Positions 1 through 64,000 of a stretch of 64,000 nt of DNA are shown here, piece after piece. A model generated the notes under the pieces. It saw nothing but the letters and a program-made list of their open reading frames with translations. It was not told the origin of the DNA and searched no databases. Within the stretch, counting starts at the first letter, position 1, and every line of letters starts with the position of its first letter. The translations under genes were made by a program, and so were the position numbers. Source of the DNA: Bacteroidota bacterium (GTDB lineage Bacteria > Bacteroidota > Bacteroidia > NS11-12g > UBA955); the NCBI GenBank assembly GCA_027621365.1, contig JAQCBH010000009.1:1-64000 (forward strand), given 5' to 3'.

Positions 1-1188
1 GGGGGAAGCGGTTTTTACGATAGTTCAGCCCTGTATCACACCCAGGGGGAACACAGCTGGAGAGTAGGCGATTTCTGGAAAATCACTTCGGGTTTTTCGG
101 CTCGTTTGTACACCCCGAATACCCAGGGAACCATTTTTGCTGACACCAATGGCGTGGTCATTCGCAACCAGGAGGCGGGTCTTTATACCGGCACCGAATA
201 CCGCGATCGCCGCAACCACTGGAAAATCAACTTGACCGCCCGGGTCGACAAAAACGTCAACTTCCCTGTCATCTTCAGCCCCGCAGCCTCTGTCGTCTAC
301 ACCCCTGATAAGGTGACCTACTGGCGACTTTCGCTCACCAGCGGTGTGCGCAACCCCACCTTGGCCGATCAATACCTTTATTACAATGTGGGTCGCGCCA
401 TTCTGCTCGGAAACATCAATGGCTACGATAGCCTGGTAACCCTGCCTTCTTTGTTTGATGTATACGACGGTTTGATTCCCGACCTAAACAAATTGAGTTG
501 GTTCAACGTCAATCCCGTTCGCCCAGAGCGCGTACGCAGCATCGAATTGGGCTACAAATCTTTGCTGGCTGATCGCCGCTTGAGCATGGACGCCTCGGCC
601 TACTTCAATGTCTACCGCGACTTCATCGGTTACCAATTGGGTTTTGACCCCATCATTGATTACACCCTTCAATTCATCACCGGTGGCCAAGTGTACCGCA
701 TCGCCACCAATGCTCAATCGATCGTAACGACCATGGGCTTTGCTGGAGGATGGAATTACTTCATTGGAGAGAATTACACGGCGGGCTTCAATTACAGCTG
801 GAACAAACTCAACAAGCTCGAGAAAGAAGACCCCATCATTCCCGCTTTCAATACGCCTGAACACAAATTCAACCTCTCGTTCATGGGAAGCGGCATTGAC
901 TTGACCGACGCTATGCCCGATGGCATCAAAGATTGGAATTGGGAGAATTGCGCCTTCAACGTCAACTTCAAATGGGTGCAAGGATTCACCTTTGAGGGTT
1001 CCCCCCAGTTTACGGGTTATGTGCCCACTTATTGGCTGGTTGATGCCATGCTCAGCAAGGAAATTCCCAAGTGGGATGCAAGTTTGAAAATCGGCGCTTC
1101 TAACCTCACCAATAACATGGTCATGCAGGTCTACGGTGGCCCCAGAATTGGACGCATGGCCTACGCTTCGTTGCTCTTTGAACTCTAA
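1..1188 (+). CDS. TonB-dependent receptor, C-terminal part (5' truncated by window)
   Basis: The reading frame is open from base 1. The track starts at an internal TTG at 106, but GGSGFYDSSALYHTQGEH and more in the same frame precede it, so this is the 3' end of a longer gene. It shows alternating aromatic/polar beta-strand patterns (for example YRDFIGYQLGF and AGFNYSWNKL) and a final stretch, SLLFEL, like the last strand of TonB-dependent outer-membrane receptors. The plug and carboxypeptidase-regulatory domains would lie upstream, outside the window. The substrate is unknown. The next gene is a T9SS-secreted hydrolase-like protein 35 nt downstream, probably co-transcribed. The family call rests on barrel-like pattern and context only. 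Confidence 0.75.
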   Translation, partial: GGSGFYDSSALYHTQGEHSWRVGDFWKITSGFSARLYTPNTQGTIFADTNGVVIRNQEAGLYTGTEYRDRRNHWKINLTARVDKNVNFPVIFSPAASVVYTPDKVTYWRLSLTSGVRNPTLADQYLYYNVGRAILLGNINGYDSLVTLPSLFDVYDGLIPDLNKLSWFNVNPVRPERVRSIELGYKSLLADRRLSMDASAYFNVYRDFIGYQLGFDPIIDYTLQFITGGQVYRIATNAQSIVTTMGFAGGWNYFIGENYTAGFNYSWNKLNKLEKEDPIIPAFNTPEHKFNLSFMGSGIDLTDAMPDGIKDWNWENCAFNVNFKWVQGFTFEGSPQFTGYVPTYWLVDAMLSKEIPKWDASLKIGASNLTNNMVMQVYGGPRIGRMAYASLLFEL

Positions 1189-1223
1189 GAACTATTTTCG
1201 TTAAAAATTAAACCGACAATACC

Positions 1224-2717
1224 ATGAAAAAACTATTGATTCTCAGCTTGGTAGCCCTGTTTGCCAACCTGAGCTTCGCCCAGACCAAATACGTCGATCG
1301 CGTGTTGGCCGAGAGCGAAGTTACCGTCACCAAAAATGTGCTGTACGCCAGCAATTACACCGTTCTGTTGGGTGGACCTCCCTTCACCTTGGAGCCCTTG
1401 TACATGGATGTTTACGCCCCCAATGATGGCGTGACCAGCCGTCCCTTGGTAATTTACACCCATACAGGAAGCTTCCTTCCTCGCTACATCAACCAAACTC
1501 CAACTGGAGCCCGCGATGACAGCGCAACGGTGGCCATTTGCAAAGACTTGGCTCGCCGCGGTTATGTGGTGGCTTCGATCAGCTACCGCTTGGGTTGGAA
1601 CCCTCAAGGTGCTACCGAGAGCATTCGCAAAAACACCATCATCAACGCTGCTTACAAGGGCGTTCAAGATATCTCTGCGGCCATTCGCTTCTTCAAGCAA
1701 TCAGCTGATAAGGGTGGAAACCCCTACGGCATTGATCCCAGCAAAATCGTTTTGGGCGGTCAAGGAACCGGTGGTTACATCGTTTCAGCTTTCGCTAGCT
1801 TGGATCGTCAAAGCGAGATCAAAATTGACAAGTTCCGCGATCCCAACACGGGAGTTGCCTATGTAAACGATACCATCTGGGGCGATCGCCACGGTTTGGG
1901 CGGATACCCTGGCTTCGGCAACGAGAGCAACACCGGTTACACCACTGACGCTCAAATTGGTTTCTGCATCGGCGGTGCCTTGGGTGACAGCGGTTGGTTG
2001 GAGAAGGGCGAAATGCCTTTGATCTGGGTTCATAGCATGATGGATCCTTTCGCTCCTTACACTACCGGTATGGTGAACGTACCTGGCACCACTTTGCAGG
2101 TTGTTGAGGTTTCCGGCGGATACGACGTCATGAAGCGCGTCAACGATTTCGGAAACAATGCTGCTTACAAGGGCAAGGTTATGGACGACTACACCCGTCA
2201 GGCCAACTTGTTGAACGACGGCTTGGATGGTTTGTACCCCATTGCCGGTTTGGTCAACGCTTCTGGTCCTTACGAGTGGTGGGATACCAACGCCATCAAG
2301 ATGTTGCCTAGCCCTCCTTATAACCCCACAGTTATTTTGGCCAGCGGTAAAGCGACTAACCCCTTCATGAGCAAGGCTCGTGCGATGACCTTCGTTGACA
2401 GCATCTGCGGATACATCGCTCCTCGTTTGGCTGTGACTTTGGGTTATGTGAATTCTGTGGGCATCAACCCCGCTGAGTTGTCCAGCAATGTGACTTTGTC
2501 TCCAAACCCCGCTCAAGACCGCGTGGTGATTCAGAGCAACTGGACCAACAACAACTTGAACGGTGCAGTGGTACGCGACTTGAACGGCCGCACCTTGGCT
2601 CGTTTGACTGCCGAGAACAACCGCATCGACCAATCGATCGACCTGCCTACCGGTATCTACTTGGTAGAATTGCAGTTCGATTTCGGAACCGGAACCAAGA
2701 AACTCATCATCGAATAA
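1224..2717 (+). CDS. T9SS-exported alpha/beta-hydrolase-like protein lacking the nucleophile serine
   Basis: 497 aa. An N-terminal signal peptide (MKKLLILSLVALFANLSFAQ) is followed by an alpha/beta-hydrolase-like domain (about residues 50-420) and a C-terminal T9SS type A sorting domain (LSPNPAQDRVVI to the end, closing with GIYLVELQF and KKLIIE). This predicts export across the outer membrane. The elbow where esterases carry G-x-S-x-G reads GGQGTGG, so the catalytic Ser position holds Gly (GGA codon at about 1765). The oxyanion-type HGG segment reads HTGSF. The protein may therefore be a non-catalytic binding protein or use another chemistry. It is followed directly by a strong intrinsic terminator, so the receptor/hydrolase unit ends here. 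Confidence 0.8.
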   Translation: MKKLLILSLVALFANLSFAQTKYVDRVLAESEVTVTKNVLYASNYTVLLGGPPFTLEPLYMDVYAPNDGVTSRPLVIYTHTGSFLPRYINQTPTGARDDSATVAICKDLARRGYVVASISYRLGWNPQGATESIRKNTIINAAYKGVQDISAAIRFFKQSADKGGNPYGIDPSKIVLGGQGTGGYIVSAFASLDRQSEIKIDKFRDPNTGVAYVNDTIWGDRHGLGGYPGFGNESNTGYTTDAQIGFCIGGALGDSGWLEKGEMPLIWVHSMMDPFAPYTTGMVNVPGTTLQVVEVSGGYDVMKRVNDFGNNAAYKGKVMDDYTRQANLLNDGLDGLYPIAGLVNASGPYEWWDTNAIKMLPSPPYNPTVILASGKATNPFMSKARAMTFVDSICGYIAPRLAVTLGYVNSVGINPAELSSNVTLSPNPAQDRVVIQSNWTNNNLNGAVVRDLNGRTLARLTAENNRIDQSIDLPTGIYLVELQFDFGTGTKKLIIE

Positions 2718-2742
2718 GCCGAGTAGCGATTCGATTTTGGAC

Positions 2743-2771
2743 AAGGGGCGGCCGAATGGCCGCCCCTTTTT
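2743..2771 (+). terminator. Rho-independent terminator after the T9SS hydrolase gene
   Basis: Perfect 11-bp GC-rich hairpin AAGGGGCGGCC-GAAT-GGCCGCCCCTT followed by a run of T, 26 nt past the stop codon. It separates this unit from ileS. Confidence 0.93.
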
Positions 2772-2795
2772 CGTGTGTCTGGGCCCAAAAAGCCC

Positions 2796-2803
2796 TATTT
2801 TTG
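2796..2803 (+). promoter_or_regulatory. ileS -7 box (TATTTTTG)
   Basis: Matches the Bacteroidota -7 consensus TAnnTTTG, lies between the terminator and ileS, and leaves about 21 nt to the ATG at 2825. No clear -33 TTTG is seen. Confidence 0.6.
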
Positions 2804-2824
2804 CCCCTTTCCAAAGAATCTGGC

Positions 2825-5800
2825 ATGTACCCCACCCTCAAGCAACTGAATTGGCCCCAAATCGAGGAAGAAATTCTGGCCTTCTGGAAGGAGAACGGAA
2901 TTTTCGCCCAAAGCGTGGAACAGCGAGACCCCTCGCAGTCCTTTACCTTTTTTGAAGGCCCACCCAGTGCCAACGGTATGCCCGGCATTCACCACGTCAT
3001 GGCCCGAGCCATGAAGGACATGTTCTGCCGCTACAAAACCTTGCAGGGATACCGAGTAGAGCGCAAAGCCGGTTGGGATACCCACGGTTTGCCCATTGAA
3101 TTGCAGGTGGAAAAACGCCTAGGCATTCGCAAAGACGACATTGGAGTGAAAATCTCCATGGAAGACTACAACAAGGCTTGCCGCGAAGACGTCTTCATGT
3201 TCAAAGACCGCTGGGATGCTCTGACCGAGCGAATCGGGTTCTGGGTCGATTTGGAAAACCCCTACATCACTTGCGATACGGAGTATGTCGAGACCTTGTG
3301 GCAATTGCTCAAGCGACTCTACGACAAAGGGTACCTATACAAAGGCTATACCATTCAGCCCTATTCACCCGCTGCGGGAACGGGGTTGTCCAGCCACGAG
3401 CTGAACCAACCTGGCACCTACCAAAATGTCAAAGACACCACCGTTGTGGCGCAGTTTGCCAAAGCGGGCAAACCCGGTGAATACTTTTTGGCTTGGACCA
3501 CCACCCCTTGGACCCTGCCTTCCAACACCGCCTTGGCCGTAGGGGCCAAGATTGACTACATCGAAGTCGATACCTATAACGCATATACCGGCCAAGCCAT
3601 TCGTGTGACCTTGGCTGAAGCCTTGTTGGGCAAACACTTTCAAGCCGAGGCAGAATGCGAAGGCGAATTGCCGGCCTACGATTCTACCGCCAAGGTGCAA
3701 CCTTGGAAACGCGGTAACCGCGTCAAAGGAGCCGACCTAGCGGGTCAATCGTACGAGCAATTGTTGCCCTATGCCCAACCGACCGATGGCGATGACTTCC
3801 GCGTGGTCTGCGCTGATTTTGTGAGCACCGAAGACGGTACGGGTATCGTTCACATTGCCCCATCTTTTGGCGGCGATGACTTCAAGACGGCCAAAGACAA
3901 TGGTATTGGATCTTTGACCTTGGTGGACAAGACGGGTCGTTTTGTGGCTGAAGTCAGCGATTTTGCTGGAGAGTATGTCAAAGAGGCCTACCTGACGGAA
4001 GAGGAGAAAGTGGCGGCCGCAGCGCAGCAAGGCCGCGACAAATACCTGAGTGTAGACGAGCGCTTGGCCATCAAGCTCAAACAAGAAAACAAGGCCTTCA
4101 AGGTCGAGAAATACGAGCACAGCTATCCCCATTGCTGGCGCACAGACAAACCCATTCTTTACTACCCCTTGGAGAGCTGGTTCATAAAAACCACGGCGGC
4201 CAAAGACCGCTTGGTGGAGTTGAACAAAACCATCAACTGGAAGCCTAAGAGCACCGGTGAAGGGCGTTTCGGCCACTGGTTGGAAAACCTGGTCGACTGG
4301 AACTTGTCTCGTTCGCGTTTCTGGGGAACTCCTCTGCCCATTTGGAGAACCGAAGACGGCAGCGAGGAGATCTGCATTGGCAGCTTGGACGAATTGGTGG
4401 CTGAAATCGAAAAGGCCAATGCTCAGCTGGGATTGAATCAATCGATTGATCGCAGCGAATTTGACCTACACCGTCCCTATGTGGACCGAATCACCTTGGT
4501 GAGCGCAACAGGCAAGCCCATGCAGCGCGAGGCCGATTTAATCGACGTTTGGTTTGACTCAGGAGCCATGCCCTATGCCCAGTGGCACTACCCCTTCGAA
4601 AACCTCGATCAATTCGAAAAGAATTACCCCGCCGACTTCATCGCTGAGGGCGTAGACCAAACCCGCGGATGGTTCTTTACCCTTCACACCCTGGCAACCT
4701 TGTTGTTCGACCAAGTGGCCTTCAAAAACGTGATCGCCAACGGCCTCGTTCTAGACAAACACGGCAACAAGATGTCCAAGCGTCTGGGCAATGCCATCGA
4801 TCCCTTTGAGACCGTTGATCAATACGGTGCCGACGCCGTGCGTTGGTACATGACCTCGAACTCTCAGCCTTGGGACAACCTCAAATTTGACCTTTCGGGT
4901 GTTCAAGAGACCCAGCGCAAATTCTTGGGGACCCTTTACAACACCTACGGATTCTTTGCCTTGTATGCCAATGTCGACGGGTTCCAATTCAAGGCCGATC
5001 AACAAATCCCCTTGGCCGAGCGCCCCGAATTGGATCGCTGGATACTGTCTCGCTTGAATTCCTTAATTGCCGAAGCTGAAGCTGCTTTTGACGATTATGA
5101 TCCAACACGAGCCGCCCGAGCCATTGAAGATTTTGTCACCGAACACCTCTCCAACTGGTACGTGCGTTTGTCGCGTCGCCGGTTCTGGAAAGGCGACATG
5201 AACAGCGATAAACAAGCGGCTTATGAGACCTTGTATACCTGCTTGGATGCCGTTTCGCGCATCATGAGCCCAGTGGCCCCCTTCTTCAGCGATTGGTTGT
5301 ACCGCAGCCTGAACAATGACAACACTGTGTCTGTACACATGTGCGATTGGCCCAATTGCGACCACTCGGCTCGCAATGCCGATTTGGAGGCCCAGATGGA
5401 CGCCGCTCAAAACCTGTGTTCGCTGGTCTTGTCCTTGCGCAAAAAGGAAAAAATCAAGGTGCGCCAACCCCTTCAGAAGTTGTTGGTACCCGTGAGCAGC
5501 CAAAAGCAACAAGCCGAAATCGAGCGTGTACGCGACTTGATTCTATCTGAGACCAATGTCAAAGAATTGGAGTTTGTGGGAGCTGACAGCGAAATGCTGG
5601 TCAAACGCATCAAGCCGAATTTCAAAACTCTGGGTAAGCAATTGGGACCTGACATGAAAGCCATGAGCAATGCCGTTCAAGCGTTTGACCAGGACCAAAT
5701 TCGCCAGTTGGAGCAAGAAGGCAGCATCAGCGTTGACCTAGGAACCCGAATGTTTGATTTGAACCTCGCTGATGTGGAAATCAGCACCCAGGACATGCCC

Positions 5801-6118
5801 GGTTGGTTAGTGGCTACCGATGGAGCTCATACCGTGGCCCTCGACATCAGCATCAGCGACGAACTGCGCCTTGAAGGCATGGCCAGAGAACTGATTAACC
5901 GCATCCAAAATTTGAGAAAAGACTCCGGCCTGGAATTGACTGACCGCATTGCGGTAGAATTTTCAGGTTCTGAGGAACTTCGTGAAAGCGCCAATGCTTT
6001 CAACGATTATATTTGTGGCGAAGTACTGGCCAACTCACTGCAATACAGCGAACAAGACCATACTTCTACCGACGAAATCGATGGTGCATCCATCGGCTTA
6101 ACATTGAGAAAAGCATAA
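2825..6118 (+). CDS. ileS: isoleucyl-tRNA synthetase (IleS2-like type)
   Basis: Charges tRNA-Ile with isoleucine in the cytoplasm; class I synthetase. The track ORF begins at 2756 inside the terminator hairpin. The ATG at 2825 (MYPTLKQLNWPQ) is preferred because it follows the terminator and a -7 box and matches the usual N-terminus. 1097 aa. Signature regions are FEGPPSANGMPGIHHV (the HIGH-equivalent in its GIHH form), GWDTHGLPIE, the CP1 editing region (about residues 200-410), DQTRGWFFTLH and KMSKRLGN. The GIHH form and a C-terminus without obvious zinc-binding cysteines fit the eukaryote-like IleS2 branch, usual in Bacteroidota and generally poorly inhibited by mupirocin (family knowledge). 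It heads a run with the dksA-like gene (3 nt gap) and lspA. Confidence 0.97.
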   Translation: MYPTLKQLNWPQIEEEILAFWKENGIFAQSVEQRDPSQSFTFFEGPPSANGMPGIHHVMARAMKDMFCRYKTLQGYRVERKAGWDTHGLPIELQVEKRLGIRKDDIGVKISMEDYNKACREDVFMFKDRWDALTERIGFWVDLENPYITCDTEYVETLWQLLKRLYDKGYLYKGYTIQPYSPAAGTGLSSHELNQPGTYQNVKDTTVVAQFAKAGKPGEYFLAWTTTPWTLPSNTALAVGAKIDYIEVDTYNAYTGQAIRVTLAEALLGKHFQAEAECEGELPAYDSTAKVQPWKRGNRVKGADLAGQSYEQLLPYAQPTDGDDFRVVCADFVSTEDGTGIVHIAPSFGGDDFKTAKDNGIGSLTLVDKTGRFVAEVSDFAGEYVKEAYLTEEEKVAAAAQQGRDKYLSVDERLAIKLKQENKAFKVEKYEHSYPHCWRTDKPILYYPLESWFIKTTAAKDRLVELNKTINWKPKSTGEGRFGHWLENLVDWNLSRSRFWGTPLPIWRTEDGSEEICIGSLDELVAEIEKANAQLGLNQSIDRSEFDLHRPYVDRITLVSATGKPMQREADLIDVWFDSGAMPYAQWHYPFENLDQFEKNYPADFIAEGVDQTRGWFFTLHTLATLLFDQVAFKNVIANGLVLDKHGNKMSKRLGNAIDPFETVDQYGADAVRWYMTSNSQPWDNLKFDLSGVQETQRKFLGTLYNTYGFFALYANVDGFQFKADQQIPLAERPELDRWILSRLNSLIAEAEAAFDDYDPTRAARAIEDFVTEHLSNWYVRLSRRRFWKGDMNSDKQAAYETLYTCLDAVSRIMSPVAPFFSDWLYRSLNNDNTVSVHMCDWPNCDHSARNADLEAQMDAAQNLCSLVLSLRKKEKIKVRQPLQKLLVPVSSQKQQAEIERVRDLILSETNVKELEFVGADSEMLVKRIKPNFKTLGKQLGPDMKAMSNAVQAFDQDQIRQLEQEGSISVDLGTRMFDLNLADVEISTQDMPGWLVATDGAHTVALDISISDELRLEGMARELINRIQNLRKDSGLELTDRIAVEFSGSEELRESANAFNDYICGEVLANSLQYSEQDHTSTDEIDGASIGLTLRKA

Positions 6119-6121
6119 ACA

Positions 6122-6490
6122 ATGGAAAAGACTCGCTACTCCGAAGAAGAACTGCAAGAGTTCAAAGAAATCATCCTGAAGAAATTGGAAAACGCCAAAG
6201 GCGAATTCAAAACCTTGTCTTCCCAAATCCGTGACGAAGACGAAACCGGCGATAGCTCAAACAACAATTATTTGACCTTGGACGACGGTGCTGACACCTT
6301 CGAAAAGGAAAATTTGAACCAGCTGGCTGGCCACCAAATGAAGTTCATCAAGAACTTGGAAGCTGCCTTGGTACGCATCGAAAACGGCACCTACGGGGTT
6401 TGCAAAACGTCAGGCAAATTGATCCCCAAAGAGCGTTTGCGCATTGTGCCCCACGCTACTCAAACCGTAGAAGCCAAGCTCAAGCGTTAA
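6122..6490 (+). CDS. TraR/DksA-family protein with degenerate zinc finger
   Basis: 122 aa. An N-terminal coiled-coil-like helical part (about residues 1-85) is followed by a DksA C4-type finger region, YGVCKTSGKLIPKERL then VPHATQTVEAKL. Of the four cysteines expected in CxxC-x17-CxxC only one remains; the others are T/S, P or H. The fold probably persists without zinc, as in several Bacteroidota members. DksA-family proteins bind RNA polymerase through the secondary channel to modulate transcription, often with ppGpp. Whether this one does so is inferred from family only. It lies 3 nt after ileS and just before lspA, an arrangement common in Bacteroidota. Confidence 0.88.
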   Translation: MEKTRYSEEELQEFKEIILKKLENAKGEFKTLSSQIRDEDETGDSSNNNYLTLDDGADTFEKENLNQLAGHQMKFIKNLEAALVRIENGTYGVCKTSGKLIPKERLRIVPHATQTVEAKLKR

Positions 6491-6493
6491 TTC

Positions 6494-7096
6494 TTGGAAA
6501 CTCCAGAAATCAACAAACGCAGTCTGCTATTTTGGATGCCCATAGCCGTATTGGCCTTGGGCATTATCATTGACCAGGTCATCAAGATTTGGGTCAAAAC
6601 CCATTTTCTATACGGCGAAAGTGTGCCCGTGTTCGGCGATTGGTTCAAGCTGTATTTCATTGAAAACAACGGCATGGCCTTTGGCAAAGAGCTCTTCGGT
6701 GGTTCGCGCATGGGCAAATACATTTTGACCTTTTTCCGAATCGGCGTATCCGTATTTGGATTCTGGTTCTTGTGGAGCCAAATGATCAAAAAGGCCCCAA
6801 AGGGCTTGTTGATTGCTATTGCTTTGATCATGGCCGGCGCGGTGGGCAACATCATCGACTCCATTTTTTACGGAGTCATCTTTCATGGACACAACGCCTA
6901 TAGCGGTTCTTGGTTTGAAGGACAAGTCGTCGACATGTTCTACGCCCCTATGTGGGAAGGCCATCTTCCCGAGTGGTTGCCGCTATGGGGTGGAGACTTT
7001 TTTGTCTTCTTTAGCCCCATCTGGAATTTCGCCGATGCGTGCATCACTGTAGGGGTTGCAGTCATGATTCTGGGACAGCGCCGCTTTTTTGGCTAA
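6494..7096 (+). CDS. lspA: signal peptidase II (lipoprotein signal peptidase)
   Basis: Inner-membrane aspartyl protease that cleaves the signal peptide of diacylated prolipoproteins. 200 aa with four predicted membrane segments (about residues 12-30, 75-97, 104-122, 175-195). Conserved parts are DQVIK, ENNGMAFG, the catalytic Asp in GQVVDMFY (about 147) and the second in NFADACI (about 181). The two Asps are 34 residues apart, against roughly 19 in E. coli, so the periplasmic loop is enlarged (EGHLPEWLPLWGGD). The start is TTG at 6494, 3 nt after the dksA-like stop; no better ATG is available upstream. Several lipoproteins in this window would be its substrates. Confidence 0.95.
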   Translation: METPEINKRSLLFWMPIAVLALGIIIDQVIKIWVKTHFLYGESVPVFGDWFKLYFIENNGMAFGKELFGGSRMGKYILTFFRIGVSVFGFWFLWSQMIKKAPKGLLIAIALIMAGAVGNIIDSIFYGVIFHGHNAYSGSWFEGQVVDMFYAPMWEGHLPEWLPLWGGDFFVFFSPIWNFADACITVGVAVMILGQRRFFG

Positions 7097-7101
7097 TTTT
7101 G
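7094..7101 (+). promoter_or_regulatory. lysS -7 box (TAATTTTG) overlapping the lspA stop codon
   Basis: TAATTTTG matches TAnnTTTG. Its first three bases are the TAA stop of lspA, and the lysS ATG is 13 nt further on. This predicts a lysS transcript independent of the ileS-lspA run. Confidence 0.6.
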
Positions 7102-7114
7102 CGCTTCAATTCCC

Positions 7115-8653
7115 ATGGAAGCCTCTTTGAATGAGCAGCAGCTGCTGCGCCGTCAATCGCTGGAAGAGCTGAAAAGCCTTGGCATCGATCCTTTTCCCGC
7201 TGAACTGTATCCCGTTAGCCACCAGGCTGCCAACATACGTGCTGAATACCCAACCAATCCTGAAGCCTTTTCGAAGGTAGTGATCGCTGGGCGTTTGATG
7301 ACCCGTCGCGTCATGGGTAAAGCCGCTTTTGGTGATATTTTGGACAGTTCAGGCCGCATTCAGGTTTACGTCAACCGCGACGAAATTTGCCCTGACGAAG
7401 ACAAAACCCTGTACAACACGGTTTTCAAAAAGTTGCTCGACATCGGGGATATCATTGGCATTGAAGGCCATGTATTCACCACCCAAACGGGCGAGATTTC
7501 GGTGCACGCCAAATCGATCAAAATCTTGGCAAAATGCTTGAATCCGCTGCCATTGCCCAAAGAAAAAGATGGCGTGGTGTACGACGCTTTCACCGACCCC
7601 GAGGCCCGCTACCGCATGCGCTACGTAGACCTGATCGTCAACCCCCAGATTCGCGAGACCTTCATTAAGCGTACCAAGGTGGTGCAGAGCCTTCGAAATA
7701 CCTTCAACGCCAAGGGTTATTTGGAAGTGGAAACCCCCATTTTGCAGCCCATTCACGGGGGTGCAGCGGCCCGTCCCTTCATTACCCACCACAATGCCTT
7801 GGACATTCCCTTGTACCTGCGCATTGCCAATGAATTGTACCTCAAGCGCCTGATTGTCGGTGGGTTTGACGGTGTATACGAATTCGCGAAAAACTTCCGC
7901 AACGAGGGCATCGACCGCACCCACAACCCCGAATTCACGGGTTTGGAAATCTATGTAGCCTACAAAGACTACTATTGGATGATGGACTTCGTGGAAGAAA
8001 TGCTGGAAACCTGTGCCATGGACGTGGCAGGCCAAACCAGCGTCAAGGTCGGCGAACGTGAAATTTCATTTGCCCGCCCGTACCAGCGCTACACCATGGC
8101 TGAGTCCATTCTCAAGTATGGCAACTTTGATATCGAAGGAAAGTCTGAAGCCGAATTGGGCGAATTCGCCAAATCTTTGGGTTGCGAAGTGACCGGCAAG
8201 ATGGGATCGGCCAAATTGATCGACGAGATTTTTGGCGCCTGTGTCGAAGAACATTTGATCCAGCCCACCTTCATCATCGACTACCCTGTAGAGATGAGCC
8301 CTTTGACCAAAAAGCACCGCTCCAAGCCAGGATTGGTGGAGCGTTTTGAGTTGTTTGTCAACGGCAAGGAAATTGCCAACGCCTACAGCGAGTTGAACGA
8401 CCCCATCGACCAAAAAGAGCGTTTTGAAGATCAATTGAAATTGGCCGAACGCGGAGATGAAGAAGCCATGGCCATGGACCACGACTTCGTTCGCGCTCTG
8501 GAATACGGAATGCCTCCCACTTCTGGTTTGGGCATAGGAATTGACCGTTTGACCATGCTGCTGACCAACCAGGTCAGCATCCAAGAGGTCTTGTTCTTCC
8601 CTCAAATGCGCCCCGAAAGAGGTTCAGCTTCGGCTCCCAGCGAAGACAAGTAA
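7115..8653 (+). CDS. lysS: lysyl-tRNA synthetase, class II
   Basis: Charges tRNA-Lys with lysine. 512 aa. The N-terminal OB-fold anticodon-binding domain covers about residues 50-150 ([20 protein letters not shown]). The class II catalytic core includes motif 2 ([18 protein letters not shown]) and motif 3 ([15 protein letters not shown]). Length and motifs are normal for the bacterial enzyme. Its TAA stop overlaps the ATG of the following 80-aa gene (TAATG), implying translational coupling. The -7 box lies 13 nt before the start, so the leader is very short. Confidence 0.97.
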
Positions 8654-8895
8654 TGGACATATTGGCGAGTGAAAAAGCCGTACTCGGTTGCCTGATTCAC
8701 CCCGAGAGGCTCGATACAGTTATGCAGGAAACAGGTCTTACACGACCCGTCGCTGCAGACATACTGCGCCAACTGCATCACCACGGCTTTATCAAATGTT
8801 TGGACGCCAAAGGCAAACCCGTTTTGAACTACGACGCTGACCGATTGGCCAGCGTTCGATTTACTCTTTCTGCCAAGGGCTTTGACGCTCTTTAA
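8653..8895 (+). CDS. small winged-helix-like protein coupled to lysS
   Basis: 80 aa, overlapping the lysS stop by one base (TAATG). The sequence reads like a compact winged helix: [21 protein letters not shown], then a helix-turn-helix-like stretch (MQETGLTRPVAADILRQL), a recognition-helix-like HHHGFIKCL and a wing (DAKGKPVLNYD). No named family is recognised. It could be a MarR/ArsR-like mini regulator or a structural helper. Normal codon use and the coupling to an essential gene argue that it is real. It contains no enzymatic motif. Confidence 0.7.
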   Translation: MDILASEKAVLGCLIHPERLDTVMQETGLTRPVAADILRQLHHHGFIKCLDAKGKPVLNYDADRLASVRFTLSAKGFDAL

Positions 8896-8978
8896 AAAAT
8901 CGCATCAGCCTCAAAACAATCTGGCGGTATTGTCGTTTGAATAGCAGAGCTAAGCCAGCAAAATCGTTCGGGCTGCTC

Positions 8979-8986
8979 TATATTCG
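8979..8986 (+). promoter_or_regulatory. possible gltA -7 box (TATATTCG)
   Basis: One mismatch to TAnnTTTG (TTCG variant, also seen before the EamA gene at 24896). It lies 31 nt before the ATG at 9018 in the 122-nt gap after the winged-helix gene. Confidence 0.35.
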
Positions 8987-9017
8987 CGAAACCAAAATAC
9001 CAAGAGGCAAAGCTGTC

Positions 9018-10304
<1,287 letters not shown>

Positions 10305-10362
10305 TTGGTCAGATTTTCCCTTTCTTAAAACGAAGCGGCCGCTCGGCTGTTATACCCTTGTG

Positions 10363-10370
10363 TACTTTTG
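10363..10370 (+). promoter_or_regulatory. TonB receptor -7 box (TACTTTTG)
   Basis: Exact TAnnTTTG match ending 7 nt before the ATG at 10378, which predicts a nearly leaderless transcript. Confidence 0.65.
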
Positions 10371-10377
10371 CAACCGC

Positions 10378-12792
10378 ATGACGGCTTACATCCGTTCCTT
10401 TTTCTTTTTTGCCACATTCAGTCTACTTGCTTCTTCGGCATGGGCCCAAAACACGGTCATGATCTCGGGCTATGTGCGCGACAGCGCCAGCGGGGAGCGA
10501 TTGAATCAGGCCCAAGTATTCGTATCCTCTGATTTGGGTACGGCTTCGGTGCAAACCAATAACTACGGATTTTATAGCCTTCGTTTAACGGCTGGCTCTT
10601 ACAATCTGACTACCTCAGCCTCTGGGCATGTCACCCGGAAGTTGGCCATCAAAATATCGACCGACCAATCCTTGAACATCGAATTGGCTCCTCAAGCTGA
10701 AGCCATGCAAGAGATTTACATCGGCGCCAGCCGGAATGCCAATATACGTGGTTTGAACATGAGCACTCAAACCATCAACGGGCAAACCATCAAAAAGATT
10801 CCGGCACTGTTAGGGGAAGCCGACGTGGTTCGAAGCATTCAAATGTTGCCCGGAGTGAGTACCGTGGGAGAAGGGGCGACTGGCTTCAATGTACGTGGTG
10901 GAGGCATTGACCAAAACTTGATTCTGATGGATGAAGCTCCAGTCTTCAATTCGGCTCACCTCTTTGGGTTCTTTTCCATCTTCAACCCCGACGCTGTTAA
11001 GGATGTGCAGCTCATCAAAGGTGGCATCCCGGCCGCCTACGGCGGCCGTCTCAGTTCCACCATGGACGTCATCATGCGCGATGGAAACGAGAAGGAATTC
11101 AAAAGCAGCGGCGGTGTTGGCACCATTTTCTCCCGCTTTGCCGTTGAAGGACCCCTGATGAAAGAGCGTCCCTTGGCCAAAGACTCCACCAAGACCGAAA
11201 GCGCCAGCTTCATTGTAGCCGGTCGTCGCTCTTACATCGACTTTTTGGCCAAACCCTTCCTGCCCGAATCACTTTCTGGCAGCCAATTCTTCTTTTACGA
11301 TTTCACGGCCAAGGCCAATTACGCCCGAGGCAATGACCGCTTCTATTTGAGCTCTTATTTGGGTGATGACGTCTTCAACGCGGTCGATGCCTTCGGTTTC
11401 AAGTGGGGCAACAGCACAGCCACCGCTCGCTGGAACCACGTGTTTAACCCACGTCTGTTTTCCAATACCACCTATTATTACAGCCGCTACCGCTACAATT
11501 TCATTTTTGATGTGGGGGGCAACCGTTTTGATTGGCAGAGTTACATCGTCAACAACAGCGTCAAAAGTGATTTTCGCTTGTACGCCAATTCCAAGAACGA
11601 AGTGTCGTTCGGCGGGCAAATGACCTACTACCGTTTCATTCCCGGTGAAGCCGAGGCCAACAATATCAGCGGCAGAACCGTATTTGGTTTACCCGATCGC
11701 TTCGGTCTGGAAAATGCCCTATACCTGTCTGATGACATCAACGCCAACGGCAAATTCTCGGTACGCGCCGGCCTACGGGTTTCCCAATTCCTGTATTTGG
11801 GTCCTGGCAAAGTCTACACCTATTACCCCGCTTTGGAAGTGGGCCAACGCCGCTTTGTTGAAAGCATCACCGAGAGTAAAAAAGGCGAGGTCGTAGCCCA
11901 ATACATCAATCCCGAACCTCGTTTGGGTCTGAAGTACGAGTTGAGCAAATCCAGTTCTTTGAAGGCGGGCTACAACCGCATGGCTCAGTACCTGCACCTG
12001 ATTTCCAATACGGCCGCCTCGGTCCCCTTAGACGTTTGGCAGCCCTCTACCAACAACATCAAACCTCAATTGGCCGACCAAGTAACCCTAGGCTATTTCA
12101 AGAATTTGGTTCTGCCATTGAAGTCCAAACCCGACGCTGCCCTGGAAACCTCTGTGGAGGGCTTTTACAAAACCTTGCAGAATCAAGTCGATTACATTGA
12201 CGGGGCCTCCTTGCTCCTGAACGAATTTTTAGAGGGCGAATTGCTTACCGGCATCGGTCGAGCCTATGGCTTGGAAGCCTATGTACGCAAGAACAGTGGG
12301 GCCTTAACCGGTTGGATATCCTACACTCTGTCGCGCAGCGAACGCCAAGTAGAGGGCATCAACAACGGCGATTGGTACCCCAACCGATTCGACCGCAAGC
12401 ACAACCTGAACATTATCACCCAGTACCGCTTGAACCCCGAATGGGATTTTGCTGCCAACTGGGCTTTCAGTAGCGGTACACCGACCACTTTCTATTCGGG
12501 TCAGTACACCGTTCAAGGTTACTTGGTTCCCGACGCGGGTTCCAAATCGCGCAATAACGTGCGCAATCCCAATTACCATCGCTTGGATTTGTCGGCCACT
12601 TGGACCCGCAGAAAAAGCGACAAATGGGAGCGCAGCTGGGTGTTCAGCGTCTACAATGCCTACAACCGACGCAACCCCTTCTCCATCTACTTCGATACCA
12701 ATTACAAGGACTTGGGACAGAACGCGGCCATTCGCTACAGCATCATTGGCAGCTTTGTTCCCGCCGTTAGCTACAACTTCACATGGAACTGA
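10378..12792 (+). CDS. TonB-dependent receptor with N-terminal carboxypeptidase-regulatory-like domain
   Basis: 804 aa from the ATG at 10378 (MTAYIRSFFFFATF); the track's earlier start lies inside the promoter. A signal peptide ending SSAWAQ is followed by a CarboxypepD_reg-like beta domain (ISGYVRDSASGERL, about residues 25-105), a plug domain (ALLGEADVVRSIQMLPGVS, GEGATGFNVRGG, GGIPAAYGGRLSS, about 120-230) and a long outer-membrane beta barrel. It is a TonB-energised importer of an unknown ligand. The stop overlaps the following DUF4249 lipoprotein by 10 nt, the usual arrangement of this receptor/lipoprotein pair in Bacteroidota. The last strand ends VSYNFTWN. Confidence 0.95.
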   Translation: MTAYIRSFFFFATFSLLASSAWAQNTVMISGYVRDSASGERLNQAQVFVSSDLGTASVQTNNYGFYSLRLTAGSYNLTTSASGHVTRKLAIKISTDQSLNIELAPQAEAMQEIYIGASRNANIRGLNMSTQTINGQTIKKIPALLGEADVVRSIQMLPGVSTVGEGATGFNVRGGGIDQNLILMDEAPVFNSAHLFGFFSIFNPDAVKDVQLIKGGIPAAYGGRLSSTMDVIMRDGNEKEFKSSGGVGTIFSRFAVEGPLMKERPLAKDSTKTESASFIVAGRRSYIDFLAKPFLPESLSGSQFFFYDFTAKANYARGNDRFYLSSYLGDDVFNAVDAFGFKWGNSTATARWNHVFNPRLFSNTTYYYSRYRYNFIFDVGGNRFDWQSYIVNNSVKSDFRLYANSKNEVSFGGQMTYYRFIPGEAEANNISGRTVFGLPDRFGLENALYLSDDINANGKFSVRAGLRVSQFLYLGPGKVYTYYPALEVGQRRFVESITESKKGEVVAQYINPEPRLGLKYELSKSSSLKAGYNRMAQYLHLISNTAASVPLDVWQPSTNNIKPQLADQVTLGYFKNLVLPLKSKPDAALETSVEGFYKTLQNQVDYIDGASLLLNEFLEGELLTGIGRAYGLEAYVRKNSGALTGWISYTLSRSERQVEGINNGDWYPNRFDRKHNLNIITQYRLNPEWDFAANWAFSSGTPTTFYSGQYTVQGYLVPDAGSKSRNNVRNPNYHRLDLSATWTRRKSDKWERSWVFSVYNAYNRRNPFSIYFDTNYKDLGQNAAIRYSIIGSFVPAVSYNFTWN

Positions 12793-13667
12793 TCAAACGA
12801 CTTCGCTTTCTCCTGCCCCTATTGGTCTTTGCTTCCTGCGAAGACGTGATTCAAGTGAGTATCGACCAAGGCCCTCCCAAACTGGTGGTCGATGCCTTTG
12901 TGAGCAACATCATCAAGCCCCAAACCATTCGCTTGACCCGTTCGATCAATTATTTTGATTCCAGCGGCAGTGAACCTGGAGTGGAAGGAGCCACCGTCTT
13001 ATTGGTAGACACCAGCACCTTCAAAATATTCCCCTTCACCGATCAGGGACAGGGCGAATACATGTTCAACCCCAACCCCGCAACGGGTGATACCTTCACC
13101 ATCGGGCGTTCCTACACCTTGTTGATTGCTTCCGGCTCCGACACGTTCGTAAGCTTCTCCACATTGCACCGAACCACTCAGGTAGACTCCCTGATGAAAA
13201 TTCCGGTTGAAGGCAATGGCCCTCCCTTCATCACTACGGGATGTTACTTGGATATGATTGCTTACGACCAGCCCGGGCCCGGTGATTTCTGGTGGGTCAA
13301 AACCTATCGCAACGATACCTTTCAAAACCGCATTGACCAGCTGAATTTGGCCGCCGACATGGGCAATACCAACAACGGCCTGGATGGCGGCATGTTCATT
13401 TACCCCGTGCGCACTGGTATCAGCGATCGCACCCGCTCTTTTCAGGCGGGAGAAGAGGTTCGGGTAGAAATTCACTCCATCAGCCGCGAAGCCTACTATT
13501 GGTTTTTATTGGTGCAAAATGAGAATTTCAACGGCGGATTGTTCGCCACCCCTCCAGCCAACATTCCCACGAACATCGTGAACATCAATCCGGCGAAAAA
13601 GACCCCATTGGCTGGATTCTTTTGCATGACAGCCGCCAAGCCTTTCACCTACTTGGTGACGGAATAG
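12783..13667 (+). CDS. DUF4249 family lipoprotein
   Basis: 294 aa. The lipoprotein signal MELIKRLRFLLPLLVFASC gives a lipobox ending FASC, with Cys at about residue 19. The following CEDVIQVSIDQGPPKLVVDAFVSN resembles the start of DUF4249 proteins, and DGGMFIYPVRTG and SREAYYWFLL fit the rest of that family. The family sits next to TonB-dependent receptors and is presumed to be a surface or periplasmic partner in uptake. The ligand is unknown. It overlaps the receptor gene by 10 nt and ends only 2 nt from the convergent uvrB stop. Confidence 0.85.
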   Translation: MELIKRLRFLLPLLVFASCEDVIQVSIDQGPPKLVVDAFVSNIIKPQTIRLTRSINYFDSSGSEPGVEGATVLLVDTSTFKIFPFTDQGQGEYMFNPNPATGDTFTIGRSYTLLIASGSDTFVSFSTLHRTTQVDSLMKIPVEGNGPPFITTGCYLDMIAYDQPGPGDFWWVKTYRNDTFQNRIDQLNLAADMGNTNNGLDGGMFIYPVRTGISDRTRSFQAGEEVRVEIHSISREAYYWFLLVQNENFNGGLFATPPANIPTNIVNINPAKKTPLAGFFCMTAAKPFTYLVTE

Positions 13668-13669
13668 GC

Positions 13670-15706
13670 TTAAGACTTCTCTGCAATCATCTGCTTGAGG
13701 GCTTCCACCTCGTCGCGCAATCGCGCCGCCTCCATGTATTCCATTTCCTTGGCTGCACGCATCATCTCCTTTTCGGTGCGCTGCAAGGCTTTCTTTAATT
13801 CTTCTACCCCCGAATAAGCCAACACGGGATCGGCCGCCAAAGGCAAGGCCTCTTCTTGAGGCACCGTCAAGCTGCCAGGATCTTCGCCTCTCTTTGCATC
13901 GGCCACAGCGGTCTGTTTGAAGATTTCCTCCCGGCTCTTGCGTACGGTTTTGGGCACGATGCCGTGCTCTAAGTTGTAGGCTTCTTGCCTCTCCCGTCGG
14001 CGGTTGGTCTCGTCGATGGTCTTGGCCATGGAATCGGTGATTTTATCGGCGTACATGATCACCTTGCCTCGGTCGTTTCGCGCGGCACGGCCAATGGTCT
14101 GAACCAGCGAAGTCTCGCTTCGTAAAAAGCCCTCTTTGTCGGCATCCATGATGGCCACCAAGCTCACTTCCGGCAAGTCCAAACCCTCTCGAAGCAGGTT
14201 CACGCCCACTAATACGTCTATGGTACCCAAACGCAGGTTGCGCAAGATCTCCACCCGATCCAAGGTTTTGACCTCCGAGTGTATATAGCTCACCTTGATG
14301 TTCAATCGCTGCAAATACTTGGTCAACTCTTCGGCCATTCGCTTGGTCAAGGTGGTCACCAAAATGCGGTCACCCATCTCTATGCGTTCATCAATCTCCC
14401 CAATCAGGTCATCCACCTGCGATTCACAGGGGCGAATTTCAATCACAGGGTCCAAGAGGCCGGTGGGGCGAATCAATTGTTCCACCACCACGCCTTCGCT
14501 CTCGCGCATCTCAAACTCAGCTGGGGTAGCCGATACATACAAGGCCTGGGGCACGATGTTGTAAAACTCCTCAAACTGCAGGGGCCGGTTGTCCATGGCG
14601 GCCGGAAGGCGGAATCCGTAGTCAACCAAATTGGTTTTGCGGCTTCGATCCCCTCCGTACATGGCCCGAATTTGAGGCATGGTCACGTGGCTTTCATCGA
14701 CCACCAACAAAAAGTCTTTGGGGAAGTAATCCAGCAAACAGAAGGGGCGTTCACCCGGGTTGCGGCGATCGAAATAGCGGGAATAGTTTTCAATGCCGTT
14801 GCAATAGCCCAATTCCCGAATCATTTCCAGATCAAAATTCACCCGCTCTTCCAAGCGCTTGGACTCCAAAAAGCGACCTTGCTGCTGGAATTCCTCCATG
14901 CGAATGATCAAATCGTCTTGAATTTGGTGAATGACCGACTGCAATCGCTCGCGGGGTGACACGTAAATCTGCGCCGGGTAAATGGCCACATCCTGGTGCC
15001 GTTCGATGCGGTTGCCCGTCTCGGGATCAAAGCTCCAGATCTCTTCGATCTCGTCGTCAAAAAAAGAGATGCGGTAAGCGAAATCGTTGTAGGCTAAATG
15101 CACGTCAACCGTATCTCCCTTGACCCGAAAGGTTCCACGCTTGAACTCAGCTGAGGTGCGGTGGTACAAACTCTCCACCAACTTGAACAAGAGGGTATTT
15201 CGGGAGATGATCTGACCCTGGCTCAGACGAATAATGGTCTGTTCATAGTCACTGGGATTTCCCGCACCGTAAATGCAACTCACGGAGGCCACCACAATCA
15301 CATCGCGGCGACCGCTCAGCAAAGAAGAAACCGTCTTCAAGCGAAGCTTCTCAATCTCATCATTGATGTTCAGGTCCTTCTCGATGTAAGTATTCGATTG
15401 GGGAATGTAGGCCTCGGGCTGGTAGTAGTCGTAGTAACTGACAAAGTACTCCACCGCGTTGTTGGGAAAAAACTGCTTGAATTCTCCATACAACTGGGCC
15501 ACCAGAGTCTTGTTGTGAGACAAGACCAGTGTTGGTCGCTGTGTCTGGGCAATCACATTGGCCACGGTGAAGGTTTTACCCGATCCGGTTACACCCAGGA
15601 GGGTCTGGGCGGGTATGCCTTCCTTCACCCCTTCGACCAACTGAGCAATGGCAGCCGGTTGGTCGCCGGTCGGCTCGAAAGGTGCATTCAACTCAAATTT
15701 GGCCAT
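13670..15706 (-). CDS. uvrB: excinuclease ABC subunit B
   Basis: DNA-damage recognition helicase-like subunit of the UvrABC nucleotide-excision repair nuclease. 678 aa from MAKFELNAPFEPTGDQP; the track's MYLCG extension lies within the promoter. Motifs are Walker A GVTGSGKTFTVANV, the beta-hairpin SYYDYYQPEAYIP, YFDRRNPGERPFCLLDYFP, the DEAD-like LLVVDESHV, helicase motif VI QTIGRAARN and a C-terminal UVR domain (EMEYMEAARLRDEVEALK) for UvrC/UvrA contact. Its promoter is divergent from the E1 fusion gene, and the -7 box is just 4 nt from the ATG. Confidence 0.98.
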   Translation of the reverse strand: MAKFELNAPFEPTGDQPAAIAQLVEGVKEGIPAQTLLGVTGSGKTFTVANVIAQTQRPTLVLSHNKTLVAQLYGEFKQFFPNNAVEYFVSYYDYYQPEAYIPQSNTYIEKDLNINDEIEKLRLKTVSSLLSGRRDVIVVASVSCIYGAGNPSDYEQTIIRLSQGQIISRNTLLFKLVESLYHRTSAEFKRGTFRVKGDTVDVHLAYNDFAYRISFFDDEIEEIWSFDPETGNRIERHQDVAIYPAQIYVSPRERLQSVIHQIQDDLIIRMEEFQQQGRFLESKRLEERVNFDLEMIRELGYCNGIENYSRYFDRRNPGERPFCLLDYFPKDFLLVVDESHVTMPQIRAMYGGDRSRKTNLVDYGFRLPAAMDNRPLQFEEFYNIVPQALYVSATPAEFEMRESEGVVVEQLIRPTGLLDPVIEIRPCESQVDDLIGEIDERIEMGDRILVTTLTKRMAEELTKYLQRLNIKVSYIHSEVKTLDRVEILRNLRLGTIDVLVGVNLLREGLDLPEVSLVAIMDADKEGFLRSETSLVQTIGRAARNDRGKVIMYADKITDSMAKTIDETNRRRERQEAYNLEHGIVPKTVRKSREEIFKQTAVADAKRGEDPGSLTVPQEEALPLAADPVLAYSGVEELKKALQRTEKEMMRAAKEMEYMEAARLRDEVEALKQMIAEKS

Positions 15707-15710
15707 CCCG

Positions 15711-15718
15711 CAAAGATA
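15711..15718 (-). promoter_or_regulatory. uvrB -7 box (TATCTTTG), 4 nt from ATG
   Basis: On the minus strand the sequence reads TATCTTTGCGGGATGGCC. The exact -7 match ends 4 nt before the start codon, which predicts a leaderless uvrB mRNA. Confidence 0.7.
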
Positions 15719-15763
15719 CAATTCTCCAAGTCCCCCTCCTGCACCCCCTTCGGCTATTTGCTG

Positions 15764-15771
15764 TATCTTTG
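15764..15771 (+). promoter_or_regulatory. E1 fusion gene -7 box (TATCTTTG), 6 nt from ATG
   Basis: Plus strand TATCTTTGCACCCGATG. Together with the uvrB box it forms a divergent promoter pair in a 71-nt intergenic region. Confidence 0.7.
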
Positions 15772-15777
15772 CACCCG

Positions 15778-18177
15778 ATGTCAGCAGCCAAGAAATCCAC
15801 TTCCCCGAAGCGCGCTGAAGCCTTCATTCAGGAAGTGTTGAACGACTACCGCATTGCTTTTCAAAGCCGTCATGCCAGCTTGATAGGACGCAAAGAAGTC
15901 CTGACAGGCAAAGCCAAATTTGGCATTTTTGGCGATGGCAAAGAAGTCGCCCAAGTGGCCATGGCTCGGGTTTTCGAACCCGGTGATTGGCGCAGTGGCT
16001 ATTACCGCGACCAAACCTTCATGTTCGCCAAAGGCATTTCTTCGGTCAAAGAATTCTTTGCCCAGCTCTATTCCAATCCCGATGTGGAGAAGGAACCCGC
16101 TTCGGGGGGACGCAGCATGAACGGGCACTTTGCAACCCGTTTGCTCGACGAAAACGGCGAGTGGTTGCCCCAATCTGACCGCTTCAATTCCAGCGCCGAC
16201 ATCAGCCCCACGGCCGGTCAAATGCCCCGATTGCTGGGCTTGGCCTTGGCTTCTAAACTCTATAAAAACAACCCCGATTTGCACGGCATGACCCAGTTCA
16301 GCCAGCAAGGTCGGGAGATTGCCTTCGGCACAATCGGCAACGCTTCTACTTCAGAAGGCATCTTCTGGGAAGTCATGAACGCCGCTTGTGTCATGCAAGT
16401 TCCCATGCTCATGAGCGTGTGGGACGACGGATACGGAATCTCAGTTCCCGCCAAATACCAGACGGCCAAAGAGAACATCTCGGCCATCATGGGTGGGTTC
16501 CAGAGCGACAAAAACGGCATCGGTTTGGAGATTTTCACCGCCCGTGGCTGGAATTATGCCGAACTGGCTACTACCTACAAAAAGGCCGCCGATTTCTGCC
16601 GCGAAAACCACCGACCCGTTCTGGTTCACGTAAAAGAAGTGACCCAACCCCAAGGCCACTCTACCTCTGGTTCGCACGAGCGATACAAGAGCAAAGAGCG
16701 CCTGGAATGGGAAACTGAATACGATTGCATTGCCCAAATGCGCCAATGGATCTTGCACCAGCGATTCAGCACGGCCGAAGACCTCGATGCCATGGAAGCC
16801 GATGCACTGGCCGAAGTCAAGCAAGACCAAAAACAAGCTTGGATGGATTTCTCTGGAACCATCAAGCAAGAAGTGGCTGCCTGTCTTCAAACCCTGGACC
16901 AATTGATCGGTCAGGGCGTTGACCTGAGCGCCATTCGTGAAAACTTGAGCAGCAGCCTGGATCCCGGCCGCAAAGGCATCGGAAACGCTTTGCACGCCGC
17001 CCTACGGGCGACGTTGGGGTTAGCTGCTGACAAGCGCAAACCCCTGTTGGATGCCCTGGCTGATTTTGAAGCCTTGAACGGCGCTAGATACAGCTCGCAT
17101 TTGCACAGCGAAAGTGCCGGATCAGCCTTGAAAGTTCCTGCGGTTGATCCGATTTTCGGCGACGAAGTCGTTGACGGTTATCAAGTGGTTCGAGCCTGTT
17201 TCGAAGCCAATTTGGAGCGCGATCCCCGCGTGTTTGCCTTCGGTGAAGACGTAGGAAAAATTGGCGACGTGAACCAAGGATTCTCAGGTTTGCAGGAGAA
17301 GTTTGGCGAGCTGCGCGTCAGCGACAAAGGCATTCGTGAGTGGAGCATTTTGGGCGAGGGAATCGGAACCGCCATGCGCGGTTTGCGCCCTATTGCTGAA
17401 ATCCAATACCTAGATTATTTGCTCTACGCCCTAGAGCCCATGAGCGATGATTTGGCCACCTTGCAGTACCGCACCAAAGGCGGGCAAAAGGCCCCTGTGA
17501 TCGTGCGTACCCGCGGGCATCGCTTGGAGGGCATTTGGCACTCCGGTAGCCCCATGGGAATGATTTTGAACTCGGTTCGCGGCATGCACGTTTGCGTTCC
17601 CCGCGACATGACCCGTGCCGCTGGCATGTACAACACCTTGCTCAGAGCCGATGAGCCTGCCTTGGTGGTGGAATGTCTCAACGGATACCGCATCAAGGAA
17701 AAAATGCCCCAGAACATCGGTGAGTTCACCCTTCCTTTGGGCCAACCCGATGTGCTCCGCTTCGGTGAAGACGCTACCTTGGTCACATACGGTTCCTGCT
17801 GCCGCATCGCCATGGAGGCCTGCGACCGCTTGGCCGAGCACGGCATTCGTTTGGAAGTCATCGACGTTCAAACCCTGTTGCCCTTTGACCTCAATCACCG
17901 CATCGCCGACAGTTTGGCCGAGACCAACCGTTTGGTCATCCTCGACGAAGACGTACCCGGAGGCGCTTCTGCCTTCATTTTGCAGCAAGTATTGGAGGAG
18001 CAAGACGGCTACCAATATTTGGATAGCGCTCCCTTGACCATTGCTTCAAAAGCTCACCGTCCATCCTATGGCAGCGACGGCGATTACTTCTCCAAACCCA
18101 GCGTTGACGAGGTTTTCGAGCGCATCTACCAAATGATGCACGAAAGCAACCCCCAGCGTTGGCCATCTTTGCGTTAA
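15778..18177 (+). CDS. branched-chain 2-oxoacid dehydrogenase E1, fused alpha and beta subunits
   Basis: Thiamine-diphosphate decarboxylase component of a 2-oxoacid dehydrogenase complex, probably for branched-chain oxoacids. 799 aa from the ATG at 15778 ([16 protein letters not shown]). The alpha-type domain covers about residues 1-460 ([31 protein letters not shown]) and the beta-type domain about 480-799 ([45 protein letters not shown]). The fusion is common in Bacteroidota. In the alpha ThDP/Mg loop the sequence is [11 protein letters not shown], with Asn (about 188) where I expect Asp. This should be compared with homologs. No E2 or E3 gene is present. The next gene, metH, starts 1 nt after the stop. 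Confidence 0.93.
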
Positions 18178-18178
18178 G

Positions 18179-20866
18179 TTGAGCAACGCACCTCACATAT
18201 CGCCCCTGCTGAGGCTCAGCGGATTGGAGCCTTTCACGCTAACCGCTAGCACGAACTTTGTCAATATCGGCGAACGAACCAACGTAACCGGTTCAAAAGC
18301 CTTTGCTCGTCTGATTCTCAACGGCGATTACAATGCCGCCTTGGACGTGGCTCGCCAACAGGTGGAAAACGGGGCCCAGGTGATTGACATCAACATGGAC
18401 GAAGGTATGCTCGATGGCGTTCAAGCCATGACCACCTTCCTTCAGTTGCTTGCCGCCGAACCCGATATTTCCCGGGTACCTGTCATGATCGACAGCTCCA
18501 AATGGGAGGTCATTGAAGCTGGACTTCGATGCATTCAAGGAAAAGGAATCGTGAATTCCATCTCCTTGAAAGACGGAGAGGAAGCCTTCTTGCAAAAAGC
18601 CAAAATCATCAAGCGCTATGGCGCGGCTGTCGTGGTGATGGCCTTTGATGAAACGGGTCAAGCCGATAGTTTTGAGCGCAAAATTGTCGTTTGCCAGCGC
18701 AGTTATGAACTCTTGGTTCAGAAGGCCAAATTCCCAGCTTGGGACATCATTTTCGACCCCAACATCCTGACGGTTGCCACCGGCATGGATGAGCACAACA
18801 ACTACGCGGTTGACTTCATCGAAGCCACTCGCTGGATCAAGCAAAATCTGCCCCACGCCAAAGTCAGCGGGGGTGTATCGAATATTTCCTTCTCGTTTCG
18901 CGGCAATAACCCGGTTCGCGAAGCCATGCACTCGGCCTTCTTGTACCACGCCATTCAAGCTGGCATGGATATGGGCATTGTCAACGCGGGAATGATCGAG
19001 GTATACGCCGACATCCCTTCCGATTTGTTGGAACGGGTGGAAGACGTTTTGCTAAACCGCCGACCCGATGCCACCGAGCGCCTGATCAGCTTTGCCGAAA
19101 CGGTAAAAGGTAAAAAAACAGACGAGGCTAAGGTGTTGGAGTGGCGCGAGGCCCCTGTGGCCGAGCGCTTGACCTACAGCTTGGTTCGAGGCATTACTGA
19201 ATTCATTGAATCCGATACCGAAGAGGCCTACCAACTGTTGGGCGACGGATTATCGGTCATCGAAGGCCCCTTGATGGACGGCATGAATCACGTCGGAGAT
19301 CTATTTGGAGCCGGCAAAATGTTCTTGCCCCAGGTGGTCAAAAGTGCCCGGGTCATGAAGCAGGCCGTGGCCTATTTGCAGCCCTATTTGGAAGCCCAAA
19401 AAGCCGCCAATCCCGATGCCAAGGCCCAGGGCAAAATTCTCTTGGCCACTGTCAAGGGTGATGTGCACGACATTGGCAAGAACATCGTTGGGGTCGTTAT
19501 GGCTTGCAACAATTATGCGATCAAAGACCTGGGTGTCATGGTGTCTTCTGATACCATTCTCTCTGAAGCCCAGGCCTGGGGAGCAGACATCATAGGCCTT
19601 TCGGGCTTGATTACCCCCAGTTTGGACGAAATGGTTCACGTGGCCAGTGAAATGAAGCGCTTGGGCATGAAAACCCCCTTGCTCATTGGTGGTGCTACCA
19701 CCAGCCGAGTCCACACGGCCGTCAAAATTGCCCCTGCCTACGATGGGCCTGTCGTTCACGTTTTGGACGCCTCGCGCTCGGTACCTGTGGCGGGTTCCCT
19801 GCTGAGCGAGGGCAACCAAGGGGAATTGGCCACCCGCATTCGCGGAGAATATGAAACATTGGCTGTTCAACACGCCCAGCGCCAAAGCCAGAAGAGTTTA
19901 CTGCCCTTTGAGAAGGCCCAAGCCAATCGCTGGGTTCACGACGGTCAAGTCGTGGTTCCCAAACAAACGGGATTCTTCAACTTGAATGATATCAGCATTG
20001 CCCAGTTGAGACCCTACATCGATTGGACTCCCTTCTTCCAAACCTGGGAATTGGCCGGTCGATACCCCGATATCTTGGAAGACTCAGTTGTGGGCCAAGA
20101 AGCCCAATCCCTGTTCAATGACGCTCAATGCATGCTCGACAGCTGGGAGGCGGCCGCTCCGCTTCGCTCCGCGGCCTCCCTCTTCCTACTGCCCTGCCGC
20201 AAGCAAGGAGAAAGCACTCTTGTTTACCGCAGTCCCTCCGACGCCGAATCGGGAGCCCAACCCCTGACCCAATTCCATTTCCTGCGCCAACAGCGCGAAA
20301 TGGCTCCAGGTATCCCCAACCTTTCCTTGGTTGACTATTTGGCCGATGAGGGAATCGATTACTTCGGCGGTTTTGCCGTTACGGCCGGGTTGGATCTCGA
20401 AACCCTGATTGCCCAGTACGAAGCTCAACACGACGACTACAACAGCATTCTGGCCAAAGCCTTGGCCGATCGCTTAGCCGAAGCCTTAGCTGAATACGCT
20501 CACCTGCAGATTCGCCGCCAGTTCTGGGGCTATGAAGAAGGTCCAGAGTTGAGCAATGAGGCGCTCATACGCGAGCAATACCAAGGCATTCGCCCTGCAC
20601 CCGGCTACCCCGCTTGCCCCGACCACAGCGAAAAAGAAACCCTGTTTGCCTTGCTTGGCCAAGCCTCTGAATTGGAAATTCAACTCACCGAAAGCATGGC
20701 TATGCTCCCTGCTGCCAGTGTGTCTGGTTTGTACTTTGCCCACCCCGAAGCCAAGTATTTTGGATTGGGAAACATCGGCCAAGACCAAGCCGAAGCTCAC
20801 GCAAAAGCGAAAGGCATGGCCATAGAAGAAGTTCAGAAATGGCTTCGACCTGTTTTGCTGGGCTAA
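18179..20866 (+). CDS. metH: methionine synthase (cobalamin-dependent), lacking the homocysteine-binding domain
   Basis: 895 aa from a TTG start at 18179, 1 nt after the E1 stop. Domains in order: pterin (methyl-THF) binding ([17 protein letters not shown], about 25-300), cobalamin cap ([30 protein letters not shown], about 350-430), B12-binding Rossmann domain with the DxHxxG motif in [24 protein letters not shown] and LIGGATTS, and the AdoMet reactivation domain ([39 protein letters not shown]). The N-terminal Cys/Zn homocysteine-methyltransferase module of full-length MetH is absent, so a separate protein must supply it, a split known in Bacteroidota. That partner is not in this window. 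A GC-rich hairpin interrupts the reactivation domain. Confidence 0.95.
20145..20180. repeat. GC-rich imperfect hairpin inside metH
   Basis: Stem GGGA-(GGC bulge)-GGCCGC pairing with GCGGCC-TCCC around a loop containing TCCGCTTCGCTCC. It encodes a low-complexity stretch [12 protein letters not shown] in the reactivation domain, between conserved blocks. It may be a small palindromic insertion tolerated in frame. Confidence 0.5.
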
Positions 20867-20985
20867 TCCCAAGACGAGTTCATTTACTCAAGCCCGTACA
20901 GTTCTTTTGAATGGGTCCAACCTTTCTCGCTCGGCTAATCCCAAGACTAGGTCCTCGAGCCTGCAGCTTTCAATTAAATGAACTC
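20861..20985. repeat. Direct and inverted repeats between metH and the MbnH-like gene
   Basis: GGCTAATCCCAAGAC occurs at 20861-20875 (spanning the metH stop) and again at 20933-20947. GAGTTCATTTA at 20876-20886 is the exact reverse complement of TAAATGAACTC at 20975-20985. The 142-nt gap lies between convergent genes. A terminator role or remnant mobile repeat is possible, but no T-run makes a classic terminator. Confidence 0.7.
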
Positions 20986-21008
20986 AGCACCAGTCCTATT
21001 GGTCCCCC

Positions 21009-22121
21009 TTAAAACGGATTGCTATAAGCCGGATTGTTGATAAAGGTCGAATCGGTCATGGTCTTCAAGAAGGCCACCAAATCTGCCTTTTGCTCAGCCG
21101 TCAAGTTCAACTGACGCCCTCCGTGTGCACTGAGCATAGGGCTGATGGTTGGGTTGTCGTACTCAATGCCATCGCTGTAATGATCAACGACTTCCTCCAA
21201 AGTTTGAAAGCGACCATCGTGCATATAAGGTGCCGTCAAGGCAATGTTCAATAAGCTAGGTGTTTTGAATGTACCCAAATCGTTGGAATTGCCAGTGATG
21301 GCGCCATAGCCTTTATCTGTAATGACCGGATCCAAGCCGTTGTTGGAAATGCCTCCCATGTTGGGGTTCTGCTGCTGAGCCAAAGCACCGCCGTGGCAGT
21401 GAAAACAATCAGCGCCCAAGGTGATTCCCGTAATTTTATCAAAGTCGACCAAGCTGTTGAACAGAATGGCTCCACGCTTTTCTTCAGCCGAAAGAATGGA
21501 GAACTTACCTGGGAAGAAATCGTTGAATTTGGAGTTTTGACTGACCATGCTCAGCAAGAATTGCTCCATAGCTTTGGCCATGTCCATCACGTTGGGTTCC
21601 TGTTGAAAGGCTTTGTTGAAGGCATCTTTGTACAGGGGCGAAGCCTTCAATTTTTTCTGCAACAGGGGTAGTGTCATGGCCATCTCGTTGTGAGCTTGAA
21701 TGGGTTCAAAGACCAGTTCCCGCAAGGTGTTTTGTCGCGCATCCCAAAAAAAATTTCGGCTGTAAGCCAAGTTGAACAAAGAGGTAGCATTGCGCCCCGT
21801 TTTCAAGCCAAAAACCCCTGCACTAAAGGTGTTTGGATCTCCAAAGGCTATCTGCTGCACGTGACAACTGGCGCAGGAAATGCTGCTATCGATCGACAAA
21901 ATCGGATCGTAGAACAACATGCGACCCAAGTAGATTCCCTCTTCGGTGAAGGGGTTGTCTGCTGGCAGGGCAGGCATGCCAAATTTCTCTGGAAAAATCT
22001 CCGAAGGATCTACCGGTGTGGGCTGATAAGCACTGGTTTTTCCCCCAGCAGGCAAATCCGGGTCAACGCGGCAGGCCGACAGGGCCAAAGCCGCCGAGGC
22101 TATGGCTAAGAATATCCTCAT
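21009..22121 (-). CDS. MbnH-like / cytochrome-c-peroxidase-family diheme lipoprotein
   Basis: 370 aa. The lipoprotein signal peptide has lipobox ALSAC (Cys about 17). There are two c-type heme sites, CASCH (about 83-87) and CFHCH (about 239-243), plus the family segments FFWDARQNTLRELVFEP and APYMHDGRFQTLEEVVDHY. This is the diheme peroxidase/MauG superfamily. Directly upstream and overlapping by ATGA is an MbnP-like gene, the pairing known as MbnP/MbnH (metallo-mystery pair). In characterised pairs MbnH oxidises a Trp of MbnP to kynurenine, creating a copper site. A plain cytochrome c peroxidase is the alternative. It is expected to be periplasmic and membrane anchored. Last gene of the three-gene operon. 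Confidence 0.88.
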   Translation of the reverse strand: MRIFLAIASAALALSACRVDPDLPAGGKTSAYQPTPVDPSEIFPEKFGMPALPADNPFTEEGIYLGRMLFYDPILSIDSSISCASCHVQQIAFGDPNTFSAGVFGLKTGRNATSLFNLAYSRNFFWDARQNTLRELVFEPIQAHNEMAMTLPLLQKKLKASPLYKDAFNKAFQQEPNVMDMAKAMEQFLLSMVSQNSKFNDFFPGKFSILSAEEKRGAILFNSLVDFDKITGITLGADCFHCHGGALAQQQNPNMGGISNNGLDPVITDKGYGAITGNSNDLGTFKTPSLLNIALTAPYMHDGRFQTLEEVVDHYSDGIEYDNPTISPMLSAHGGRQLNLTAEQKADLVAFLKTMTDSTFINNPAYSNPF

Positions 22122-22897
22122 CGCTTGTTAACTGAAGACACAGTCATCACCTGACTCATGTTCTCCAACAATTTGTTCATGAGTACTATTTCACTGGCTC
22201 CAGCTGAGTGAGAAACTGCTTTGGTTTTCAGTACGATGCTATTGACTCCATCAAATAGTTTTTCTGCTTTGAACACCACCTTAACCTCAGCACCATTCGC
22301 ACTTAGCTCAACCGTTGAAGGGAACGCCCATTCAAATTCTCGTACCATAGGCAAGGTCGCATCGTGGAAACTGAATCCGCTGGTTTTGGTCTCACCCGTA
22401 TTTCTCCAGTTCCCATCAATGGCCTGGAAAATGTAGCCGCCAGACCAACCCCAATGCAAACCACTTACAAATCCGTTCAAGGGGTGACCCGCAGGCCACT
22501 GCGTAGGATCTCCATGATTGACAGCTGAATCTAGGCCCAACTTCACATGAATGGCTTTGTAGTTGCCGGCAGGAATGCTCTGATCGTAATCAAAGGAAGT
22601 GCGCCCGCTTTTGAAATCCACCCACAAGTAACCGTCACCCAGCAACTCGCGGGAATCGTCTTCGCGCACCAATGAAACCTCAGACAAAATCAAGCCCCAG
22701 TTGGTGAACATGATGTCTTCGCTATTTCCTTTGGTATAGAAATCTTTGTTGTAGGATATAGGGGTTCCAGCAAATGAACTTGAGAAAGAGAGATTCACTC
22801 CTGAAACTGCAGGAGGATCGGGAGTAGGAGGTGTTTCCTCGCAAGCAGACAATAGGGCCAACATAGGCAATGCGAGGAGGAAGATGCGATTTTTCAT
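22118..22897 (-). CDS. MbnP-like copper-binding lipoprotein
   Basis: 259 aa from MKNRIFLLALPMLALLSAC (lipobox ending LSAC); the track's MYQIDQTT extension is discarded because the ATG at 22897 overlaps the upstream stop as ATGA. The sequence is beta-rich: VNLSFSSSFAGTPISYNKDFY, LILSEVSLVRED, GNYKAIHVKLGLDSAVNHGDPTQWPAGHPLNG. The stretch GLHWGWSGGYIFQAIDG resembles the conserved Trp-rich strand of the MbnP family. The tryptophans there are candidates for oxidation by the neighbouring MbnH-like protein. An ATGA overlap with the downstream gene couples their translation. The likely role is periplasmic copper binding. Its biology outside methanobactin operons is not settled. Confidence 0.82.
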   Translation of the reverse strand: MKNRIFLLALPMLALLSACEETPPTPDPPAVSGVNLSFSSSFAGTPISYNKDFYTKGNSEDIMFTNWGLILSEVSLVREDDSRELLGDGYLWVDFKSGRTSFDYDQSIPAGNYKAIHVKLGLDSAVNHGDPTQWPAGHPLNGFVSGLHWGWSGGYIFQAIDGNWRNTGETKTSGFSFHDATLPMVREFEWAFPSTVELSANGAEVKVVFKAEKLFDGVNSIVLKTKAVSHSAGASEIVLMNKLLENMSQVMTVSSVNKR

Positions 22898-24828
22898 GGT
22901 CGTTTGATCAATTTGGTACAAGATACGAAATTTTCATCAGAAGCCCGAATTAGGTAGGTACCGGCTGACCAATTCTTGACGGGAATATCCACTTGTACAG
23001 AGCCCAATTCAGCCGTTTCAGCCTGCCAAACCAGTTGACCAAGTGCATCGTATACCTGCACATCCATCAGCTGGCCTGATTTGGATACCAAAGCCGCTAT
23101 ATCCTGAGCCGGATTCGGCAATACAGCAAAGGGTTCGGCCTGCAAAGCATCCAAATTCACACCGCCCACTTTGGCTTTGGCCAAGACCCTGATTTCCGGG
23201 TCGAAGGCCACTGAATCAACCGCAAACGGCAGGTCCAAGACAAATGATTCCGTCAGCTCATAGGGATAGACCCGTATGAGGGTATCTCGGCCTTGGCCCA
23301 TGAATTTGAGGGGAACAGGAATATAAAACAAGGGCACAGAAGCATGCGCAGGGGTTTGCTTCACCTCAACGCTCATGCGGCGGCCTCTCTGTTTCCAAGC
23401 GATATCCAAGTAGGGAAATCCTTCCCCGTAATACCAGGTTTGAATGAAGGTGTCCAAGTTTCGGCCAGAGGCTCGTTCCAAGGCGGCTTGAAACTCTGGG
23501 GTATATCCGAATCCGTAGGCATTATCAGGAGCCTGCAAATAGTCGCGACAAGCGGCAAAAAAGGCCTCATCGCCCAATTGATCCCGGAGCATGTGCAAGA
23601 CCCAAGCCCCTTTTCGGTAGGTCAATCGACCGTCAAAAAGGCTGTTGACATTGAGCGTGTCTTTGGGGAAAACCGAGCCCCCATCCTTGCTGCAAATTTG
23701 GAATCGAAGACCACGCATGTGCAGTTGGAAGGCCTCTGTTCCGCGCATATTTTCCAAGGCAATGCCATTCAAATAGGTAGCAAAACCTTCGTTCAGCCAG
23801 AGGTCTTGCCAGGATCCGCAGGTGACCATGTCCCCGAACCACATGTGGGCCAATTCGTGGGCCAAGAGGTCAAAACTAAAATTGACCATGAAACTCATGG
23901 TCTGGTGCTCCATGCCCCCGCCCCAGGTGAATTGGGCATGGCCATATTTCTCCTTCTTAAAGGGGTATTCGGTGAACAGAGAGTCAAAAATGCGCAGCAT
24001 GTACAAGCACTCCCGGGTCTCAATCTCGCTTTGGGTTCGGAACTGCGGGAACACATAGTTGAGCATGGGCATGCTATCCTTGCTCGTCGACCAGTGGGCA
24101 TACTGGGTGTATTCGGCGTAATTGCTTACGGCCATGGCCACCAAATAGGTAGCCACGGGGTAACGGTGCTTCCAATGGTACACCGCCTGGGTATCGCTCT
24201 GTACCCACTGTTCCACCAAGAGACCATTGCTTCCGGCTTTCATGCCCGTATCGGTGTAGATATAGATGTCGATCGAGTCGATTTTGTCGTGCAAGGTTTG
24301 CTTACAAGGCCACCAAAACTTCGCCCCATAAGGTTGGCTCAGGGTATGAATGACGGGGCCCGTCATGTGCTGATCCCAAGCGTATGATCCAAAGCCACCA
24401 TTGTTGCTGGGATTGCCTTGGTAAAACACCTCAACCGAGTCCCATCCGATGGCCCAGCTACCCGGCTTTTTGACATACACCGCATCGCCGTTGCGCTCAT
24501 ACGGAATGTGCTGATTGCCGCGCTTGATAGAGTCGATTTGCATGCTGGCCACAAAGTCCAACCCAATGCTATCAGTGACCTGCAAGACTTCGAACCTCGC
24601 CATGACTTTGCCCTTCAAATAGGGCCCGTTTTTGGGGTTGACTTGCCAATGGCAGCGGTAGTAATCAATGTCGTATCCGTGCGCCGTTCCCGAATTTGCT
24701 CTACCGTGAATGCGATGAATGAGGCGCTCCTTTTCAGCACAAAGCAAATCGTCTTCGGTTTGCGCCCAAGCCGGGGCCCAGCAGAGCATGGCCAGTAGCG
24801 CCCAAATGAGGTTTTTTAACGACTGCAC
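22894..24828 (-). CDS. T9SS-exported M1-family zinc metallopeptidase
   Basis: 644 aa from a GTG at 24828 (signal peptide ending CWAPAWAQ); the track's TTG at 24852 would place 8 residues inside the promoter. N-terminal M1 beta domain; exopeptidase-like GGMEHQTMSF (in place of GAMEN); zinc site HELAH with the third ligand Glu 19 residues on (LWLNEGFATYL); TPR/helical C-part; and a T9SS type A sorting domain (LPNPAQDIAAL ... AGTYLIRASDENF). It is predicted to be a cell-surface or secreted aminopeptidase. Its TGA overlaps the MbnP-like start (ATGA), so peptidase, MbnP and MbnH form one coupled operon. The divergent neighbour is the EamA transporter gene. Confidence 0.93.
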   Translation of the reverse strand: MQSLKNLIWALLAMLCWAPAWAQTEDDLLCAEKERLIHRIHGRANSGTAHGYDIDYYRCHWQVNPKNGPYLKGKVMARFEVLQVTDSIGLDFVASMQIDSIKRGNQHIPYERNGDAVYVKKPGSWAIGWDSVEVFYQGNPSNNGGFGSYAWDQHMTGPVIHTLSQPYGAKFWWPCKQTLHDKIDSIDIYIYTDTGMKAGSNGLLVEQWVQSDTQAVYHWKHRYPVATYLVAMAVSNYAEYTQYAHWSTSKDSMPMLNYVFPQFRTQSEIETRECLYMLRIFDSLFTEYPFKKEKYGHAQFTWGGGMEHQTMSFMVNFSFDLLAHELAHMWFGDMVTCGSWQDLWLNEGFATYLNGIALENMRGTEAFQLHMRGLRFQICSKDGGSVFPKDTLNVNSLFDGRLTYRKGAWVLHMLRDQLGDEAFFAACRDYLQAPDNAYGFGYTPEFQAALERASGRNLDTFIQTWYYGEGFPYLDIAWKQRGRRMSVEVKQTPAHASVPLFYIPVPLKFMGQGRDTLIRVYPYELTESFVLDLPFAVDSVAFDPEIRVLAKAKVGGVNLDALQAEPFAVLPNPAQDIAALVSKSGQLMDVQVYDALGQLVWQAETAELGSVQVDIPVKNWSAGTYLIRASDENFVSCTKLIKRP

Positions 24829-24832
24829 CCAA

Positions 24833-24840
24833 CAAATTTC
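24833..24840 (-). promoter_or_regulatory. M1 peptidase -7 box variant (GAAATTTG), 4 nt from GTG
   Basis: The minus strand reads GAAATTTGTTGGGTG. One mismatch to TAnnTTTG, with the same 4-nt spacing to the start as several other genes here. Confidence 0.45.
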
Positions 24841-24895
24841 GTCAATTTTCAAGGGCCGCCATATTTACACCGTCAAAAAGGCAAAAATCTGACGC

Positions 24896-24903
24896 TACAT
24901 TCG
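24896..24903 (+). promoter_or_regulatory. EamA gene -7 box variant (TACATTCG), 4 nt from GTG
   Basis: TACATTCGCGCCGTG. One mismatch to the consensus; the start codon is 4 nt downstream, which predicts a leaderless mRNA. Confidence 0.5.
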
Positions 24904-24907
24904 CGCC

Positions 24908-25828
24908 GTGAATCGCCGATTTTTGCCCCTGTTTCTCATCGTCTTACTCGGTTGCGTTTGGGGTTCTTCGTTCATTCTCATCAAACGCGGATTGCTGGCT
25001 TTTGAGCCTGTTCAAGTAGCGGGATTGCGCTTGGCTTTTGCTGGATTTTTCTTGCTTCCTTGGTTTGTCAAATACTCCATTTGGCAGCCCATCAAAGGCC
25101 ATCATGCTTTGCAGCGCGCTGATTATTGGTATTTGTTGCTGAGCGGGGTCATTGGCAATGCCATCCCGGCCTTTTTGTTCAGCCGTGCGGGGCAGTTGAT
25201 TCCCTCTGGCTTGAGTGGAATTCTGAATGCCTTTACTCCCATGTTTACCCTTTTGTTTGGGGTTTGGTGGTTTGGCGACAAATGGACAAAAAACGGCGTT
25301 TTGGGCGTGGCCTTGGGCTTGCTAGGAGCCGCTGTTTTGTTGGGTCCAACCTTGATCGGCCAAGACAGGAGTTTGCATTTGGGTGGAGCCTCGATGGCTC
25401 TGTTTTCGGCCCTCTTGTACGGCATCAACATCAACATCATCAAGCACAAATTCGGCCATCTCCCTGGCATGGTCAAAACCGCTTATCCTTTCGTTTTTGT
25501 CGGGTTTTTGTACCTCTTCGTGCTCGCCAAAACGGGGTTTTTCGAAGCTTGGAGCCAAGCGGCACCGCTTGATTTTCAAGAGCCCTCGCAATTTTGGAAA
25601 TCACTGGGTTACGTGGCCCTGTTGGGTACGTTCGGATCGGCCCTGAGCATGCTGGCCTTCAACTGGGTCATCAAACAAACCTCCGCCTTAGAAGCCAGTA
25701 CCAATACCTTCATCATTCCCGTTATGGCCGTTGTTTGGGGCATTCTGGATTCAGAAGCCTTGAGCTGGAACATGTTTGCCGGCTTGTTGCTCTCTCTCGC
25801 TGCCGTATATTTGGTGATGAGACGATGA
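24908..25828 (+). CDS. EamA (DMT superfamily) transporter
   Basis: 306 aa from GTG. Ten hydrophobic segments form two EamA repeats: LIVLLGCVWGSSFILIKRGL starts repeat 1, and LFSALLYGININIIKHKFG starts repeat 2. Family members export or exchange small metabolites or amino acids across the inner membrane; the substrate cannot be told from sequence. The stop overlaps the next gene as ATGA, so it is translationally coupled to an ALDH7-like dehydrogenase, hinting at transport of a lysine-catabolism or related aldehyde/amine metabolite (inference). Confidence 0.93.
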   Translation: MNRRFLPLFLIVLLGCVWGSSFILIKRGLLAFEPVQVAGLRLAFAGFFLLPWFVKYSIWQPIKGHHALQRADYWYLLLSGVIGNAIPAFLFSRAGQLIPSGLSGILNAFTPMFTLLFGVWWFGDKWTKNGVLGVALGLLGAAVLLGPTLIGQDRSLHLGGASMALFSALLYGININIIKHKFGHLPGMVKTAYPFVFVGFLYLFVLAKTGFFEAWSQAAPLDFQEPSQFWKSLGYVALLGTFGSALSMLAFNWVIKQTSALEASTNTFIIPVMAVVWGILDSEALSWNMFAGLLLSLAAVYLVMRR

Positions 25829-27360
25829 CCGACATTCAATCCTTGCTACAGCGTTTGGGCCTTGGAGCCGAACTTCCTTCAGCCTCTACGGGCTTGAAAA
25901 ACCAAACTTGCGACACTCCCCTTCATCAGGACTACAGCCCGGTAGACGGGAAGCTCATCACCGAGTTCCGTTATGCCGACAAGGCAGCCTGTGAACAGTC
26001 TTTGGCCTCCGCCCAGAAAGCCTATTTGGAGTGGAGAACCTGGCCCGCTCCCAAACGGGGAGAGGTTGTTCGCCAAATTGGCGATGCCCTTCGCCAATAC
26101 AAGCAAGATTTGGGCACCTTGGTCTCTTACGAGATGGGCAAAAGCTTGCAAGAGGGCTTGGGTGAAGTCCAAGAGATGATCGACATCTGTGACTTTGCCG
26201 TCGGATTGAGCCGCCAATTGTACGGCTTGACCATGCACTCGGAACGACCTGACCACCGCATGTACGAGCAGTGGCATCCGCTGGGAGTAGTAGGCATCAT
26301 TTCGGCCTTCAATTTCCCTGTTGCGGTGTGGAGCTGGAACGCCATGATTGCGGCGGTTTGCGGCAACGCCTGCCTTTGGAAACCCAGTGAAAAAACACCG
26401 GCTACGGCCATGGCCATCCAGCACATCTTGGCCGATGTTCTCCAGCGAAATCACTTGCCTGAAGGCCTGTTCTGCGTCGTTCAAGGGGGTCGCGAAGTGG
26501 GCGAATGGATGTCCAACGACGAACGTCTTCCCCTGATCAGCGCTACCGGCTCAACGAGAATGGGCAAAGAGGTGGGAAAAGCGGTGGGAGCTCGTTTGGG
26601 AAAGACCATTTTAGAACTCGGTGGAAACAACGCCATCATCGTTTCGCCTCAGGCCAATTTGGACATGCTCCTGATCGGAACCGTCTTTGGCGCCGTGGGT
26701 ACCGCAGGTCAACGCTGCACCAGCACTCGCCGACTCATCATTCACGAAAGCATCTACGAAGAGGTCAAAACAAAACTGGTGGGCGCCTATGCCCAATTGC
26801 GCATTGGAAATCCCCTGGATGAAAACAATCATGTTGGGCCACTGATCGATACCGATGCCGTCAACAATTACCGAAATGCCTTGCAGAAATTGCAAGAAGC
26901 AGGGGGCACCATTTTGTGCGGAAACCGCGTACTGGAAGGTCCCGAATACACCAGCCAGTGCTACGTAGAACCCAGCATTTGCGAAGCTGAAAATCACTTC
27001 GAGATCGTTCAATCTGAAACCTTTGCTCCGATTTTGTATTTGTTGAAATACAATACTTTGGAAGAAGCCATCGCTTTGCAAAACGGCGTCAAACAAGGCT
27101 TGTCAAGCGCCATATTTACCCAGAACCTTATCGAGGCCGAACAGTTCCTTTCGGCACGGGGAAGCGACTGTGGAATTGCCAACGTAAACATCGGTACTTC
27201 AGGGGCTGAAATCGGCGGTGCCTTTGGCGGAGAAAAGGAGACCGGAGGCGGTCGAGAAAGCGGTTCAGATGCTTGGAAAGCCTACATGAGAAGGCAGACC
27301 AACACCCTGAATTATGGAAACAGTCTTCCCTTGGCCCAGGGAATCAGTTTCGATTTCTGA
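25825..27360 (+). CDS. aldehyde dehydrogenase, ALDH7 / alpha-aminoadipic semialdehyde dehydrogenase type
   Basis: 511 aa from the ATG at 25825, which overlaps the EamA stop (ATGA); the track's 588-aa ORF runs back through that gene. NAD(P)-dependent aldehyde dehydrogenase fold: GVVGIISAFNFPVAVWSWN, cofactor loop SATGSTRMGKEVG, catalytic Glu in LELGGNNAI, catalytic Cys in AGQRCTSTRRL, and FAPILYLLKY. The sequence resembles ALDH7A1/AmaB, which oxidises alpha-aminoadipate semialdehyde in lysine catabolism. Assignment to that substrate is by resemblance. Coupled with the transporter gene; no other lysine-pathway gene is visible. Confidence 0.88.
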   Translation: MTDIQSLLQRLGLGAELPSASTGLKNQTCDTPLHQDYSPVDGKLITEFRYADKAACEQSLASAQKAYLEWRTWPAPKRGEVVRQIGDALRQYKQDLGTLVSYEMGKSLQEGLGEVQEMIDICDFAVGLSRQLYGLTMHSERPDHRMYEQWHPLGVVGIISAFNFPVAVWSWNAMIAAVCGNACLWKPSEKTPATAMAIQHILADVLQRNHLPEGLFCVVQGGREVGEWMSNDERLPLISATGSTRMGKEVGKAVGARLGKTILELGGNNAIIVSPQANLDMLLIGTVFGAVGTAGQRCTSTRRLIIHESIYEEVKTKLVGAYAQLRIGNPLDENNHVGPLIDTDAVNNYRNALQKLQEAGGTILCGNRVLEGPEYTSQCYVEPSICEAENHFEIVQSETFAPILYLLKYNTLEEAIALQNGVKQGLSSAIFTQNLIEAEQFLSARGSDCGIANVNIGTSGAEIGGAFGGEKETGGGRESGSDAWKAYMRRQTNTLNYGNSLPLAQGISFDF

Positions 27361-27447
27361 TTTCTACCCTGGCCAAAAAGGCAATAAAAAGCGGTTTTTC
27401 AACGTTTTAGATGCCCGCTCTTGTTAGGAAAAACAGGCCCGCGGCCC

Positions 27448-27455
27448 TATTTTTG
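27448..27455 (+). promoter_or_regulatory. DUF6089 gene -7 box (TATTTTTG)
   Basis: Exact TAnnTTTG match, 19 nt before the ATG at 27475, in the 114-nt gap after the ALDH gene. Confidence 0.55.
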
Positions 27456-27474
27456 TTCACTAAGCCTTTTTGAT

Positions 27475-28413
27475 ATGAAATGCATTTCTCGGGTATTGGC
27501 ATTGTGTTGCGCTCTAAGCATCAGCTTTTCAGCACAAGCCCAAACCAAAGGATTCAAGGGAAAGCCCATTGAAGCCGGCCTGTTTTTAGGCGGTTCCAAC
27601 TACATGGGTGATCTCACTCCTAGTATAGCTTTTGGGGAAACCCATTTGTCTGGCGGCTTAATTTGTCGCTTCAATTACTCCGACTTTTTGACCCTTCGCG
27701 GCAACGCCGTTTTCGGCCGAATCAGCGGGGATGACAAAAACTATGGCAACATGAACGGTAGCGCTGACGAAGCCTTCCGTTACCAGCGTAACCTGAGCTT
27801 TAGAAGCAACGTCATGGAAATTTCGGCCATCGCTGAGTGGAATTTAGCCGGATTTGGAGAGACCATGCGCGATCGACCCTCGAGCCCTTACTTGTTCGCC
27901 GGAGTGGGTATTTTCAAATTCAACCCCTTGGCCCAATTCAACTACATGGCCGACGTGACAGATGCGGCCGGATACAAAATCCACGACCCTCAGTTGGAGA
28001 AGTTCGACGGGCAATGGATCGAGTTGCAAACCTTGGCTACCGAAGGTCAGGAGACGACCAAGTTTAACGACCGTCGCCGCTACCCCTTGACTCAAATCTG
28101 CATTCCCATTGGCATTGGCTACAAAGCCCAATTCGACGATTATTGGGCCATTGGCATGGAGTTCGGCATTCGCCAAACTTTCACCGACTACATGGACGAT
28201 ATCAGCAAGGACTACGTGGATGAAGCCATCGTGGGTGGAAACAATGGCTTGCTCGCTGCCGCCTTGGCTGATCGCTCACCTGAGTTGGGATACACCAAGT
28301 ATGAGTTTGGTACCCAACGCGGTGACGATTCTCGCTTTGACCGCTACATGTTCTTTGGACTGACCCTCACTCGAAAAATCGTAGGTGGCAAAACGGTCTG
28401 CTTCCAGTTCTAA
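27475..28413 (+). CDS. DUF6089-like outer-membrane beta-barrel protein (first copy)
   Basis: 312 aa from the ATG at 27475 (MKCISRVLALCCALSISFSAQAQ signal peptide). Starts EAGLFLGGSNYMGDLTPS and shows repeated aromatic strand patterns (FLTLRGNAVFGRISGDD, PYLFAGVGIFKFNP, FGIRQTFTDYMDDIS), typical of the DUF6089 family. An outer-membrane location is predicted; the function is unknown. The family commonly precedes uppS and bamA in Bacteroidota, as here. A second, diverged copy follows and overlaps its end. Confidence 0.82.
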   Translation: MKCISRVLALCCALSISFSAQAQTKGFKGKPIEAGLFLGGSNYMGDLTPSIAFGETHLSGGLICRFNYSDFLTLRGNAVFGRISGDDKNYGNMNGSADEAFRYQRNLSFRSNVMEISAIAEWNLAGFGETMRDRPSSPYLFAGVGIFKFNPLAQFNYMADVTDAAGYKIHDPQLEKFDGQWIELQTLATEGQETTKFNDRRRYPLTQICIPIGIGYKAQFDDYWAIGMEFGIRQTFTDYMDDISKDYVDEAIVGGNNGLLAAALADRSPELGYTKYEFGTQRGDDSRFDRYMFFGLTLTRKIVGGKTVCFQF

Positions 28414-29266
28414 CTTTTTTTTAGGGATTGCTTGCAAAGCCCTACTGGGGTTGATGATTCTTCATCCCCTGTCTCTGAATGCCCAAAAATGGTTTGCCGG
28501 GCGTCAGGAAATGGGAATATGCTTGGGTATGAGCGGATACATGGGTGACTTGACCCATGGTACCACGACATTGGATCAGTTGCATCCGTCGGCAGCCTTG
28601 TACCACCGCTACAATTTCTCGGGATACTTCAGCATGCGCAACCAGCTGTCTTACTTGAGCATCAGCGGCGATGATACGCGTCAAGGCAAGATGTTGATGG
28701 ACAACGGAACCTCTCATTACGCTTACCGAAATTTGAATTTCCAATCGAACGTGGTGGAGTATTCCTCTATGGTGGAGTTCAACTTTCACAACTTTGGCAC
28801 CAATGCCGGCAACGAGGTTTTCACCCCTTACGCCTTTACAGGCTTGGCCTTGTTCTACTTTGATCCCCATCGCCTGGACGACCCCGGAATCAACTTGAGA
28901 AACCTGAACACCGAAAATCGCACGCGCACCTACAGCCACTTGCAGCCTGCCATACCCTTGGGATTTGGAATCAAGTCCATCACTTATTCCAAAAAGAACC
29001 GCGGGGCCTTCATTGTAGGCATCGAAGCTTGTTGGCGACATACCTACACCGACTACTTGGACGACGTCAACTCTTCCTACCCCAATTATTGGGAAAAGCA
29101 GCTCAACGAAGGCATTGGCCCTGCCCAATACAGTCACGCCCAAACCTTGAATGGATCAGAGCCCTTCAGCGCTGGAACCATGAGGGGCGATGTTCATCGA
29201 AAAGACTGGTACTATTTCTACGGTTTAAACCTCTCTTACCGCTTTACACCGCTCACTTGTCGTTAA
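28385..29266 (+). CDS. DUF6089-like outer-membrane beta-barrel protein (second copy)
   Basis: 293 aa from a GTG at 28385, overlapping the first copy by 29 nt; a downstream start at the ATG in GLMILHPLSLNAQ is possible but would shorten the signal peptide. Shares block order with copy 1: MGICLGMSGYMGDLTHG against GLFLGGSNYMGDLTPS, LSYLSISGDDTRQGK against VFGRISGDDKNYG, and EACWRHTYTDYLDDVNSSY against EFGIRQTFTDYMDDISKDY. The two genes therefore arose by tandem duplication. The stop TAA forms the first three bases of the uppS -7 box. Confidence 0.8.
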   Translation: MAKRSASSSNFFLGIACKALLGLMILHPLSLNAQKWFAGRQEMGICLGMSGYMGDLTHGTTTLDQLHPSAALYHRYNFSGYFSMRNQLSYLSISGDDTRQGKMLMDNGTSHYAYRNLNFQSNVVEYSSMVEFNFHNFGTNAGNEVFTPYAFTGLALFYFDPHRLDDPGINLRNLNTENRTRTYSHLQPAIPLGFGIKSITYSKKNRGAFIVGIEACWRHTYTDYLDDVNSSYPNYWEKQLNEGIGPAQYSHAQTLNGSEPFSAGTMRGDVHRKDWYYFYGLNLSYRFTPLTCR

Positions 29267-29271
29267 CTTTG
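29264..29271 (+). promoter_or_regulatory. uppS -7 box (TAACTTTG) overlapping the upstream stop codon
   Basis: Exact TAnnTTTG match. Its TAA is the stop of the second DUF6089 gene, and the GTG start of uppS is 7 nt downstream. Confidence 0.6.
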
Positions 29272-29278
29272 CAAGCCC

Positions 29279-30034
29279 GTGATTGACCCTCAATTGAAAG
29301 CCCAAATCGACCCCGCACGTTTGCCTCAGCACGTGGCCATCATCATGGATGGAAACGGTCGTTGGGCCAAGCAGCAGGGGCACCTTCGGGTATTCGGCCA
29401 CAAGCACGGAGTCAAAGCCGTACGCTCGGCCATCGAAACGGCCACCGAATTGGGCATTGGCTACCTCACTCTGTACGCCTTTTCTACTGAAAACTGGAAC
29501 CGCCCTCAATTCGAGATCAATGCCTTGATGGAGCTCTTGGTCAACACAATCGAAAAAGAGACTCCTACCTTGATGAAAAACGGCATTCGCTTGGAAACCA
29601 TTGGCAATACAGACCAACTTCCAAAAGACTGCCGTCAAACCCTTCTCAAAACCGTTGAGAAAACCAAAGACAACGACCGCATGACGCTGATCCTGGCCCT
29701 GAGTTATTCCGGGCGCTGGGACATCATTGAAGCGGTTCGCAACATTAGCAAACGCATCCAATCGGGAGATTTGCAGCCCGATGAGATCGACGAAACGGTG
29801 CTCAACTCCGCCTTGAATACGGCGGCCTATCCCAATCCTGACTTGTTGATTCGCACCAGCGGTGAACAGCGCATTTCCAACTTCTTACTCTGGGAAATTG
29901 CCTATTCCGAAATTCACTTCACACCCGTGTTATGGCCTGATTTCGGTGTAGAAGATTTCTGCAACGCCCTTCTGGATTTCCAAAGCCGCGAACGTCGCTT
30001 TGGCAAAACAGGAGAACAACTGAAAACCCCTTGA
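29279..30034 (+). CDS. uppS: isoprenyl transferase (undecaprenyl diphosphate synthase)
   Basis: 251 aa from GTG. cis-prenyltransferase making the C55 lipid carrier for peptidoglycan and surface glycans. Signature HVAIIMDGNGRWAKQQG with the catalytic Asp, GHKHGVKAVR, YAFSTENWNRP, and the C-terminal LIRTSGEQRISNFLLWE and YSEIHFTPVLWPDF. Normal length. The TGA stop overlaps the bamA TTG start (TTGA), coupling it to the outer-membrane assembly gene. Cytoplasmic and membrane associated. Confidence 0.97.
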   Translation: MIDPQLKAQIDPARLPQHVAIIMDGNGRWAKQQGHLRVFGHKHGVKAVRSAIETATELGIGYLTLYAFSTENWNRPQFEINALMELLVNTIEKETPTLMKNGIRLETIGNTDQLPKDCRQTLLKTVEKTKDNDRMTLILALSYSGRWDIIEAVRNISKRIQSGDLQPDEIDETVLNSALNTAAYPNPDLLIRTSGEQRISNFLLWEIAYSEIHFTPVLWPDFGVEDFCNALLDFQSRERRFGKTGEQLKTP

Positions 30035-32661
30035 AACGACTTTCCTTCCATATCCTCATCTTTCTAATGGCCCTGGCCAGCACTCTGACTGTGAATGCTC
30101 AAGTACTCACTGATTCAGGTGAAGCCGATTCAACAGAAGTGACGGAAATAGAGGCTCCCCAAACAGCGGTGACCTATGACTTTTTGCATCCGCAGGTATT
30201 CAAAATTGCCCGTATTGCCGTGACCGAGGTCAACAACAAGCCCATTCAAAAGGCATTGATCGTGTTGTACTCGGGCTTGTCCATCGGTCAAGAAATCAAG
30301 GTTCCCGGCGATGAAATCCCCAAAGCCATTGAAAACCTTTGGAAACAGGGTTATTTCTCTGACATCCAGGTCTACTTCGAACCCACCGGCGATGGCCGAG
30401 TGGTGGTGAATTTTGTGGTGACCGAACAACCTCGATTGAATGGACACCGATTCCTCAACGTGTCGAATGCCCAGGCCAAGACTCTTCGCGATGAAGGGGC
30501 TTTGAAGCGCGGCATGTACATCACTTCCAACTTGATCAACCGCACTCAGCAAAGCTTAGAAAGTTACTTCCAAGAAAAGGGCTATTACAACTGCCAGGTA
30601 CTGATCAACCGCATTCCCGCCAAAGACAAGGATGGGAAAGAAATGCCGGGTTTTGAAAACTTCGACATCGAAATTGTCAAAGGCCCGAAAGTGAAGGTGT
30701 ACGATTTCGCTTTTGTCGGCAACAACGAAGTAGAGACCAAAGAGCTGCGTCAAAGCATCAAAAAGATGAAGCGGCGCTACCACAAGGTCAACCTATTCGT
30801 GAGCTCCAAATACCTAGAAAGCAAATGGGAAGAAGAGAAATCCAACATCATCAGCCACTACTTGGAATTGGGTTATCGCGATGCTCGAATTTTGAAAGAT
30901 TCGGTGGTGCTTCTGCCTTCTGAAGACCCGGAGAAATTGCCCAGCCGATTGCTTCTTAAGGTTTATTTGACCGAAGGAAACCCCTACCATTACCGTTCCA
31001 TCACTTGGAAAGGCAACATCAAATACCGCACCTCCTTGTTGGATACCCTGTTGGGCATTAGACCCGGCGATGTATTCAACCAGACATTATTGACGGAACG
31101 ATTGTATGCGAACCCCGGTGGCTTTGACATTCAAAGTCTGTACATGGACGACGGGTATTTGTTCTTCAACATGACCCCGGTTGAAGTGGCCGTTTTCAAC
31201 GACTCCATAGACTTAGAAATTCGCATCATGGAGGGCCCTCAGGCCACCGTGGGTCGAGTATCCTGGAAAGGCAATACCAAGACCACTGACCGAGTAGTTC
31301 TACGAGAAATTCGAACCAAACCGGGTGACATTTTCTCTCGAGCAGACATTCAGCGTACCATGCGCGATTTGGCCGCTATTGGCCTTTTCGATCCTGAACA
31401 AATGAATGTAAACCCCAAGCCCAACCCTTCAAACGGAACGGTAGACATTGAGTATTTGTTGGCTGAAAAGCCCAGCGACCAAATCGAACTCTCAGGTGGT
31501 TGGGGTGGAAATATGTACGGCTATTCGAATGCTCCGACCTTGATTGGTACCGCGGGTATTCAATTGAACAACTTTGCCACCCGCAAGCTCTTCCACAAGG
31601 AATTGTGGAACCCCGTTCCCACTGGTGACGGCCAGAAATTGTCCATTCGTGCCCAGAGCAACGGGGCCAACTACCAAGGCTATACCTTCTCGTTCAGTGA
31701 ACCCTGGTTGGGTGGTGCCAAACCGAATTCCTTCTCTGTTTCTCTGTTCCACACGGTCAACAGCTTTGACTTCCGCCCCAAAACCGATCCCAACAAGCAG
31801 CAGTTCTTCAACACGGGTGCTACCATCAGTTTCGGTCAGCGTTTGAAGTGGCCCGATGACTTCTTCTCGATTCAATACAGCGTGAGTTTCCAGAAGTACC
31901 GCATGCAAAATATGGACGGCGGCTTCTACGGATTCCCCTCTGGATTCAACGGCATTACTTACAACCCCTCGGCCCAAATCGTATTGGCTCGCAGTTCGGT
32001 GTCTGACCCCATCTATCCCACCTCTGGTTCAAACTTTACCTTGAGCACCCAGGCTACTCCTCCCTTGAGCTTGCTGAGCAAAAAGGACTACACGACCATG
32101 AGTTTGAACGAAAAGTACAAGTGGGCCGAATTCTACAAGTGGAAATTGGATGCCGAGTGGTACACCCCTGTTTACAAGAAATTGGTCCTGATGACCAAGG
32201 CTCGCATGGGATTCTTGGGTTACTACAATCCCGATTTGGGCTTGACCTTCTTCGAGCGTTTCCAAGTAGGTGGAGCCGGTATCTTCGGATTCAACATTGC
32301 CGCAACCGAGATCATCTCACAGCGCGGGTATGACAACTACACCATTTCACAGACAGCCATGGGCGGTCAGGCCGGTGCACCCATTTACAACAAATTCACC
32401 GTTGAATTGCGTCAAGCCATCACCACCGGTCAAACGGCCACTGTTTATGGCTTGGCCTTCCTCGAAGCCGGCGATGCATGGAGCAGCTTGGACAAATACA
32501 ATCCTTTCCAGCTCAAGCGAGCCGCCGGTGTGGGTGTTCGATTGTTCATGCCCATGTTTGGTTTGATTGGTCTTGACTACGCTTATGGCTTCGACTGGAA
32601 AGACGTGCCTTTGAGCGGTAAACCGGGTCAAGTTCACTTCTTCATCGGTCAACAGTTCTAA
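30031..32661 (+). CDS. bamA: outer-membrane protein assembly factor BamA
   Basis: 876 aa from TTG. Signal peptide ending TVNAQ; five POTRA-like repeats (about residues 50-440, for example IARIAVTEVNNKPIQKA, VYDFAFVGNNEVETKELRQSI, VGRVSWKGNTKTTDRVVLREI); C-terminal 16-strand Omp85 barrel ending GQVHFFIGQQF with the terminal Phe. Inserts beta-barrel proteins into the outer membrane. Many barrel proteins in this window would be clients. In many Bacteroidota one or two ompH/skp chaperone genes follow bamA; here the next gene is a methyltransferase instead. Confidence 0.96.
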   Translation: MKRLSFHILIFLMALASTLTVNAQVLTDSGEADSTEVTEIEAPQTAVTYDFLHPQVFKIARIAVTEVNNKPIQKALIVLYSGLSIGQEIKVPGDEIPKAIENLWKQGYFSDIQVYFEPTGDGRVVVNFVVTEQPRLNGHRFLNVSNAQAKTLRDEGALKRGMYITSNLINRTQQSLESYFQEKGYYNCQVLINRIPAKDKDGKEMPGFENFDIEIVKGPKVKVYDFAFVGNNEVETKELRQSIKKMKRRYHKVNLFVSSKYLESKWEEEKSNIISHYLELGYRDARILKDSVVLLPSEDPEKLPSRLLLKVYLTEGNPYHYRSITWKGNIKYRTSLLDTLLGIRPGDVFNQTLLTERLYANPGGFDIQSLYMDDGYLFFNMTPVEVAVFNDSIDLEIRIMEGPQATVGRVSWKGNTKTTDRVVLREIRTKPGDIFSRADIQRTMRDLAAIGLFDPEQMNVNPKPNPSNGTVDIEYLLAEKPSDQIELSGGWGGNMYGYSNAPTLIGTAGIQLNNFATRKLFHKELWNPVPTGDGQKLSIRAQSNGANYQGYTFSFSEPWLGGAKPNSFSVSLFHTVNSFDFRPKTDPNKQQFFNTGATISFGQRLKWPDDFFSIQYSVSFQKYRMQNMDGGFYGFPSGFNGITYNPSAQIVLARSSVSDPIYPTSGSNFTLSTQATPPLSLLSKKDYTTMSLNEKYKWAEFYKWKLDAEWYTPVYKKLVLMTKARMGFLGYYNPDLGLTFFERFQVGGAGIFGFNIAATEIISQRGYDNYTISQTAMGGQAGAPIYNKFTVELRQAITTGQTATVYGLAFLEAGDAWSSLDKYNPFQLKRAAGVGVRLFMPMFGLIGLDYAYGFDWKDVPLSGKPGQVHFFIGQQF

Positions 32662-32662
32662 G

Positions 32663-33463
32663 GTGTACGAATTTCACGGAGATAAGCGCTACTACTTCGA
32701 CATGACCAAAAAGGTCACAGTAGGCCACATTCTTCCGTTTATCGCGTCTCAAAAAGAGCTCAAACCTGGCGCTCGCATCCTTGAAATTGGTTGCGGAGAG
32801 GCAGGAGTATTGCAGGCCTTTACCGATTTGGGCTACACTTGCGTGGGCATCGAATTGGAAGAAAGCCGCTTGGAATTTGCCCGCGAATTCATGGCCGACG
32901 AGCTAAAAAAAGGCTTGGTCAGTTTCCTCAACAAGGACATCTACGACGTCGACGTCGACGCTGATTTGGGCCAGGGCTTTGATCTGATCATCTTGAAAGA
33001 TGTGATCGAGCACATTCCCGATCAGGCCCGATTCATGCCACAATTGCATCGCTTTCTCAATCCCGGCGCATGCGTCTTTTTTGCCTTCCCTCCGTGGATG
33101 ATGCCCTATGGGGGTCACCAACAGGTACTTCCCAGCAAGCTCGCCTCCAAAATGCCTTACTATCATTTGCTTCCTGGGTTCTTGTACCCCGCTGCCTTGA
33201 AGTTGTTCGGAGTAAACGAAAGTGGCATTCGCACCATGAAAGAAATTCGTTCAACCGGCATTTCCATCGAGCGTTTTCGCCGCATTTGCAAGGCATCTGA
33301 CTTGAAGGTTGTGGCCAAAAAAGATTATCTCTTTAACCCCATCTACCAATACAAATTCGGGATCAAGCCCCGCGTTCAATGGGGACTGATTTCGGCTCTA
33401 CCCTGGCTTCGAAATTTCTTGACCATGGGGGTTTACTACTTGGTTGGGTCTAGCAAAGACTAA
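32663..33463 (+). CDS. class I SAM-dependent methyltransferase
   Basis: 266 aa from a GTG 1 nt after the bamA stop (YEFHGDKRYYFDMTKK); a later ATG at 32702 would lose this plausible N-terminal segment. The SAM-binding motif I is ARILEIGCGEAGVLQAF, followed by an acidic residue in VGIELEESRL and the FDLIILKDVIEHIPDQ motif. The C-terminal half is longer and hydrophobic in places (PYYHLLPGFLYPAALKLFG). The methyl acceptor is unknown; it resembles glycan- or lipid-associated methyltransferases, without proof. Its stop overlaps the convergent AlkD-like stop in a shared CTAA. Confidence 0.9.
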   Translation: MYEFHGDKRYYFDMTKKVTVGHILPFIASQKELKPGARILEIGCGEAGVLQAFTDLGYTCVGIELEESRLEFAREFMADELKKGLVSFLNKDIYDVDVDADLGQGFDLIILKDVIEHIPDQARFMPQLHRFLNPGACVFFAFPPWMMPYGGHQQVLPSKLASKMPYYHLLPGFLYPAALKLFGVNESGIRTMKEIRSTGISIERFRRICKASDLKVVAKKDYLFNPIYQYKFGIKPRVQWGLISALPWLRNFLTMGVYYLVGSSKD

Positions 33464-34137
33464 CGCAAGTGCTTGGTCGCCTCGCGCACGCTCAAGGGTT
33501 TCAAATCTTGCTTCTCCACAAAATCCAAGACCCACTGGGGGTTGGTTTTGGCGTATTCACGAAGCGCCCATCCGATGGCTTTTTGGTGAAAAAACTCCTT
33601 GCTGTGGCGATGGGGCAAAATGGCTTCCTCCAACCAATCGGTGCGGGTTTGCTCTTTCCACTTCAACTGCACGATGATGGCCGTTCGGTTCATCCACATA
33701 TTGGGGTGCTCGATCCAGGACCAGCGAACCTTATCCAACTCTGCAGGTCTTGACTTGTAATAGAGGCAAAGCGCATTACCGGCCAGCCAATCGACGCTGT
33801 CCCACCAACTCTTTTGCAGAACCAAACCCGCTGCAAAAGCCGCTCCTTCAGAGCCAATCAGTTTGCGGGAGGCCTCCCATTGGCTCATGGCCCAGTATTG
33901 AAATTCCCGCTCGGGTTGCTGCCAGAGCGAATCCATGAGGTGCAATAAGTCAGTCTCTGATGATGGCTTGTAATCCAGTTTGAACCCCTTAAACAACTCT
34001 GCCCTTTCCGGGCTTGTCACGCCCCAATAGTCAAAGTGGTCTTTCATGTAAGCCGCCATAGAAGCCGCCCGATCGGCTTTCGCTTTTGATTCCAAGAGCG
34101 AGCGTATTTGATCTACTTGTGCATGATATTTGCTCAT
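33460..34137 (-). CDS. DNA alkylation repair protein (AlkD-like HEAT-repeat glycosylase)
   Basis: 225 aa from the ATG at 34137. All-helical HEAT-like repeats: YWGVTSPERAELFKGF, REFQYWAMSQWEASRKL, WWDSVDWLAGNALC, IEHPNMWMNRTAIIVQL and FFHQKAIGWALREYAKTNPQWV are hallmark pieces of the DNA alkylation repair family. Removes alkylated purines from DNA. The aromatic and acidic residues in the WDSVDWLA segment correspond to the catalytic cleft region. Transcribed from its own promoter, divergent from the DUF4197 gene. Confidence 0.92.
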   Translation of the reverse strand: MSKYHAQVDQIRSLLESKAKADRAASMAAYMKDHFDYWGVTSPERAELFKGFKLDYKPSSETDLLHLMDSLWQQPEREFQYWAMSQWEASRKLIGSEGAAFAAGLVLQKSWWDSVDWLAGNALCLYYKSRPAELDKVRWSWIEHPNMWMNRTAIIVQLKWKEQTRTDWLEEAILPHRHSKEFFHQKAIGWALREYAKTNPQWVLDFVEKQDLKPLSVREATKHLR

Positions 34138-34144
34138 CAAAAAG

Positions 34145-34152
34145 CAAATCTA
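34145..34152 (-). promoter_or_regulatory. AlkD-like gene -7 box (TAGATTTG), 7 nt from ATG
   Basis: The minus strand reads TAGATTTGCTTTTTGATG, an exact TAnnTTTG with 7-nt spacing. It lies inside the 20-nt gap between divergent starts. Confidence 0.55.
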
Positions 34153-34157
34153 GCAGA

Positions 34158-34934
34158 ATGAAGAAGTTTTCCCTATCCCTTTTCGCTTTGGCACTGGCCC
34201 TTGGTGCTTGCAAAACCCAATTGCTGACCCAAGCCCTTAACGTAGCCAATGAGATCAACACACAGACCCAGCTTCCTTGGAAACCCAGTCCTGAAGAAGC
34301 CAGCCAAGGCTTGAAAGAAGCCTTGTTGCAGGGGGTAGCCCAAAGCACCAAAGGCCTAGCCGGTCCCGGTGCCTCTTCTTTTTTGGAATCGTCGTACAAA
34401 ATCTTCCTCCCCACTGAACTGCAAGAGCTTGAAGCCAAAGTGCGGGGCTCAAAAATCTTAAACCCTTTGATTGGCCCCTCATTGGACTCGGTCATTTTGG
34501 CCATGAACCTTGGAGCACAAAACGCCATGCAAAAGGCACTTCCCTTGTTCAGCAATTCGGTCAAAAACATGAATTTCGCTGATGCCATGGGCATTCTCAC
34601 CGGCGGTGAAGGGGCTGCCACCCGCTACTTTCAAGAGAGCCTAGAAGGCGAACTGCAGACCGCCTTTTACCCGGATGTGCAAGCCGCTTTAGATGGAGTA
34701 AAACTGGGCCAGCACTGGACCAAAGCGGCCAACTTGATCAACAAGAACAAAAACTTATTGGGACTGAATAGTCCTATAGAAACAGACTTGAATCGATACG
34801 TCACCGCTCAAGCTACCACGGCATTGTTTTCAGAAGTGCGCAAGGCCGAAGACTCCATTCGCCGAGACCCTGTGGCCCGTACCACGGAAATGATGAAAAA
34901 GGTGTTTGAATACGCCGCTGAACAGCGCCCTTAA
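34158..34934 (+). CDS. DUF4197 family lipoprotein
   Basis: 258 aa from the ATG at 34158. Lipoprotein signal MKKFSLSLFALALALGAC (lipobox ALGAC). The body is helical: GLKEALLQGVAQSTKGLAGPG, LGAQNAMQKALPLFSNSV, DAMGILTGGEGAATRYFQES and LNRYVTAQATTALFSEVRKAE are characteristic of DUF4197. The function of the family is unknown. Predicted membrane-anchored, facing the periplasm. Ends in a TTAA shared with the convergent beta-barrel gene stop. Confidence 0.9.
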   Translation: MKKFSLSLFALALALGACKTQLLTQALNVANEINTQTQLPWKPSPEEASQGLKEALLQGVAQSTKGLAGPGASSFLESSYKIFLPTELQELEAKVRGSKILNPLIGPSLDSVILAMNLGAQNAMQKALPLFSNSVKNMNFADAMGILTGGEGAATRYFQESLEGELQTAFYPDVQAALDGVKLGQHWTKAANLINKNKNLLGLNSPIETDLNRYVTAQATTALFSEVRKAEDSIRRDPVARTTEMMKKVFEYAAEQRP

Positions 34935-35527
34935 CGGGTGATGTTGAAGTGCGCCAAAATCGAAACCGGCGCCCGAATTTCCGCAATACCGATGCTGCCC
35001 GCCCCCAAGCGCACGGCCGTTTCCGTACTCAGAGAAAACACGTCATTGACGCGGTATTCTACGCCCATGTTGACCATCACCAAAAAGAAGGCATCATCCT
35101 GAAAAAAGAAGCTTTGCTGGGGGTTGGTGAAAAATTCAAAACCTATGCCTTGGCCTGAATAATACCAAAGGTGCTCGGACAAGGGTCTACGGCGCTCAAA
35201 TAGGATGTGAGCCCCGACGAAATCCAACTGGTCATTGATGTCATCGGTGGCCATGCCGAAGGTATAGGAGATGGACTTAAAGCCCTTGAATCGGCGGTAC
35301 TTCAAAGACACCAAATCAGTTCTAGGGTCGATGCGGTTCAAGGGCAACAAAGCCGACAGCATGGGGTTGGCTGCAAAGCCTATGTACTTCTGCTCCAAAA
35401 CCCGCAGGCTATCCAGATTGACCGTTCGCAAATAACTCTGCGTTTTGTAAGTGACAGGTGGATATACCTGAGCCCCAGCTTTGCCCCAAAGCAACAAGAC
35501 GAGAACGATTCCGGCAATGCGCTTCAT
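34931..35527 (-). CDS. putative outer-membrane beta-barrel protein
   Basis: 198 aa. Signal peptide MKRIAGIVLVLLLWGKAGAQ, then alternating strand patterns (DLVSLKYRRFKGFKSISYTFGMATDD, HLWYYSGQGIGFEFFT, FFLVMVNMGVEYRVNDVFSLSTETAVRLGAG). No family is recognised. A small outer-membrane barrel or periplasmic beta protein is the likeliest reading. It follows another barrel-like gene by 1 nt and the CorC-like gene before that, so all three form an operon. Confidence 0.7.
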   Translation of the reverse strand: MKRIAGIVLVLLLWGKAGAQVYPPVTYKTQSYLRTVNLDSLRVLEQKYIGFAANPMLSALLPLNRIDPRTDLVSLKYRRFKGFKSISYTFGMATDDINDQLDFVGAHILFERRRPLSEHLWYYSGQGIGFEFFTNPQQSFFFQDDAFFLVMVNMGVEYRVNDVFSLSTETAVRLGAGSIGIAEIRAPVSILAHFNITR

Positions 35528-35528
35528 A

Positions 35529-36221
35529 TCAGAACTGAATCACCAAGAACAAGGAACCCGGCATCATGGGCATAAGGGTCTCATGAACACGGTCTTCCAA
35601 GACCACCGTAGAACCATTGCCACTCAAAGTTCGGTACAATCGACCCATGCGGTAATAGGCATTGGCCTCCGTATACAAACACAAATTGGGGTGAAACTGC
35701 CACTGAAAACCCAAGAATGGACCGGCGGCTCCACCAAAATCTTCATCGCTCACCTCGGTTGAACTAATGTTGCCGATGAGATCTATTTGCTCGGTCACGA
35801 CGCTTCCTTTTCTCAAAGAAGCTTGTGCATCCAATCCATAAGTCAGCGTAATGCCATGCCCCAAGTTTCGGCGAAACTCGCGGCCCAGAACCAAACTGTA
35901 TTCCCATTCTTGGCTGACGCGGGTACCACCATCTATCAGCACATCGTTGGTACCGCGGCGAAATCCGTTCATGCCCATGCGCCAAGCGGCTGTCTCGGCC
36001 GCATTGACTCTCTTCATCGCGAAAGCATAGGGATCATCCAATACTGTTCGAGTGGTATTGCCGGCGGCTCTTGATACAGCATTGGTGACGTTGATGAGCA
36101 TTTCCCATCGGGGTTCAGGCTGCAAGGCCAAAGTGGCATCTTGAGCGAGCAAAGCCTTTTGCTGACCTACGACAGCCAGCAGCAGAAGCAGATATATTCT
36201 TGTGTTATTCTTCACTGGCAT
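35529..36221 (-). CDS. putative outer-membrane beta-barrel protein downstream of the CorC-like gene
   Basis: 230 aa. Signal peptide (MPVKNNTRIYLLLLLAVVGQQKALLAQ) and barrel-like strands (WEYSLVLGREFRRNLGHGITLTYGLDAQASL, GPFLGFQWQFHPNLCLYTEANAYYRMG), ending LFLVIQF with a terminal Phe as in many outer-membrane proteins. The start overlaps the end of the CorC-like gene by 17 nt. No named family is recognised. Length and order suggest a relative of the next gene, but similarity is low by eye. Confidence 0.7.
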   Translation of the reverse strand: MPVKNNTRIYLLLLLAVVGQQKALLAQDATLALQPEPRWEMLINVTNAVSRAAGNTTRTVLDDPYAFAMKRVNAAETAAWRMGMNGFRRGTNDVLIDGGTRVSQEWEYSLVLGREFRRNLGHGITLTYGLDAQASLRKGSVVTEQIDLIGNISSTEVSDEDFGGAAGPFLGFQWQFHPNLCLYTEANAYYRMGRLYRTLSGNGSTVVLEDRVHETLMPMMPGSLFLVIQF

Positions 36222-37503
36222 GAATGCGTAGTTCTAGTTCTTCCAAACGGGCCCCTTGGGCTTGGGTGATGCTGAATTCATAACGACCACAGCGCAAATT
36301 CTCGCCCTCTGCGGGTATTTTTTCGGTGCAGTGAATCACAAAGCCGCCCAAAGTGGTGTAATCCCCTTCAGGAATTTCCAGGTCGTATTTTTGATTCAGA
36401 TGATCTACCTCGAGGCGAGCCGAGAATCGGTAATGATTGGGTCCCAACTGAACGGCTGAAGCATCGTCGGTATCGAATTCATCTTCAATTTCACCAAATA
36501 TCTCTTCGACCACGTCTTCGATGGTTGCCATACCCGCTGTGCCTCCGAATTCATCAATGGCCAAGGCCACACTGCGCTTTTCTTGGATGAAGCGGCGCAG
36601 CAATTCTTGAGCCTGCAGGGTTTCTGAGGCAATCAAAACAGGGTGTACGATGTCGCGAATGCGCTCGGGTTGGTGAAACAAATCGCTGTGGTGCACAAAA
36701 CCCATGATGGAATCCAATGGGTCTTGGGGAGCATCTTCAGCCTCGCTGAGTCGATAGACCAAAATGCGCGACAAGGACGATTCGATAAACAAGGATCGCA
36801 GTTCCGAGATGGGAGCTTCGATGTCAATGGCCACCATATCCCTGCGGGGCACCAAAAAGTCCTTGACCCGAACGTCTGAAAATTCCAAGGCGTTTTTGAA
36901 GGCTTCGGTGTCGATTTCGCTCTCTTCCGAACCTTCGTTCTTTTCAAGCGAAGACAAGTAATTGTCCAAATCTACTTTGGTAAACACCGGCGGATTCTCG
37001 CCTTGCACCTGCTTGGTAATCAACTTCAGCAATCCAGACGACAACTGACGAGTCAACTGTATCAAAGGCCACAACACAAGGTGCGACAAACGAAAGGGAG
37101 CCGCTAAAGTGAAAAGCAGGGAGTCGGCGTGCAAACGAAACAGCGTCTTGGGTAAAAATTCAGCCGTCACCAACACCACCAAGGTACTGACGATGGTGAT
37201 GAGCAAGAACTCGGCCACGGCGCCTAATCCGATGGGATGAAACAAACGGAGCAACAAGTCGCTCATGTACATGCCGTAGATAACCAAAGCCAGGTTGGTC
37301 GCGACCAAAACGGTGGAGATGAACTCCGTAGGACGTTTGGTGTACCAGGCCATCCAGCGACCGCCCCAACCCCCGTTTTTTCCTTTCAACTCAATGCGCA
37401 AACGCGAAGCCGATAGAAAAGCGATCTCCATGCCTGAGAAAAAGGCTATGGTGACCAGGCAGATCAAAACCACCAATATGTGGGAGGGAGGAATGGGATC
37501 CAT
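36205..37503 (-). CDS. CNNM/CorC (hemolysin)-family membrane protein
   Basis: 432 aa from the ATG at 37503; the track's TTG two codons earlier is not needed. CNNM/DUF21 membrane domain with four hydrophobic segments (about residues 5-140, including FFSGMEIAFLSASRLRIEL and TAEFLPKTLF), tandem CBS domains (VRVKDFLVPRRDMVAIDIEAPI ... DPLDSIMGFVHHSDLF, about 205-335) with AIDEFGGTAGMATIEDVVEEIFGEI, and a C-terminal CorC/HlyC transporter-associated domain. The family is linked to magnesium/cobalt homeostasis; some Bacteroidota members (GldE) affect gliding. Inner membrane. First gene of a three-gene operon, divergent from purK. Confidence 0.93.
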   Translation of the reverse strand: MDPIPPSHILVVLICLVTIAFFSGMEIAFLSASRLRIELKGKNGGWGGRWMAWYTKRPTEFISTVLVATNLALVIYGMYMSDLLLRLFHPIGLGAVAEFLLITIVSTLVVLVTAEFLPKTLFRLHADSLLFTLAAPFRLSHLVLWPLIQLTRQLSSGLLKLITKQVQGENPPVFTKVDLDNYLSSLEKNEGSEESEIDTEAFKNALEFSDVRVKDFLVPRRDMVAIDIEAPISELRSLFIESSLSRILVYRLSEAEDAPQDPLDSIMGFVHHSDLFHQPERIRDIVHPVLIASETLQAQELLRRFIQEKRSVALAIDEFGGTAGMATIEDVVEEIFGEIEDEFDTDDASAVQLGPNHYRFSARLEVDHLNQKYDLEIPEGDYTTLGGFVIHCTEKIPAEGENLRCGRYEFSITQAQGARLEELELRIHASEE

Positions 37504-37510
37504 GAACAAT

Positions 37511-37518
37511 CAAAGATA
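37511..37518 (-). promoter_or_regulatory. CorC-like gene -7 box (TATCTTTG), 7 nt from ATG
   Basis: The minus strand reads TATCTTTGATTGTTCATG. It forms one arm of a perfect 10-bp inverted repeat with the purK -7 box. Confidence 0.65.
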
Positions 37519-37533
37519 GCAAAAAGCACATGC

Positions 37534-37541
37534 TATCTTTG
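37534..37541 (+). promoter_or_regulatory. purK -7 box (TATCTTTG), 4 nt from ATG
   Basis: TATCTTTGCGGCATG, an exact match with 4-nt spacing, so a leaderless transcript is predicted. The arms CAAAGATAGC (37511-37520) and GCTATCTTTG (37532-37541) flank an 11-nt spacer. Confidence 0.7.
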
Positions 37542-37545
37542 CGGC

Positions 37546-38751
37546 ATGTCGGAGGGAAGCGAACAAGCAAGCAATCAGCCATTGATTGGCATCATCGGTG
37601 GGGGTCAATTGGGCATGATGATGCTCGAAGCAGCCAAGGGTTGCGCCACCCGAATGAACAAAGATTCAGAGGCCCTGCCTCCAGCCCGCTACCGCGTGCT
37701 GGAAGCCAGCCGTGATTGTCCCGCTGCCTATTTAGCCGATGAGTTGATCGTCGGTTCGCTCAAAGACGACGCCGCCATTCGCCGACTGGCCGATGGCTGT
37801 TCGGCCCTGACCTGGGAGATCGAACACGTCAACGTACAAACGCTGATGGATTTGGAAGCTCGGGGCAAAACCGTCATTCCTTCTCCCAAAGTTTTGCAAA
37901 TTGTGCAAGACAAGGGCTTGCAGAAAGAATTTTACGCGAAAAATGCCATTGCTACGGCTCCTTTTTTGCTCGTTGATTCCAAGCGCATAGATGCGAGCAC
38001 CCTGGATGCCTTTCCTGGAGACCAGGTTGTCATCAAGGCGCGCACAGGTGGCTACGACGGCAAAGGAGTTGCCATTTGCAGCAAGAGAGACCTCATGAAG
38101 GGTTACCGGCCTTTTGAAGGGCCCGTATTGTTGGAAACCTTTGCCGAAGACGCACTGGAACTGTCGGTTATCGTGGCCGTCGACCAGCAGGGCAACAGAG
38201 CTTGTTACCCCAGCATTGAAATGTATTTCCACCCCATCAGCAACCTGGTGGAGTTCTTGTTTTCTCCGGCCCAAACTCCGGCATCAGTTCGAGAGCGGGC
38301 TCAAGCCTTAGCCTTGAAAACGGTATCGGCCTTTGACAGCCCAGGTTTGTTTGCCGTTGAACTGTTCATGCTGCCCAACGGCACCTTGTGGGTCAACGAG
38401 ATGGCCCCTAGACCTCACAACAGCGGGCACCACAGCATTGAAGGTTGCGCTACTAGCCAATTCGAACAATTGGACCGCATACTTTTGGGCTTGACCCTGG
38501 GGCCCACCGATCTCTTGCAACCCTCAGCCATGATCAACTTGGTAGGGCCTGAAGGATTATCGGGATCCTATCAATTGGAAAACCATGAGACCTGGAACCA
38601 GAGTTCAGACGTGTTTGTGCACCTTTACCGCAAAACAGAGACTCGCCCCCATCGCAAATTAGGGCACGTCACTGTCATAGCCGATACGCTAGAGGAACTG
38701 CTGGTTCGCGCTGGGCAGGTGCAAAAGGAATTGAAAATTGTAGGGGCCTAA
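37546..38751 (+). CDS. purK: 5-(carboxyamino)imidazole ribonucleotide synthase
   Basis: 401 aa from the ATG at 37546 (MSEGSEQASNQPLIGIIGGGQLGMMM). ATP-grasp enzyme that carboxylates AIR to N5-CAIR in purine synthesis. The N-terminal nucleotide-binding GGGQLG precedes the ATP-grasp core (VVIKARTGGYDGKGVAIC, VSAFDSPGLFAVELFML, LWVNEMAPRPHNSGHHSIEG) and a C-terminal beta domain. A small insertion (RMNKDSEALPPARYRVLE) sits between the first helix and the second strand. The partner purE is not in the window. purF lies 0.6 kb away on the other strand. Convergent with frr. Confidence 0.96.
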   Translation: MSEGSEQASNQPLIGIIGGGQLGMMMLEAAKGCATRMNKDSEALPPARYRVLEASRDCPAAYLADELIVGSLKDDAAIRRLADGCSALTWEIEHVNVQTLMDLEARGKTVIPSPKVLQIVQDKGLQKEFYAKNAIATAPFLLVDSKRIDASTLDAFPGDQVVIKARTGGYDGKGVAICSKRDLMKGYRPFEGPVLLETFAEDALELSVIVAVDQQGNRACYPSIEMYFHPISNLVEFLFSPAQTPASVRERAQALALKTVSAFDSPGLFAVELFMLPNGTLWVNEMAPRPHNSGHHSIEGCATSQFEQLDRILLGLTLGPTDLLQPSAMINLVGPEGLSGSYQLENHETWNQSSDVFVHLYRKTETRPHRKLGHVTVIADTLEELLVRAGQVQKELKIVGA

Positions 38752-38766
38752 AGGGAAATCCCGACC

Positions 38767-39327
38767 TTACACGGTCATGATTTCCTTTTCCTTGGAAACC
38801 AAGAGATCTTCGGTCTTTTTGATAAAGCCGTCGACCATTTTTTGAACCTCAGCCTCACCGGCTTTGGCCTCGTCTTCGCTCAAGCCGTCGTTTTTCAACT
38901 TCTTGATGCGCTCGTTGGCGTCTTTGCGCAGGTTGCGAATGCCGATTTTTGAATTTTCTGATTCGTTCTTGGCTCGTTTAACCAACTCCTTGCGGCGCTC
39001 TTCGGTCACTTGAGGCACATTGATGCGAATGTTGATACCGTCGTTTTGAGGAGCAAATCCCAAGTTGGCGTTGATGATCGCCGTTTCGATGGCTTGGATC
39101 AAAGATCTATCCCAAGGCTGAATGCTCAAGGTGCGCGCATCAGGGGTGCTGACGGTAGCAGCGCCTGTCAAGGGCATCACAGATCCGTAGGCCTCAACCA
39201 TCACGCCTTCCAACATGCCTGCAGAGGCTTTGCCGGCGCGAATGCGTCCAAATTCGGTGGCGGTGTGAGACAAGTTGCGTTCCAACTGTTCGCTTAGCTG
39301 ACTCAAAATTTCGCTTACTGTGCTCAT
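38767..39327 (-). CDS. frr: ribosome recycling factor
   Basis: 186 aa from the ATG at 39327 (MSTVSEILSQLSEQLERNL); the 13 residues before it in the track are upstream of the predicted transcription start. Releases the post-termination ribosome with EF-G. Conserved parts: FGRIRAGKASAGMLEGVMVEAYG, ARTLSIQPWDRSLI, VPQVTEERRKELVKRAKNESENSKIGIRNLRKDANE. A long three-helix bundle, normal length. It has its own -7 box in the 35-nt gap to purF. Confidence 0.97.
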   Translation of the reverse strand: MSTVSEILSQLSEQLERNLSHTATEFGRIRAGKASAGMLEGVMVEAYGSVMPLTGAATVSTPDARTLSIQPWDRSLIQAIETAIINANLGFAPQNDGINIRINVPQVTEERRKELVKRAKNESENSKIGIRNLRKDANERIKKLKNDGLSEDEAKAGEAEVQKMVDGFIKKTEDLLVSKEKEIMTV

Positions 39328-39338
39328 GTTATGGGGTA

Positions 39339-39346
39339 CAAATGTA
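39339..39346 (-). promoter_or_regulatory. frr -7 box (TACATTTG), 11 nt from ATG
   Basis: The minus strand reads TACATTTGTACCCCATAACATG, an exact TAnnTTTG between the purF stop and the frr start. Confidence 0.6.
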
Positions 39347-39362
39347 CAAATTTGGGATTCAA

Positions 39363-41255
39363 TCAATAGGCCCGTTTGCGGCTTCCTTCCATGTAGTACA
39401 AGAAACTGCGGTTGGCCACCTGAGTTCCACCCGGGGTGGGATAATCACCCGTGAAGTACCAATCGCCCTTGTCATTGGGGCAGGCCTGGTGCAAGTTTTC
39501 TATGCTCTGGAAGACCATGTCAAAACGGGCATTCAAGTCTTTGGGCTGCACCATTTCGGCTATTTTGTCGGTGATTTCGTCAGCACTGAAGGGTGCATAC
39601 AGCTCTTTCACTACGTTGATTTGTTCAGACGCTGGTTTGGCCAATTCCTCTTTCGCCTTGGCGTACAGGTCTTGCAACAATGACTCCATGCCCCGGTCTT
39701 TCAACAAGGCAATGGCTGCCTGGAAAGCCGCAAAATCGCCCAATCGACTCATGTCAATGCCGTAGCAATCGGGGTAGCGAATCTGTGGGGCCGAACTCAC
39801 CAATATGATGCGCTTGGGGCGCAGGCGATCCAAAATGCGCAAAATGCTGGTGCGAAGGGTGGTTCCGCGAACCACGCTATCATCCATGATGACCAAGGTG
39901 TCTTGATCGGGCTGAACGATGCCGTACGTAACGTCATACACATGCCCTACGAGGCCTTCTCGGTCTGTGTCGTTGGTGATGAAGGTGCGCATTTTGGCGT
40001 CTTTCACCAGGACTTTTTCACGGCGCAGGTACCAAGCCAGAACTTCTTTTAGAGCTTCGGGATTGGTGCATCCGTCGGTGTTGTATAAGGCATCCAATTG
40101 ACGCTTGCGAATTTGCTCGTTCAAGCCGTCAACCAAACCGTAAAACGAAGTAGAAGCGGTATTGGGGACGTATGAGAATACGGTGTTTTTCAGATCAAAA
40201 TCGATCATGTTCAGCACCTTGCCCGCCAACAATCGGCCCAACTCTTTACGCTCGTGGTAGATGTCTTTGTCGCTGCCGCGAGAGAAATAAATGCGCTCAA
40301 AGCTGCAGCTCTTGCGCTCTACAGGAGCTAAAATCTTCTCTTCGCTATACGATCCATCCCGTTTGACAATCAAGGCATGACCGGGTTTGATTTCCTGAAT
40401 GGATTCCAATGGAACGTTGAAGGCTGTCATGATGGGCGCTCGCTCGGAAGCGACCACCACTACTTCGTCATCAACATAATAATGCGAAGGGCGAATGCCG
40501 GCAGGGTCGCGCATGACAAAGGCATCGCCGTGTCCCAGCATGCCGACCATGTTGTATCCGCCGTCGACATTTTTGAAGGATCGCTTCAAGACATTGCGCA
40601 AATTGATCTCGTTTTTGATCTTCTCGGCAATTTCCAAATTGTCGTAACCCTGGGCCTTGTAAATGCCAAACAAGCGCTGGTTTTCCTCGTCAATGAAGTG
40701 ACCAATTTTCTCCAGCATCAATACGTTATCGCTCTTCTCTTTGGGCTGCTGACCCAACTCGATGAGGGCGTTGAACAACTCATCGGTGTTGGTCACGTTG
40801 TAATTGCCCGCCAACATGAGGTTGCGCGCCATCCAGTTGTTTTGACGCAAGAACGGGTGAATGTTTTCAATGCTATTGCCCCCGTAAGTGCCGTAGCGAA
40901 GGTGACCCAACAGCAATTCGCCCGCATAGGGGTAGTGCTTTTTCAAGTGCGCCAAGTCTTCTCGTTGAAGGCCATCCATGGCGTTCAAATCGCCGTAAAC
41001 CTCGTCAAAGACATCGCTGATGGCCGTTTTGGAAGCACTGCGTTTGCGAGCCAAATAACGAGCCCCGTAGTCCGGATCTAGTTTGACAACTCCAATGCCC
41101 GCGCCGTCTTGGCCACGGTTGAGCTGTTTGGTCATCAAGAATTGCAGTTTTTGCAAACCGTACCAGTAGGTTCCGTACTTTTCCTTGTAGTACTCCAGGG
41201 GTTTTCTCAGGCGAATGAAGGCAACCCCACATTCGTGCTTAATGGCATCGCTCAT
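39363..41255 (-). CDS. purF: amidophosphoribosyltransferase (long Bacteroidota-type PurF)
   Basis: 630 aa. First committed step of purine synthesis: PRPP plus glutamine to phosphoribosylamine. N-terminal Ntn glutaminase domain; the Cys of MSDAIKHECGVAF would be the N-terminal nucleophile after removal of 8 residues. RGQDGAGIGVV, LLGHLRYGTYGGNS and LAGNYNVTN follow. The C-terminal phosphoribosyltransferase domain has the PRPP loop TLVIMDDSVVRGTTLR. It is about 120 residues longer than E. coli PurF, with extra segments between the two domains and at the C-terminus (EEIT-like tail ending GSRKRAY). Many Bacteroidota carry this long paralogue. Divergent from the dioxygenase gene. Confidence 0.92.
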   Translation of the reverse strand: MSDAIKHECGVAFIRLRKPLEYYKEKYGTYWYGLQKLQFLMTKQLNRGQDGAGIGVVKLDPDYGARYLARKRSASKTAISDVFDEVYGDLNAMDGLQREDLAHLKKHYPYAGELLLGHLRYGTYGGNSIENIHPFLRQNNWMARNLMLAGNYNVTNTDELFNALIELGQQPKEKSDNVLMLEKIGHFIDEENQRLFGIYKAQGYDNLEIAEKIKNEINLRNVLKRSFKNVDGGYNMVGMLGHGDAFVMRDPAGIRPSHYYVDDEVVVVASERAPIMTAFNVPLESIQEIKPGHALIVKRDGSYSEEKILAPVERKSCSFERIYFSRGSDKDIYHERKELGRLLAGKVLNMIDFDLKNTVFSYVPNTASTSFYGLVDGLNEQIRKRQLDALYNTDGCTNPEALKEVLAWYLRREKVLVKDAKMRTFITNDTDREGLVGHVYDVTYGIVQPDQDTLVIMDDSVVRGTTLRTSILRILDRLRPKRIILVSSAPQIRYPDCYGIDMSRLGDFAAFQAAIALLKDRGMESLLQDLYAKAKEELAKPASEQINVVKELYAPFSADEITDKIAEMVQPKDLNARFDMVFQSIENLHQACPNDKGDWYFTGDYPTPGGTQVANRSFLYYMEGSRKRAY

Positions 41256-41265
41256 GGTAGCAACA

Positions 41266-41273
41266 CAAAGGTA
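41266..41273 (-). promoter_or_regulatory. purF -7 box (TACCTTTG), 10 nt from ATG
   Basis: The minus strand reads TACCTTTGTGTTGCTACCATG, an exact match. Divergent partner of the dioxygenase promoter at 41307. Confidence 0.6.
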
Positions 41274-41306
41274 ACAAGTTCAGAAAGGCCCGTGACAAAA
41301 AATGCT

Positions 41307-41314
41307 TAATTTTG
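41307..41314 (+). promoter_or_regulatory. Dioxygenase gene -7 box (TAATTTTG), 4 nt from ATG
   Basis: TAATTTTGGATTATG, an exact TAnnTTTG with 4-nt spacing, so a leaderless transcript is predicted. Confidence 0.65.
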
Positions 41315-41318
41315 GATT

Positions 41319-41846
41319 ATGGCCATACGAGCACCCTTCAACCTCAACTACTGGATCAACGAAAATCGCCACTTGCTCAAGCCGCCTGTGGCCAATAAAA
41401 ACCTGTATCCCGAAGGCGAAGACTACATCGTCATGATTGTGGGTGGGCCCAACAACCGCAAGGATTTCCACTACAACGAAACCGAAGAGCTCTTCTACCA
41501 AATTGAAGGCAATATCACCGTTTACATCCAAGAAGACGGGGAGAAAAAAGCCGTTCATTTGGGCCCTGGCGACATGTTTTTGCTACCGGCCAAAGTTCCC
41601 CATAGCCCCAACCGAAGCGAGGGTTCAGTAGGATTGGTGATCGAACGCGTTCGAGCTGGAAAAGGGTTCAACGACGGCTTGATGTGGTTTTGCGACTCCT
41701 GCAACCACAAGTTGCACGAGGCCATTTTTGAGCTGCAGAACATCGAAACCGATTTCCTTCCGCACTTCCAGCATTTCTATTCCAGTGAAGACTTGCGCAC
41801 CTGCAAAAAATGCGGTCATGTGATGGAGCCACCGGCTGCCAAATAA
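41319..41846 (+). CDS. 3-hydroxyanthranilate 3,4-dioxygenase
   Basis: 175 aa cupin enzyme opening 3-hydroxyanthranilate to the quinolinate precursor in tryptophan/kynurenine metabolism. Conserved pieces: FNLNYWINENRHLLKPP, VGGPNNRKDFHYNETEELFYQ (Fe ligands His and Glu), LGPGDMFLLPAKVPHSPNR (third ligand His), DGLMWFCDSCNHKLHE and the C-terminal rubredoxin-like pair CDSC ... CKKCG, typical of the bacterial form. No other kynurenine-pathway gene is in the window. Monocistronic, convergent with the RmlD-like gene. Confidence 0.94.
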   Translation: MAIRAPFNLNYWINENRHLLKPPVANKNLYPEGEDYIVMIVGGPNNRKDFHYNETEELFYQIEGNITVYIQEDGEKKAVHLGPGDMFLLPAKVPHSPNRSEGSVGLVIERVRAGKGFNDGLMWFCDSCNHKLHEAIFELQNIETDFLPHFQHFYSSEDLRTCKKCGHVMEPPAAK

Positions 41847-41882
41847 TCGTGCGAAGCTCCCAAGGGAGTAAGTAGAATTACA

Positions 41883-42773
41883 TTATTCCAAACCCATGAG
41901 GGCCAAGCCCTCTTCGAAACTGTGGGGCTCATAGCCCAGTTCACGGCGTGCCTTTTCGATGGCCAATCCGGTAATGGGCGGTCGCTTGGCCGGCTGATTC
42001 AGCGTACTGGAATCAACCTCTTCGATTGACGCCCCTGACAAGCCATAAAAGCGAGCTACTCGGCGCACCAATTCAATGATGGACATGTAGTCCTTGCCCG
42101 CAATGTTGAATATGCCTTGAGCCTTTTGCACAGCGGCCAGATAGCATCCCATGGCCAAGTCTTCGGCCAAGGTTGGGGTTCGAAACTGATCGCCGACCAC
42201 CCGCATGGTTTGGCCTTTTTGCAAAGCGCCATAGGCCCATAACACGATGTTGCTGCGCGACATGTCGGCCACTCGACCGTATACCAACACCGTGCGCAAA
42301 ATGGAATAAGAAGACGCATGGGCTTGCACCATTTGCTCGCCCTTCCACTTGCTGTGGCCGTAAAAACTCAAGGGGTTAGCGGAATCGGCTTCGCTGTACA
42401 TCGGCTTGGTTCCATCGAAAATGAAATCCGTACTCACGTGCACCAAGTGAAAGCCCAATTCACTCGAAAGTTGGGCCAAGTGCTCAACGGCCTCTACGTT
42501 CAATCGCGTGCACAATTCCTGCTGGCTCTCGCAATCGTCGACCTGGGTCATGGCCGCCGTATGAATGACCGCATCGGGTTTGAAGGCCTCCAAGACCGAG
42601 CGGGTTTGAGCAAAATCGGCCACGTCCATGCTTTGGTAGGGAATATCTGCCTGCCGATGCCGGTTCTCTCCCCTAGCCGTAGCCAACCATTCTACGCCTT
42701 CCTGACCCATGAGAAGATCGCTGAGTTTTTGACCCAATAAACCGTTAGAACCCGTGATCAGAATGCGCGCCAT
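41883..42773 (-). CDS. RmlD-like SDR-family sugar nucleotide reductase
   Basis: 296 aa from the ATG at 42773 (MARILITGSNGLLGQKLSDLL); the 24 upstream residues in the track overlap the divergent promoter. Extended short-chain dehydrogenase: Rossmann motif TGSNGLLG, HTAAMTQVDDCE, VHVSTDFIFDGT, active-site Tyr/Lys in PLSFYGHSKWKGE, and TPTLAEDLAMGCYLA. It resembles dTDP-4-dehydrorhamnose reductase, but no other rml gene is nearby, so the sugar substrate is open. Cytoplasmic. Confidence 0.88.
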   Translation of the reverse strand: MARILITGSNGLLGQKLSDLLMGQEGVEWLATARGENRHRQADIPYQSMDVADFAQTRSVLEAFKPDAVIHTAAMTQVDDCESQQELCTRLNVEAVEHLAQLSSELGFHLVHVSTDFIFDGTKPMYSEADSANPLSFYGHSKWKGEQMVQAHASSYSILRTVLVYGRVADMSRSNIVLWAYGALQKGQTMRVVGDQFRTPTLAEDLAMGCYLAAVQKAQGIFNIAGKDYMSIIELVRRVARFYGLSGASIEEVDSSTLNQPAKRPPITGLAIEKARRELGYEPHSFEEGLALMGLE

Positions 42774-42780
42774 AGACTCG

Positions 42781-42788
42781 CAAAGTTG
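42781..42788 (-). promoter_or_regulatory. RmlD-like gene -7 box variant (CAACTTTG), 7 nt from ATG
   Basis: The minus strand reads CAACTTTGCGAGTCTATG. One mismatch (C for T at the first position), with 7-nt spacing as in other genes here. Confidence 0.45.
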
Positions 42789-42831
42789 GGTCATTTTGGG
42801 CCCAGCACCAAGCCAAACGAGGGCTTTTTTG

Positions 42832-42839
42832 TACCTTTG
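42832..42839 (+). promoter_or_regulatory. Fumarylacetoacetase-family gene -7 box (TACCTTTG), 4 nt from ATG
   Basis: TACCTTTGTACCATG, an exact TAnnTTTG with 4-nt spacing. Divergent from the RmlD-like promoter. Confidence 0.7.
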
Positions 42840-42843
42840 TACC

Positions 42844-43851
42844 ATGAAATTGGTGACCTACGGAAATGCCCAGCAATCGCAAGTGGGCCTATTGGTTCAG
42901 GACCGTGTATACCCCGTGCACAGCTTGAACAGCTCCATCCCTTCTCAGATGAGTCAAGTACTCGAAGATTGGGAAAGCAACCAGGCGCTTTTGAAGCAAT
43001 TGGAATCGGAGATTCTAGCGGGTCAACATGCCAGTGGCGGACAAGCCTTGGCCGAGTTGAACCTCTTGGCTCCCGTCCCTAAGCCCAGCAGCTGCCGCGA
43101 CGGTTATGCCTTTCGCCAGCACGTGGCAGCCGCTCGCCGCAACCGCAAGGTGGACATGATTGCCGAGTTCGACCAGTACCCCATTTTCTATTTCACCAAC
43201 CACAATGCCATCATGGGTCCTGGACCCATACCTTGCATGCCCGACCATTTCGAAAAATTGGACTTCGAATTGGAGGCAGCCATTGTCATTGGAAAGCGCG
43301 GCCGCAACATTCCCGCTGACCAAGCCGATGAATACATCGCCGGTTACATGATCATGAACGACATGAGCGCCCGCCGTTTGCAAATGGAAGAGATGATGCT
43401 CAACCTGGGCCCTGCCAAAGGCAAGGATTTCTCTACGGTCATCGGCCCCTGGATGGTGACTCCCGATGAATTGGAACCCTACGCTTGCAGCCCCAAAGAA
43501 GGCCATGTAGGCCGCAGCTTTGATCTGAAAATGAAGTGCTGGGTCAACGGCGTTCAGGTTTCTGAAGGTTCTATGGGCGATATGGACTGGACCTTTGCTG
43601 AGATTGTGGAGCGCTGCTCTTACGGCGCCGATATTCACCCTGGTGATGTCATCGGTTCTGGTACTGTAGGAACCGGCTGTTTCCTCGAATTGAACGGAAC
43701 CGGCTTGTTGAACGATCCCAATTACCCCGTACAATGGCTTCAGCCTGGCGACGTCGTCGACATGGAAATTGCCGGTTTGGGATACTTGAGCAACACCATT
43801 GTGAAAGAAGAGTCTGACATGTCCTTGTTGGCCTTAAAGAAAAATAGCTAA
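42844..43851 (+). CDS. fumarylacetoacetate hydrolase family protein
   Basis: 335 aa from the ATG at 42844 (MKLVTYGNAQQSQVGLL). FAH superfamily fold: YFTNHNAIMGPG, the metal-binding Glu pair in DFELEAAIVIGKRGRNI, YMIMNDMSARRLQ, KDFSTVIGPWMV and PGDVIGSGTVGTGCFLE. Members hydrolyse or decarboxylate beta-diketo acids. With a full N-terminal domain it could be a fumarylacetoacetase-like enzyme of aromatic amino-acid degradation, but no hmgA or hpd lies nearby. The AIM24-like gene starts 3 nt after its stop, so the two are probably co-expressed. Confidence 0.9.
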   Translation: MKLVTYGNAQQSQVGLLVQDRVYPVHSLNSSIPSQMSQVLEDWESNQALLKQLESEILAGQHASGGQALAELNLLAPVPKPSSCRDGYAFRQHVAAARRNRKVDMIAEFDQYPIFYFTNHNAIMGPGPIPCMPDHFEKLDFELEAAIVIGKRGRNIPADQADEYIAGYMIMNDMSARRLQMEEMMLNLGPAKGKDFSTVIGPWMVTPDELEPYACSPKEGHVGRSFDLKMKCWVNGVQVSEGSMGDMDWTFAEIVERCSYGADIHPGDVIGSGTVGTGCFLELNGTGLLNDPNYPVQWLQPGDVVDMEIAGLGYLSNTIVKEESDMSLLALKKNS

Positions 43852-43854
43852 GCC

Positions 43855-44658
43855 ATGCCTTTCGAACGCAACCACGAAATAGACTATTTCCTCAAAGGCG
43901 AGGAAATGCAGATGGTCGAAATCGAACTCGACCCCCAAGAGACCGTCATTGCCGAAAGCGGCAGTTTCATGTACATGGACGGCGGCATCGACATGCAAAC
44001 CATCTTCGGTGACGGCAGCAACGCCAATTCCGGATTTTTGGGCAAGTTGATGGGTGCCGGAAAGCGTTTGTTGGTGGGGGAAAGCCTCTTTATGACGGCC
44101 TTTACCAACCAAGGCCACGGCAAGCAAAGGGTCGCTTTTGCCGCTCCCTATGCTGGCAAAATCGTTCCCTTGAACTTGGCTCAATTGGGAGGGAAAATCA
44201 TCTGCCAAAAGGATGCCTTTCTCTGCGCTGCCAAAGGCGTTAGCGTAGGCATAGAATTTCAGCGCAGACTCGGCACGGGCTTGTTCGGTGGCGAAGGCTT
44301 CATCATGGAAAAACTCGAGGGCGACGGCATGGCCTTTGTTCACGCCGGCGGTTACGTTCAGGAGCGCCAATTGGCCCCGGGTGAAACCCTGCGCATCGAC
44401 ACGGGTTGTATCGTGGGCTTTACTGGGGGTGTTGACTACGACATTCAATTCGTGAAAGGCGTCAAGAATGCCATATTCGGTGGCGAAGGCCTGTTCTTTG
44501 CCGTGCTCAGAGGTCCTGGAACCGTTTGGTTGCAGAGCTTGCCCGTCAGTCGATTGGCCAGCCGCATTTTGAGCTATGCTCCTCAGACCGGCGGTCGTCG
44601 GGAAGAAGGTGGGCTTCTCGGCGGATTAGGAAATCTCCTGGACGGCGACGGCTACTAA
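43855..44658 (+). CDS. AIM24 / TIGR00266 family protein
   Basis: 267 aa. Starts [29 protein letters not shown], then the family landmarks [14 protein letters not shown], a glycine-rich lipid-like loop ([22 protein letters not shown]), [26 protein letters not shown] and [16 protein letters not shown]. The fold is a triangular beta prism. The biochemical role of this family is not established; some members are membrane associated. The C-terminus is Gly-rich ([16 protein letters not shown]). Its stop overlaps the convergent DUF5916 gene stop (CTAA). Confidence 0.9.
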
Positions 44659-46880
44659 ATCCAGCGCACGAACTTGATAGCAAAATTGCGATTTCGTGTG
44701 TTGTAAGCCGGGAAGTAGTTCTGTGAATACACCACAAATAGATCGCTCATGGGCCTGTATCGGTACTGAAAGCGCAGGTTGATGTTCATCGATTCTGTCA
44801 AGGTATTGTACTGCAAATAAGCCGTGCTGTACAACAAAGTGGTGAAGCTGTATTCCGTTTTGAATCCAATCAAATCCAACTGCTGACGTCCACTATCCAA
44901 CATGTTCAAATCCACATGGGTCCAACTGATGGAGTTGCTCCATCGCGGCTGAATGCGAAAAGCCAAATCCAGGCTCATTTCTGACTTGGTACCCACATAG
45001 TATCCTCCTGTTTTCAATTTCAAGACCGCATTCACCGGTTTGCGGGTATTGCTGGAGGCTTCGAGCCAAACGTTGTTCCATTGATAGTCGCCGAAGAAGT
45101 ATCCGCCGTTGGGAAGGGAAACAGGTCGGAAGGGCAAGAAAATGTTGTAGTTCTCGCGCTCGGCGCACAAGGTAACATAGGCCGAATTTTGGAAGTAGGT
45201 TCCCAACCAAACCTGGTTCAAACCCTCTGTCGTCGAGAAAGCAGAATCCAAGTATCCCGAATGATACCAGGTCAAATCGATGCGGTTCACCTTGTTGGAT
45301 TTGGGGTAGAACGAACGGGTGATCATGGGTTCAAATCGGGTAAAATCCATGAAATGCACCTGCCCCGTCAAGAAATCGCGGTTCTCCAAACGCGGCACAA
45401 AACCCAAGGGGGCACGAAAGTCCTTGCCCACATGCTCGTGGTTCCACATCAGGGTCCAGGTCAGGGATCGATAGCGCAAGAACGTGGCATGAGCCCAACT
45501 CTTGGCCCCCACATTCTCGTACAGGGCCTTTTGAACAAAGGCTTTGCCGACGACCGTACTGGGTTGATTGGCATAATTGAATTCCGTACCCAAGATGGAC
45601 GCATAATTCGACAAACTAGGAGTCTCTTTGATGCCTTGGCCACCAGCCATTCGATTGTCAACGGCGATGAATCCCAGCGAAGAGGCTTTCAGCACTTTGC
45701 GCTGTAAAGACAAGACATTGGCTAATTCCGCATTGAGGTCCAAGCCCGCATCTCCGCGAGTACGCACTGACATCAAACCTATCCGCCAGTCGTTTCCAAT
45801 TTTACCAGTGACTTTGGCACCGGCATCAATGGGCAAGTATCCCGTAGGGCCAAAGCCAATGCGACGAGAAAAAAAGGGGCGTATTCCTCGAAACCCGAAG
45901 GTGGCAAACAGGTCGGAATTCTCTGTGAAAAATTGGCGTCTTTCCGGAAAAAAGAGGTTGAATCGGGTGAGGTTCAGCTGCTGCACATCGACATCAACTT
46001 GGGCAAAGTCAGGGTTGAAGGTCAGGTCTGCATTCAAGCTCGGAGTCAGGGCCAACTTGGCATCCAATCCTATGCGCGGTGTTCCGCTCCACTGCTTTGA
46101 TACAGACTGATCTTGCTGTGTCAACCAGGAAGTGTAGGGAATGAATACGTTGTTGCGGCTGCGGGCGTGCAAGGGTTGCTCGAAATGCAAGGTATCCACC
46201 AGGGTCATAACCGATACATTCAAGTTGCGGGGCACCCTCACCCAAGTCGACTCCTCGTTGTTTTTCAAATCCAATCGAACCACGTTGAAGGCCCACTTGG
46301 TCGAACCCGCCACAAAGCGAATCGAATGCAAGGGAATGGCGAATTCAGCCACCCAGTAATTTGGGAACTTAGCTGTATCAGGGTGGTACCAACCTTGGTT
46401 TTGCTGAGTTTCAGAATACCATACTTGATCCCAAGCCGTGCTAACGCCAAATGATCCGCCGTTTTCAACCGATCCCTCACGCTGGGAATTGTAGGGGCTC
46501 ACCCCAAAGGAAAACCCATTTTGTCCATCTAAAAAAGTACTCAGAGTCAAGATGACCGCGTCGGTGTTTTTTACCGAAAAATCGCGCTTGAGGTTTTGCA
46601 CTACATACGGTTTTTCAGGATTTCGGGCCACACAGACGAATGCCGCATAAAAATTCTTATCATCGATGGCAAAGGCAAAGCGTGTCTGGCTCTCGGAAGC
46701 TGAAGTATCGTAGGGATAGTGTTGCACGAAGCCCTGATGAAACTGGGAATCACTCCATACGGCCTCAGTTAAAAAACCATCAACCTCCACTCGGCTTTTA
46801 GGTACACGCACTTGGGCCTGGGAAAAATGAGAGACCAGAAATACACTAATCTTTATTAGCCAAACTTTTTTTCTGTGCAT
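44655..46880 (-). CDS. DUF5916 protein with N-terminal CBM9-like domain
   Basis: 741 aa. Signal peptide ([13 protein letters not shown]), a CBM9-like beta sandwich ([49 protein letters not shown], about residues 30-220), then a large DUF5916 beta-barrel-like domain beginning [35 protein letters not shown] and [19 protein letters not shown]. Strand-rich to the end; predicted outer membrane. The substrate is unknown, and carbohydrate or polymer handling is only suggested by the CBM9 fold. Starts inside the end of the LysM gene (35-nt overlap), so it is last in the tatA-gatA-LysM run. Confidence 0.9.
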
Positions 46881-48075
46881 GCGTCATTGCATTGATAGAA
46901 TTATAATAAGACTTGCGAGATGATGGAACATGAAACTTCAATGTTTTACCCGCAATTATATTATTCCCACTTATTCGATTCCAGGCTCGCAACTGATTGG
47001 TGCTGCAATCAAAAACATCGGCCAGTGTATATACATTATCTCCCGATTTAATCCTATAATAAATCCATACATATTCAGGGCCCAACGAGGGCTGTACGGG
47101 ACGGTTTGTTTCTTCTAAAGAATCAGTTTCAATAGCCTTTCCAGGATCATTAATCCAACGCGTAAAACTATCTTTTTGAGTGATAAAACTATCGGCAACT
47201 TCAACTGGTAGAACCAACTTGAAAGGATACCCCGGATAAGGAACAATGTTGGATTTTAATGAAGAATTCAACTCTTGAAAATCACTCCACTCTAGCCCGA
47301 AGAAACTATTCAATTGAGTAAAAGTGATAGGCTGGGTCAAAGAAATTACCACCTTGCCAGTAGCTGGAGAAAATGGTACTGATAACAACTTCGGGCCTAT
47401 TAAATCAATAGCTTTTATACCATTTTCTGGTCGATGAAAGGCCACAACAGAAGCATAAAATTGAACAATTATTTGTCGTGCATCAGGCTCCAAAGACTCA
47501 AAAATGGAATCAAAACTCTTCAGACCATTCATAGTATGAAGTAATTTATTGACTGGTATTGAGCCCATTCGAAAGGCCAAAATGGCCAAACGCCAATCTT
47601 GATAAATGGTATATAACGTTGACAAATATGTCAATGCTGCTTCAGTGCTTAAAGCCGGATCATAACGGTCATCAAAAAGAGCGGTTTCTCTTAGACCATA
47701 TTTTTTACCAATGTTAAATGGCAATGGCCAAATACCACAAGCACCTGTAGAATCTCTAAATTTATTATCGTAGCCCGTATTGGCAAGTGGCACAAATAGC
47801 AACCAAGAAGGTAAGTCCAAAGATTTACATATCGAACCAAAGGCACTATCGTAATATTGGAATCGGCCCAGCAGTATGGAGCTCGAACCTTTATAATTAC
47901 GAGCATAATCTTTTACAACTTGCTCGATATCGTCATTATAAAAAAAAGGCAATCCTTCTAACTCTGCTAACTCAACCAGTTTTAGATGGGTTGGTGTTGG
48001 AATGAAAGACCCTACTTGAGCCTTTGAAGCAGATGCCGCAATTAAGACGAATATTGAAATCCAAATTCTCATCAT
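46846..48075 (-). CDS. LysM protein with degenerate lytic-transglycosylase domain
   Basis: 409 aa. Signal peptide (WISIFVLIAASASKAQ), an SLT/MltD-like domain (about residues 70-230) and one LysM domain (YRIKSGDNVYTLADVFDCSTNQLRAWNRISG, about 340-390). Where MltD-type enzymes have P-x-x-E-S-x-Y, this protein reads PLANTGYD, so the catalytic Glu position is Asn. The following GLWQFM-type motif reads GIWPLPF. A peptidoglycan-binding, non-lytic role is likely. The gene is clearly more AT-rich than both neighbours although it is operon-locked between gatA (1-nt overlap) and the DUF5916 gene. Confidence 0.85.
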   Translation of the reverse strand: MMRIWISIFVLIAASASKAQVGSFIPTPTHLKLVELAELEGLPFFYNDDIEQVVKDYARNYKGSSSILLGRFQYYDSAFGSICKSLDLPSWLLFVPLANTGYDNKFRDSTGACGIWPLPFNIGKKYGLRETALFDDRYDPALSTEAALTYLSTLYTIYQDWRLAILAFRMGSIPVNKLLHTMNGLKSFDSIFESLEPDARQIIVQFYASVVAFHRPENGIKAIDLIGPKLLSVPFSPATGKVVISLTQPITFTQLNSFFGLEWSDFQELNSSLKSNIVPYPGYPFKLVLPVEVADSFITQKDSFTRWINDPGKAIETDSLEETNRPVQPSLGPEYVWIYYRIKSGDNVYTLADVFDCSTNQLRAWNRISGNNIIAGKTLKFHVPSSRKSYYNSINAMTHAQKKSLANKD

Positions 48076-49499
48076 TAAAACACCAAGTCCACGAGCAATT
48101 TGCTTAAGTCAAAGAGTGATTGCTCTTCTTCCCGTTTGCCCAACAATTGCATGCCTATGGGCAAGCCTTGCTCGTTCTTGAACAAGGGAATTGAAATGGC
48201 TGGGTTGCCCGCTAGGTTGGCTTGAACGGTGAACAAATCAGCCAAGTACATGGCCACCGGATCTTTCGATTTTTCTCCCAATTCAAAAGCAGGTGTGCTG
48301 GTAGTAGGGATCAATATGGCATCAGCCGAGGCCAAGATTTCGTCGGTTTGCTGGCGAATGACCGCTCGCACCTGTTGTGCCTTGTTGTAATAGGCATCGT
48401 ATTGATCACTGCTCAGCACAAAAGTTCCCAGCATAATTCGACGCTTCACTTCGGCGCCAAAACCTTCGGTGCGAGACAAGGTATAGGTGCTTTCTAGGTC
48501 GGTCGCGTTTGGACTGCGGTAGCCGTACATCATACCCGAATACCGAGACAAATTGCTTGATGCTTCAGCCGTAGTCAATACATAATAGGTGGGCACCATG
48601 GCATCCAACAAGGGGAAATCGAAGACGCTAACCTCGTGGCCAGCGGCTTCCAATTTTGCCATTAACGCTTTGGTTTGGGCCACCACTTCTGCATCCATTC
48701 CCTCGTGCTCGAGAGCTTGTCGCATGACCGCAAAACGGGCTTTCGACGGGGCCTGAGCCGATCGATAAGTAGGGGCTGGCGCTTGAGACATGCTCGCATC
48801 CTTGCCATCTGGGCCTGCCATGATTTCGGTCAACAACATGTTGTCCTCCAAACTTTGGGTCAGGGGTCCCACTTGATCAAAACTGGAGGCATAAGCCAAC
48901 AATCCCCAACGGGAAATCAACCCATAGGTGGGCTTAGAGCCAAACAATCCTGTAAAGGCAGCGGGTTGACGAATGCTGCCTCCGGTATCGGTACCCAACG
49001 AGGCATGCGCCATACCGGCTTGCACAGCCACGGCACTACCGCCCGAAGAACCACCGGGAACCCGAGTAGGGTCGGCGGCATTTTTGACAGGACCGAAGGC
49101 TGAATTTTCATTCGAAGCGCCCATGGCGAACTCGTCGCAGTTGGTCCGGCCAATTAAGATGGCATCTTCCTGCCACAAACGCTCCACCGAAGTCGCTGTA
49201 AACAGAGCTTCGTATCCTTCCAAAATGCGGGAAGAGTTGCTGACCTTGTGGCCTTCGTAAGAGAGATTGTCTTTTAAGGCAATCACCGCACCCGCCAAGC
49301 GCCCCGCGGTACCCGCTTGGACCTTGGCATCGACTTCTGATGCACGAGCCCGCGCTTCATCGGCCCATACTTCCACAAAAGCATTCAGGTGACGGTTTGC
49401 TTGTTCCCGTTCCAAGTAGTGTTCCACCAACTGGGCACAGCTAATCAACCCCGCTTCGAGGTCTTGGCGGATATCTTGAATTCGGGTGTAGTGCTTCAC
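48075..49499 (-). CDS. gatA: Asp-tRNA(Asn)/Glu-tRNA(Gln) amidotransferase subunit A
   Basis: 474 aa from GTG at 49499, overlapping the tatA stop (GTGA). Amidase-signature enzyme: catalytic Lys in VIALKDNL, Ser-cisSer-Ser region GGSSGGSAVAVQAGMAHASLGTDTGGSIR with the nucleophile Ser, KPTYGLISRWGLLAYASSFDQVGP, and MQLLGKREEEQSLF near the C-terminus. It generates ammonia for transamidation of misacylated Glu-tRNA-Gln. gatB and gatC are not in the window, so they must lie elsewhere. Length is typical. A general amidase is unlikely given these GatA-specific blocks. Confidence 0.95.
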   Translation of the reverse strand: MKHYTRIQDIRQDLEAGLISCAQLVEHYLEREQANRHLNAFVEVWADEARARASEVDAKVQAGTAGRLAGAVIALKDNLSYEGHKVSNSSRILEGYEALFTATSVERLWQEDAILIGRTNCDEFAMGASNENSAFGPVKNAADPTRVPGGSSGGSAVAVQAGMAHASLGTDTGGSIRQPAAFTGLFGSKPTYGLISRWGLLAYASSFDQVGPLTQSLEDNMLLTEIMAGPDGKDASMSQAPAPTYRSAQAPSKARFAVMRQALEHEGMDAEVVAQTKALMAKLEAAGHEVSVFDFPLLDAMVPTYYVLTTAEASSNLSRYSGMMYGYRSPNATDLESTYTLSRTEGFGAEVKRRIMLGTFVLSSDQYDAYYNKAQQVRAVIRQQTDEILASADAILIPTTSTPAFELGEKSKDPVAMYLADLFTVQANLAGNPAISIPLFKNEQGLPIGMQLLGKREEEQSLFDLSKLLVDLVF

Positions 49500-49705
49500 G
49501 ATTTTTTCTCGGAATCTGATTCCTTCATTCCCTTTTCGATCTCACTGCGAACGTTGTCTTTGGCGTCGTTGAACTCACGCACACCACGACCCAATCCACG
49601 CATCAGTTCGGGAATTTTTTTGCCGCCAAACAGCAGCAACACGATAACAAGGACCCAAATCCATTCGCCACCGCCCATATTGCCTAAAAATAGCATCGTA
49701 TTCAT
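49496..49705 (-). CDS. tatA: Sec-independent translocase TatA/E-like protein
   Basis: 69 aa from the ATG at 49705 (MNTMLFLGNMGGGEW); the track starts earlier at a codon inside the promoter. One transmembrane helix (WIWVLVIVLLLFG), the FG hinge followed by KKIPELMRGLGRGVREF amphipathic helix, and a charged tail (EIEKGMKESDSEKKS). Forms the twin-arginine translocation pore with TatC (not in the window). The TGA stop overlaps the gatA start, a tatA-gatA coupling. Confidence 0.92.
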   Translation of the reverse strand: MNTMLFLGNMGGGEWIWVLVIVLLLFGGKKIPELMRGLGRGVREFNDAKDNVRSEIEKGMKESDSEKKS

Positions 49706-49720
49706 ACCGGTAATTTTGTT

Positions 49721-49728
49721 CAAAGATA
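49721..49728 (-). promoter_or_regulatory. tatA -7 box (TATCTTTG)
   Basis: The minus strand reads TATCTTTG, then 15 nt, then ATG. Exact consensus match between the Fe-S gene and tatA. Confidence 0.55.
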
Positions 49729-49744
49729 GGCACAAAAGCCCGTT

Positions 49745-51124
49745 CTATGCCTGCGTCCAATCGGCCTTGGCCATTTGGTTGAATTGCCAGGGAGCCCCGT
49801 TGTTTTCCAGGTTGCTGAACATGTTGTTCAACTCGGACGGAGCCGCGCTTTCTTCCATCACCTTGTACTGGCGCATTTGCACAATGATGTCAACCGGATT
49901 GATGTTCACGGGACAAGCTTCTGCACAGGCATTGCAAGTGGTACAAGCCCAAAGTTCTTCAGCTGAAATGCGATCGTGCAAGCTCATTCCGTCTTCAAAA
50001 CGCCCCTGCACAGCTTGACCCGCCTTGGCGGCTGCATCTATAGCCGTTCCCACCTCTTCCAAGCGGTCTCGCGTGTCCATCATCACTTTTCTTGGCGATA
50101 ATTTCTTGCCTGTCAAATTGGCGGGACAAACGCTGCTGCAGCGCCCACACTCGGTGCAGGTATAGGCATCCATCAGGTTCTTCCAACTCAAATCTTGAAC
50201 ATCTTTGGCCCCAAATCCAGTGGGGGGCTCATAGCCCTCTGGAGGGGTTGCCGATGGGTCCATCATCAACTTGATTTCAGTAGTGACCGAACTCATATTG
50301 TCAAACTCACCCTTGGGTTTCAGTGATGCGTAATAGGTGTTCGGAAATGCCATGATGATGTGCCAGTGTTTGGAGTAAGGCACGTAATTCAAAAAGGCCA
50401 AGATGCCCAAAAAGTGGAACCACCAAGCCCCGCGCTCCAAGGCAACCAAAGCCTCTTCGCTCATGCCGCTAACCAGTGGTTGCAAGTATTGGCTCACGGG
50501 AAAAGAACCCATGTATCCGCCGGCTTCTACTGGGCCACAATCGGGACATTCCACGTGCATGGCAGCCTCTGCATTCAGATAATGAGCGCTGCCTCGTTCC
50601 TGCAAGGTCTTGTCGCTGGCATTCATGACCAGCAAAGCACTCATCAAAATGATTTCAACACCCAAGATGATCAGTGCGTCTTTCTGAGGCCAACCTTTGA
50701 GTTCAGGCTTGTTCAAGCGGGGAATGGTTCCCGCTAAACGGCGAATCAAGAAGACCACACAGGCGAGTAAAACACCAAAGGCCAACCACTCGAAAAAACC
50801 GATAGCCAAGTTGTAAATAGGACCTATGAAAGACAAGACTCTATGGGTTCCCGCCAACCCATCTATGAGAATTTCTAAAACTTCAATGTTGATGAGCACA
50901 AATCCCAGATACACCAAAATGTGCATGATTCCGGCCAGGGGGCGCTTGACCATTTTGCTCTGGCCCATGGCCACCAAGGCCATTTGCTTCCAGCGAGCAG
51001 CAGGGTTGTCACTCAAGTTTACATCACGGCCCAACAAGATGTTGCGACGAATGAATCGAACTCGACCTACAAAAAAATAGGTACCCACCAAAAGGGCCAC
51101 AGCAAACAGAATCTGCGCAATCAT
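49745..51124 (-). CDS. membrane-bound 4Fe-4S (heterodisulfide-reductase-like) protein
   Basis: 459 aa. N-terminal membrane domain with about five hydrophobic segments (LFAVALLVGTYFFVG, IMHILVYLGFVLINIEVLEIL, LAFGVLLACVVFLIRRL and others), a periplasm- or cytosol-facing loop with CPDCGP, and two 4Fe-4S clusters (CTECGRCSSVCP about 325, CTTCNACAEACP about 390). Bacteroidota often pair this gene with a CCG-domain Fe-S protein, likely as an electron-transfer reductase. Here the downstream gene is tatA, so the partner is missing or elsewhere. Electron donor and acceptor unknown. Confidence 0.88.
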   Translation of the reverse strand: MIAQILFAVALLVGTYFFVGRVRFIRRNILLGRDVNLSDNPAARWKQMALVAMGQSKMVKRPLAGIMHILVYLGFVLINIEVLEILIDGLAGTHRVLSFIGPIYNLAIGFFEWLAFGVLLACVVFLIRRLAGTIPRLNKPELKGWPQKDALIILGVEIILMSALLVMNASDKTLQERGSAHYLNAEAAMHVECPDCGPVEAGGYMGSFPVSQYLQPLVSGMSEEALVALERGAWWFHFLGILAFLNYVPYSKHWHIIMAFPNTYYASLKPKGEFDNMSSVTTEIKLMMDPSATPPEGYEPPTGFGAKDVQDLSWKNLMDAYTCTECGRCSSVCPANLTGKKLSPRKVMMDTRDRLEEVGTAIDAAAKAGQAVQGRFEDGMSLHDRISAEELWACTTCNACAEACPVNINPVDIIVQMRQYKVMEESAAPSELNNMFSNLENNGAPWQFNQMAKADWTQA

Positions 51125-51172
51125 AGAATTTCGAAGTTAAGCGCTGTGGCGCTGTGCGCAAAACTCAGTTGC

Positions 51173-51946
51173 TCACTCAAAGCGCAAGTGTTTCACACTC
51201 TCGCCCGAGTCTTTCAATTCCAACAGAGCATCCACCCCAATGGCAAAATGGCTATCAACAAAAGAGCCCGAAACCTTCTGGTCGCTGGCTGAGGTTTTCA
51301 CCCCTTCCGGAACCATGGGGTTGTCACTCACCAAGAGCAAAGCGCCGTGAGGAATCTTGTTGACAAAGCCCACAGTAAAGAGGGTCGCTGTTTCCATATC
51401 AATGGCCATGGCCCGTGTCTTTCGCAGGTATTCCTTGAATTCCTCGTCGTGTTCCCAGACCCGTCGATTGGTCGTATACACAGTCCCTGTCCAATAATCC
51501 ACCCCGTGTTTCACAATGGTTGACGACACGGCCATTTGCATGCGAAACGAAGGCAAAGCCGGAATCTCGGGCATGATGTATTCACTGCCCGTACCCTCGC
51601 CGCGAATGGCGGCTATGGGCAATACCAGATCACCCAATTTGGCGATTTTTTTCAAGCCCCCGCACTTACCCAAAAACAAAACGGCCTTGGGTTCAATAGC
51701 ACTCAACAAATCCATGCAGGTAGCCGCCATGGCACTACCCATGCCGAAGTTGATGATGCTCAAATCGCCCGATCTAGCCGACTGCATCGGCTTGTCTTTT
51801 CCTTGTACGGGCACCCCAAAGCGCTCAGAAAAGAGGGTCAAATACTGCGAAAAATTCGTCAGCAAAATGTAGGATCCAAATCCTTCCAAGGGTACTCCGG
51901 TGTAGCGAGGCAGCCAGTCTTTTACTATTTCTTCTTTGGTCTTCAT
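51173..51946 (-). CDS. amn: AMP nucleosidase (short form)
   Basis: 257 aa. Phosphorylase/nucleosidase fold: LSIINFGMGSAMAATCMDLL, AVLFLGKCGGLKKIAKLGDLVLPIAAIRGEGTG, the purine-specificity segment AMAIDMETATLFTVGF with the catalytic-region Glu, and LLLVSDNPMVPEG. Hydrolyses AMP to adenine and ribose-5-phosphate. It lacks the N-terminal domain of the E. coli enzyme, as usual in Bacteroidota. A purine nucleoside phosphorylase-like role is possible. Lies 48 nt upstream of the Fe-S gene and just past the ompA terminator. Confidence 0.9.
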   Translation of the reverse strand: MKTKEEIVKDWLPRYTGVPLEGFGSYILLTNFSQYLTLFSERFGVPVQGKDKPMQSARSGDLSIINFGMGSAMAATCMDLLSAIEPKAVLFLGKCGGLKKIAKLGDLVLPIAAIRGEGTGSEYIMPEIPALPSFRMQMAVSSTIVKHGVDYWTGTVYTTNRRVWEHDEEFKEYLRKTRAMAIDMETATLFTVGFVNKIPHGALLLVSDNPMVPEGVKTSASDQKVSGSFVDSHFAIGVDALLELKDSGESVKHLRFE

Positions 51947-51952
51947 AGGCTT

Positions 51953-51986
51953 TTAAAAAAAAGGCCGCCGGCTCTCGCCGGCGGCC
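51953..51986 (-). terminator. Rho-independent terminator after ompA-like gene
   Basis: Minus strand GGCCGCCGGC-GAGA-GCCGGCGGCC, a perfect 10-bp stem, followed by a run of eight T, about 25 nt past the OmpA-family stop. Confidence 0.95.
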
Positions 51987-52010
51987 CCTCTATGCAATAG
52001 ACTTGCTTTT

Positions 52011-53648
52011 TTAGTAAGACAATTTGAAGTCAACACGGCGGTTCAACGCGCGACCTCGTGAACTACCGTTGTCGGCAATAGGCATTTCTTGGCCATGACC
52101 AACTGCAGTCAATCGGCTCTCAGCTACGCCTTTCAAAACCAAGTATCGTACAACAGATTCAGTGCGCTCCTGGCTCAATGTCTTGTTGGATTCAGGGCTA
52201 CCTACATTATCGGTGTGACCTTGAACTTCAACCATAGCTTCAGGGTATTCGTTCAACAAACTGACCAGCTCGTCCAAATTGCTAAAAGAAGATTCCAAGA
52301 TGACCGCTTTTCCAGTCTCAAAGTTGATACCCTTGGCCGCCAAAGCAATCTTTTTGATTACCTCAGGCTTGATCTCGGGGCATCCTTTGTTGGCTACGAT
52401 ACCGGCTACATCAGGACACTTGTCTACGTTGTTGTATACACCGTCTCCGTCCGTATCTGGACAGCCTTCTCCAGCTACGTCACCGGCTACATCGGGACAC
52501 TTGTCTTTGCGGTCTTCGATGCCGTCACCGTCAGAGTCGGGACAACCATTGAACATGGCTGAACCAGGAACGGTGGGACATTCGTCGCGGTTGTCAGCAA
52601 TGCCGTCACCATCGGTATCAGGGCATCCGCCGAATTCAGCTTTACCAGGTACGTCAGGACATGCGTCTTTTGAATCCTGGATGCCGTCACCGTCGCGGTC
52701 AGGGCAACCATTGAATTCAGCTTTACCAGCCACTTCAGGACACTTATCATCGGCGTCAAAGATGCCGTCACCATCGGTGTCAGCATTACAACCGTTGGAA
52801 TCCACATAGTTGCGGTAACGCTCTTCGGTGTTCTTACACAAGTCGTACTTGTCGGGTACACCGTCCATGTCTTTGTCTTTGGGTCCCTTGCTGTTTCCAC
52901 CCATCATGGTAGACTCTCCAATAGAGAAGGTCACACCAATACCGTGGTAACCCCAAGCATCGTTCGTGCGGAACAACTTGTGGGTAATGGGGTGCACAGG
53001 ATCGGGATAGGCATCAACCGCACCGTCCCACATATCAGAGAAGGTGTACGTCAATGAATAGCTATAGTGCAAAGCAACTTTGTCAGTCAAGAACAAGTTG
53101 AAACCAGCGCTACCGGTAGCCTGGGCGTTCATGTCAACAAAAGCAGGCTTTTTGGTCACGTCCCAATACACTTCGTCTTGGGTGTAGGGAGCATAACCCC
53201 AACGCACTTGGCTGAAGGCATAGAAGCCACCCAAACCACCCTGGATGTAGGGAGCGAATTTGGCGTCTTCGGCCAAAATAGAGCCGTTGTTGAATTTGAA
53301 ACGAGCAGCAACGGTCAAATCCATGGTGTTGGCACGGAAAGACTGATACTGGTATTCGGTACGAAGGTCCCAATCTTCCCACTTTCGGGTGAATCCCACG
53401 TCACCAAACGAGAAAGCACCCACCAAATCAATGGCAGGGTTCACGTAGTAACCGAAAGAAACGCCACCGCCTTGGTAGTCGGGAGATTTGGCAAACATGA
53501 GCGAAGAGCCCATATCGCCTAGGTATTCACGGAAGCCGCCAGTCAATTCCAGGGTGTGTGTGCCTGGAGCCTGTGCCATCAACGAACCCGCTGATAGACA
53601 CGCCATTGCGGCGCTCAGGATACCTTTTCTTAAGTAGTTGTTTTGCAT
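52011..53648 (-). CDS. OmpA-family outer-membrane protein with thrombospondin type 3 repeats
   Basis: 545 aa from the ATG at 53648 (MQNNYLRKGILSAAMACLSAGSLMAQ signal peptide). N-terminal beta-barrel or PorV-like strand region (about residues 28-245), six DxDxDGxxD calcium-binding repeats, then a C-terminal OmpA peptidoglycan-binding domain (INFETGKAVILESSFSNLDEL, EVQGHTDNVGSPESNKTLSQERTESV, GRALNRRVDFKLSY). Probably anchors the outer membrane to peptidoglycan and is likely abundant, given a strong terminator and its own promoter. Short leader of about 33 nt. Confidence 0.95.
   Translation of the reverse strand: MQNNYLRKGILSAAMACLSAGSLMAQAPGTHTLELTGGFREYLGDMGSSLMFAKSPDYQGGGVSFGYYVNPAIDLVGAFSFGDVGFTRKWEDWDLRTEYQYQSFRANTMDLTVAARFKFNNGSILAEDAKFAPYIQGGLGGFYAFSQVRWGYAPYTQDEVYWDVTKKPAFVDMNAQATGSAGFNLFLTDKVALHYSYSLTYTFSDMWDGAVDAYPDPVHPITHKLFRTNDAWGYHGIGVTFSIGESTMMGGNSKGPKDKDMDGVPDKYDLCKNTEERYRNYVDSNGCNADTDGDGIFDADDKCPEVAGKAEFNGCPDRDGDGIQDSKDACPDVPGKAEFGGCPDTDGDGIADNRDECPTVPGSAMFNGCPDSDGDGIEDRKDKCPDVAGDVAGEGCPDTDGDGVYNNVDKCPDVAGIVANKGCPEIKPEVIKKIALAAKGINFETGKAVILESSFSNLDELVSLLNEYPEAMVEVQGHTDNVGSPESNKTLSQERTESVVRYLVLKGVAESRLTAVGHGQEMPIADNGSSRGRALNRRVDFKLSY
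52377..52877 (-). repeat. Thrombospondin type 3 repeat region (six units)
   Basis: Tandem units such as DTDGDGIFDADDKCPEVAG and DRDGDGIQDSKDACPDVPG, each with calcium-ligand Asp residues and paired Cys (CP ... GCPD). Spacing in DNA is roughly 69-75 nt with sequence identity between units, making it prone to unit gain or loss. Confidence 0.85.
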
Positions 53649-53681
53649 AGATGGTTTCGAACTAGAGTAGGTGTTAAAAAA

Positions 53682-53689
53682 CAAATATA
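53682..53689 (-). promoter_or_regulatory. ompA-like gene -7 box (TATATTTG)
   Basis: Minus strand TATATTTG, an exact TAnnTTTG, 33 nt before the ATG at 53648. One of the longer leaders in this window. Confidence 0.6.
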
Positions 53690-53787
53690 AGGAAGTGGGG
53701 TAGAAAAAAAACTTTTTGGCAAAATTTCCACACTGGGCTGACAGCCTCTGTTTGGACTAAAAAACCCTGTAACTATTGGCCTTTCGC

Positions 53788-54243
53788 TCAGTTGTAAATC
53801 AACACCTGATTGGCGCTTCTCTGCACAATGTACTGAGCCAATCGACCACGAGCTGGACCTTGCAAGGGGAAGCCGGCATAGGTGTATCGGCTATCACAGC
53901 ACTTGACAAAATCACCCCCAATGAAGGAACCGCACATGAGCTGAATTTCGATGGAGTCAGCCCAAATCATGGAACAGCTGGAAGTCGGCTCAAAAGCGCA
54001 TGCCCGCTCAAAGGCATACCACTGATCGTCGTAATCGTGAATCAACAATACTCCCTTCACACCGCCTTCTAAGTAGGCATGAGTACCCACATTGGCCAGG
54101 TGCATATAGGAAGGTAGGTTGAGATCAATGTTGATGTTAACCGGGCCTTTGGGTATGGCCTGAGTCACCTGCGCCGAATCGTTGCAAGAACTGCATTGAA
54201 TGGCCAAGAGGCCCAAGGCTGCTATGAAGGCCCAAAATTTCAT
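53788..54243 (-). CDS. Rieske-like lipoprotein lacking the Fe-S ligand set
   Basis: 151 aa. Signal peptide with hydrophobic FIAALGLLAIQCSSC; Cys 17 or Cys 20 could be lipidated. The body resembles the beta fold of Rieske proteins: GVLLIHDYDDQWYAFERACAFEP, then C ... CGSFIGGDFVKCCDSRYTYAGFPLQGPARGRLAQYIV. In true Rieske proteins the ligands are CxH and CPxH; here the segments read CAF and KCCDSRY, so the histidines are gone. Four Cys remain (82, 90, 104, 115/116), possibly disulfides or an atypical site. Start overlaps the acyl-CoA dehydrogenase stop (ATGA). Confidence 0.6.
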   Translation of the reverse strand: MKFWAFIAALGLLAIQCSSCNDSAQVTQAIPKGPVNINIDLNLPSYMHLANVGTHAYLEGGVKGVLLIHDYDDQWYAFERACAFEPTSSCSMIWADSIEIQLMCGSFIGGDFVKCCDSRYTYAGFPLQGPARGRLAQYIVQRSANQVLIYN

Positions 54244-55100
54244 TCGTAGGTATAAAATCCTTTGCCCGATTTGCGGCCGTGGTGACCCGCGTCCACCTTT
54301 TGCTTTTGGATGCGGCTGGGACGAAACTTGGAGTCGTAGTTGAATTGTTCAAACATCGAGGAAGTCACCGAGTAGTTGGTCTCTACCCCGATCAAATCCA
54401 TCAATCGAAAAGGACCCATCTTAAAGCCCAAGGCTTCCATGTGGGCATCGATGGTTTCAAAATCTGCCACTCCCTCTTCTACCATTTTCAAGGCCTCCAC
54501 ATAGTAATGGCGGGCCACCCGGTTGACAATGAAACCCGGTGAATCTGCGGCGTATACGGCTGTTTTCTTCAGCGATTGAGCCCAGGCAAAACTGGCTTCG
54601 GCGACCTCGGTAGTGGTCGCTGCACCTTTGATGATTTCCACCAATTTCATGATGTGGGCGGGATTGAAGAAATGCACGCCGACTACTCTCTGCGGATGCG
54701 TTAGCCCTGATGCAATTTGAGTAATGGGAATACTGGATGTATTGGTGGCCAAAATGCTATCGGGGCTATTCTGAGCTTCCAACTTGGCGAACAGCTCTCG
54801 CTTTACTTCAAGTTTCTCCACCACAGCCTCCAAAATGAAGTCGGCTTTCAGGGCCGAGAAATCGGTGCAAGGGTGCAACAATGCTAGCGCTTTGTCGTGC
54901 TGTTCTTGGTCGATGCGGCCTTTTTCTAATGAGGATTGCAATTGCTTGCGCACATAAGCCTCCCCCTTTTCAACTGCCTCCGTGCGCAGGTCAAACAGAA
55001 GGGTTCTGTACCCCGCCAAAACCGAAGAAATGGCGATACCCGACCCCATGACACCGGCACCGATGACGGCGACTGATTGAATGGACTGTGATTGGCTCAT
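54240..55100 (-). CDS. 3-hydroxyacyl-CoA dehydrogenase (3-hydroxybutyryl-CoA dehydrogenase type)
   Basis: 286 aa, NAD-binding motif VAVIGAGVMGSGIA, then ILEAVVEKLEVKRELFAKLE, LATNTSSIPITQIA, and the HGxHFFNP-type RVVGVHFFNPAHIMKLVEII with the catalytic His. The C-terminal domain has SPGFIVNRVARHYYVEAL and RLMDLIGVETNYSVTSSM. Oxidises 3-hydroxyacyl-CoA in beta-oxidation or butanoate metabolism. Coupled by ATGA to the Rieske-like lipoprotein gene, an unexpected functional pairing. No thiolase or crotonase is adjacent. Confidence 0.94.
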   Translation of the reverse strand: MSQSQSIQSVAVIGAGVMGSGIAISSVLAGYRTLLFDLRTEAVEKGEAYVRKQLQSSLEKGRIDQEQHDKALALLHPCTDFSALKADFILEAVVEKLEVKRELFAKLEAQNSPDSILATNTSSIPITQIASGLTHPQRVVGVHFFNPAHIMKLVEIIKGAATTTEVAEASFAWAQSLKKTAVYAADSPGFIVNRVARHYYVEALKMVEEGVADFETIDAHMEALGFKMGPFRLMDLIGVETNYSVTSSMFEQFNYDSKFRPSRIQKQKVDAGHHGRKSGKGFYTYE

Positions 55101-55107
55101 GCTTGAA

Positions 55108-55115
55108 CAAAGATA
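55108..55115 (-). promoter_or_regulatory. 3-hydroxyacyl-CoA dehydrogenase -7 box (TATCTTTG), 7 nt from ATG
   Basis: The minus strand reads TATCTTTGTTCAAGCATG. Exact consensus match with a 7-nt gap. Confidence 0.65.
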
Positions 55116-55167
55116 ATCAATGAGGGGATTGTGGCCGAAGCCGCAAAATCAGTGGGACTTAACCGGT

Positions 55168-56415
55168 TTATCGCCCGCGAATCCAAGAGGCAGGGTTCTG
55201 CTTGGCCTGACCCAACCATACTTGAAAGTTCAAAATGGTTCGGCCTTCTTCGTCGGTCATAACTTGGCCCAGTTTGGTACCCGAGCTCAATTCTTGGCCC
55301 TTGGCCACATAAACTTTTGACAACCGGGTATACACCGTAAAGTACTCCCCATGGTTCACCAAGACCGCTTGGCCTTGGCCAGGAATGGTCAAAATCGCCG
55401 ATACCTTTCCCTTAAACACACAGCGCGCCTCTCCCCCCGATTGGGTGGTGATATCTACCCCGTTGTTGATCGTCGTGATGCCCGGCAAATCCGGATGCTG
55501 GTGCGTGCCAAAACTCTGTGATATAAAACCGCGTTCAACCGGCCAGGGCAAACCGCCCTTATTGTTAACAAAGTCAGCGCTCAAAGCTCGTGCTTCAGGT
55601 GTCAAGGTTGAACTTGATGGACTTGACTTTGCCGTTCCCGATGATTTTGGAGCACTATTTTTCGCTGCCTGGCGCTGTCGTTCACGTTCAATTTCACGCG
55701 CAATAGCCTTGCTGATTTCTTTATTTAACTGGGCTACTTTAGCGCGATTTTTCTCAATGCGTTTCTTCAATTCTGCTTCTTTTCCAGTCAACGCTGTCAC
55801 CATTTGCTGCTTGGACTTCTTGTCATTTTCGAGCCTGTTCATTTCCAGCCGTTGATTGCCCAACAAACCGTAGCGCTCCTTTCTAAGTTGATTCAACTCG
55901 GCCAATGTGGTTTGCACCTTTTCTGCTTGTGCATTGATAGACGCAATCTGATGTCGTCTAAAATCAGACAATTTTCGCAAGAATTTCATGCGACGCATGA
56001 CTTGACGAATGTTCTTAGCTGATAATAAAAATGCAACTTCTTGCCCCCCTTTTCGGGTTTTATAAGCTTGAATGATTGTCCTCTTCAATTTCACCCTCTC
56101 CTTTTCATAGGCGAATTGCAAACGGTCTAATTCTTTCTGTTTGTTTTGAGTTTCGAGGTCCAATACCTGCACCTCTTCTTGCAAATTGCGAAGTAGCTGT
56201 TCGCTTTGAACAATAATTTGATTCAGTGCATTCAACCTGTACAGGGTTGCTTTTTTTTCTTTTTGGGTAGTTTTGAGAATTTTACGATTGGCGGCAATGT
56301 CAGACTCCGCCTTCTTTCGTTTCTTTTCCAAACTCGAACGAGATTGGGCATGCAGAGAATTCACCAACCAGAAGGCGGCGATCCAAATCAATCCTATTTT
56401 TAGGCAATTCTTCAA
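55168..56415 (-). CDS. EnvC-like murein hydrolase activator (degenerate M23/LytM)
   Basis: 415 aa from TTG, overlapping the DUF4292 stop (TTGA). Signal peptide ending NSLHAQ, a long coiled coil (about residues 25-255, rich in E/K/Q/R), a Ser/Pro linker, and a C-terminal LytM domain (RGFISQSFGTHQHPDLPGITTINNGVDIT ... NHGEYFTVYTRLSKVYV). The active-site HxxxD and YxHL positions read NNGVD and YTRL, so two zinc-ligand histidines are replaced. This fits EnvC, which activates amidases without cutting peptidoglycan itself. Last gene of the glycan/envelope operon. Confidence 0.9.
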   Translation of the reverse strand: MKNCLKIGLIWIAAFWLVNSLHAQSRSSLEKKRKKAESDIAANRKILKTTQKEKKATLYRLNALNQIIVQSEQLLRNLQEEVQVLDLETQNKQKELDRLQFAYEKERVKLKRTIIQAYKTRKGGQEVAFLLSAKNIRQVMRRMKFLRKLSDFRRHQIASINAQAEKVQTTLAELNQLRKERYGLLGNQRLEMNRLENDKKSKQQMVTALTGKEAELKKRIEKNRAKVAQLNKEISKAIAREIERERQRQAAKNSAPKSSGTAKSSPSSSTLTPEARALSADFVNNKGGLPWPVERGFISQSFGTHQHPDLPGITTINNGVDITTQSGGEARCVFKGKVSAILTIPGQGQAVLVNHGEYFTVYTRLSKVYVAKGQELSSGTKLGQVMTDEEGRTILNFQVWLGQAKQNPASWIRGR

Positions 56416-57263
56416 TACTCCACGAGCTCGTACCCATCAGGTACGGCGAATGGATACGAAGGTATGGACGTAAATCTTGCCGTTTTTAACCGCAAAGAGG
56501 CCTGTACGATATTCTGAGCGGATGCCTTCGTTTCTCCTCCCAACAGACGAATAAACTGAGGCATGTTCATGCCATCCCCTTCGGTAAATTCATCGTAGGC
56601 CCAGGTCAGACGCCAGGTTTCGGCAGGGTCATTCACAGAAGCACAATGAAGCAAGGTGCGTGATTCGTTCTCGCCTTTCCACGTAGCCGAACGGCCACGG
56701 TACACCAAGCTGCTGTCTTCCCAGCTGCAATCGTTGATGGTGCCGGGGAGGTAACTCACATCCAATCCGTGGTATTTGGCCTTGATTCTAGGGGCCTCGC
56801 CTTGGGCATCTTCCTCATAGGCCATGCACAAACAGGGCCCAAAGGCTGATTCTTGGTTCATCAACATCTCTTGCAAAGCTGTCAATGGCATGGAAAAACC
56901 AAGCAATTCAGTCATGCGTTCAGCAGGCATGCTGTAGTATTTGCGGTTGTACAAATCCATCATGAAAAAGGAGTCTTTGCGCAGCAAGCCTTTGGCAACT
57001 TGAATGCCTAAAGCGGCTTGTATGGAGAACCATACAATGCTGTCCCTTCGCATGCGAACGCTCAATATGAGGCCCATTTCCTGACCAAATCCCGCAGCCA
57101 TGACATCGTACCGGGCGGCTAGATACTCCCAGTTGTGAACAGACGATTCTATCGTTGCAGTGTCACCAGCGTTCAACTCGTCAGAGAAAGTCGTATCCTG
57201 CTGGGCCCAAGTCAAAGAGGCCGTCATCATAAAAAGGGCGAGAAATAGGTATTTCATTTTCAT
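56412..57263 (-). CDS. DUF4292 family protein
   Basis: 283 aa from the ATG at 57263 (MKMKYLFLALFMMTASLTWAQQ signal peptide); the preceding 48 track residues are out-of-frame readthrough of the TPR gene end. ATGA overlap with the TPR gene upstream supports this start. The beta-rich body (GLILSVRMRRDSIVWFSIQAALGIQVAKGLLRKDSFFMMDLYNRKYYSMP) resembles LolA/LolB-type lipoprotein-carrier folds, as proposed for DUF4292. Function unproven. Conserved neighbour of a TPR gene and an M23/EnvC gene in Bacteroidota. Confidence 0.85.
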   Translation of the reverse strand: MKMKYLFLALFMMTASLTWAQQDTTFSDELNAGDTATIESSVHNWEYLAARYDVMAAGFGQEMGLILSVRMRRDSIVWFSIQAALGIQVAKGLLRKDSFFMMDLYNRKYYSMPAERMTELLGFSMPLTALQEMLMNQESAFGPCLCMAYEEDAQGEAPRIKAKYHGLDVSYLPGTINDCSWEDSSLVYRGRSATWKGENESRTLLHCASVNDPAETWRLTWAYDEFTEGDGMNMPQFIRLLGGETKASAQNIVQASLRLKTARFTSIPSYPFAVPDGYELVEY

Positions 57264-58375
57264 TCTATTATGTAAGGTTGGCAGCGAGCCGATATTGGCC
57301 AGCCGCGCTGCTTGTGCAAGTCGCGTGCCATTTTCCACTCGGCCTGTAAATTTCGGTTCTCCAAGGGTTGCTCCAATTTTTTGAATTGCTCGGCCAAGAA
57401 CACCCAATCATCGTACAGCAAGAACTGGTACAAAGGTCTGTTTTCGTTTAGGCTTTCAAAAGATTCAGCGCCATAAATGGATAAGGTTTGCTCTGCCAAG
57501 GGTCTCAATCCGCTCAAAAGCGGCAACAACCAACCTGAGGTTTGGGCTTCTTGCATGGCTTTGGCCCATCGAGCCAGGGCTGCTACCCTGACAGGTACGG
57601 GTGAAAAGGGGTACAAGGCCTCCAATTCCGTAGCCAAAGCGAACAACTCCTCTACCTCGCCGTTCAAGTACATCCAAGCGGCTAACTCTTCCATTCCGGC
57701 TGCCGTCGGATGTTGACGAATCTCGGCCGCCAATTCTTGCAAGCGCTGCTCGGCGCCACCTGGAGCCACAAAGATCAAATCGCTTGGGCTTGATTGGGTT
57801 GGGGCTTCCCGCTCAGGGACAATGAAACGCGTCGCCCAGTATTGCCATTGCGGGCCTTTTCCAAATCGCTCGCCCCACTGCTTCCATAGGGTCTCTGCTT
57901 GGGAAGTCTGGCCTGCCTTGAACCAAGCTTCTACGGCATCGACATGGCGAGAATAGGAACGGGGCGTCAAGGCCAACCCTTGCTCGTAACATAGTGCTGC
58001 TTGCATGGGATCATCCATTTGTTTGTATACCTCGGCTTCGGCGTCCAACACCGCCAACCAAAGACCGGTGTCTTGAAATTCATTGTACTGCAGGGCCTTT
58101 TCCAACCAATACAAGGCAGCCTTGAAATCGGGCATATTCAACTGGGCATAGCGGTAAGCGGGCAGAGCCAAATGAGGACCCGATTTGACTTGGGAACTCA
58201 ACAGGGCTGCAAAGGCCGATTTGGCCTTTTCGGCATCGCCGTTCAGACGCGCTAGCTCGGCGGCCCTGAACTTTTGTTCAAATTGCAACAGAGGGGTCAA
58301 CACCTCGCGAGCCGTAGGGTTCACCCCGGCAATTGAATCTACCTGGGCCCTAACAGACCCAAGCAGGAAGAGCAT
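57260..58375 (-). CDS. TPR-repeat protein
   Basis: About 371 aa if started at the ATG at 58375, which overlaps the upstream stop (TAATG); the N-terminus MLFLLGSVRAQ is a short signal peptide, so a start further upstream inside the nucleotidyltransferase gene (MPRLHDRKPGF) cannot be excluded. The helical repeats (ALPAYRYAQLNMPDFKAALYWLEKALQYN, AALCYEQGLALTPRSYSRHVDAVEAWFKAGQTSQAETLWKQW) are TPR-like. Protein-protein scaffolding in the periplasm is the likely role, inside the flippase-dut-nucleotidyltransferase operon. Confidence 0.75.
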   Translation of the reverse strand: MLFLLGSVRAQVDSIAGVNPTAREVLTPLLQFEQKFRAAELARLNGDAEKAKSAFAALLSSQVKSGPHLALPAYRYAQLNMPDFKAALYWLEKALQYNEFQDTGLWLAVLDAEAEVYKQMDDPMQAALCYEQGLALTPRSYSRHVDAVEAWFKAGQTSQAETLWKQWGERFGKGPQWQYWATRFIVPEREAPTQSSPSDLIFVAPGGAEQRLQELAAEIRQHPTAAGMEELAAWMYLNGEVEELFALATELEALYPFSPVPVRVAALARWAKAMQEAQTSGWLLPLLSGLRPLAEQTLSIYGAESFESLNENRPLYQFLLYDDWVFLAEQFKKLEQPLENRNLQAEWKMARDLHKQRGWPISARCQPYIIE

Positions 58376-59376
58376 TAACCCTGTGAAGAGAAGTCTCCAA
58401 TGCTGTAGACCTGGCTGCGCCCGTCGATGGAAACCTGGTTTCCGATCATGGAGTCTTGGCATTGAAAATGAGTCAAGTTGCATTCGTTCAGGAGTATGCT
58501 GTTGCTGATGTTGCAGTGCTGGAGCTTGCTGCCCTTGCCAATGGCCACATGGGGCCCGATCTGGCAATGGCTCAATTCTACACCTTCGGCAATATAGCAA
58601 GGTTCTACTATCTGTACATGCTCAGGGAAACGCCCTGGGGTCAGACCAAACTGTTCTTTCTTGTTTTCCAATACGCGTTGGTTGGTGTATACCGTGGCCG
58701 CGTAGTTGCCGCAATCTAACCACTCGTCAACCTTACCAGGCATGAACTGCATGCCCTTCTGCTTCATGTTTTCCATGGCATTGGTCAACTGGTATTCGCC
58801 TTTTTCCTTGATGTCGTTGTCAATCAAATATTGCAATTCCGCATTCAAGGTTTCTCCACTCTTGAAGTAGTAAATGCCGATGATGGCCAAATCGGAAACG
58901 AATTCGGTGGGTTTTTCCACGAAGTCGGTGATGACCCCATCTTGGTTGTACTTCACCACCCCAAATTGCTCGGGATTGGCTACTTGGTGAACAAAAATCA
59001 CCCCGTCCTTGCTGCGATCCAAACGGAAATCAGAGCGGAACAAGGTATCGGCAAAGGCCACGATTACCTCGCCCTGCAAGCATTCTTTGGCGCAGAGAAT
59101 GGCATGGCCGGTTCCCAAGGCCTCCTCTTGGTAGAAAATGCGGCCCTTGGCACCAATTTGATCGGCAATGGCCAACAATTGAGCTTCTACTTCGGCACCA
59201 AAATCACCGATGACAAATCCTACCTCATCGATGGGCTCGTCGGTCATGGCGGCAATGTCTTCAATCAACCAATGCACAATCGACTTGCCCGCAACGGGAA
59301 TCAAGGGTTTGGCAGTGGTTAAAGTATGGGGCCTCATGCGCTTGCCGCGCCCGGCCATAGGAATGATTAGTTTCAT
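58375..59376 (-). CDS. sugar-phosphate nucleotidyltransferase with left-handed beta-helix tail
   Basis: 333 aa from the ATG at 59376 (MKLIIPMAGRGKRMRPHTLT). N-terminal nucleotidyltransferase (GxGxRMRPxT pyrophosphorylase motif, AKPLIPVAGKS, VIVAFADTLF, GVVKYNQDGVITDFVEKP) and a C-terminal hexapeptide-type beta helix (CQIGPHVAIGKGSKLQHCNISNSILL). Makes an NDP-sugar from sugar-1-phosphate, consistent with the flippase gene in the same operon. Substrate (glucose-type or mannose-type) not assignable by eye. Confidence 0.93.
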   Translation of the reverse strand: MKLIIPMAGRGKRMRPHTLTTAKPLIPVAGKSIVHWLIEDIAAMTDEPIDEVGFVIGDFGAEVEAQLLAIADQIGAKGRIFYQEEALGTGHAILCAKECLQGEVIVAFADTLFRSDFRLDRSKDGVIFVHQVANPEQFGVVKYNQDGVITDFVEKPTEFVSDLAIIGIYYFKSGETLNAELQYLIDNDIKEKGEYQLTNAMENMKQKGMQFMPGKVDEWLDCGNYAATVYTNQRVLENKKEQFGLTPGRFPEHVQIVEPCYIAEGVELSHCQIGPHVAIGKGSKLQHCNISNSILLNECNLTHFQCQDSMIGNQVSIDGRSQVYSIGDFSSQG

Positions 59377-59484
59377 AGTATTCGTGGCATTAGGGCCAAA
59401 AACGGGCACAAAGTACGCCAATCAAAGGCACTTTTCCCTTTCAGACTTGTTTAATGAGTGTGAACTTTTGACGAATTGCCGGTC

Positions 59485-59925
59485 TCAAACCCCGCTTGAA
59501 CCATAGCCTCCTGCACCGCGCTCAGTGGCATCCAAAGAGTCGGTCAAGGTCCAGTCTACGCGTTCGTGTTTGGCGATGACCATCTGAGCCATTCGATCTC
59601 CGTCTTTCACTTCAAAGGGCTCCGATCCGTGGTTGATCAGCAGCACTTTTATTTCCCCTCGGTAGTCAGCATCGATGGTACCAGGGCTGTTCAAAACGGT
59701 AATGCCGTGCTTGAGTGCCAAGCCACTTCGGGGACGCACTTGAGCTTCGTATCTGCTGGGGAGAGCCATGAACAAACCCGTGGGAATCAAGGTGCGTTCA
59801 CCCGGTGCTATGACCACAGGCTCGCTCACAAAAGCGCGCAGATCCAAACCGGCACTCAACTCCGTTTCGTGTGAAGGCAAGGGGTGGTGAGAGCGATTGA
59901 TGATGGGTATGTTCAAGGAATTCAT
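59485..59925 (-). CDS. dut: dUTP diphosphatase
   Basis: 146 aa from the ATG at 59925, overlapping the flippase stop (ATGA); the track's 80 leading residues are readthrough. Trimeric dUTPase motifs: 1 AGLDLRAF, 2 [11 protein letters not shown], 3 [20 protein letters not shown], 4 [13 protein letters not shown] and 5 [10 protein letters not shown] at the C-terminus. Hydrolyses dUTP to dUMP, protecting DNA and feeding dTTP synthesis. Its position between flippase and nucleotidyltransferase is a conserved Bacteroidota arrangement without an obvious pathway link. Confidence 0.96.
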
Positions 59926-61391
59926 GATTTTGATTTTATGCGTTTCCAAGGGCGCTCGATCAACCAAACACCCATGAGGTAGGCGGGAACAGCCATCCAA
60001 GCCAATGACTGCAATTCGGGCATGGTAAGAACCGCGTATCCGCAGGCGAATGCCAGAGTCAAGGCTGGAAGAATTTTGCCCAACTCGTAGGGAATCGGAT
60101 AGGCTTTTTGCCCCCAGATGTAGGCGGCTATGACCATACTGGCATAGGCCCCCAAGGTGGTCCAAGCCGAACCTTCAAAGCCCAAACGGGGTATCAAATA
60201 AAAGTTTCCGACCAGGGTCAACATAGCACCTCCGAGGGCGATGATGGCGCCCCATTGGGTTTTGCCTGACACCTTGTACCATACACTCAAATTGTAATAC
60301 AAACCCAGGCAGACATTGGCCGCTAGCAATATGGGCACCACCGACATGCCGCGGTTATCGGCAAAATATTGGGGGTTGCGAATCAGCAAAGGACCCAAGA
60401 AGGGCAAGGACACCAGTGTGGCCAAAAAGAGAAACCCGACCACATAGCTGAACCAGCGCATCACATAGGCATAGGTTTCGGGGGCTTTTTCATCGCCAGC
60501 CCGGCTGAAAAAGAAGGGTTCAGCTGCAAAGCGAAAGGCCTGCACAAAAAGAGTGAGCACCAGGCTCAATTTGTAAAAGGCCGAATATACCCCCACCTCG
60601 TATTCAGCACTTCCATTCGGAAGCAAGTGCTTCAATAAAATACGGTCGAAGGTTTCATTCACCATACCCGCCAAACCCACCACTACCATAGGCAGAGAAT
60701 AGCGCAGCATGTCGTTGAGCAAGCCCCTATCCAGTCCTTCTCGCAAATTGGAAAAAGCTCCGGCCAACAGAGGCAAAGTCACCACAGAGGCCAGCAGGTT
60801 GGAAAGGAAAATGTTTGACACCATTTGTTCAGGCCTGGCCCAGTATACGGCCCATTCGTGTCCTTGCGAAGCCCAATAGGGACAGAGTAATACGAAAAAC
60901 AGGTTGGCCCCGATGTTGACCCCAATGTTCGTCAGCCGCACGGCGGCAAAGGCCCAGGGCTTTTCTTGCTGCCTCAACCAGGCAAAGCCTAACGCAGACA
61001 AAGCATCGGCCGCCAAAATAATGGCAAACCACAAGGCGTATTCAGGGTGTTCGGGATAGCCCAACAAATCCATGATGGGCAATGCAAATAACTTGGCAGT
61101 CAATACCGCAAATAATCCAGTTATGATTAGCGCATGGCCTGCCGTAGCAAAAACACGAGCCGGGTTTTCGGTCTTGCGGGCGAAATGGAAAAAGCCTGTC
61201 TCCAAACCCAAGGCGGCCAGAACCGCTCCGAACGAGGCGTAGGCGAACATCACACTCACCACCCCGTAGTCCCCGACCAAGGCCAGTTTGGCGGTATACA
61301 AGGGTACCAATAAAAAGTTCAGGAATCGCCCCACCATCGTACTCAAACCGTAGACGGCAGTCTGCGAAGCCAGCTTTTTCAGAATTGACAC
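59922..61391 (-). CDS. polysaccharide flippase (Wzx/MATE-like MVF family)
   Basis: 489 aa from GTG. About 12-14 hydrophobic segments over the full length, starting [25 protein letters not shown], a common N-terminus of polysaccharide translocases. Conserved [25 protein letters not shown]-like central region; C-terminus positively charged ([10 protein letters not shown]). Moves lipid-linked glycans across the inner membrane. First gene of a six-gene minus-strand operon; promoter 4 nt before the start. Confidence 0.92.
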
Positions 61392-61395
61392 GATT

Positions 61396-61403
61396 CAAAG
61401 GTA
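61396..61403 (-). promoter_or_regulatory. Flippase operon -7 box (TACCTTTG), 4 nt from GTG
   Basis: The minus strand reads TACCTTTGAATCGTG. Exact match with 4-nt spacing; drives the flippase-dut-nucleotidyltransferase-TPR-DUF4292-EnvC run. Confidence 0.7.
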
Positions 61404-61475
61404 AAGGGACAAGCCCTACCAAATGAAAGATCTTGAATGAATAGGGGGCTCTTCTTCGACTAGGAAAAAGACACT

Positions 61476-61527
61476 AATTCAGAAAAACACAGTAGGGGAT
61501 ACTGCCATTAAAAAGTGTTTCTGAATT
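61476..61527 (-). terminator. Nested inverted repeat, probable terminator after the lipoprotein gene
   Basis: AATTCAGAAA(aa)ACAC at 61476-61490 pairs with GTGTTTCTGAATT at 61515-61527, enclosing a second hairpin CAGTA-GGGGA-TACTG. On the minus strand a T-run follows several nt later. It sits 20 nt past the lipoprotein stop, at the border of the AT-rich block. Confidence 0.6.
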
Positions 61528-61546
61528 CTACCAATTTGCGTTTTAC

Positions 61547-62329
61547 CTAATTATTTCTCTTTTCCTTTCTTACGAAATAACGTGAACTCGACATCCCGCC
61601 GTAATAGAGTTTAAATTTCTCTTTCGATAGTATTGAGATTGTGCCCCAATTTCCTTTGAAAAATGAAGATCCTCCATACCATGAACGCCACATTCTTGGA
61701 ACCATAGAAAATTTTCCATTTTTTGAATACCTCACATTCATATACATGAGCATATCCTTGGTCCATCCATCATAATAGTTATCGCTGTATCCATGTAAAT
61801 TTCTGGTTTTTTCCCCTTTTACCTCTTTCTCTACCCATTTGAAATAAACCTTATGACTCGCAAAGCCTCCAACACCTTGCCACGTGTAATTCGTGAGAAT
61901 GTTAGTTAGATACTGATTGCTGATTTGTCCCTTTAACTCATCTGTTAAACCATTCTCTTTGTCATCCAACAGGTCGAAAACATAAGACATTGTATCAGAC
62001 TCACCCTTTTTCAAGATGTAATCAACCAATGATTGCTGCATGCCTCCAACAAATTTCTGGTCCTCTTTCATCATTTTACACGCCTCTTCAAAATCTTCCC
62101 AATTTTCTGACTTGATTAGGCCTACAAAACATTGCTTGATTCTCGCTTTACCTGAATCTTGCCATTCTTTATCTTCAGCATCTATTCGCTGAAACTCCCC
62201 TATGGCCTTACAAAACTTCTTATTTGACAATTCTGTCATTCCCTTTTCAAATTCTTCTGGAGGACCACAGGACACAAAAGCAAGTGAAATGAATAAAACA
62301 ACAGTTGAGAGTATTTTAAAATTTTTCAT
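61547..62329 (-). CDS. hypothetical lipoprotein, AT-rich block
   Basis: 260 aa from the ATG at 62329 (MKNFKILSTVVLFISLAFVSCGPPEE, lipobox FVSC). The N-terminal half is charged and helical (MTELSNKKFCKAIGEFQRIDAEDKEWQDSGKARIKQCFVGLI, TPR-like spacing), the C-terminal half strand-rich (ASHKVYFKWVEKEVKGEKTRNLHGYSDNYYDG, KFSMVPRMWRSWYGGSSFFKGNWGTISILSKEKFKLYY). No family recognised. The C-terminal domain resembles lipocalin-like stress-response folds only vaguely. Codon use is AT-shifted compared with the left 61 kb. Confidence 0.75.
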   Translation of the reverse strand: MKNFKILSTVVLFISLAFVSCGPPEEFEKGMTELSNKKFCKAIGEFQRIDAEDKEWQDSGKARIKQCFVGLIKSENWEDFEEACKMMKEDQKFVGGMQQSLVDYILKKGESDTMSYVFDLLDDKENGLTDELKGQISNQYLTNILTNYTWQGVGGFASHKVYFKWVEKEVKGEKTRNLHGYSDNYYDGWTKDMLMYMNVRYSKNGKFSMVPRMWRSWYGGSSFFKGNWGTISILSKEKFKLYYGGMSSSRYFVRKEKRNN

Positions 62330-62424
62330 TTTTGGTAGGTTAACAATGTAAAAATAGAAGGAAACCAATTTGTTACAAAACAATTCACCGTAAATTTTTG
62401 TGAATGACACTCCATTCTTAATCC

Positions 62425-63165
62425 TCAGTACTGAATTGTGTTAAGTTGAAAGTCCGGAAAAAACGTCGCAGACCCTTTGGAATTGTTCAAGAGAAATTCA
62501 TACAACTCTTCCGTTCGGAACATTCTCTCCAAGGCACCATGATTCAATTGACCAAACTCTGTGAACCGCAGATTCTGATCGTTGCATTCTCGTATGGCAT
62601 TCGCCATAACTACCGATTCCCTGAAAGGGATGGCCTCATCTCTTTTACCATGCGCGATCCAAACTGGAATTGTCGATAACCTGCACCCGTCAACCGTCTT
62701 ACCTCCCCCACAAAAAGCAGCCGCCGCACAAAACATATCAGGAAATTTCCCTGCCGTATGCAACGTACCATATCCACCTAAACTCATTCCAGTAATCGAT
62801 ATGCGATTGGTATCGATGCTATTCGAAGCTATAACCGATTGAATACACTTAACAACACTATCCGGTTTCCATAATTGGCCCTTTCTTACCTGGGGAGCTA
62901 CGATGACGGCTGGAAAAGACCTTCCTTTTCTCACTTCCGCAATCAATCCATATCGTTTGACCAAATTCAAATCCGTTCCACTCAACGATCGACCATGCAA
63001 GAAAACCATTAAAGGCCAATTAAATCCACTATCAGCATTGTAATTATCTGGTAAGTAAATCCAATACGGATAGGGTGACTGGCTGGAACTAATCGTGTAC
63101 AAATTTTGTCCGAACCCGACAAACGGCAATAGACCTAAAACATAAATAAAAAGTCTTTTTTTCAT
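62425..63165 (-). CDS. secreted alpha/beta-hydrolase (esterase/depolymerase-like)
   Basis: 246 aa from the ATG at 63165 (MKKRLFIYVLGLLPFVGFGQ signal peptide). Alpha/beta-hydrolase with intact triad candidates: nucleophile GMSLGGYGT, Asp in AHGKRDEAIPF, His in QLNHGALERMF; oxyanion region MVFLHGRSLSG. Resembles PHB-depolymerase/feruloyl-esterase-like enzymes (phospholipase/carboxylesterase type). Secreted to the periplasm, with no T9SS tail. AT-rich, divergent from the partial gene at 63327. Contrast with the first window hydrolase, which has lost its Ser. Confidence 0.88.
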   Translation of the reverse strand: MKKRLFIYVLGLLPFVGFGQNLYTISSSQSPYPYWIYLPDNYNADSGFNWPLMVFLHGRSLSGTDLNLVKRYGLIAEVRKGRSFPAVIVAPQVRKGQLWKPDSVVKCIQSVIASNSIDTNRISITGMSLGGYGTLHTAGKFPDMFCAAAAFCGGGKTVDGCRLSTIPVWIAHGKRDEAIPFRESVVMANAIRECNDQNLRFTEFGQLNHGALERMFRTEELYEFLLNNSKGSATFFPDFQLNTIQY

Positions 63166-63297
63166 TACAACATTGGACTTATAAACAGAGGTTGCGATGC
63201 AAAATAAACAATATAACACTAACCCCTGGCTCCTTGGAAAATAAAACTACGCTTATTAGACCAAAAAATTGATAAAAATGCTTTTTATTGCAATCCA

Positions 63298-63305
63298 TAA
63301 TTTTG
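63298..63305 (+). promoter_or_regulatory. -7 box (TAATTTTG) before the partial right-end gene
   Basis: Exact TAnnTTTG match 21 nt before the ATG at 63327; supports this ORF being expressed on the plus strand. Confidence 0.5.
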
Positions 63306-63326
63306 AAATTTGAATGTTCTATCAAA

Positions 63327-64000
63327 ATGTATAAAAAGAATATAACCTACAGCCTTTTCATTGGTTGTATTAGCATTATTGGTTTTTTCATTTTTAAAAA
63401 TTGGACATCTCGGAATGGTCATGAAACCAAGATTGCTAAGATTCAACAATTACCGAAATCTGAACCGCGACCTGAAGTTAAAACCGTACTAATATCTGAA
63501 CTAAGCCAAAAGCAAATACGTCTAATCTCAAGAACAAATCCCTGTTATTTGCCTTTACTCAGGGATTCGACCTTTTATCCTAAAGGATCTCGTGTGGGCT
63601 TTCAGTATTCAGACTTGTACAATTCACATTTAGGCCAAAATCATCCTTATGCAAACAGGTATATAGTGGGTGATTTCAATACTTTAAATGACGAAATGAA
63701 AAGTCGAGGAGTGAAGGAATTTTACCCATCAATAGAAAACCTTAGAGACTTCGACCAAGTTTCTGAAAAAGTAAAAGAATTTCTTAGCAATTATGATCCT
63801 AAAAGTGAGAAAAACTCTCAAATAGATTTAAAAGTTGATTCTAGCGATTTTGCCCAATTGGAGGCCCTTAACTTTTACAATCAAGTATGGAAATTTTACT
63901 CAGAACCCATTGAGAGTACCGTAAACCACATAGGAAATCAATCCTTCGCCTCCGGACAATCTGTTTGTTTATGTGAGGCACACGAAGACACACTTCAACT
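63327..64000 (+). CDS. hypothetical membrane-anchored protein, 3' end beyond the window
   Basis: Not in the ORF track because no stop is reached. An open frame of 224 codons runs from the ATG at 63327 to the window edge. One N-terminal hydrophobic segment (YSLFIGCISIIGFFIF) precedes KNWTSRNGHE, suggesting a single membrane anchor or uncleaved signal. The rest is hydrophilic and Asn/Ser/Lys-rich (SELSQKQIRLISRTNPCYLPLLRDSTFYPKGSRVG, EKVKEFLSNYDPKSEKNSQIDLKVD). No family recognised. AT-rich; a -7 box lies 21 nt upstream. Probably an accessory gene. Confidence 0.7.
   Translation, partial: MYKKNITYSLFIGCISIIGFFIFKNWTSRNGHETKIAKIQQLPKSEPRPEVKTVLISELSQKQIRLISRTNPCYLPLLRDSTFYPKGSRVGFQYSDLYNSHLGQNHPYANRYIVGDFNTLNDEMKSRGVKEFYPSIENLRDFDQVSEKVKEFLSNYDPKSEKNSQIDLKVDSSDFAQLEALNFYNQVWKFYSEPIESTVNHIGNQSFASGQSVCLCEAHEDTLQ

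What the first reader, a model, noticed from the sequence alone, without database searches (positions are those of the whole stretch)
2796..63305. Recurrent -7 boxes only 4-7 nt from start codons predict leaderless mRNAs
An exact or one-mismatch TAnnTTTG lies 4 nt before the start codon for seven genes: uvrB, purK, the dioxygenase gene, the FAH-family gene, the EamA gene, the M1 peptidase gene and the flippase gene. It lies 6-7 nt before for seven more: the E1 fusion, TonB receptor, uppS, 3-hydroxyacyl-CoA dehydrogenase, CorC-like, RmlD-like and AlkD-like genes. In Bacteroidota this element is centred near -7, so transcription would begin at or within a few nt of the start codon. Shine-Dalgarno sequences cannot fit. 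The recurrence on both strands and in unrelated genes argues against chance.
Basis: partly seen in the sequence, partly recalled or inferred. Interest (0 to 1): 0.7.

Follow-up and report, generated by a model that had tools for sequence, protein, structure and literature searches.

The report
Promoters abutting start codons: leaderless genes
In this uncultured freshwater-type Bacteroidota genus, about a third of transcription units have their main promoter box jammed 3-7 bases before the start codon, so their messages should begin at or almost at the start codon, a habit thought to be rare in this phylum.

Summary
In detail: 13 of the 14 named genes have an exact or one-mismatch TAnnTTTG 4, 6 or 7 nt before a plausible start (RmlD fails). 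It is genome-wide. TAnnTTTG-N4-ATG occurs 138 times against 19 for the N20 control. In an 862-kb sample, ATG peaks sharply at distance 4 (65 vs 8.4 expected). About 34% of first-in-unit genes carry the box at 3-7 nt, and 35% in a congener. The same pipeline gives 4-6% in a low-GC f5/g6 genome, Cytophagales and f4, close to the published 3.7-5.5%. In congeners, 16 of 16 orthologues keep an exact box at 3-7 nt while the flank beyond is only 53% identical. C at -1 rises to 71% (44% and 35% in other classes), as expected if transcription starts at the A of ATG. Box choice, upstream context and position in front of transcription units mark it as the sigma-A promoter, not a ribosome site. Best reading: leaderless or nearly leaderless mRNAs on a large scale, in a phylum reported to use them rarely. 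Anti-SD, bS21 and S1 look ordinary. No TSS data exist, so the 5' ends are inferred. Leaderless bacteria are known; this lineage and its frequency are new.

The parts
15711..15718 (-). -7 box TATCTTTG, 4 nt before uvrB ATG (15706, -)
   Evidence: UvrB Pfam; N-terminus aligned with orthologues
15764..15771 (+). -7 box TATCTTTG, 6 nt before E1 alpha/beta fusion ATG (15778)
10363..10370 (+). -7 box TACTTTTG, 7 nt before TonB-dependent receptor ATG (10378)
24896..24903 (+). -7 box variant TACATTCG (one mismatch), 4 nt before EamA GTG (24908)
   Evidence: the T-to-C form in seventh place is enriched at spacing 4
24833..24840 (-). -7 box variant GAAATTTG (one mismatch), 4 nt before M1 peptidase GTG (24828, -), divergent from EamA
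   Evidence: sequence; M1 domain
29264..29271 (+). -7 box TAACTTTG, 7 nt before uppS GTG (29279); lies at the end of the preceding gene
   Evidence: identical in congener
34145..34152 (-). -7 box TAGATTTG, 7 nt before AlkD-like ATG (34137, -)
   Evidence: box kept at spacing 6 (TATTTTTG) in congener
37511..37518 (-). -7 box TATCTTTG, 7 nt before CorC-like ATG (37503, -)
   Evidence: conserved in congener
37534..37541 (+). -7 box TATCTTTG, 4 nt before purK ATG (37546); shares a 42-bp divergent intergenic region with the CorC-like gene
39339..39346 (-). box TACATTTG, 11 nt before ribosome recycling factor (frr) ATG (39327, -): short leader predicted
41266..41273 (-). box TACCTTTG, 10 nt before PurF-like amidotransferase ATG (41255, -): short leader predicted
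41307..41314 (+). -7 box TAATTTTG, 4 nt before 3-hydroxyanthranilate dioxygenase ATG (41319)
   Evidence: conserved in congener; Pfam model aligns from residue 4, fixing the start
42832..42839 (+). -7 box TACCTTTG, 4 nt before FAH-family hydrolase ATG (42844)
55108..55115 (-). -7 box TATCTTTG, 7 nt before 3-hydroxyacyl-CoA dehydrogenase ATG (55100, -)
61396..61403 (-). -7 box TACCTTTG, 4 nt before GTG 61391 (-) of the putative flippase (weak polysaccharide-biosynthesis match only)

Best explanation
The boxes are ordinary Bacteroidota sigma-A -7 promoter elements (TAHHTTTG) placed so close to the start codon that RNA polymerase starts transcription at the A of ATG (spacing 4) or, at spacings 5-7, at or within about 3 nt of it. 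The resulting mRNAs are leaderless or nearly so. Their 5'-terminal AUG would be bound directly by the ribosome with initiator tRNA, without SD pairing and without the A-rich upstream context used by leadered genes of this phylum. About a third of transcription units in this genus are organised this way, most often where intergenic regions are short. Shown here: position, frequency, conservation, promoter identity, C-1 signature. Inferred: the exact 5' ends and the mode of ribosome binding.
For: Sharp single-base ATG peak at distance 4, and 138 vs 19 genome-wide. 63 of 313 first genes have an exact box at 3-7 nt vs 0.7 shuffled, but only 20 of 320 intra-operon genes do. EM estimate 34% of first genes, 18% at exactly 4. 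16 of 16 orthologues in congeners keep an exact box at 3-7 nt, with the same spacing or one nt off, beside a 53%-identical flank; only 1 of 75 other pairs has one. C at -1 is 71% for spacings 4-7 vs 44% intra-operon and 35% leadered, p<1e-4, and the C follows the ATG at each spacing. Near and distant boxes share the same A-poor patch just upstream; coding-region boxes do not. Only 2 of 89 such genes have another exact box within 92 nt. Short divergent gaps leave no room for a more distant promoter. TSS lies 4-5 nt after the box in F. johnsoniae (PMC6847099).
Against: No TSS, Ribo-seq or proteomic data for this lineage. The genome is a MAG-type assembly in 35 contigs with home-made gene calls. 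One-mismatch promoters further upstream could exist for some genes. Translation factors look ordinary (16S anti-SD intact, bS21, S1), so nothing independent marks a leaderless-adapted ribosome.
Confidence: 0.86

Rival explanations
1. The motif is a translation-initiation element in the mRNA (a UUUG-type ribosome site a few nt before AUG), not a promoter.
For: Fixed spacing to the start codon, as ribosome-binding sites have.
Against: It matches the known sigma-A -7 consensus including avoidance of G at the two free positions (PMC6847099). It is three times rarer in intra-operon genes, where a ribosome site would be needed just as much. The same element with the same upstream context occurs at longer distances.
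Confidence: 0.04
2. Start codons are mis-called and the true starts lie further downstream, so the leaders are of normal length.
For: Start calls are computational; some genes in the window use GTG or alternative starts (flippase, M1).
Against: The gene caller never saw the box. ATG specifically, not any codon, peaks at 4. uvrB starts are fixed by alignment with orthologues, the dioxygenase model aligns from residue 4, and congeners align at the N-terminus for 91 pairs, 16 of them with the box.
Confidence: 0.03
3. Near-start boxes are secondary promoters and most mRNA for these genes comes from stronger upstream promoters with ordinary leaders.
For: Multiple promoters per gene are common; degenerate boxes upstream cannot be excluded (no call tests this fully).
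Against: Only 2 of 89 genes have a second exact box within 92 nt; short divergent gaps often leave no space (20-58 bp pairs).
Confidence: 0.06
4. Chance: AT-rich intergenic sequence gives such boxes anywhere.
For: Total box count in the window is not above shuffles.
Against: Positional enrichment about 8-fold at one base, about 90-fold over shuffled upstreams for 3-7 nt, and conservation.
Confidence: 0.005

Closest known systems
Leaderless minority in Bacteroidota (F. psychrophilum 5.5%, PMC9723704; B. thetaiotaomicron about 3.7% of 5' UTRs under 10 nt, PMC7366714; F. johnsoniae 13% of leaders at or below 10 nt, PMC6847099)
   Same: Same phylum, same TAnnTTTG promoter, same 4-5 nt box-to-TSS distance.
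   Different: There it is a small minority measured by RNA-seq; here about 34% of first-in-unit genes are predicted with leaders of 0-3 nt, by sequence only.
Leaderless-rich bacteria such as Deinococcus deserti (about 60%) and Mycobacterium smegmatis / M. tuberculosis (about 20-25%), reviewed in PMC9031893
   [quoted passage not shown] AUG at the 5' end.
   Different: Unrelated phyla and a different (TANNNT-type, from memory) box; those lineages also use SD, which this phylum hardly does.
Computational leaderless surveys (Zheng et al. 2011 PMC3160421; Nakagawa et al. 2017 PMC5397173)
   Same: Same question asked from sequence; Nakagawa noted C just before the start codon and AT-rich -20 to -10 signals in Bacteroidetes and Chlorobi.
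   Different: Zheng searched Pribnow-like boxes only, found leaderless genes in 1 of 37 Bacteroidetes/Chlorobi genomes, and flagged underestimation for such phyla.

Membership tests
Bacteroidota sigma-A (sigmaABfr) promoter | -7 element TAnnTTTG, with G avoided at the two free positions | tested here: met
   EM matrix for first genes T72 A78 [TCA] [CT] T97 T99 T84 G93, G 6% and 1% at the free positions
Bacteroidota sigma-A (sigmaABfr) promoter | -33 TTTG/TTG element | tested here: not met
   No TTG peak 8-27 nt upstream of near boxes. F. johnsoniae shows little -33 signal either (PMC6847099), so it is not a reliable criterion
Bacteroidota sigma-A (sigmaABfr) promoter | Located before transcription units rather than inside operons | tested here: met
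   63 of 313 first genes vs 20 of 320 intra-operon genes
Leaderless mRNA | TSS at or within a few nt of the start codon | not testable with these tools
   Predicted from box spacing 3-7 and the published box-to-TSS distance of 4-5 nt; no RNA data
Leaderless mRNA | AUG start codon preferred | tested here: inconclusive
   46 of 47 genes at spacing 4 use ATG, but ATG is already about 92-94% elsewhere
Leaderless mRNA | Initiator signature: pyrimidine -1, purine +1 at the start codon | tested here: met
   C-1 in 55 of 77 genes at spacings 4-7 vs 115 of 259 and 19 of 54 in controls
Leaderless mRNA | Translated by 70S or initiator-tRNA-preloaded ribosomes | not testable with these tools
   Needs translation assays

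The most novel reading that the evidence does not exclude
In this genus leaderless or near-leaderless initiation is the single commonest way to start a transcription unit (about 42% of first genes at spacings 3-12, about half of those with a recognisable box). It would have evolved within Bacteroidota by compaction of intergenic regions onto the start codon, on an SD-blind ribosome with no obvious change in the translation machinery.
Probability: 0.45. Interest if true: 0.7.

Novelty: new member of a known kind. Interest (0 to 1): 0.58.

Why it matters
Every published TSS map found here for Bacteroidota reports leaderless mRNAs as rare, and that rarity is used to argue that leaderlessness cannot explain the loss of SD sequences in the phylum. 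A lineage in which about a third of transcription units look leaderless reopens that question. It gives a natural comparison (strong in one genus, weak in its sister family) for how promoters and start codons become coupled on ribosomes that sequester their anti-SD. Practically, it improves start-codon and promoter annotation, because TAHHTTTG-N3-CATG can be used directly as a gene-start signal in these genomes.

Tried and rejected
(3) A rewired ribosome: anti-SD intact, bS21 present, S1 present; nothing unusual. (4) mRNA folding of the first 30 nt: mean -2.2 vs -2.5 kcal/mol, not informative. (5) A -33 element: none seen. (6) Free-PWM EM on intra-operon genes and on Cytophagales drifted to weak motifs with gamma near 1; I rely on exact-box counts and the fixed-PWM comparison. 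(7) Genome size alone does not explain the coupling: f52 genomes of 1.4-2.5 Mb show N4 only slightly above N20. (8) The RmlD gene in the finding was rejected (two mismatches).

Full report
WHAT WAS CLAIMED. I tested the observation and the interpretation separately.

OBSERVATION IN THE WINDOW. Reading the sequence confirms seven genes at spacing 4: uvrB, purK, 3-hydroxyanthranilate dioxygenase and FAH with exact boxes before ATG; the putative flippase with an exact box before GTG 61391; EamA and M1 peptidase with one mismatch before GTG. Six genes at spacing 6-7 have exact boxes: E1 fusion, TonB receptor, uppS, AlkD-like, CorC-like and 3-hydroxyacyl-CoA dehydrogenase. The RmlD-like gene is not confirmed. 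Families were checked with Pfam and NCBIfam; the flippase name rests on a weak match only. The number of boxes in the window is what chance gives (31 vs 34.7). The signal lies in where they are.

GENOME-WIDE TEST. The window is 64 kb of a 2.13-Mb, 94%-complete genome in 35 contigs. TAnnTTTG-N4-ATG occurs 138 times; the same box with N20 occurs 19 times and the reversed control 20 times. In 862 kb read directly, the ATG count after a box is 65 at distance 4 against 8.4 expected, with a shoulder to distance 11 and background beyond; GTG shows a small excess at 4 (10). A simple gene caller that does not look at promoters gave 673 genes. Of 313 genes that begin a transcription unit (divergent neighbour or gap of at least 50 nt), 63 have an exact box at 3-7 nt against 0.7 in shuffled upstreams, 34 of them at exactly 4; in intra-operon genes the figure is 20 of 320. 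Allowing degenerate boxes by EM, 34% of first genes carry the box at 3-7 nt, 18% at exactly 4, and a further 8% at 8-12; the same matrix on shuffled upstreams gives almost nothing.

IS IT THE PROMOTER? The learned matrix is the known sigma-A -7 element with G avoided at the two free positions, as in Flavobacterium johnsoniae (PMC6847099). Boxes near the start and boxes 12-70 nt away share the same A-poor patch just upstream, absent from boxes inside coding regions. They sit before transcription units rather than inside operons. Short divergent gaps make the point well: the 42-bp purK/CorC gap holds one box per strand at spacings 4 and 7, and among divergent pairs at most 80 bp apart 23 of 78 genes have an exact box at 3-7 nt. 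Only 2 of 89 such genes have another exact box within 92 nt.

WHERE WOULD TRANSCRIPTION START? In F. johnsoniae the TSS lies 4-5 nt after the box. Spacing 4 therefore puts +1 on the A of ATG. Independently, C precedes ATG in 74% of spacing-4 genes and 68% of spacing 5-7 genes, against 44% in intra-operon genes and 35% in genes with distant boxes (55 of 77 vs 115 of 259, p = 3e-5; vs 19 of 54, p = 7e-5). The C stays next to the ATG as the spacing changes. That is what one expects if polymerase picks a C/A initiator within its normal range and the initiator has become the start codon. This step is inference; no RNA was measured.

CONSERVATION. In congeners (G363, with a few pieces of G362), 91 orthologue pairs align at the N-terminus. 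All 16 whose gene here has an exact box at 3-7 nt keep an exact box at 3-7 nt there, with the same spacing or one nt off, although positions -45 to -13 are only 53% identical; of the 75 other pairs one has a box. For uvrB, whose start is fixed by alignment, 9 of 10 near relatives have an exact box 3-11 nt upstream (all 10 with one mismatch allowed), as do 16 of 27 Sphingobacteriaceae but only 2 of 29 Cytophagales.

HOW WIDESPREAD? With one pipeline and one matrix, the share of first genes with a box at 3-7 nt is: this genome 33.7%, congener 34.9%, f7 genome 20%, f3 genome 16.5%, Sphingobacteriaceae 13.6%, f25 genome 12%, f4 genome 5.9%, low-GC f5/g6 genome 4.2%, Cytophagales 3.6% (the f7, f3, f4, f5/g6 and f25 samples are only 36-90 first genes each). 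The low values are close to published TSS maps: 5.5% leaderless in F. psychrophilum (PMC9723704) and about 3.7% of 5' UTRs under 10 nt in B. thetaiotaomicron (PMC7366714), which supports the method. Whole-genome N4 and N20 counts over 297 phylum genomes and 108 genomes of the order give, read by eye, an N4-minus-N20 excess of about 56, 54 and 48 per Mb in the three members of this genus, the highest seen; other genera of the family reach about 42, and the sister family f52 is near 5-10.

MECHANISM. Best reading: an ordinary sigma-A promoter whose start site has merged with the start codon, giving leaderless or nearly leaderless mRNAs read by direct recognition of a 5'-terminal AUG (general mechanism reviewed in PMC9031893). 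The translation apparatus looks ordinary: 16S tail ...CCACCTCCTTTCT, bS21, S1. The coupling is commonest where intergenic gaps are short, which suggests compaction as the route; this is a correlation only.

COMPARISON AND NOVELTY. Leaderless-rich bacteria are known outside this phylum, and a few percent of leaderless genes are known inside it. What is new is the frequency in this lineage. Zheng et al. (PMC3160421) found leaderless genes in one of 37 Bacteroidetes/Chlorobi genomes and warned that non-Pribnow promoters would be missed; this is such a case. I found no paper reporting it, within an open-access library only.

LIMITS. No TSS data; assembly of MAG type; start calls are mine; the taxon is unnamed, although its closest named records by UvrB (72-82% identity) are mostly lake, reservoir and pond MAGs, judged from their titles.

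Noticed in passing
window 15706-15718 and L041-L120: uvrB has its -7 box 3-11 nt before the start in most relatives and in Sphingobacteriaceae (16 of 27) but not Cytophagales (2 of 29): a candidate anciently near-leaderless gene.
   Followed up: partly
genomes G144, G136, G101, G105 (family f25, another class): Box-N4-ATG strongly exceeds box-N20-ATG (56/5, 38/7, 50/10, 33/4), suggesting an independent leaderless-prone lineage; a 200-kb sample of G144 gave 12% of first genes. Lineage not identified.
   Followed up: partly
window 37503-37546: The purK/CorC-like divergent pair shares a 42-bp intergenic region in which the two -7 boxes (TATCTTTG on each strand) stand close together, so the two promoters must overlap.
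   Followed up: partly
just upstream of -7 boxes genome-wide (own-genome sample): The 3-4 nt before the -7 box are A-poor (about 7-20% A) at both near and distant boxes but not at boxes inside genes: a possible extension of the sigma-A element.
   Followed up: no
window 2756-2825: The longest ileS reading frame starts at 2756, but a box at 2796-2803 and an in-frame ATG at 2825 suggest the true start is 2825 with a leader of about 16 nt.
   Followed up: no
intra-operon genes, e.g. uppS window 29264-29279: About 6% of genes inside operons also have an exact box at 3-7 nt, some conserved in the congener (uppS): candidate internal leaderless promoters.
   Followed up: partly
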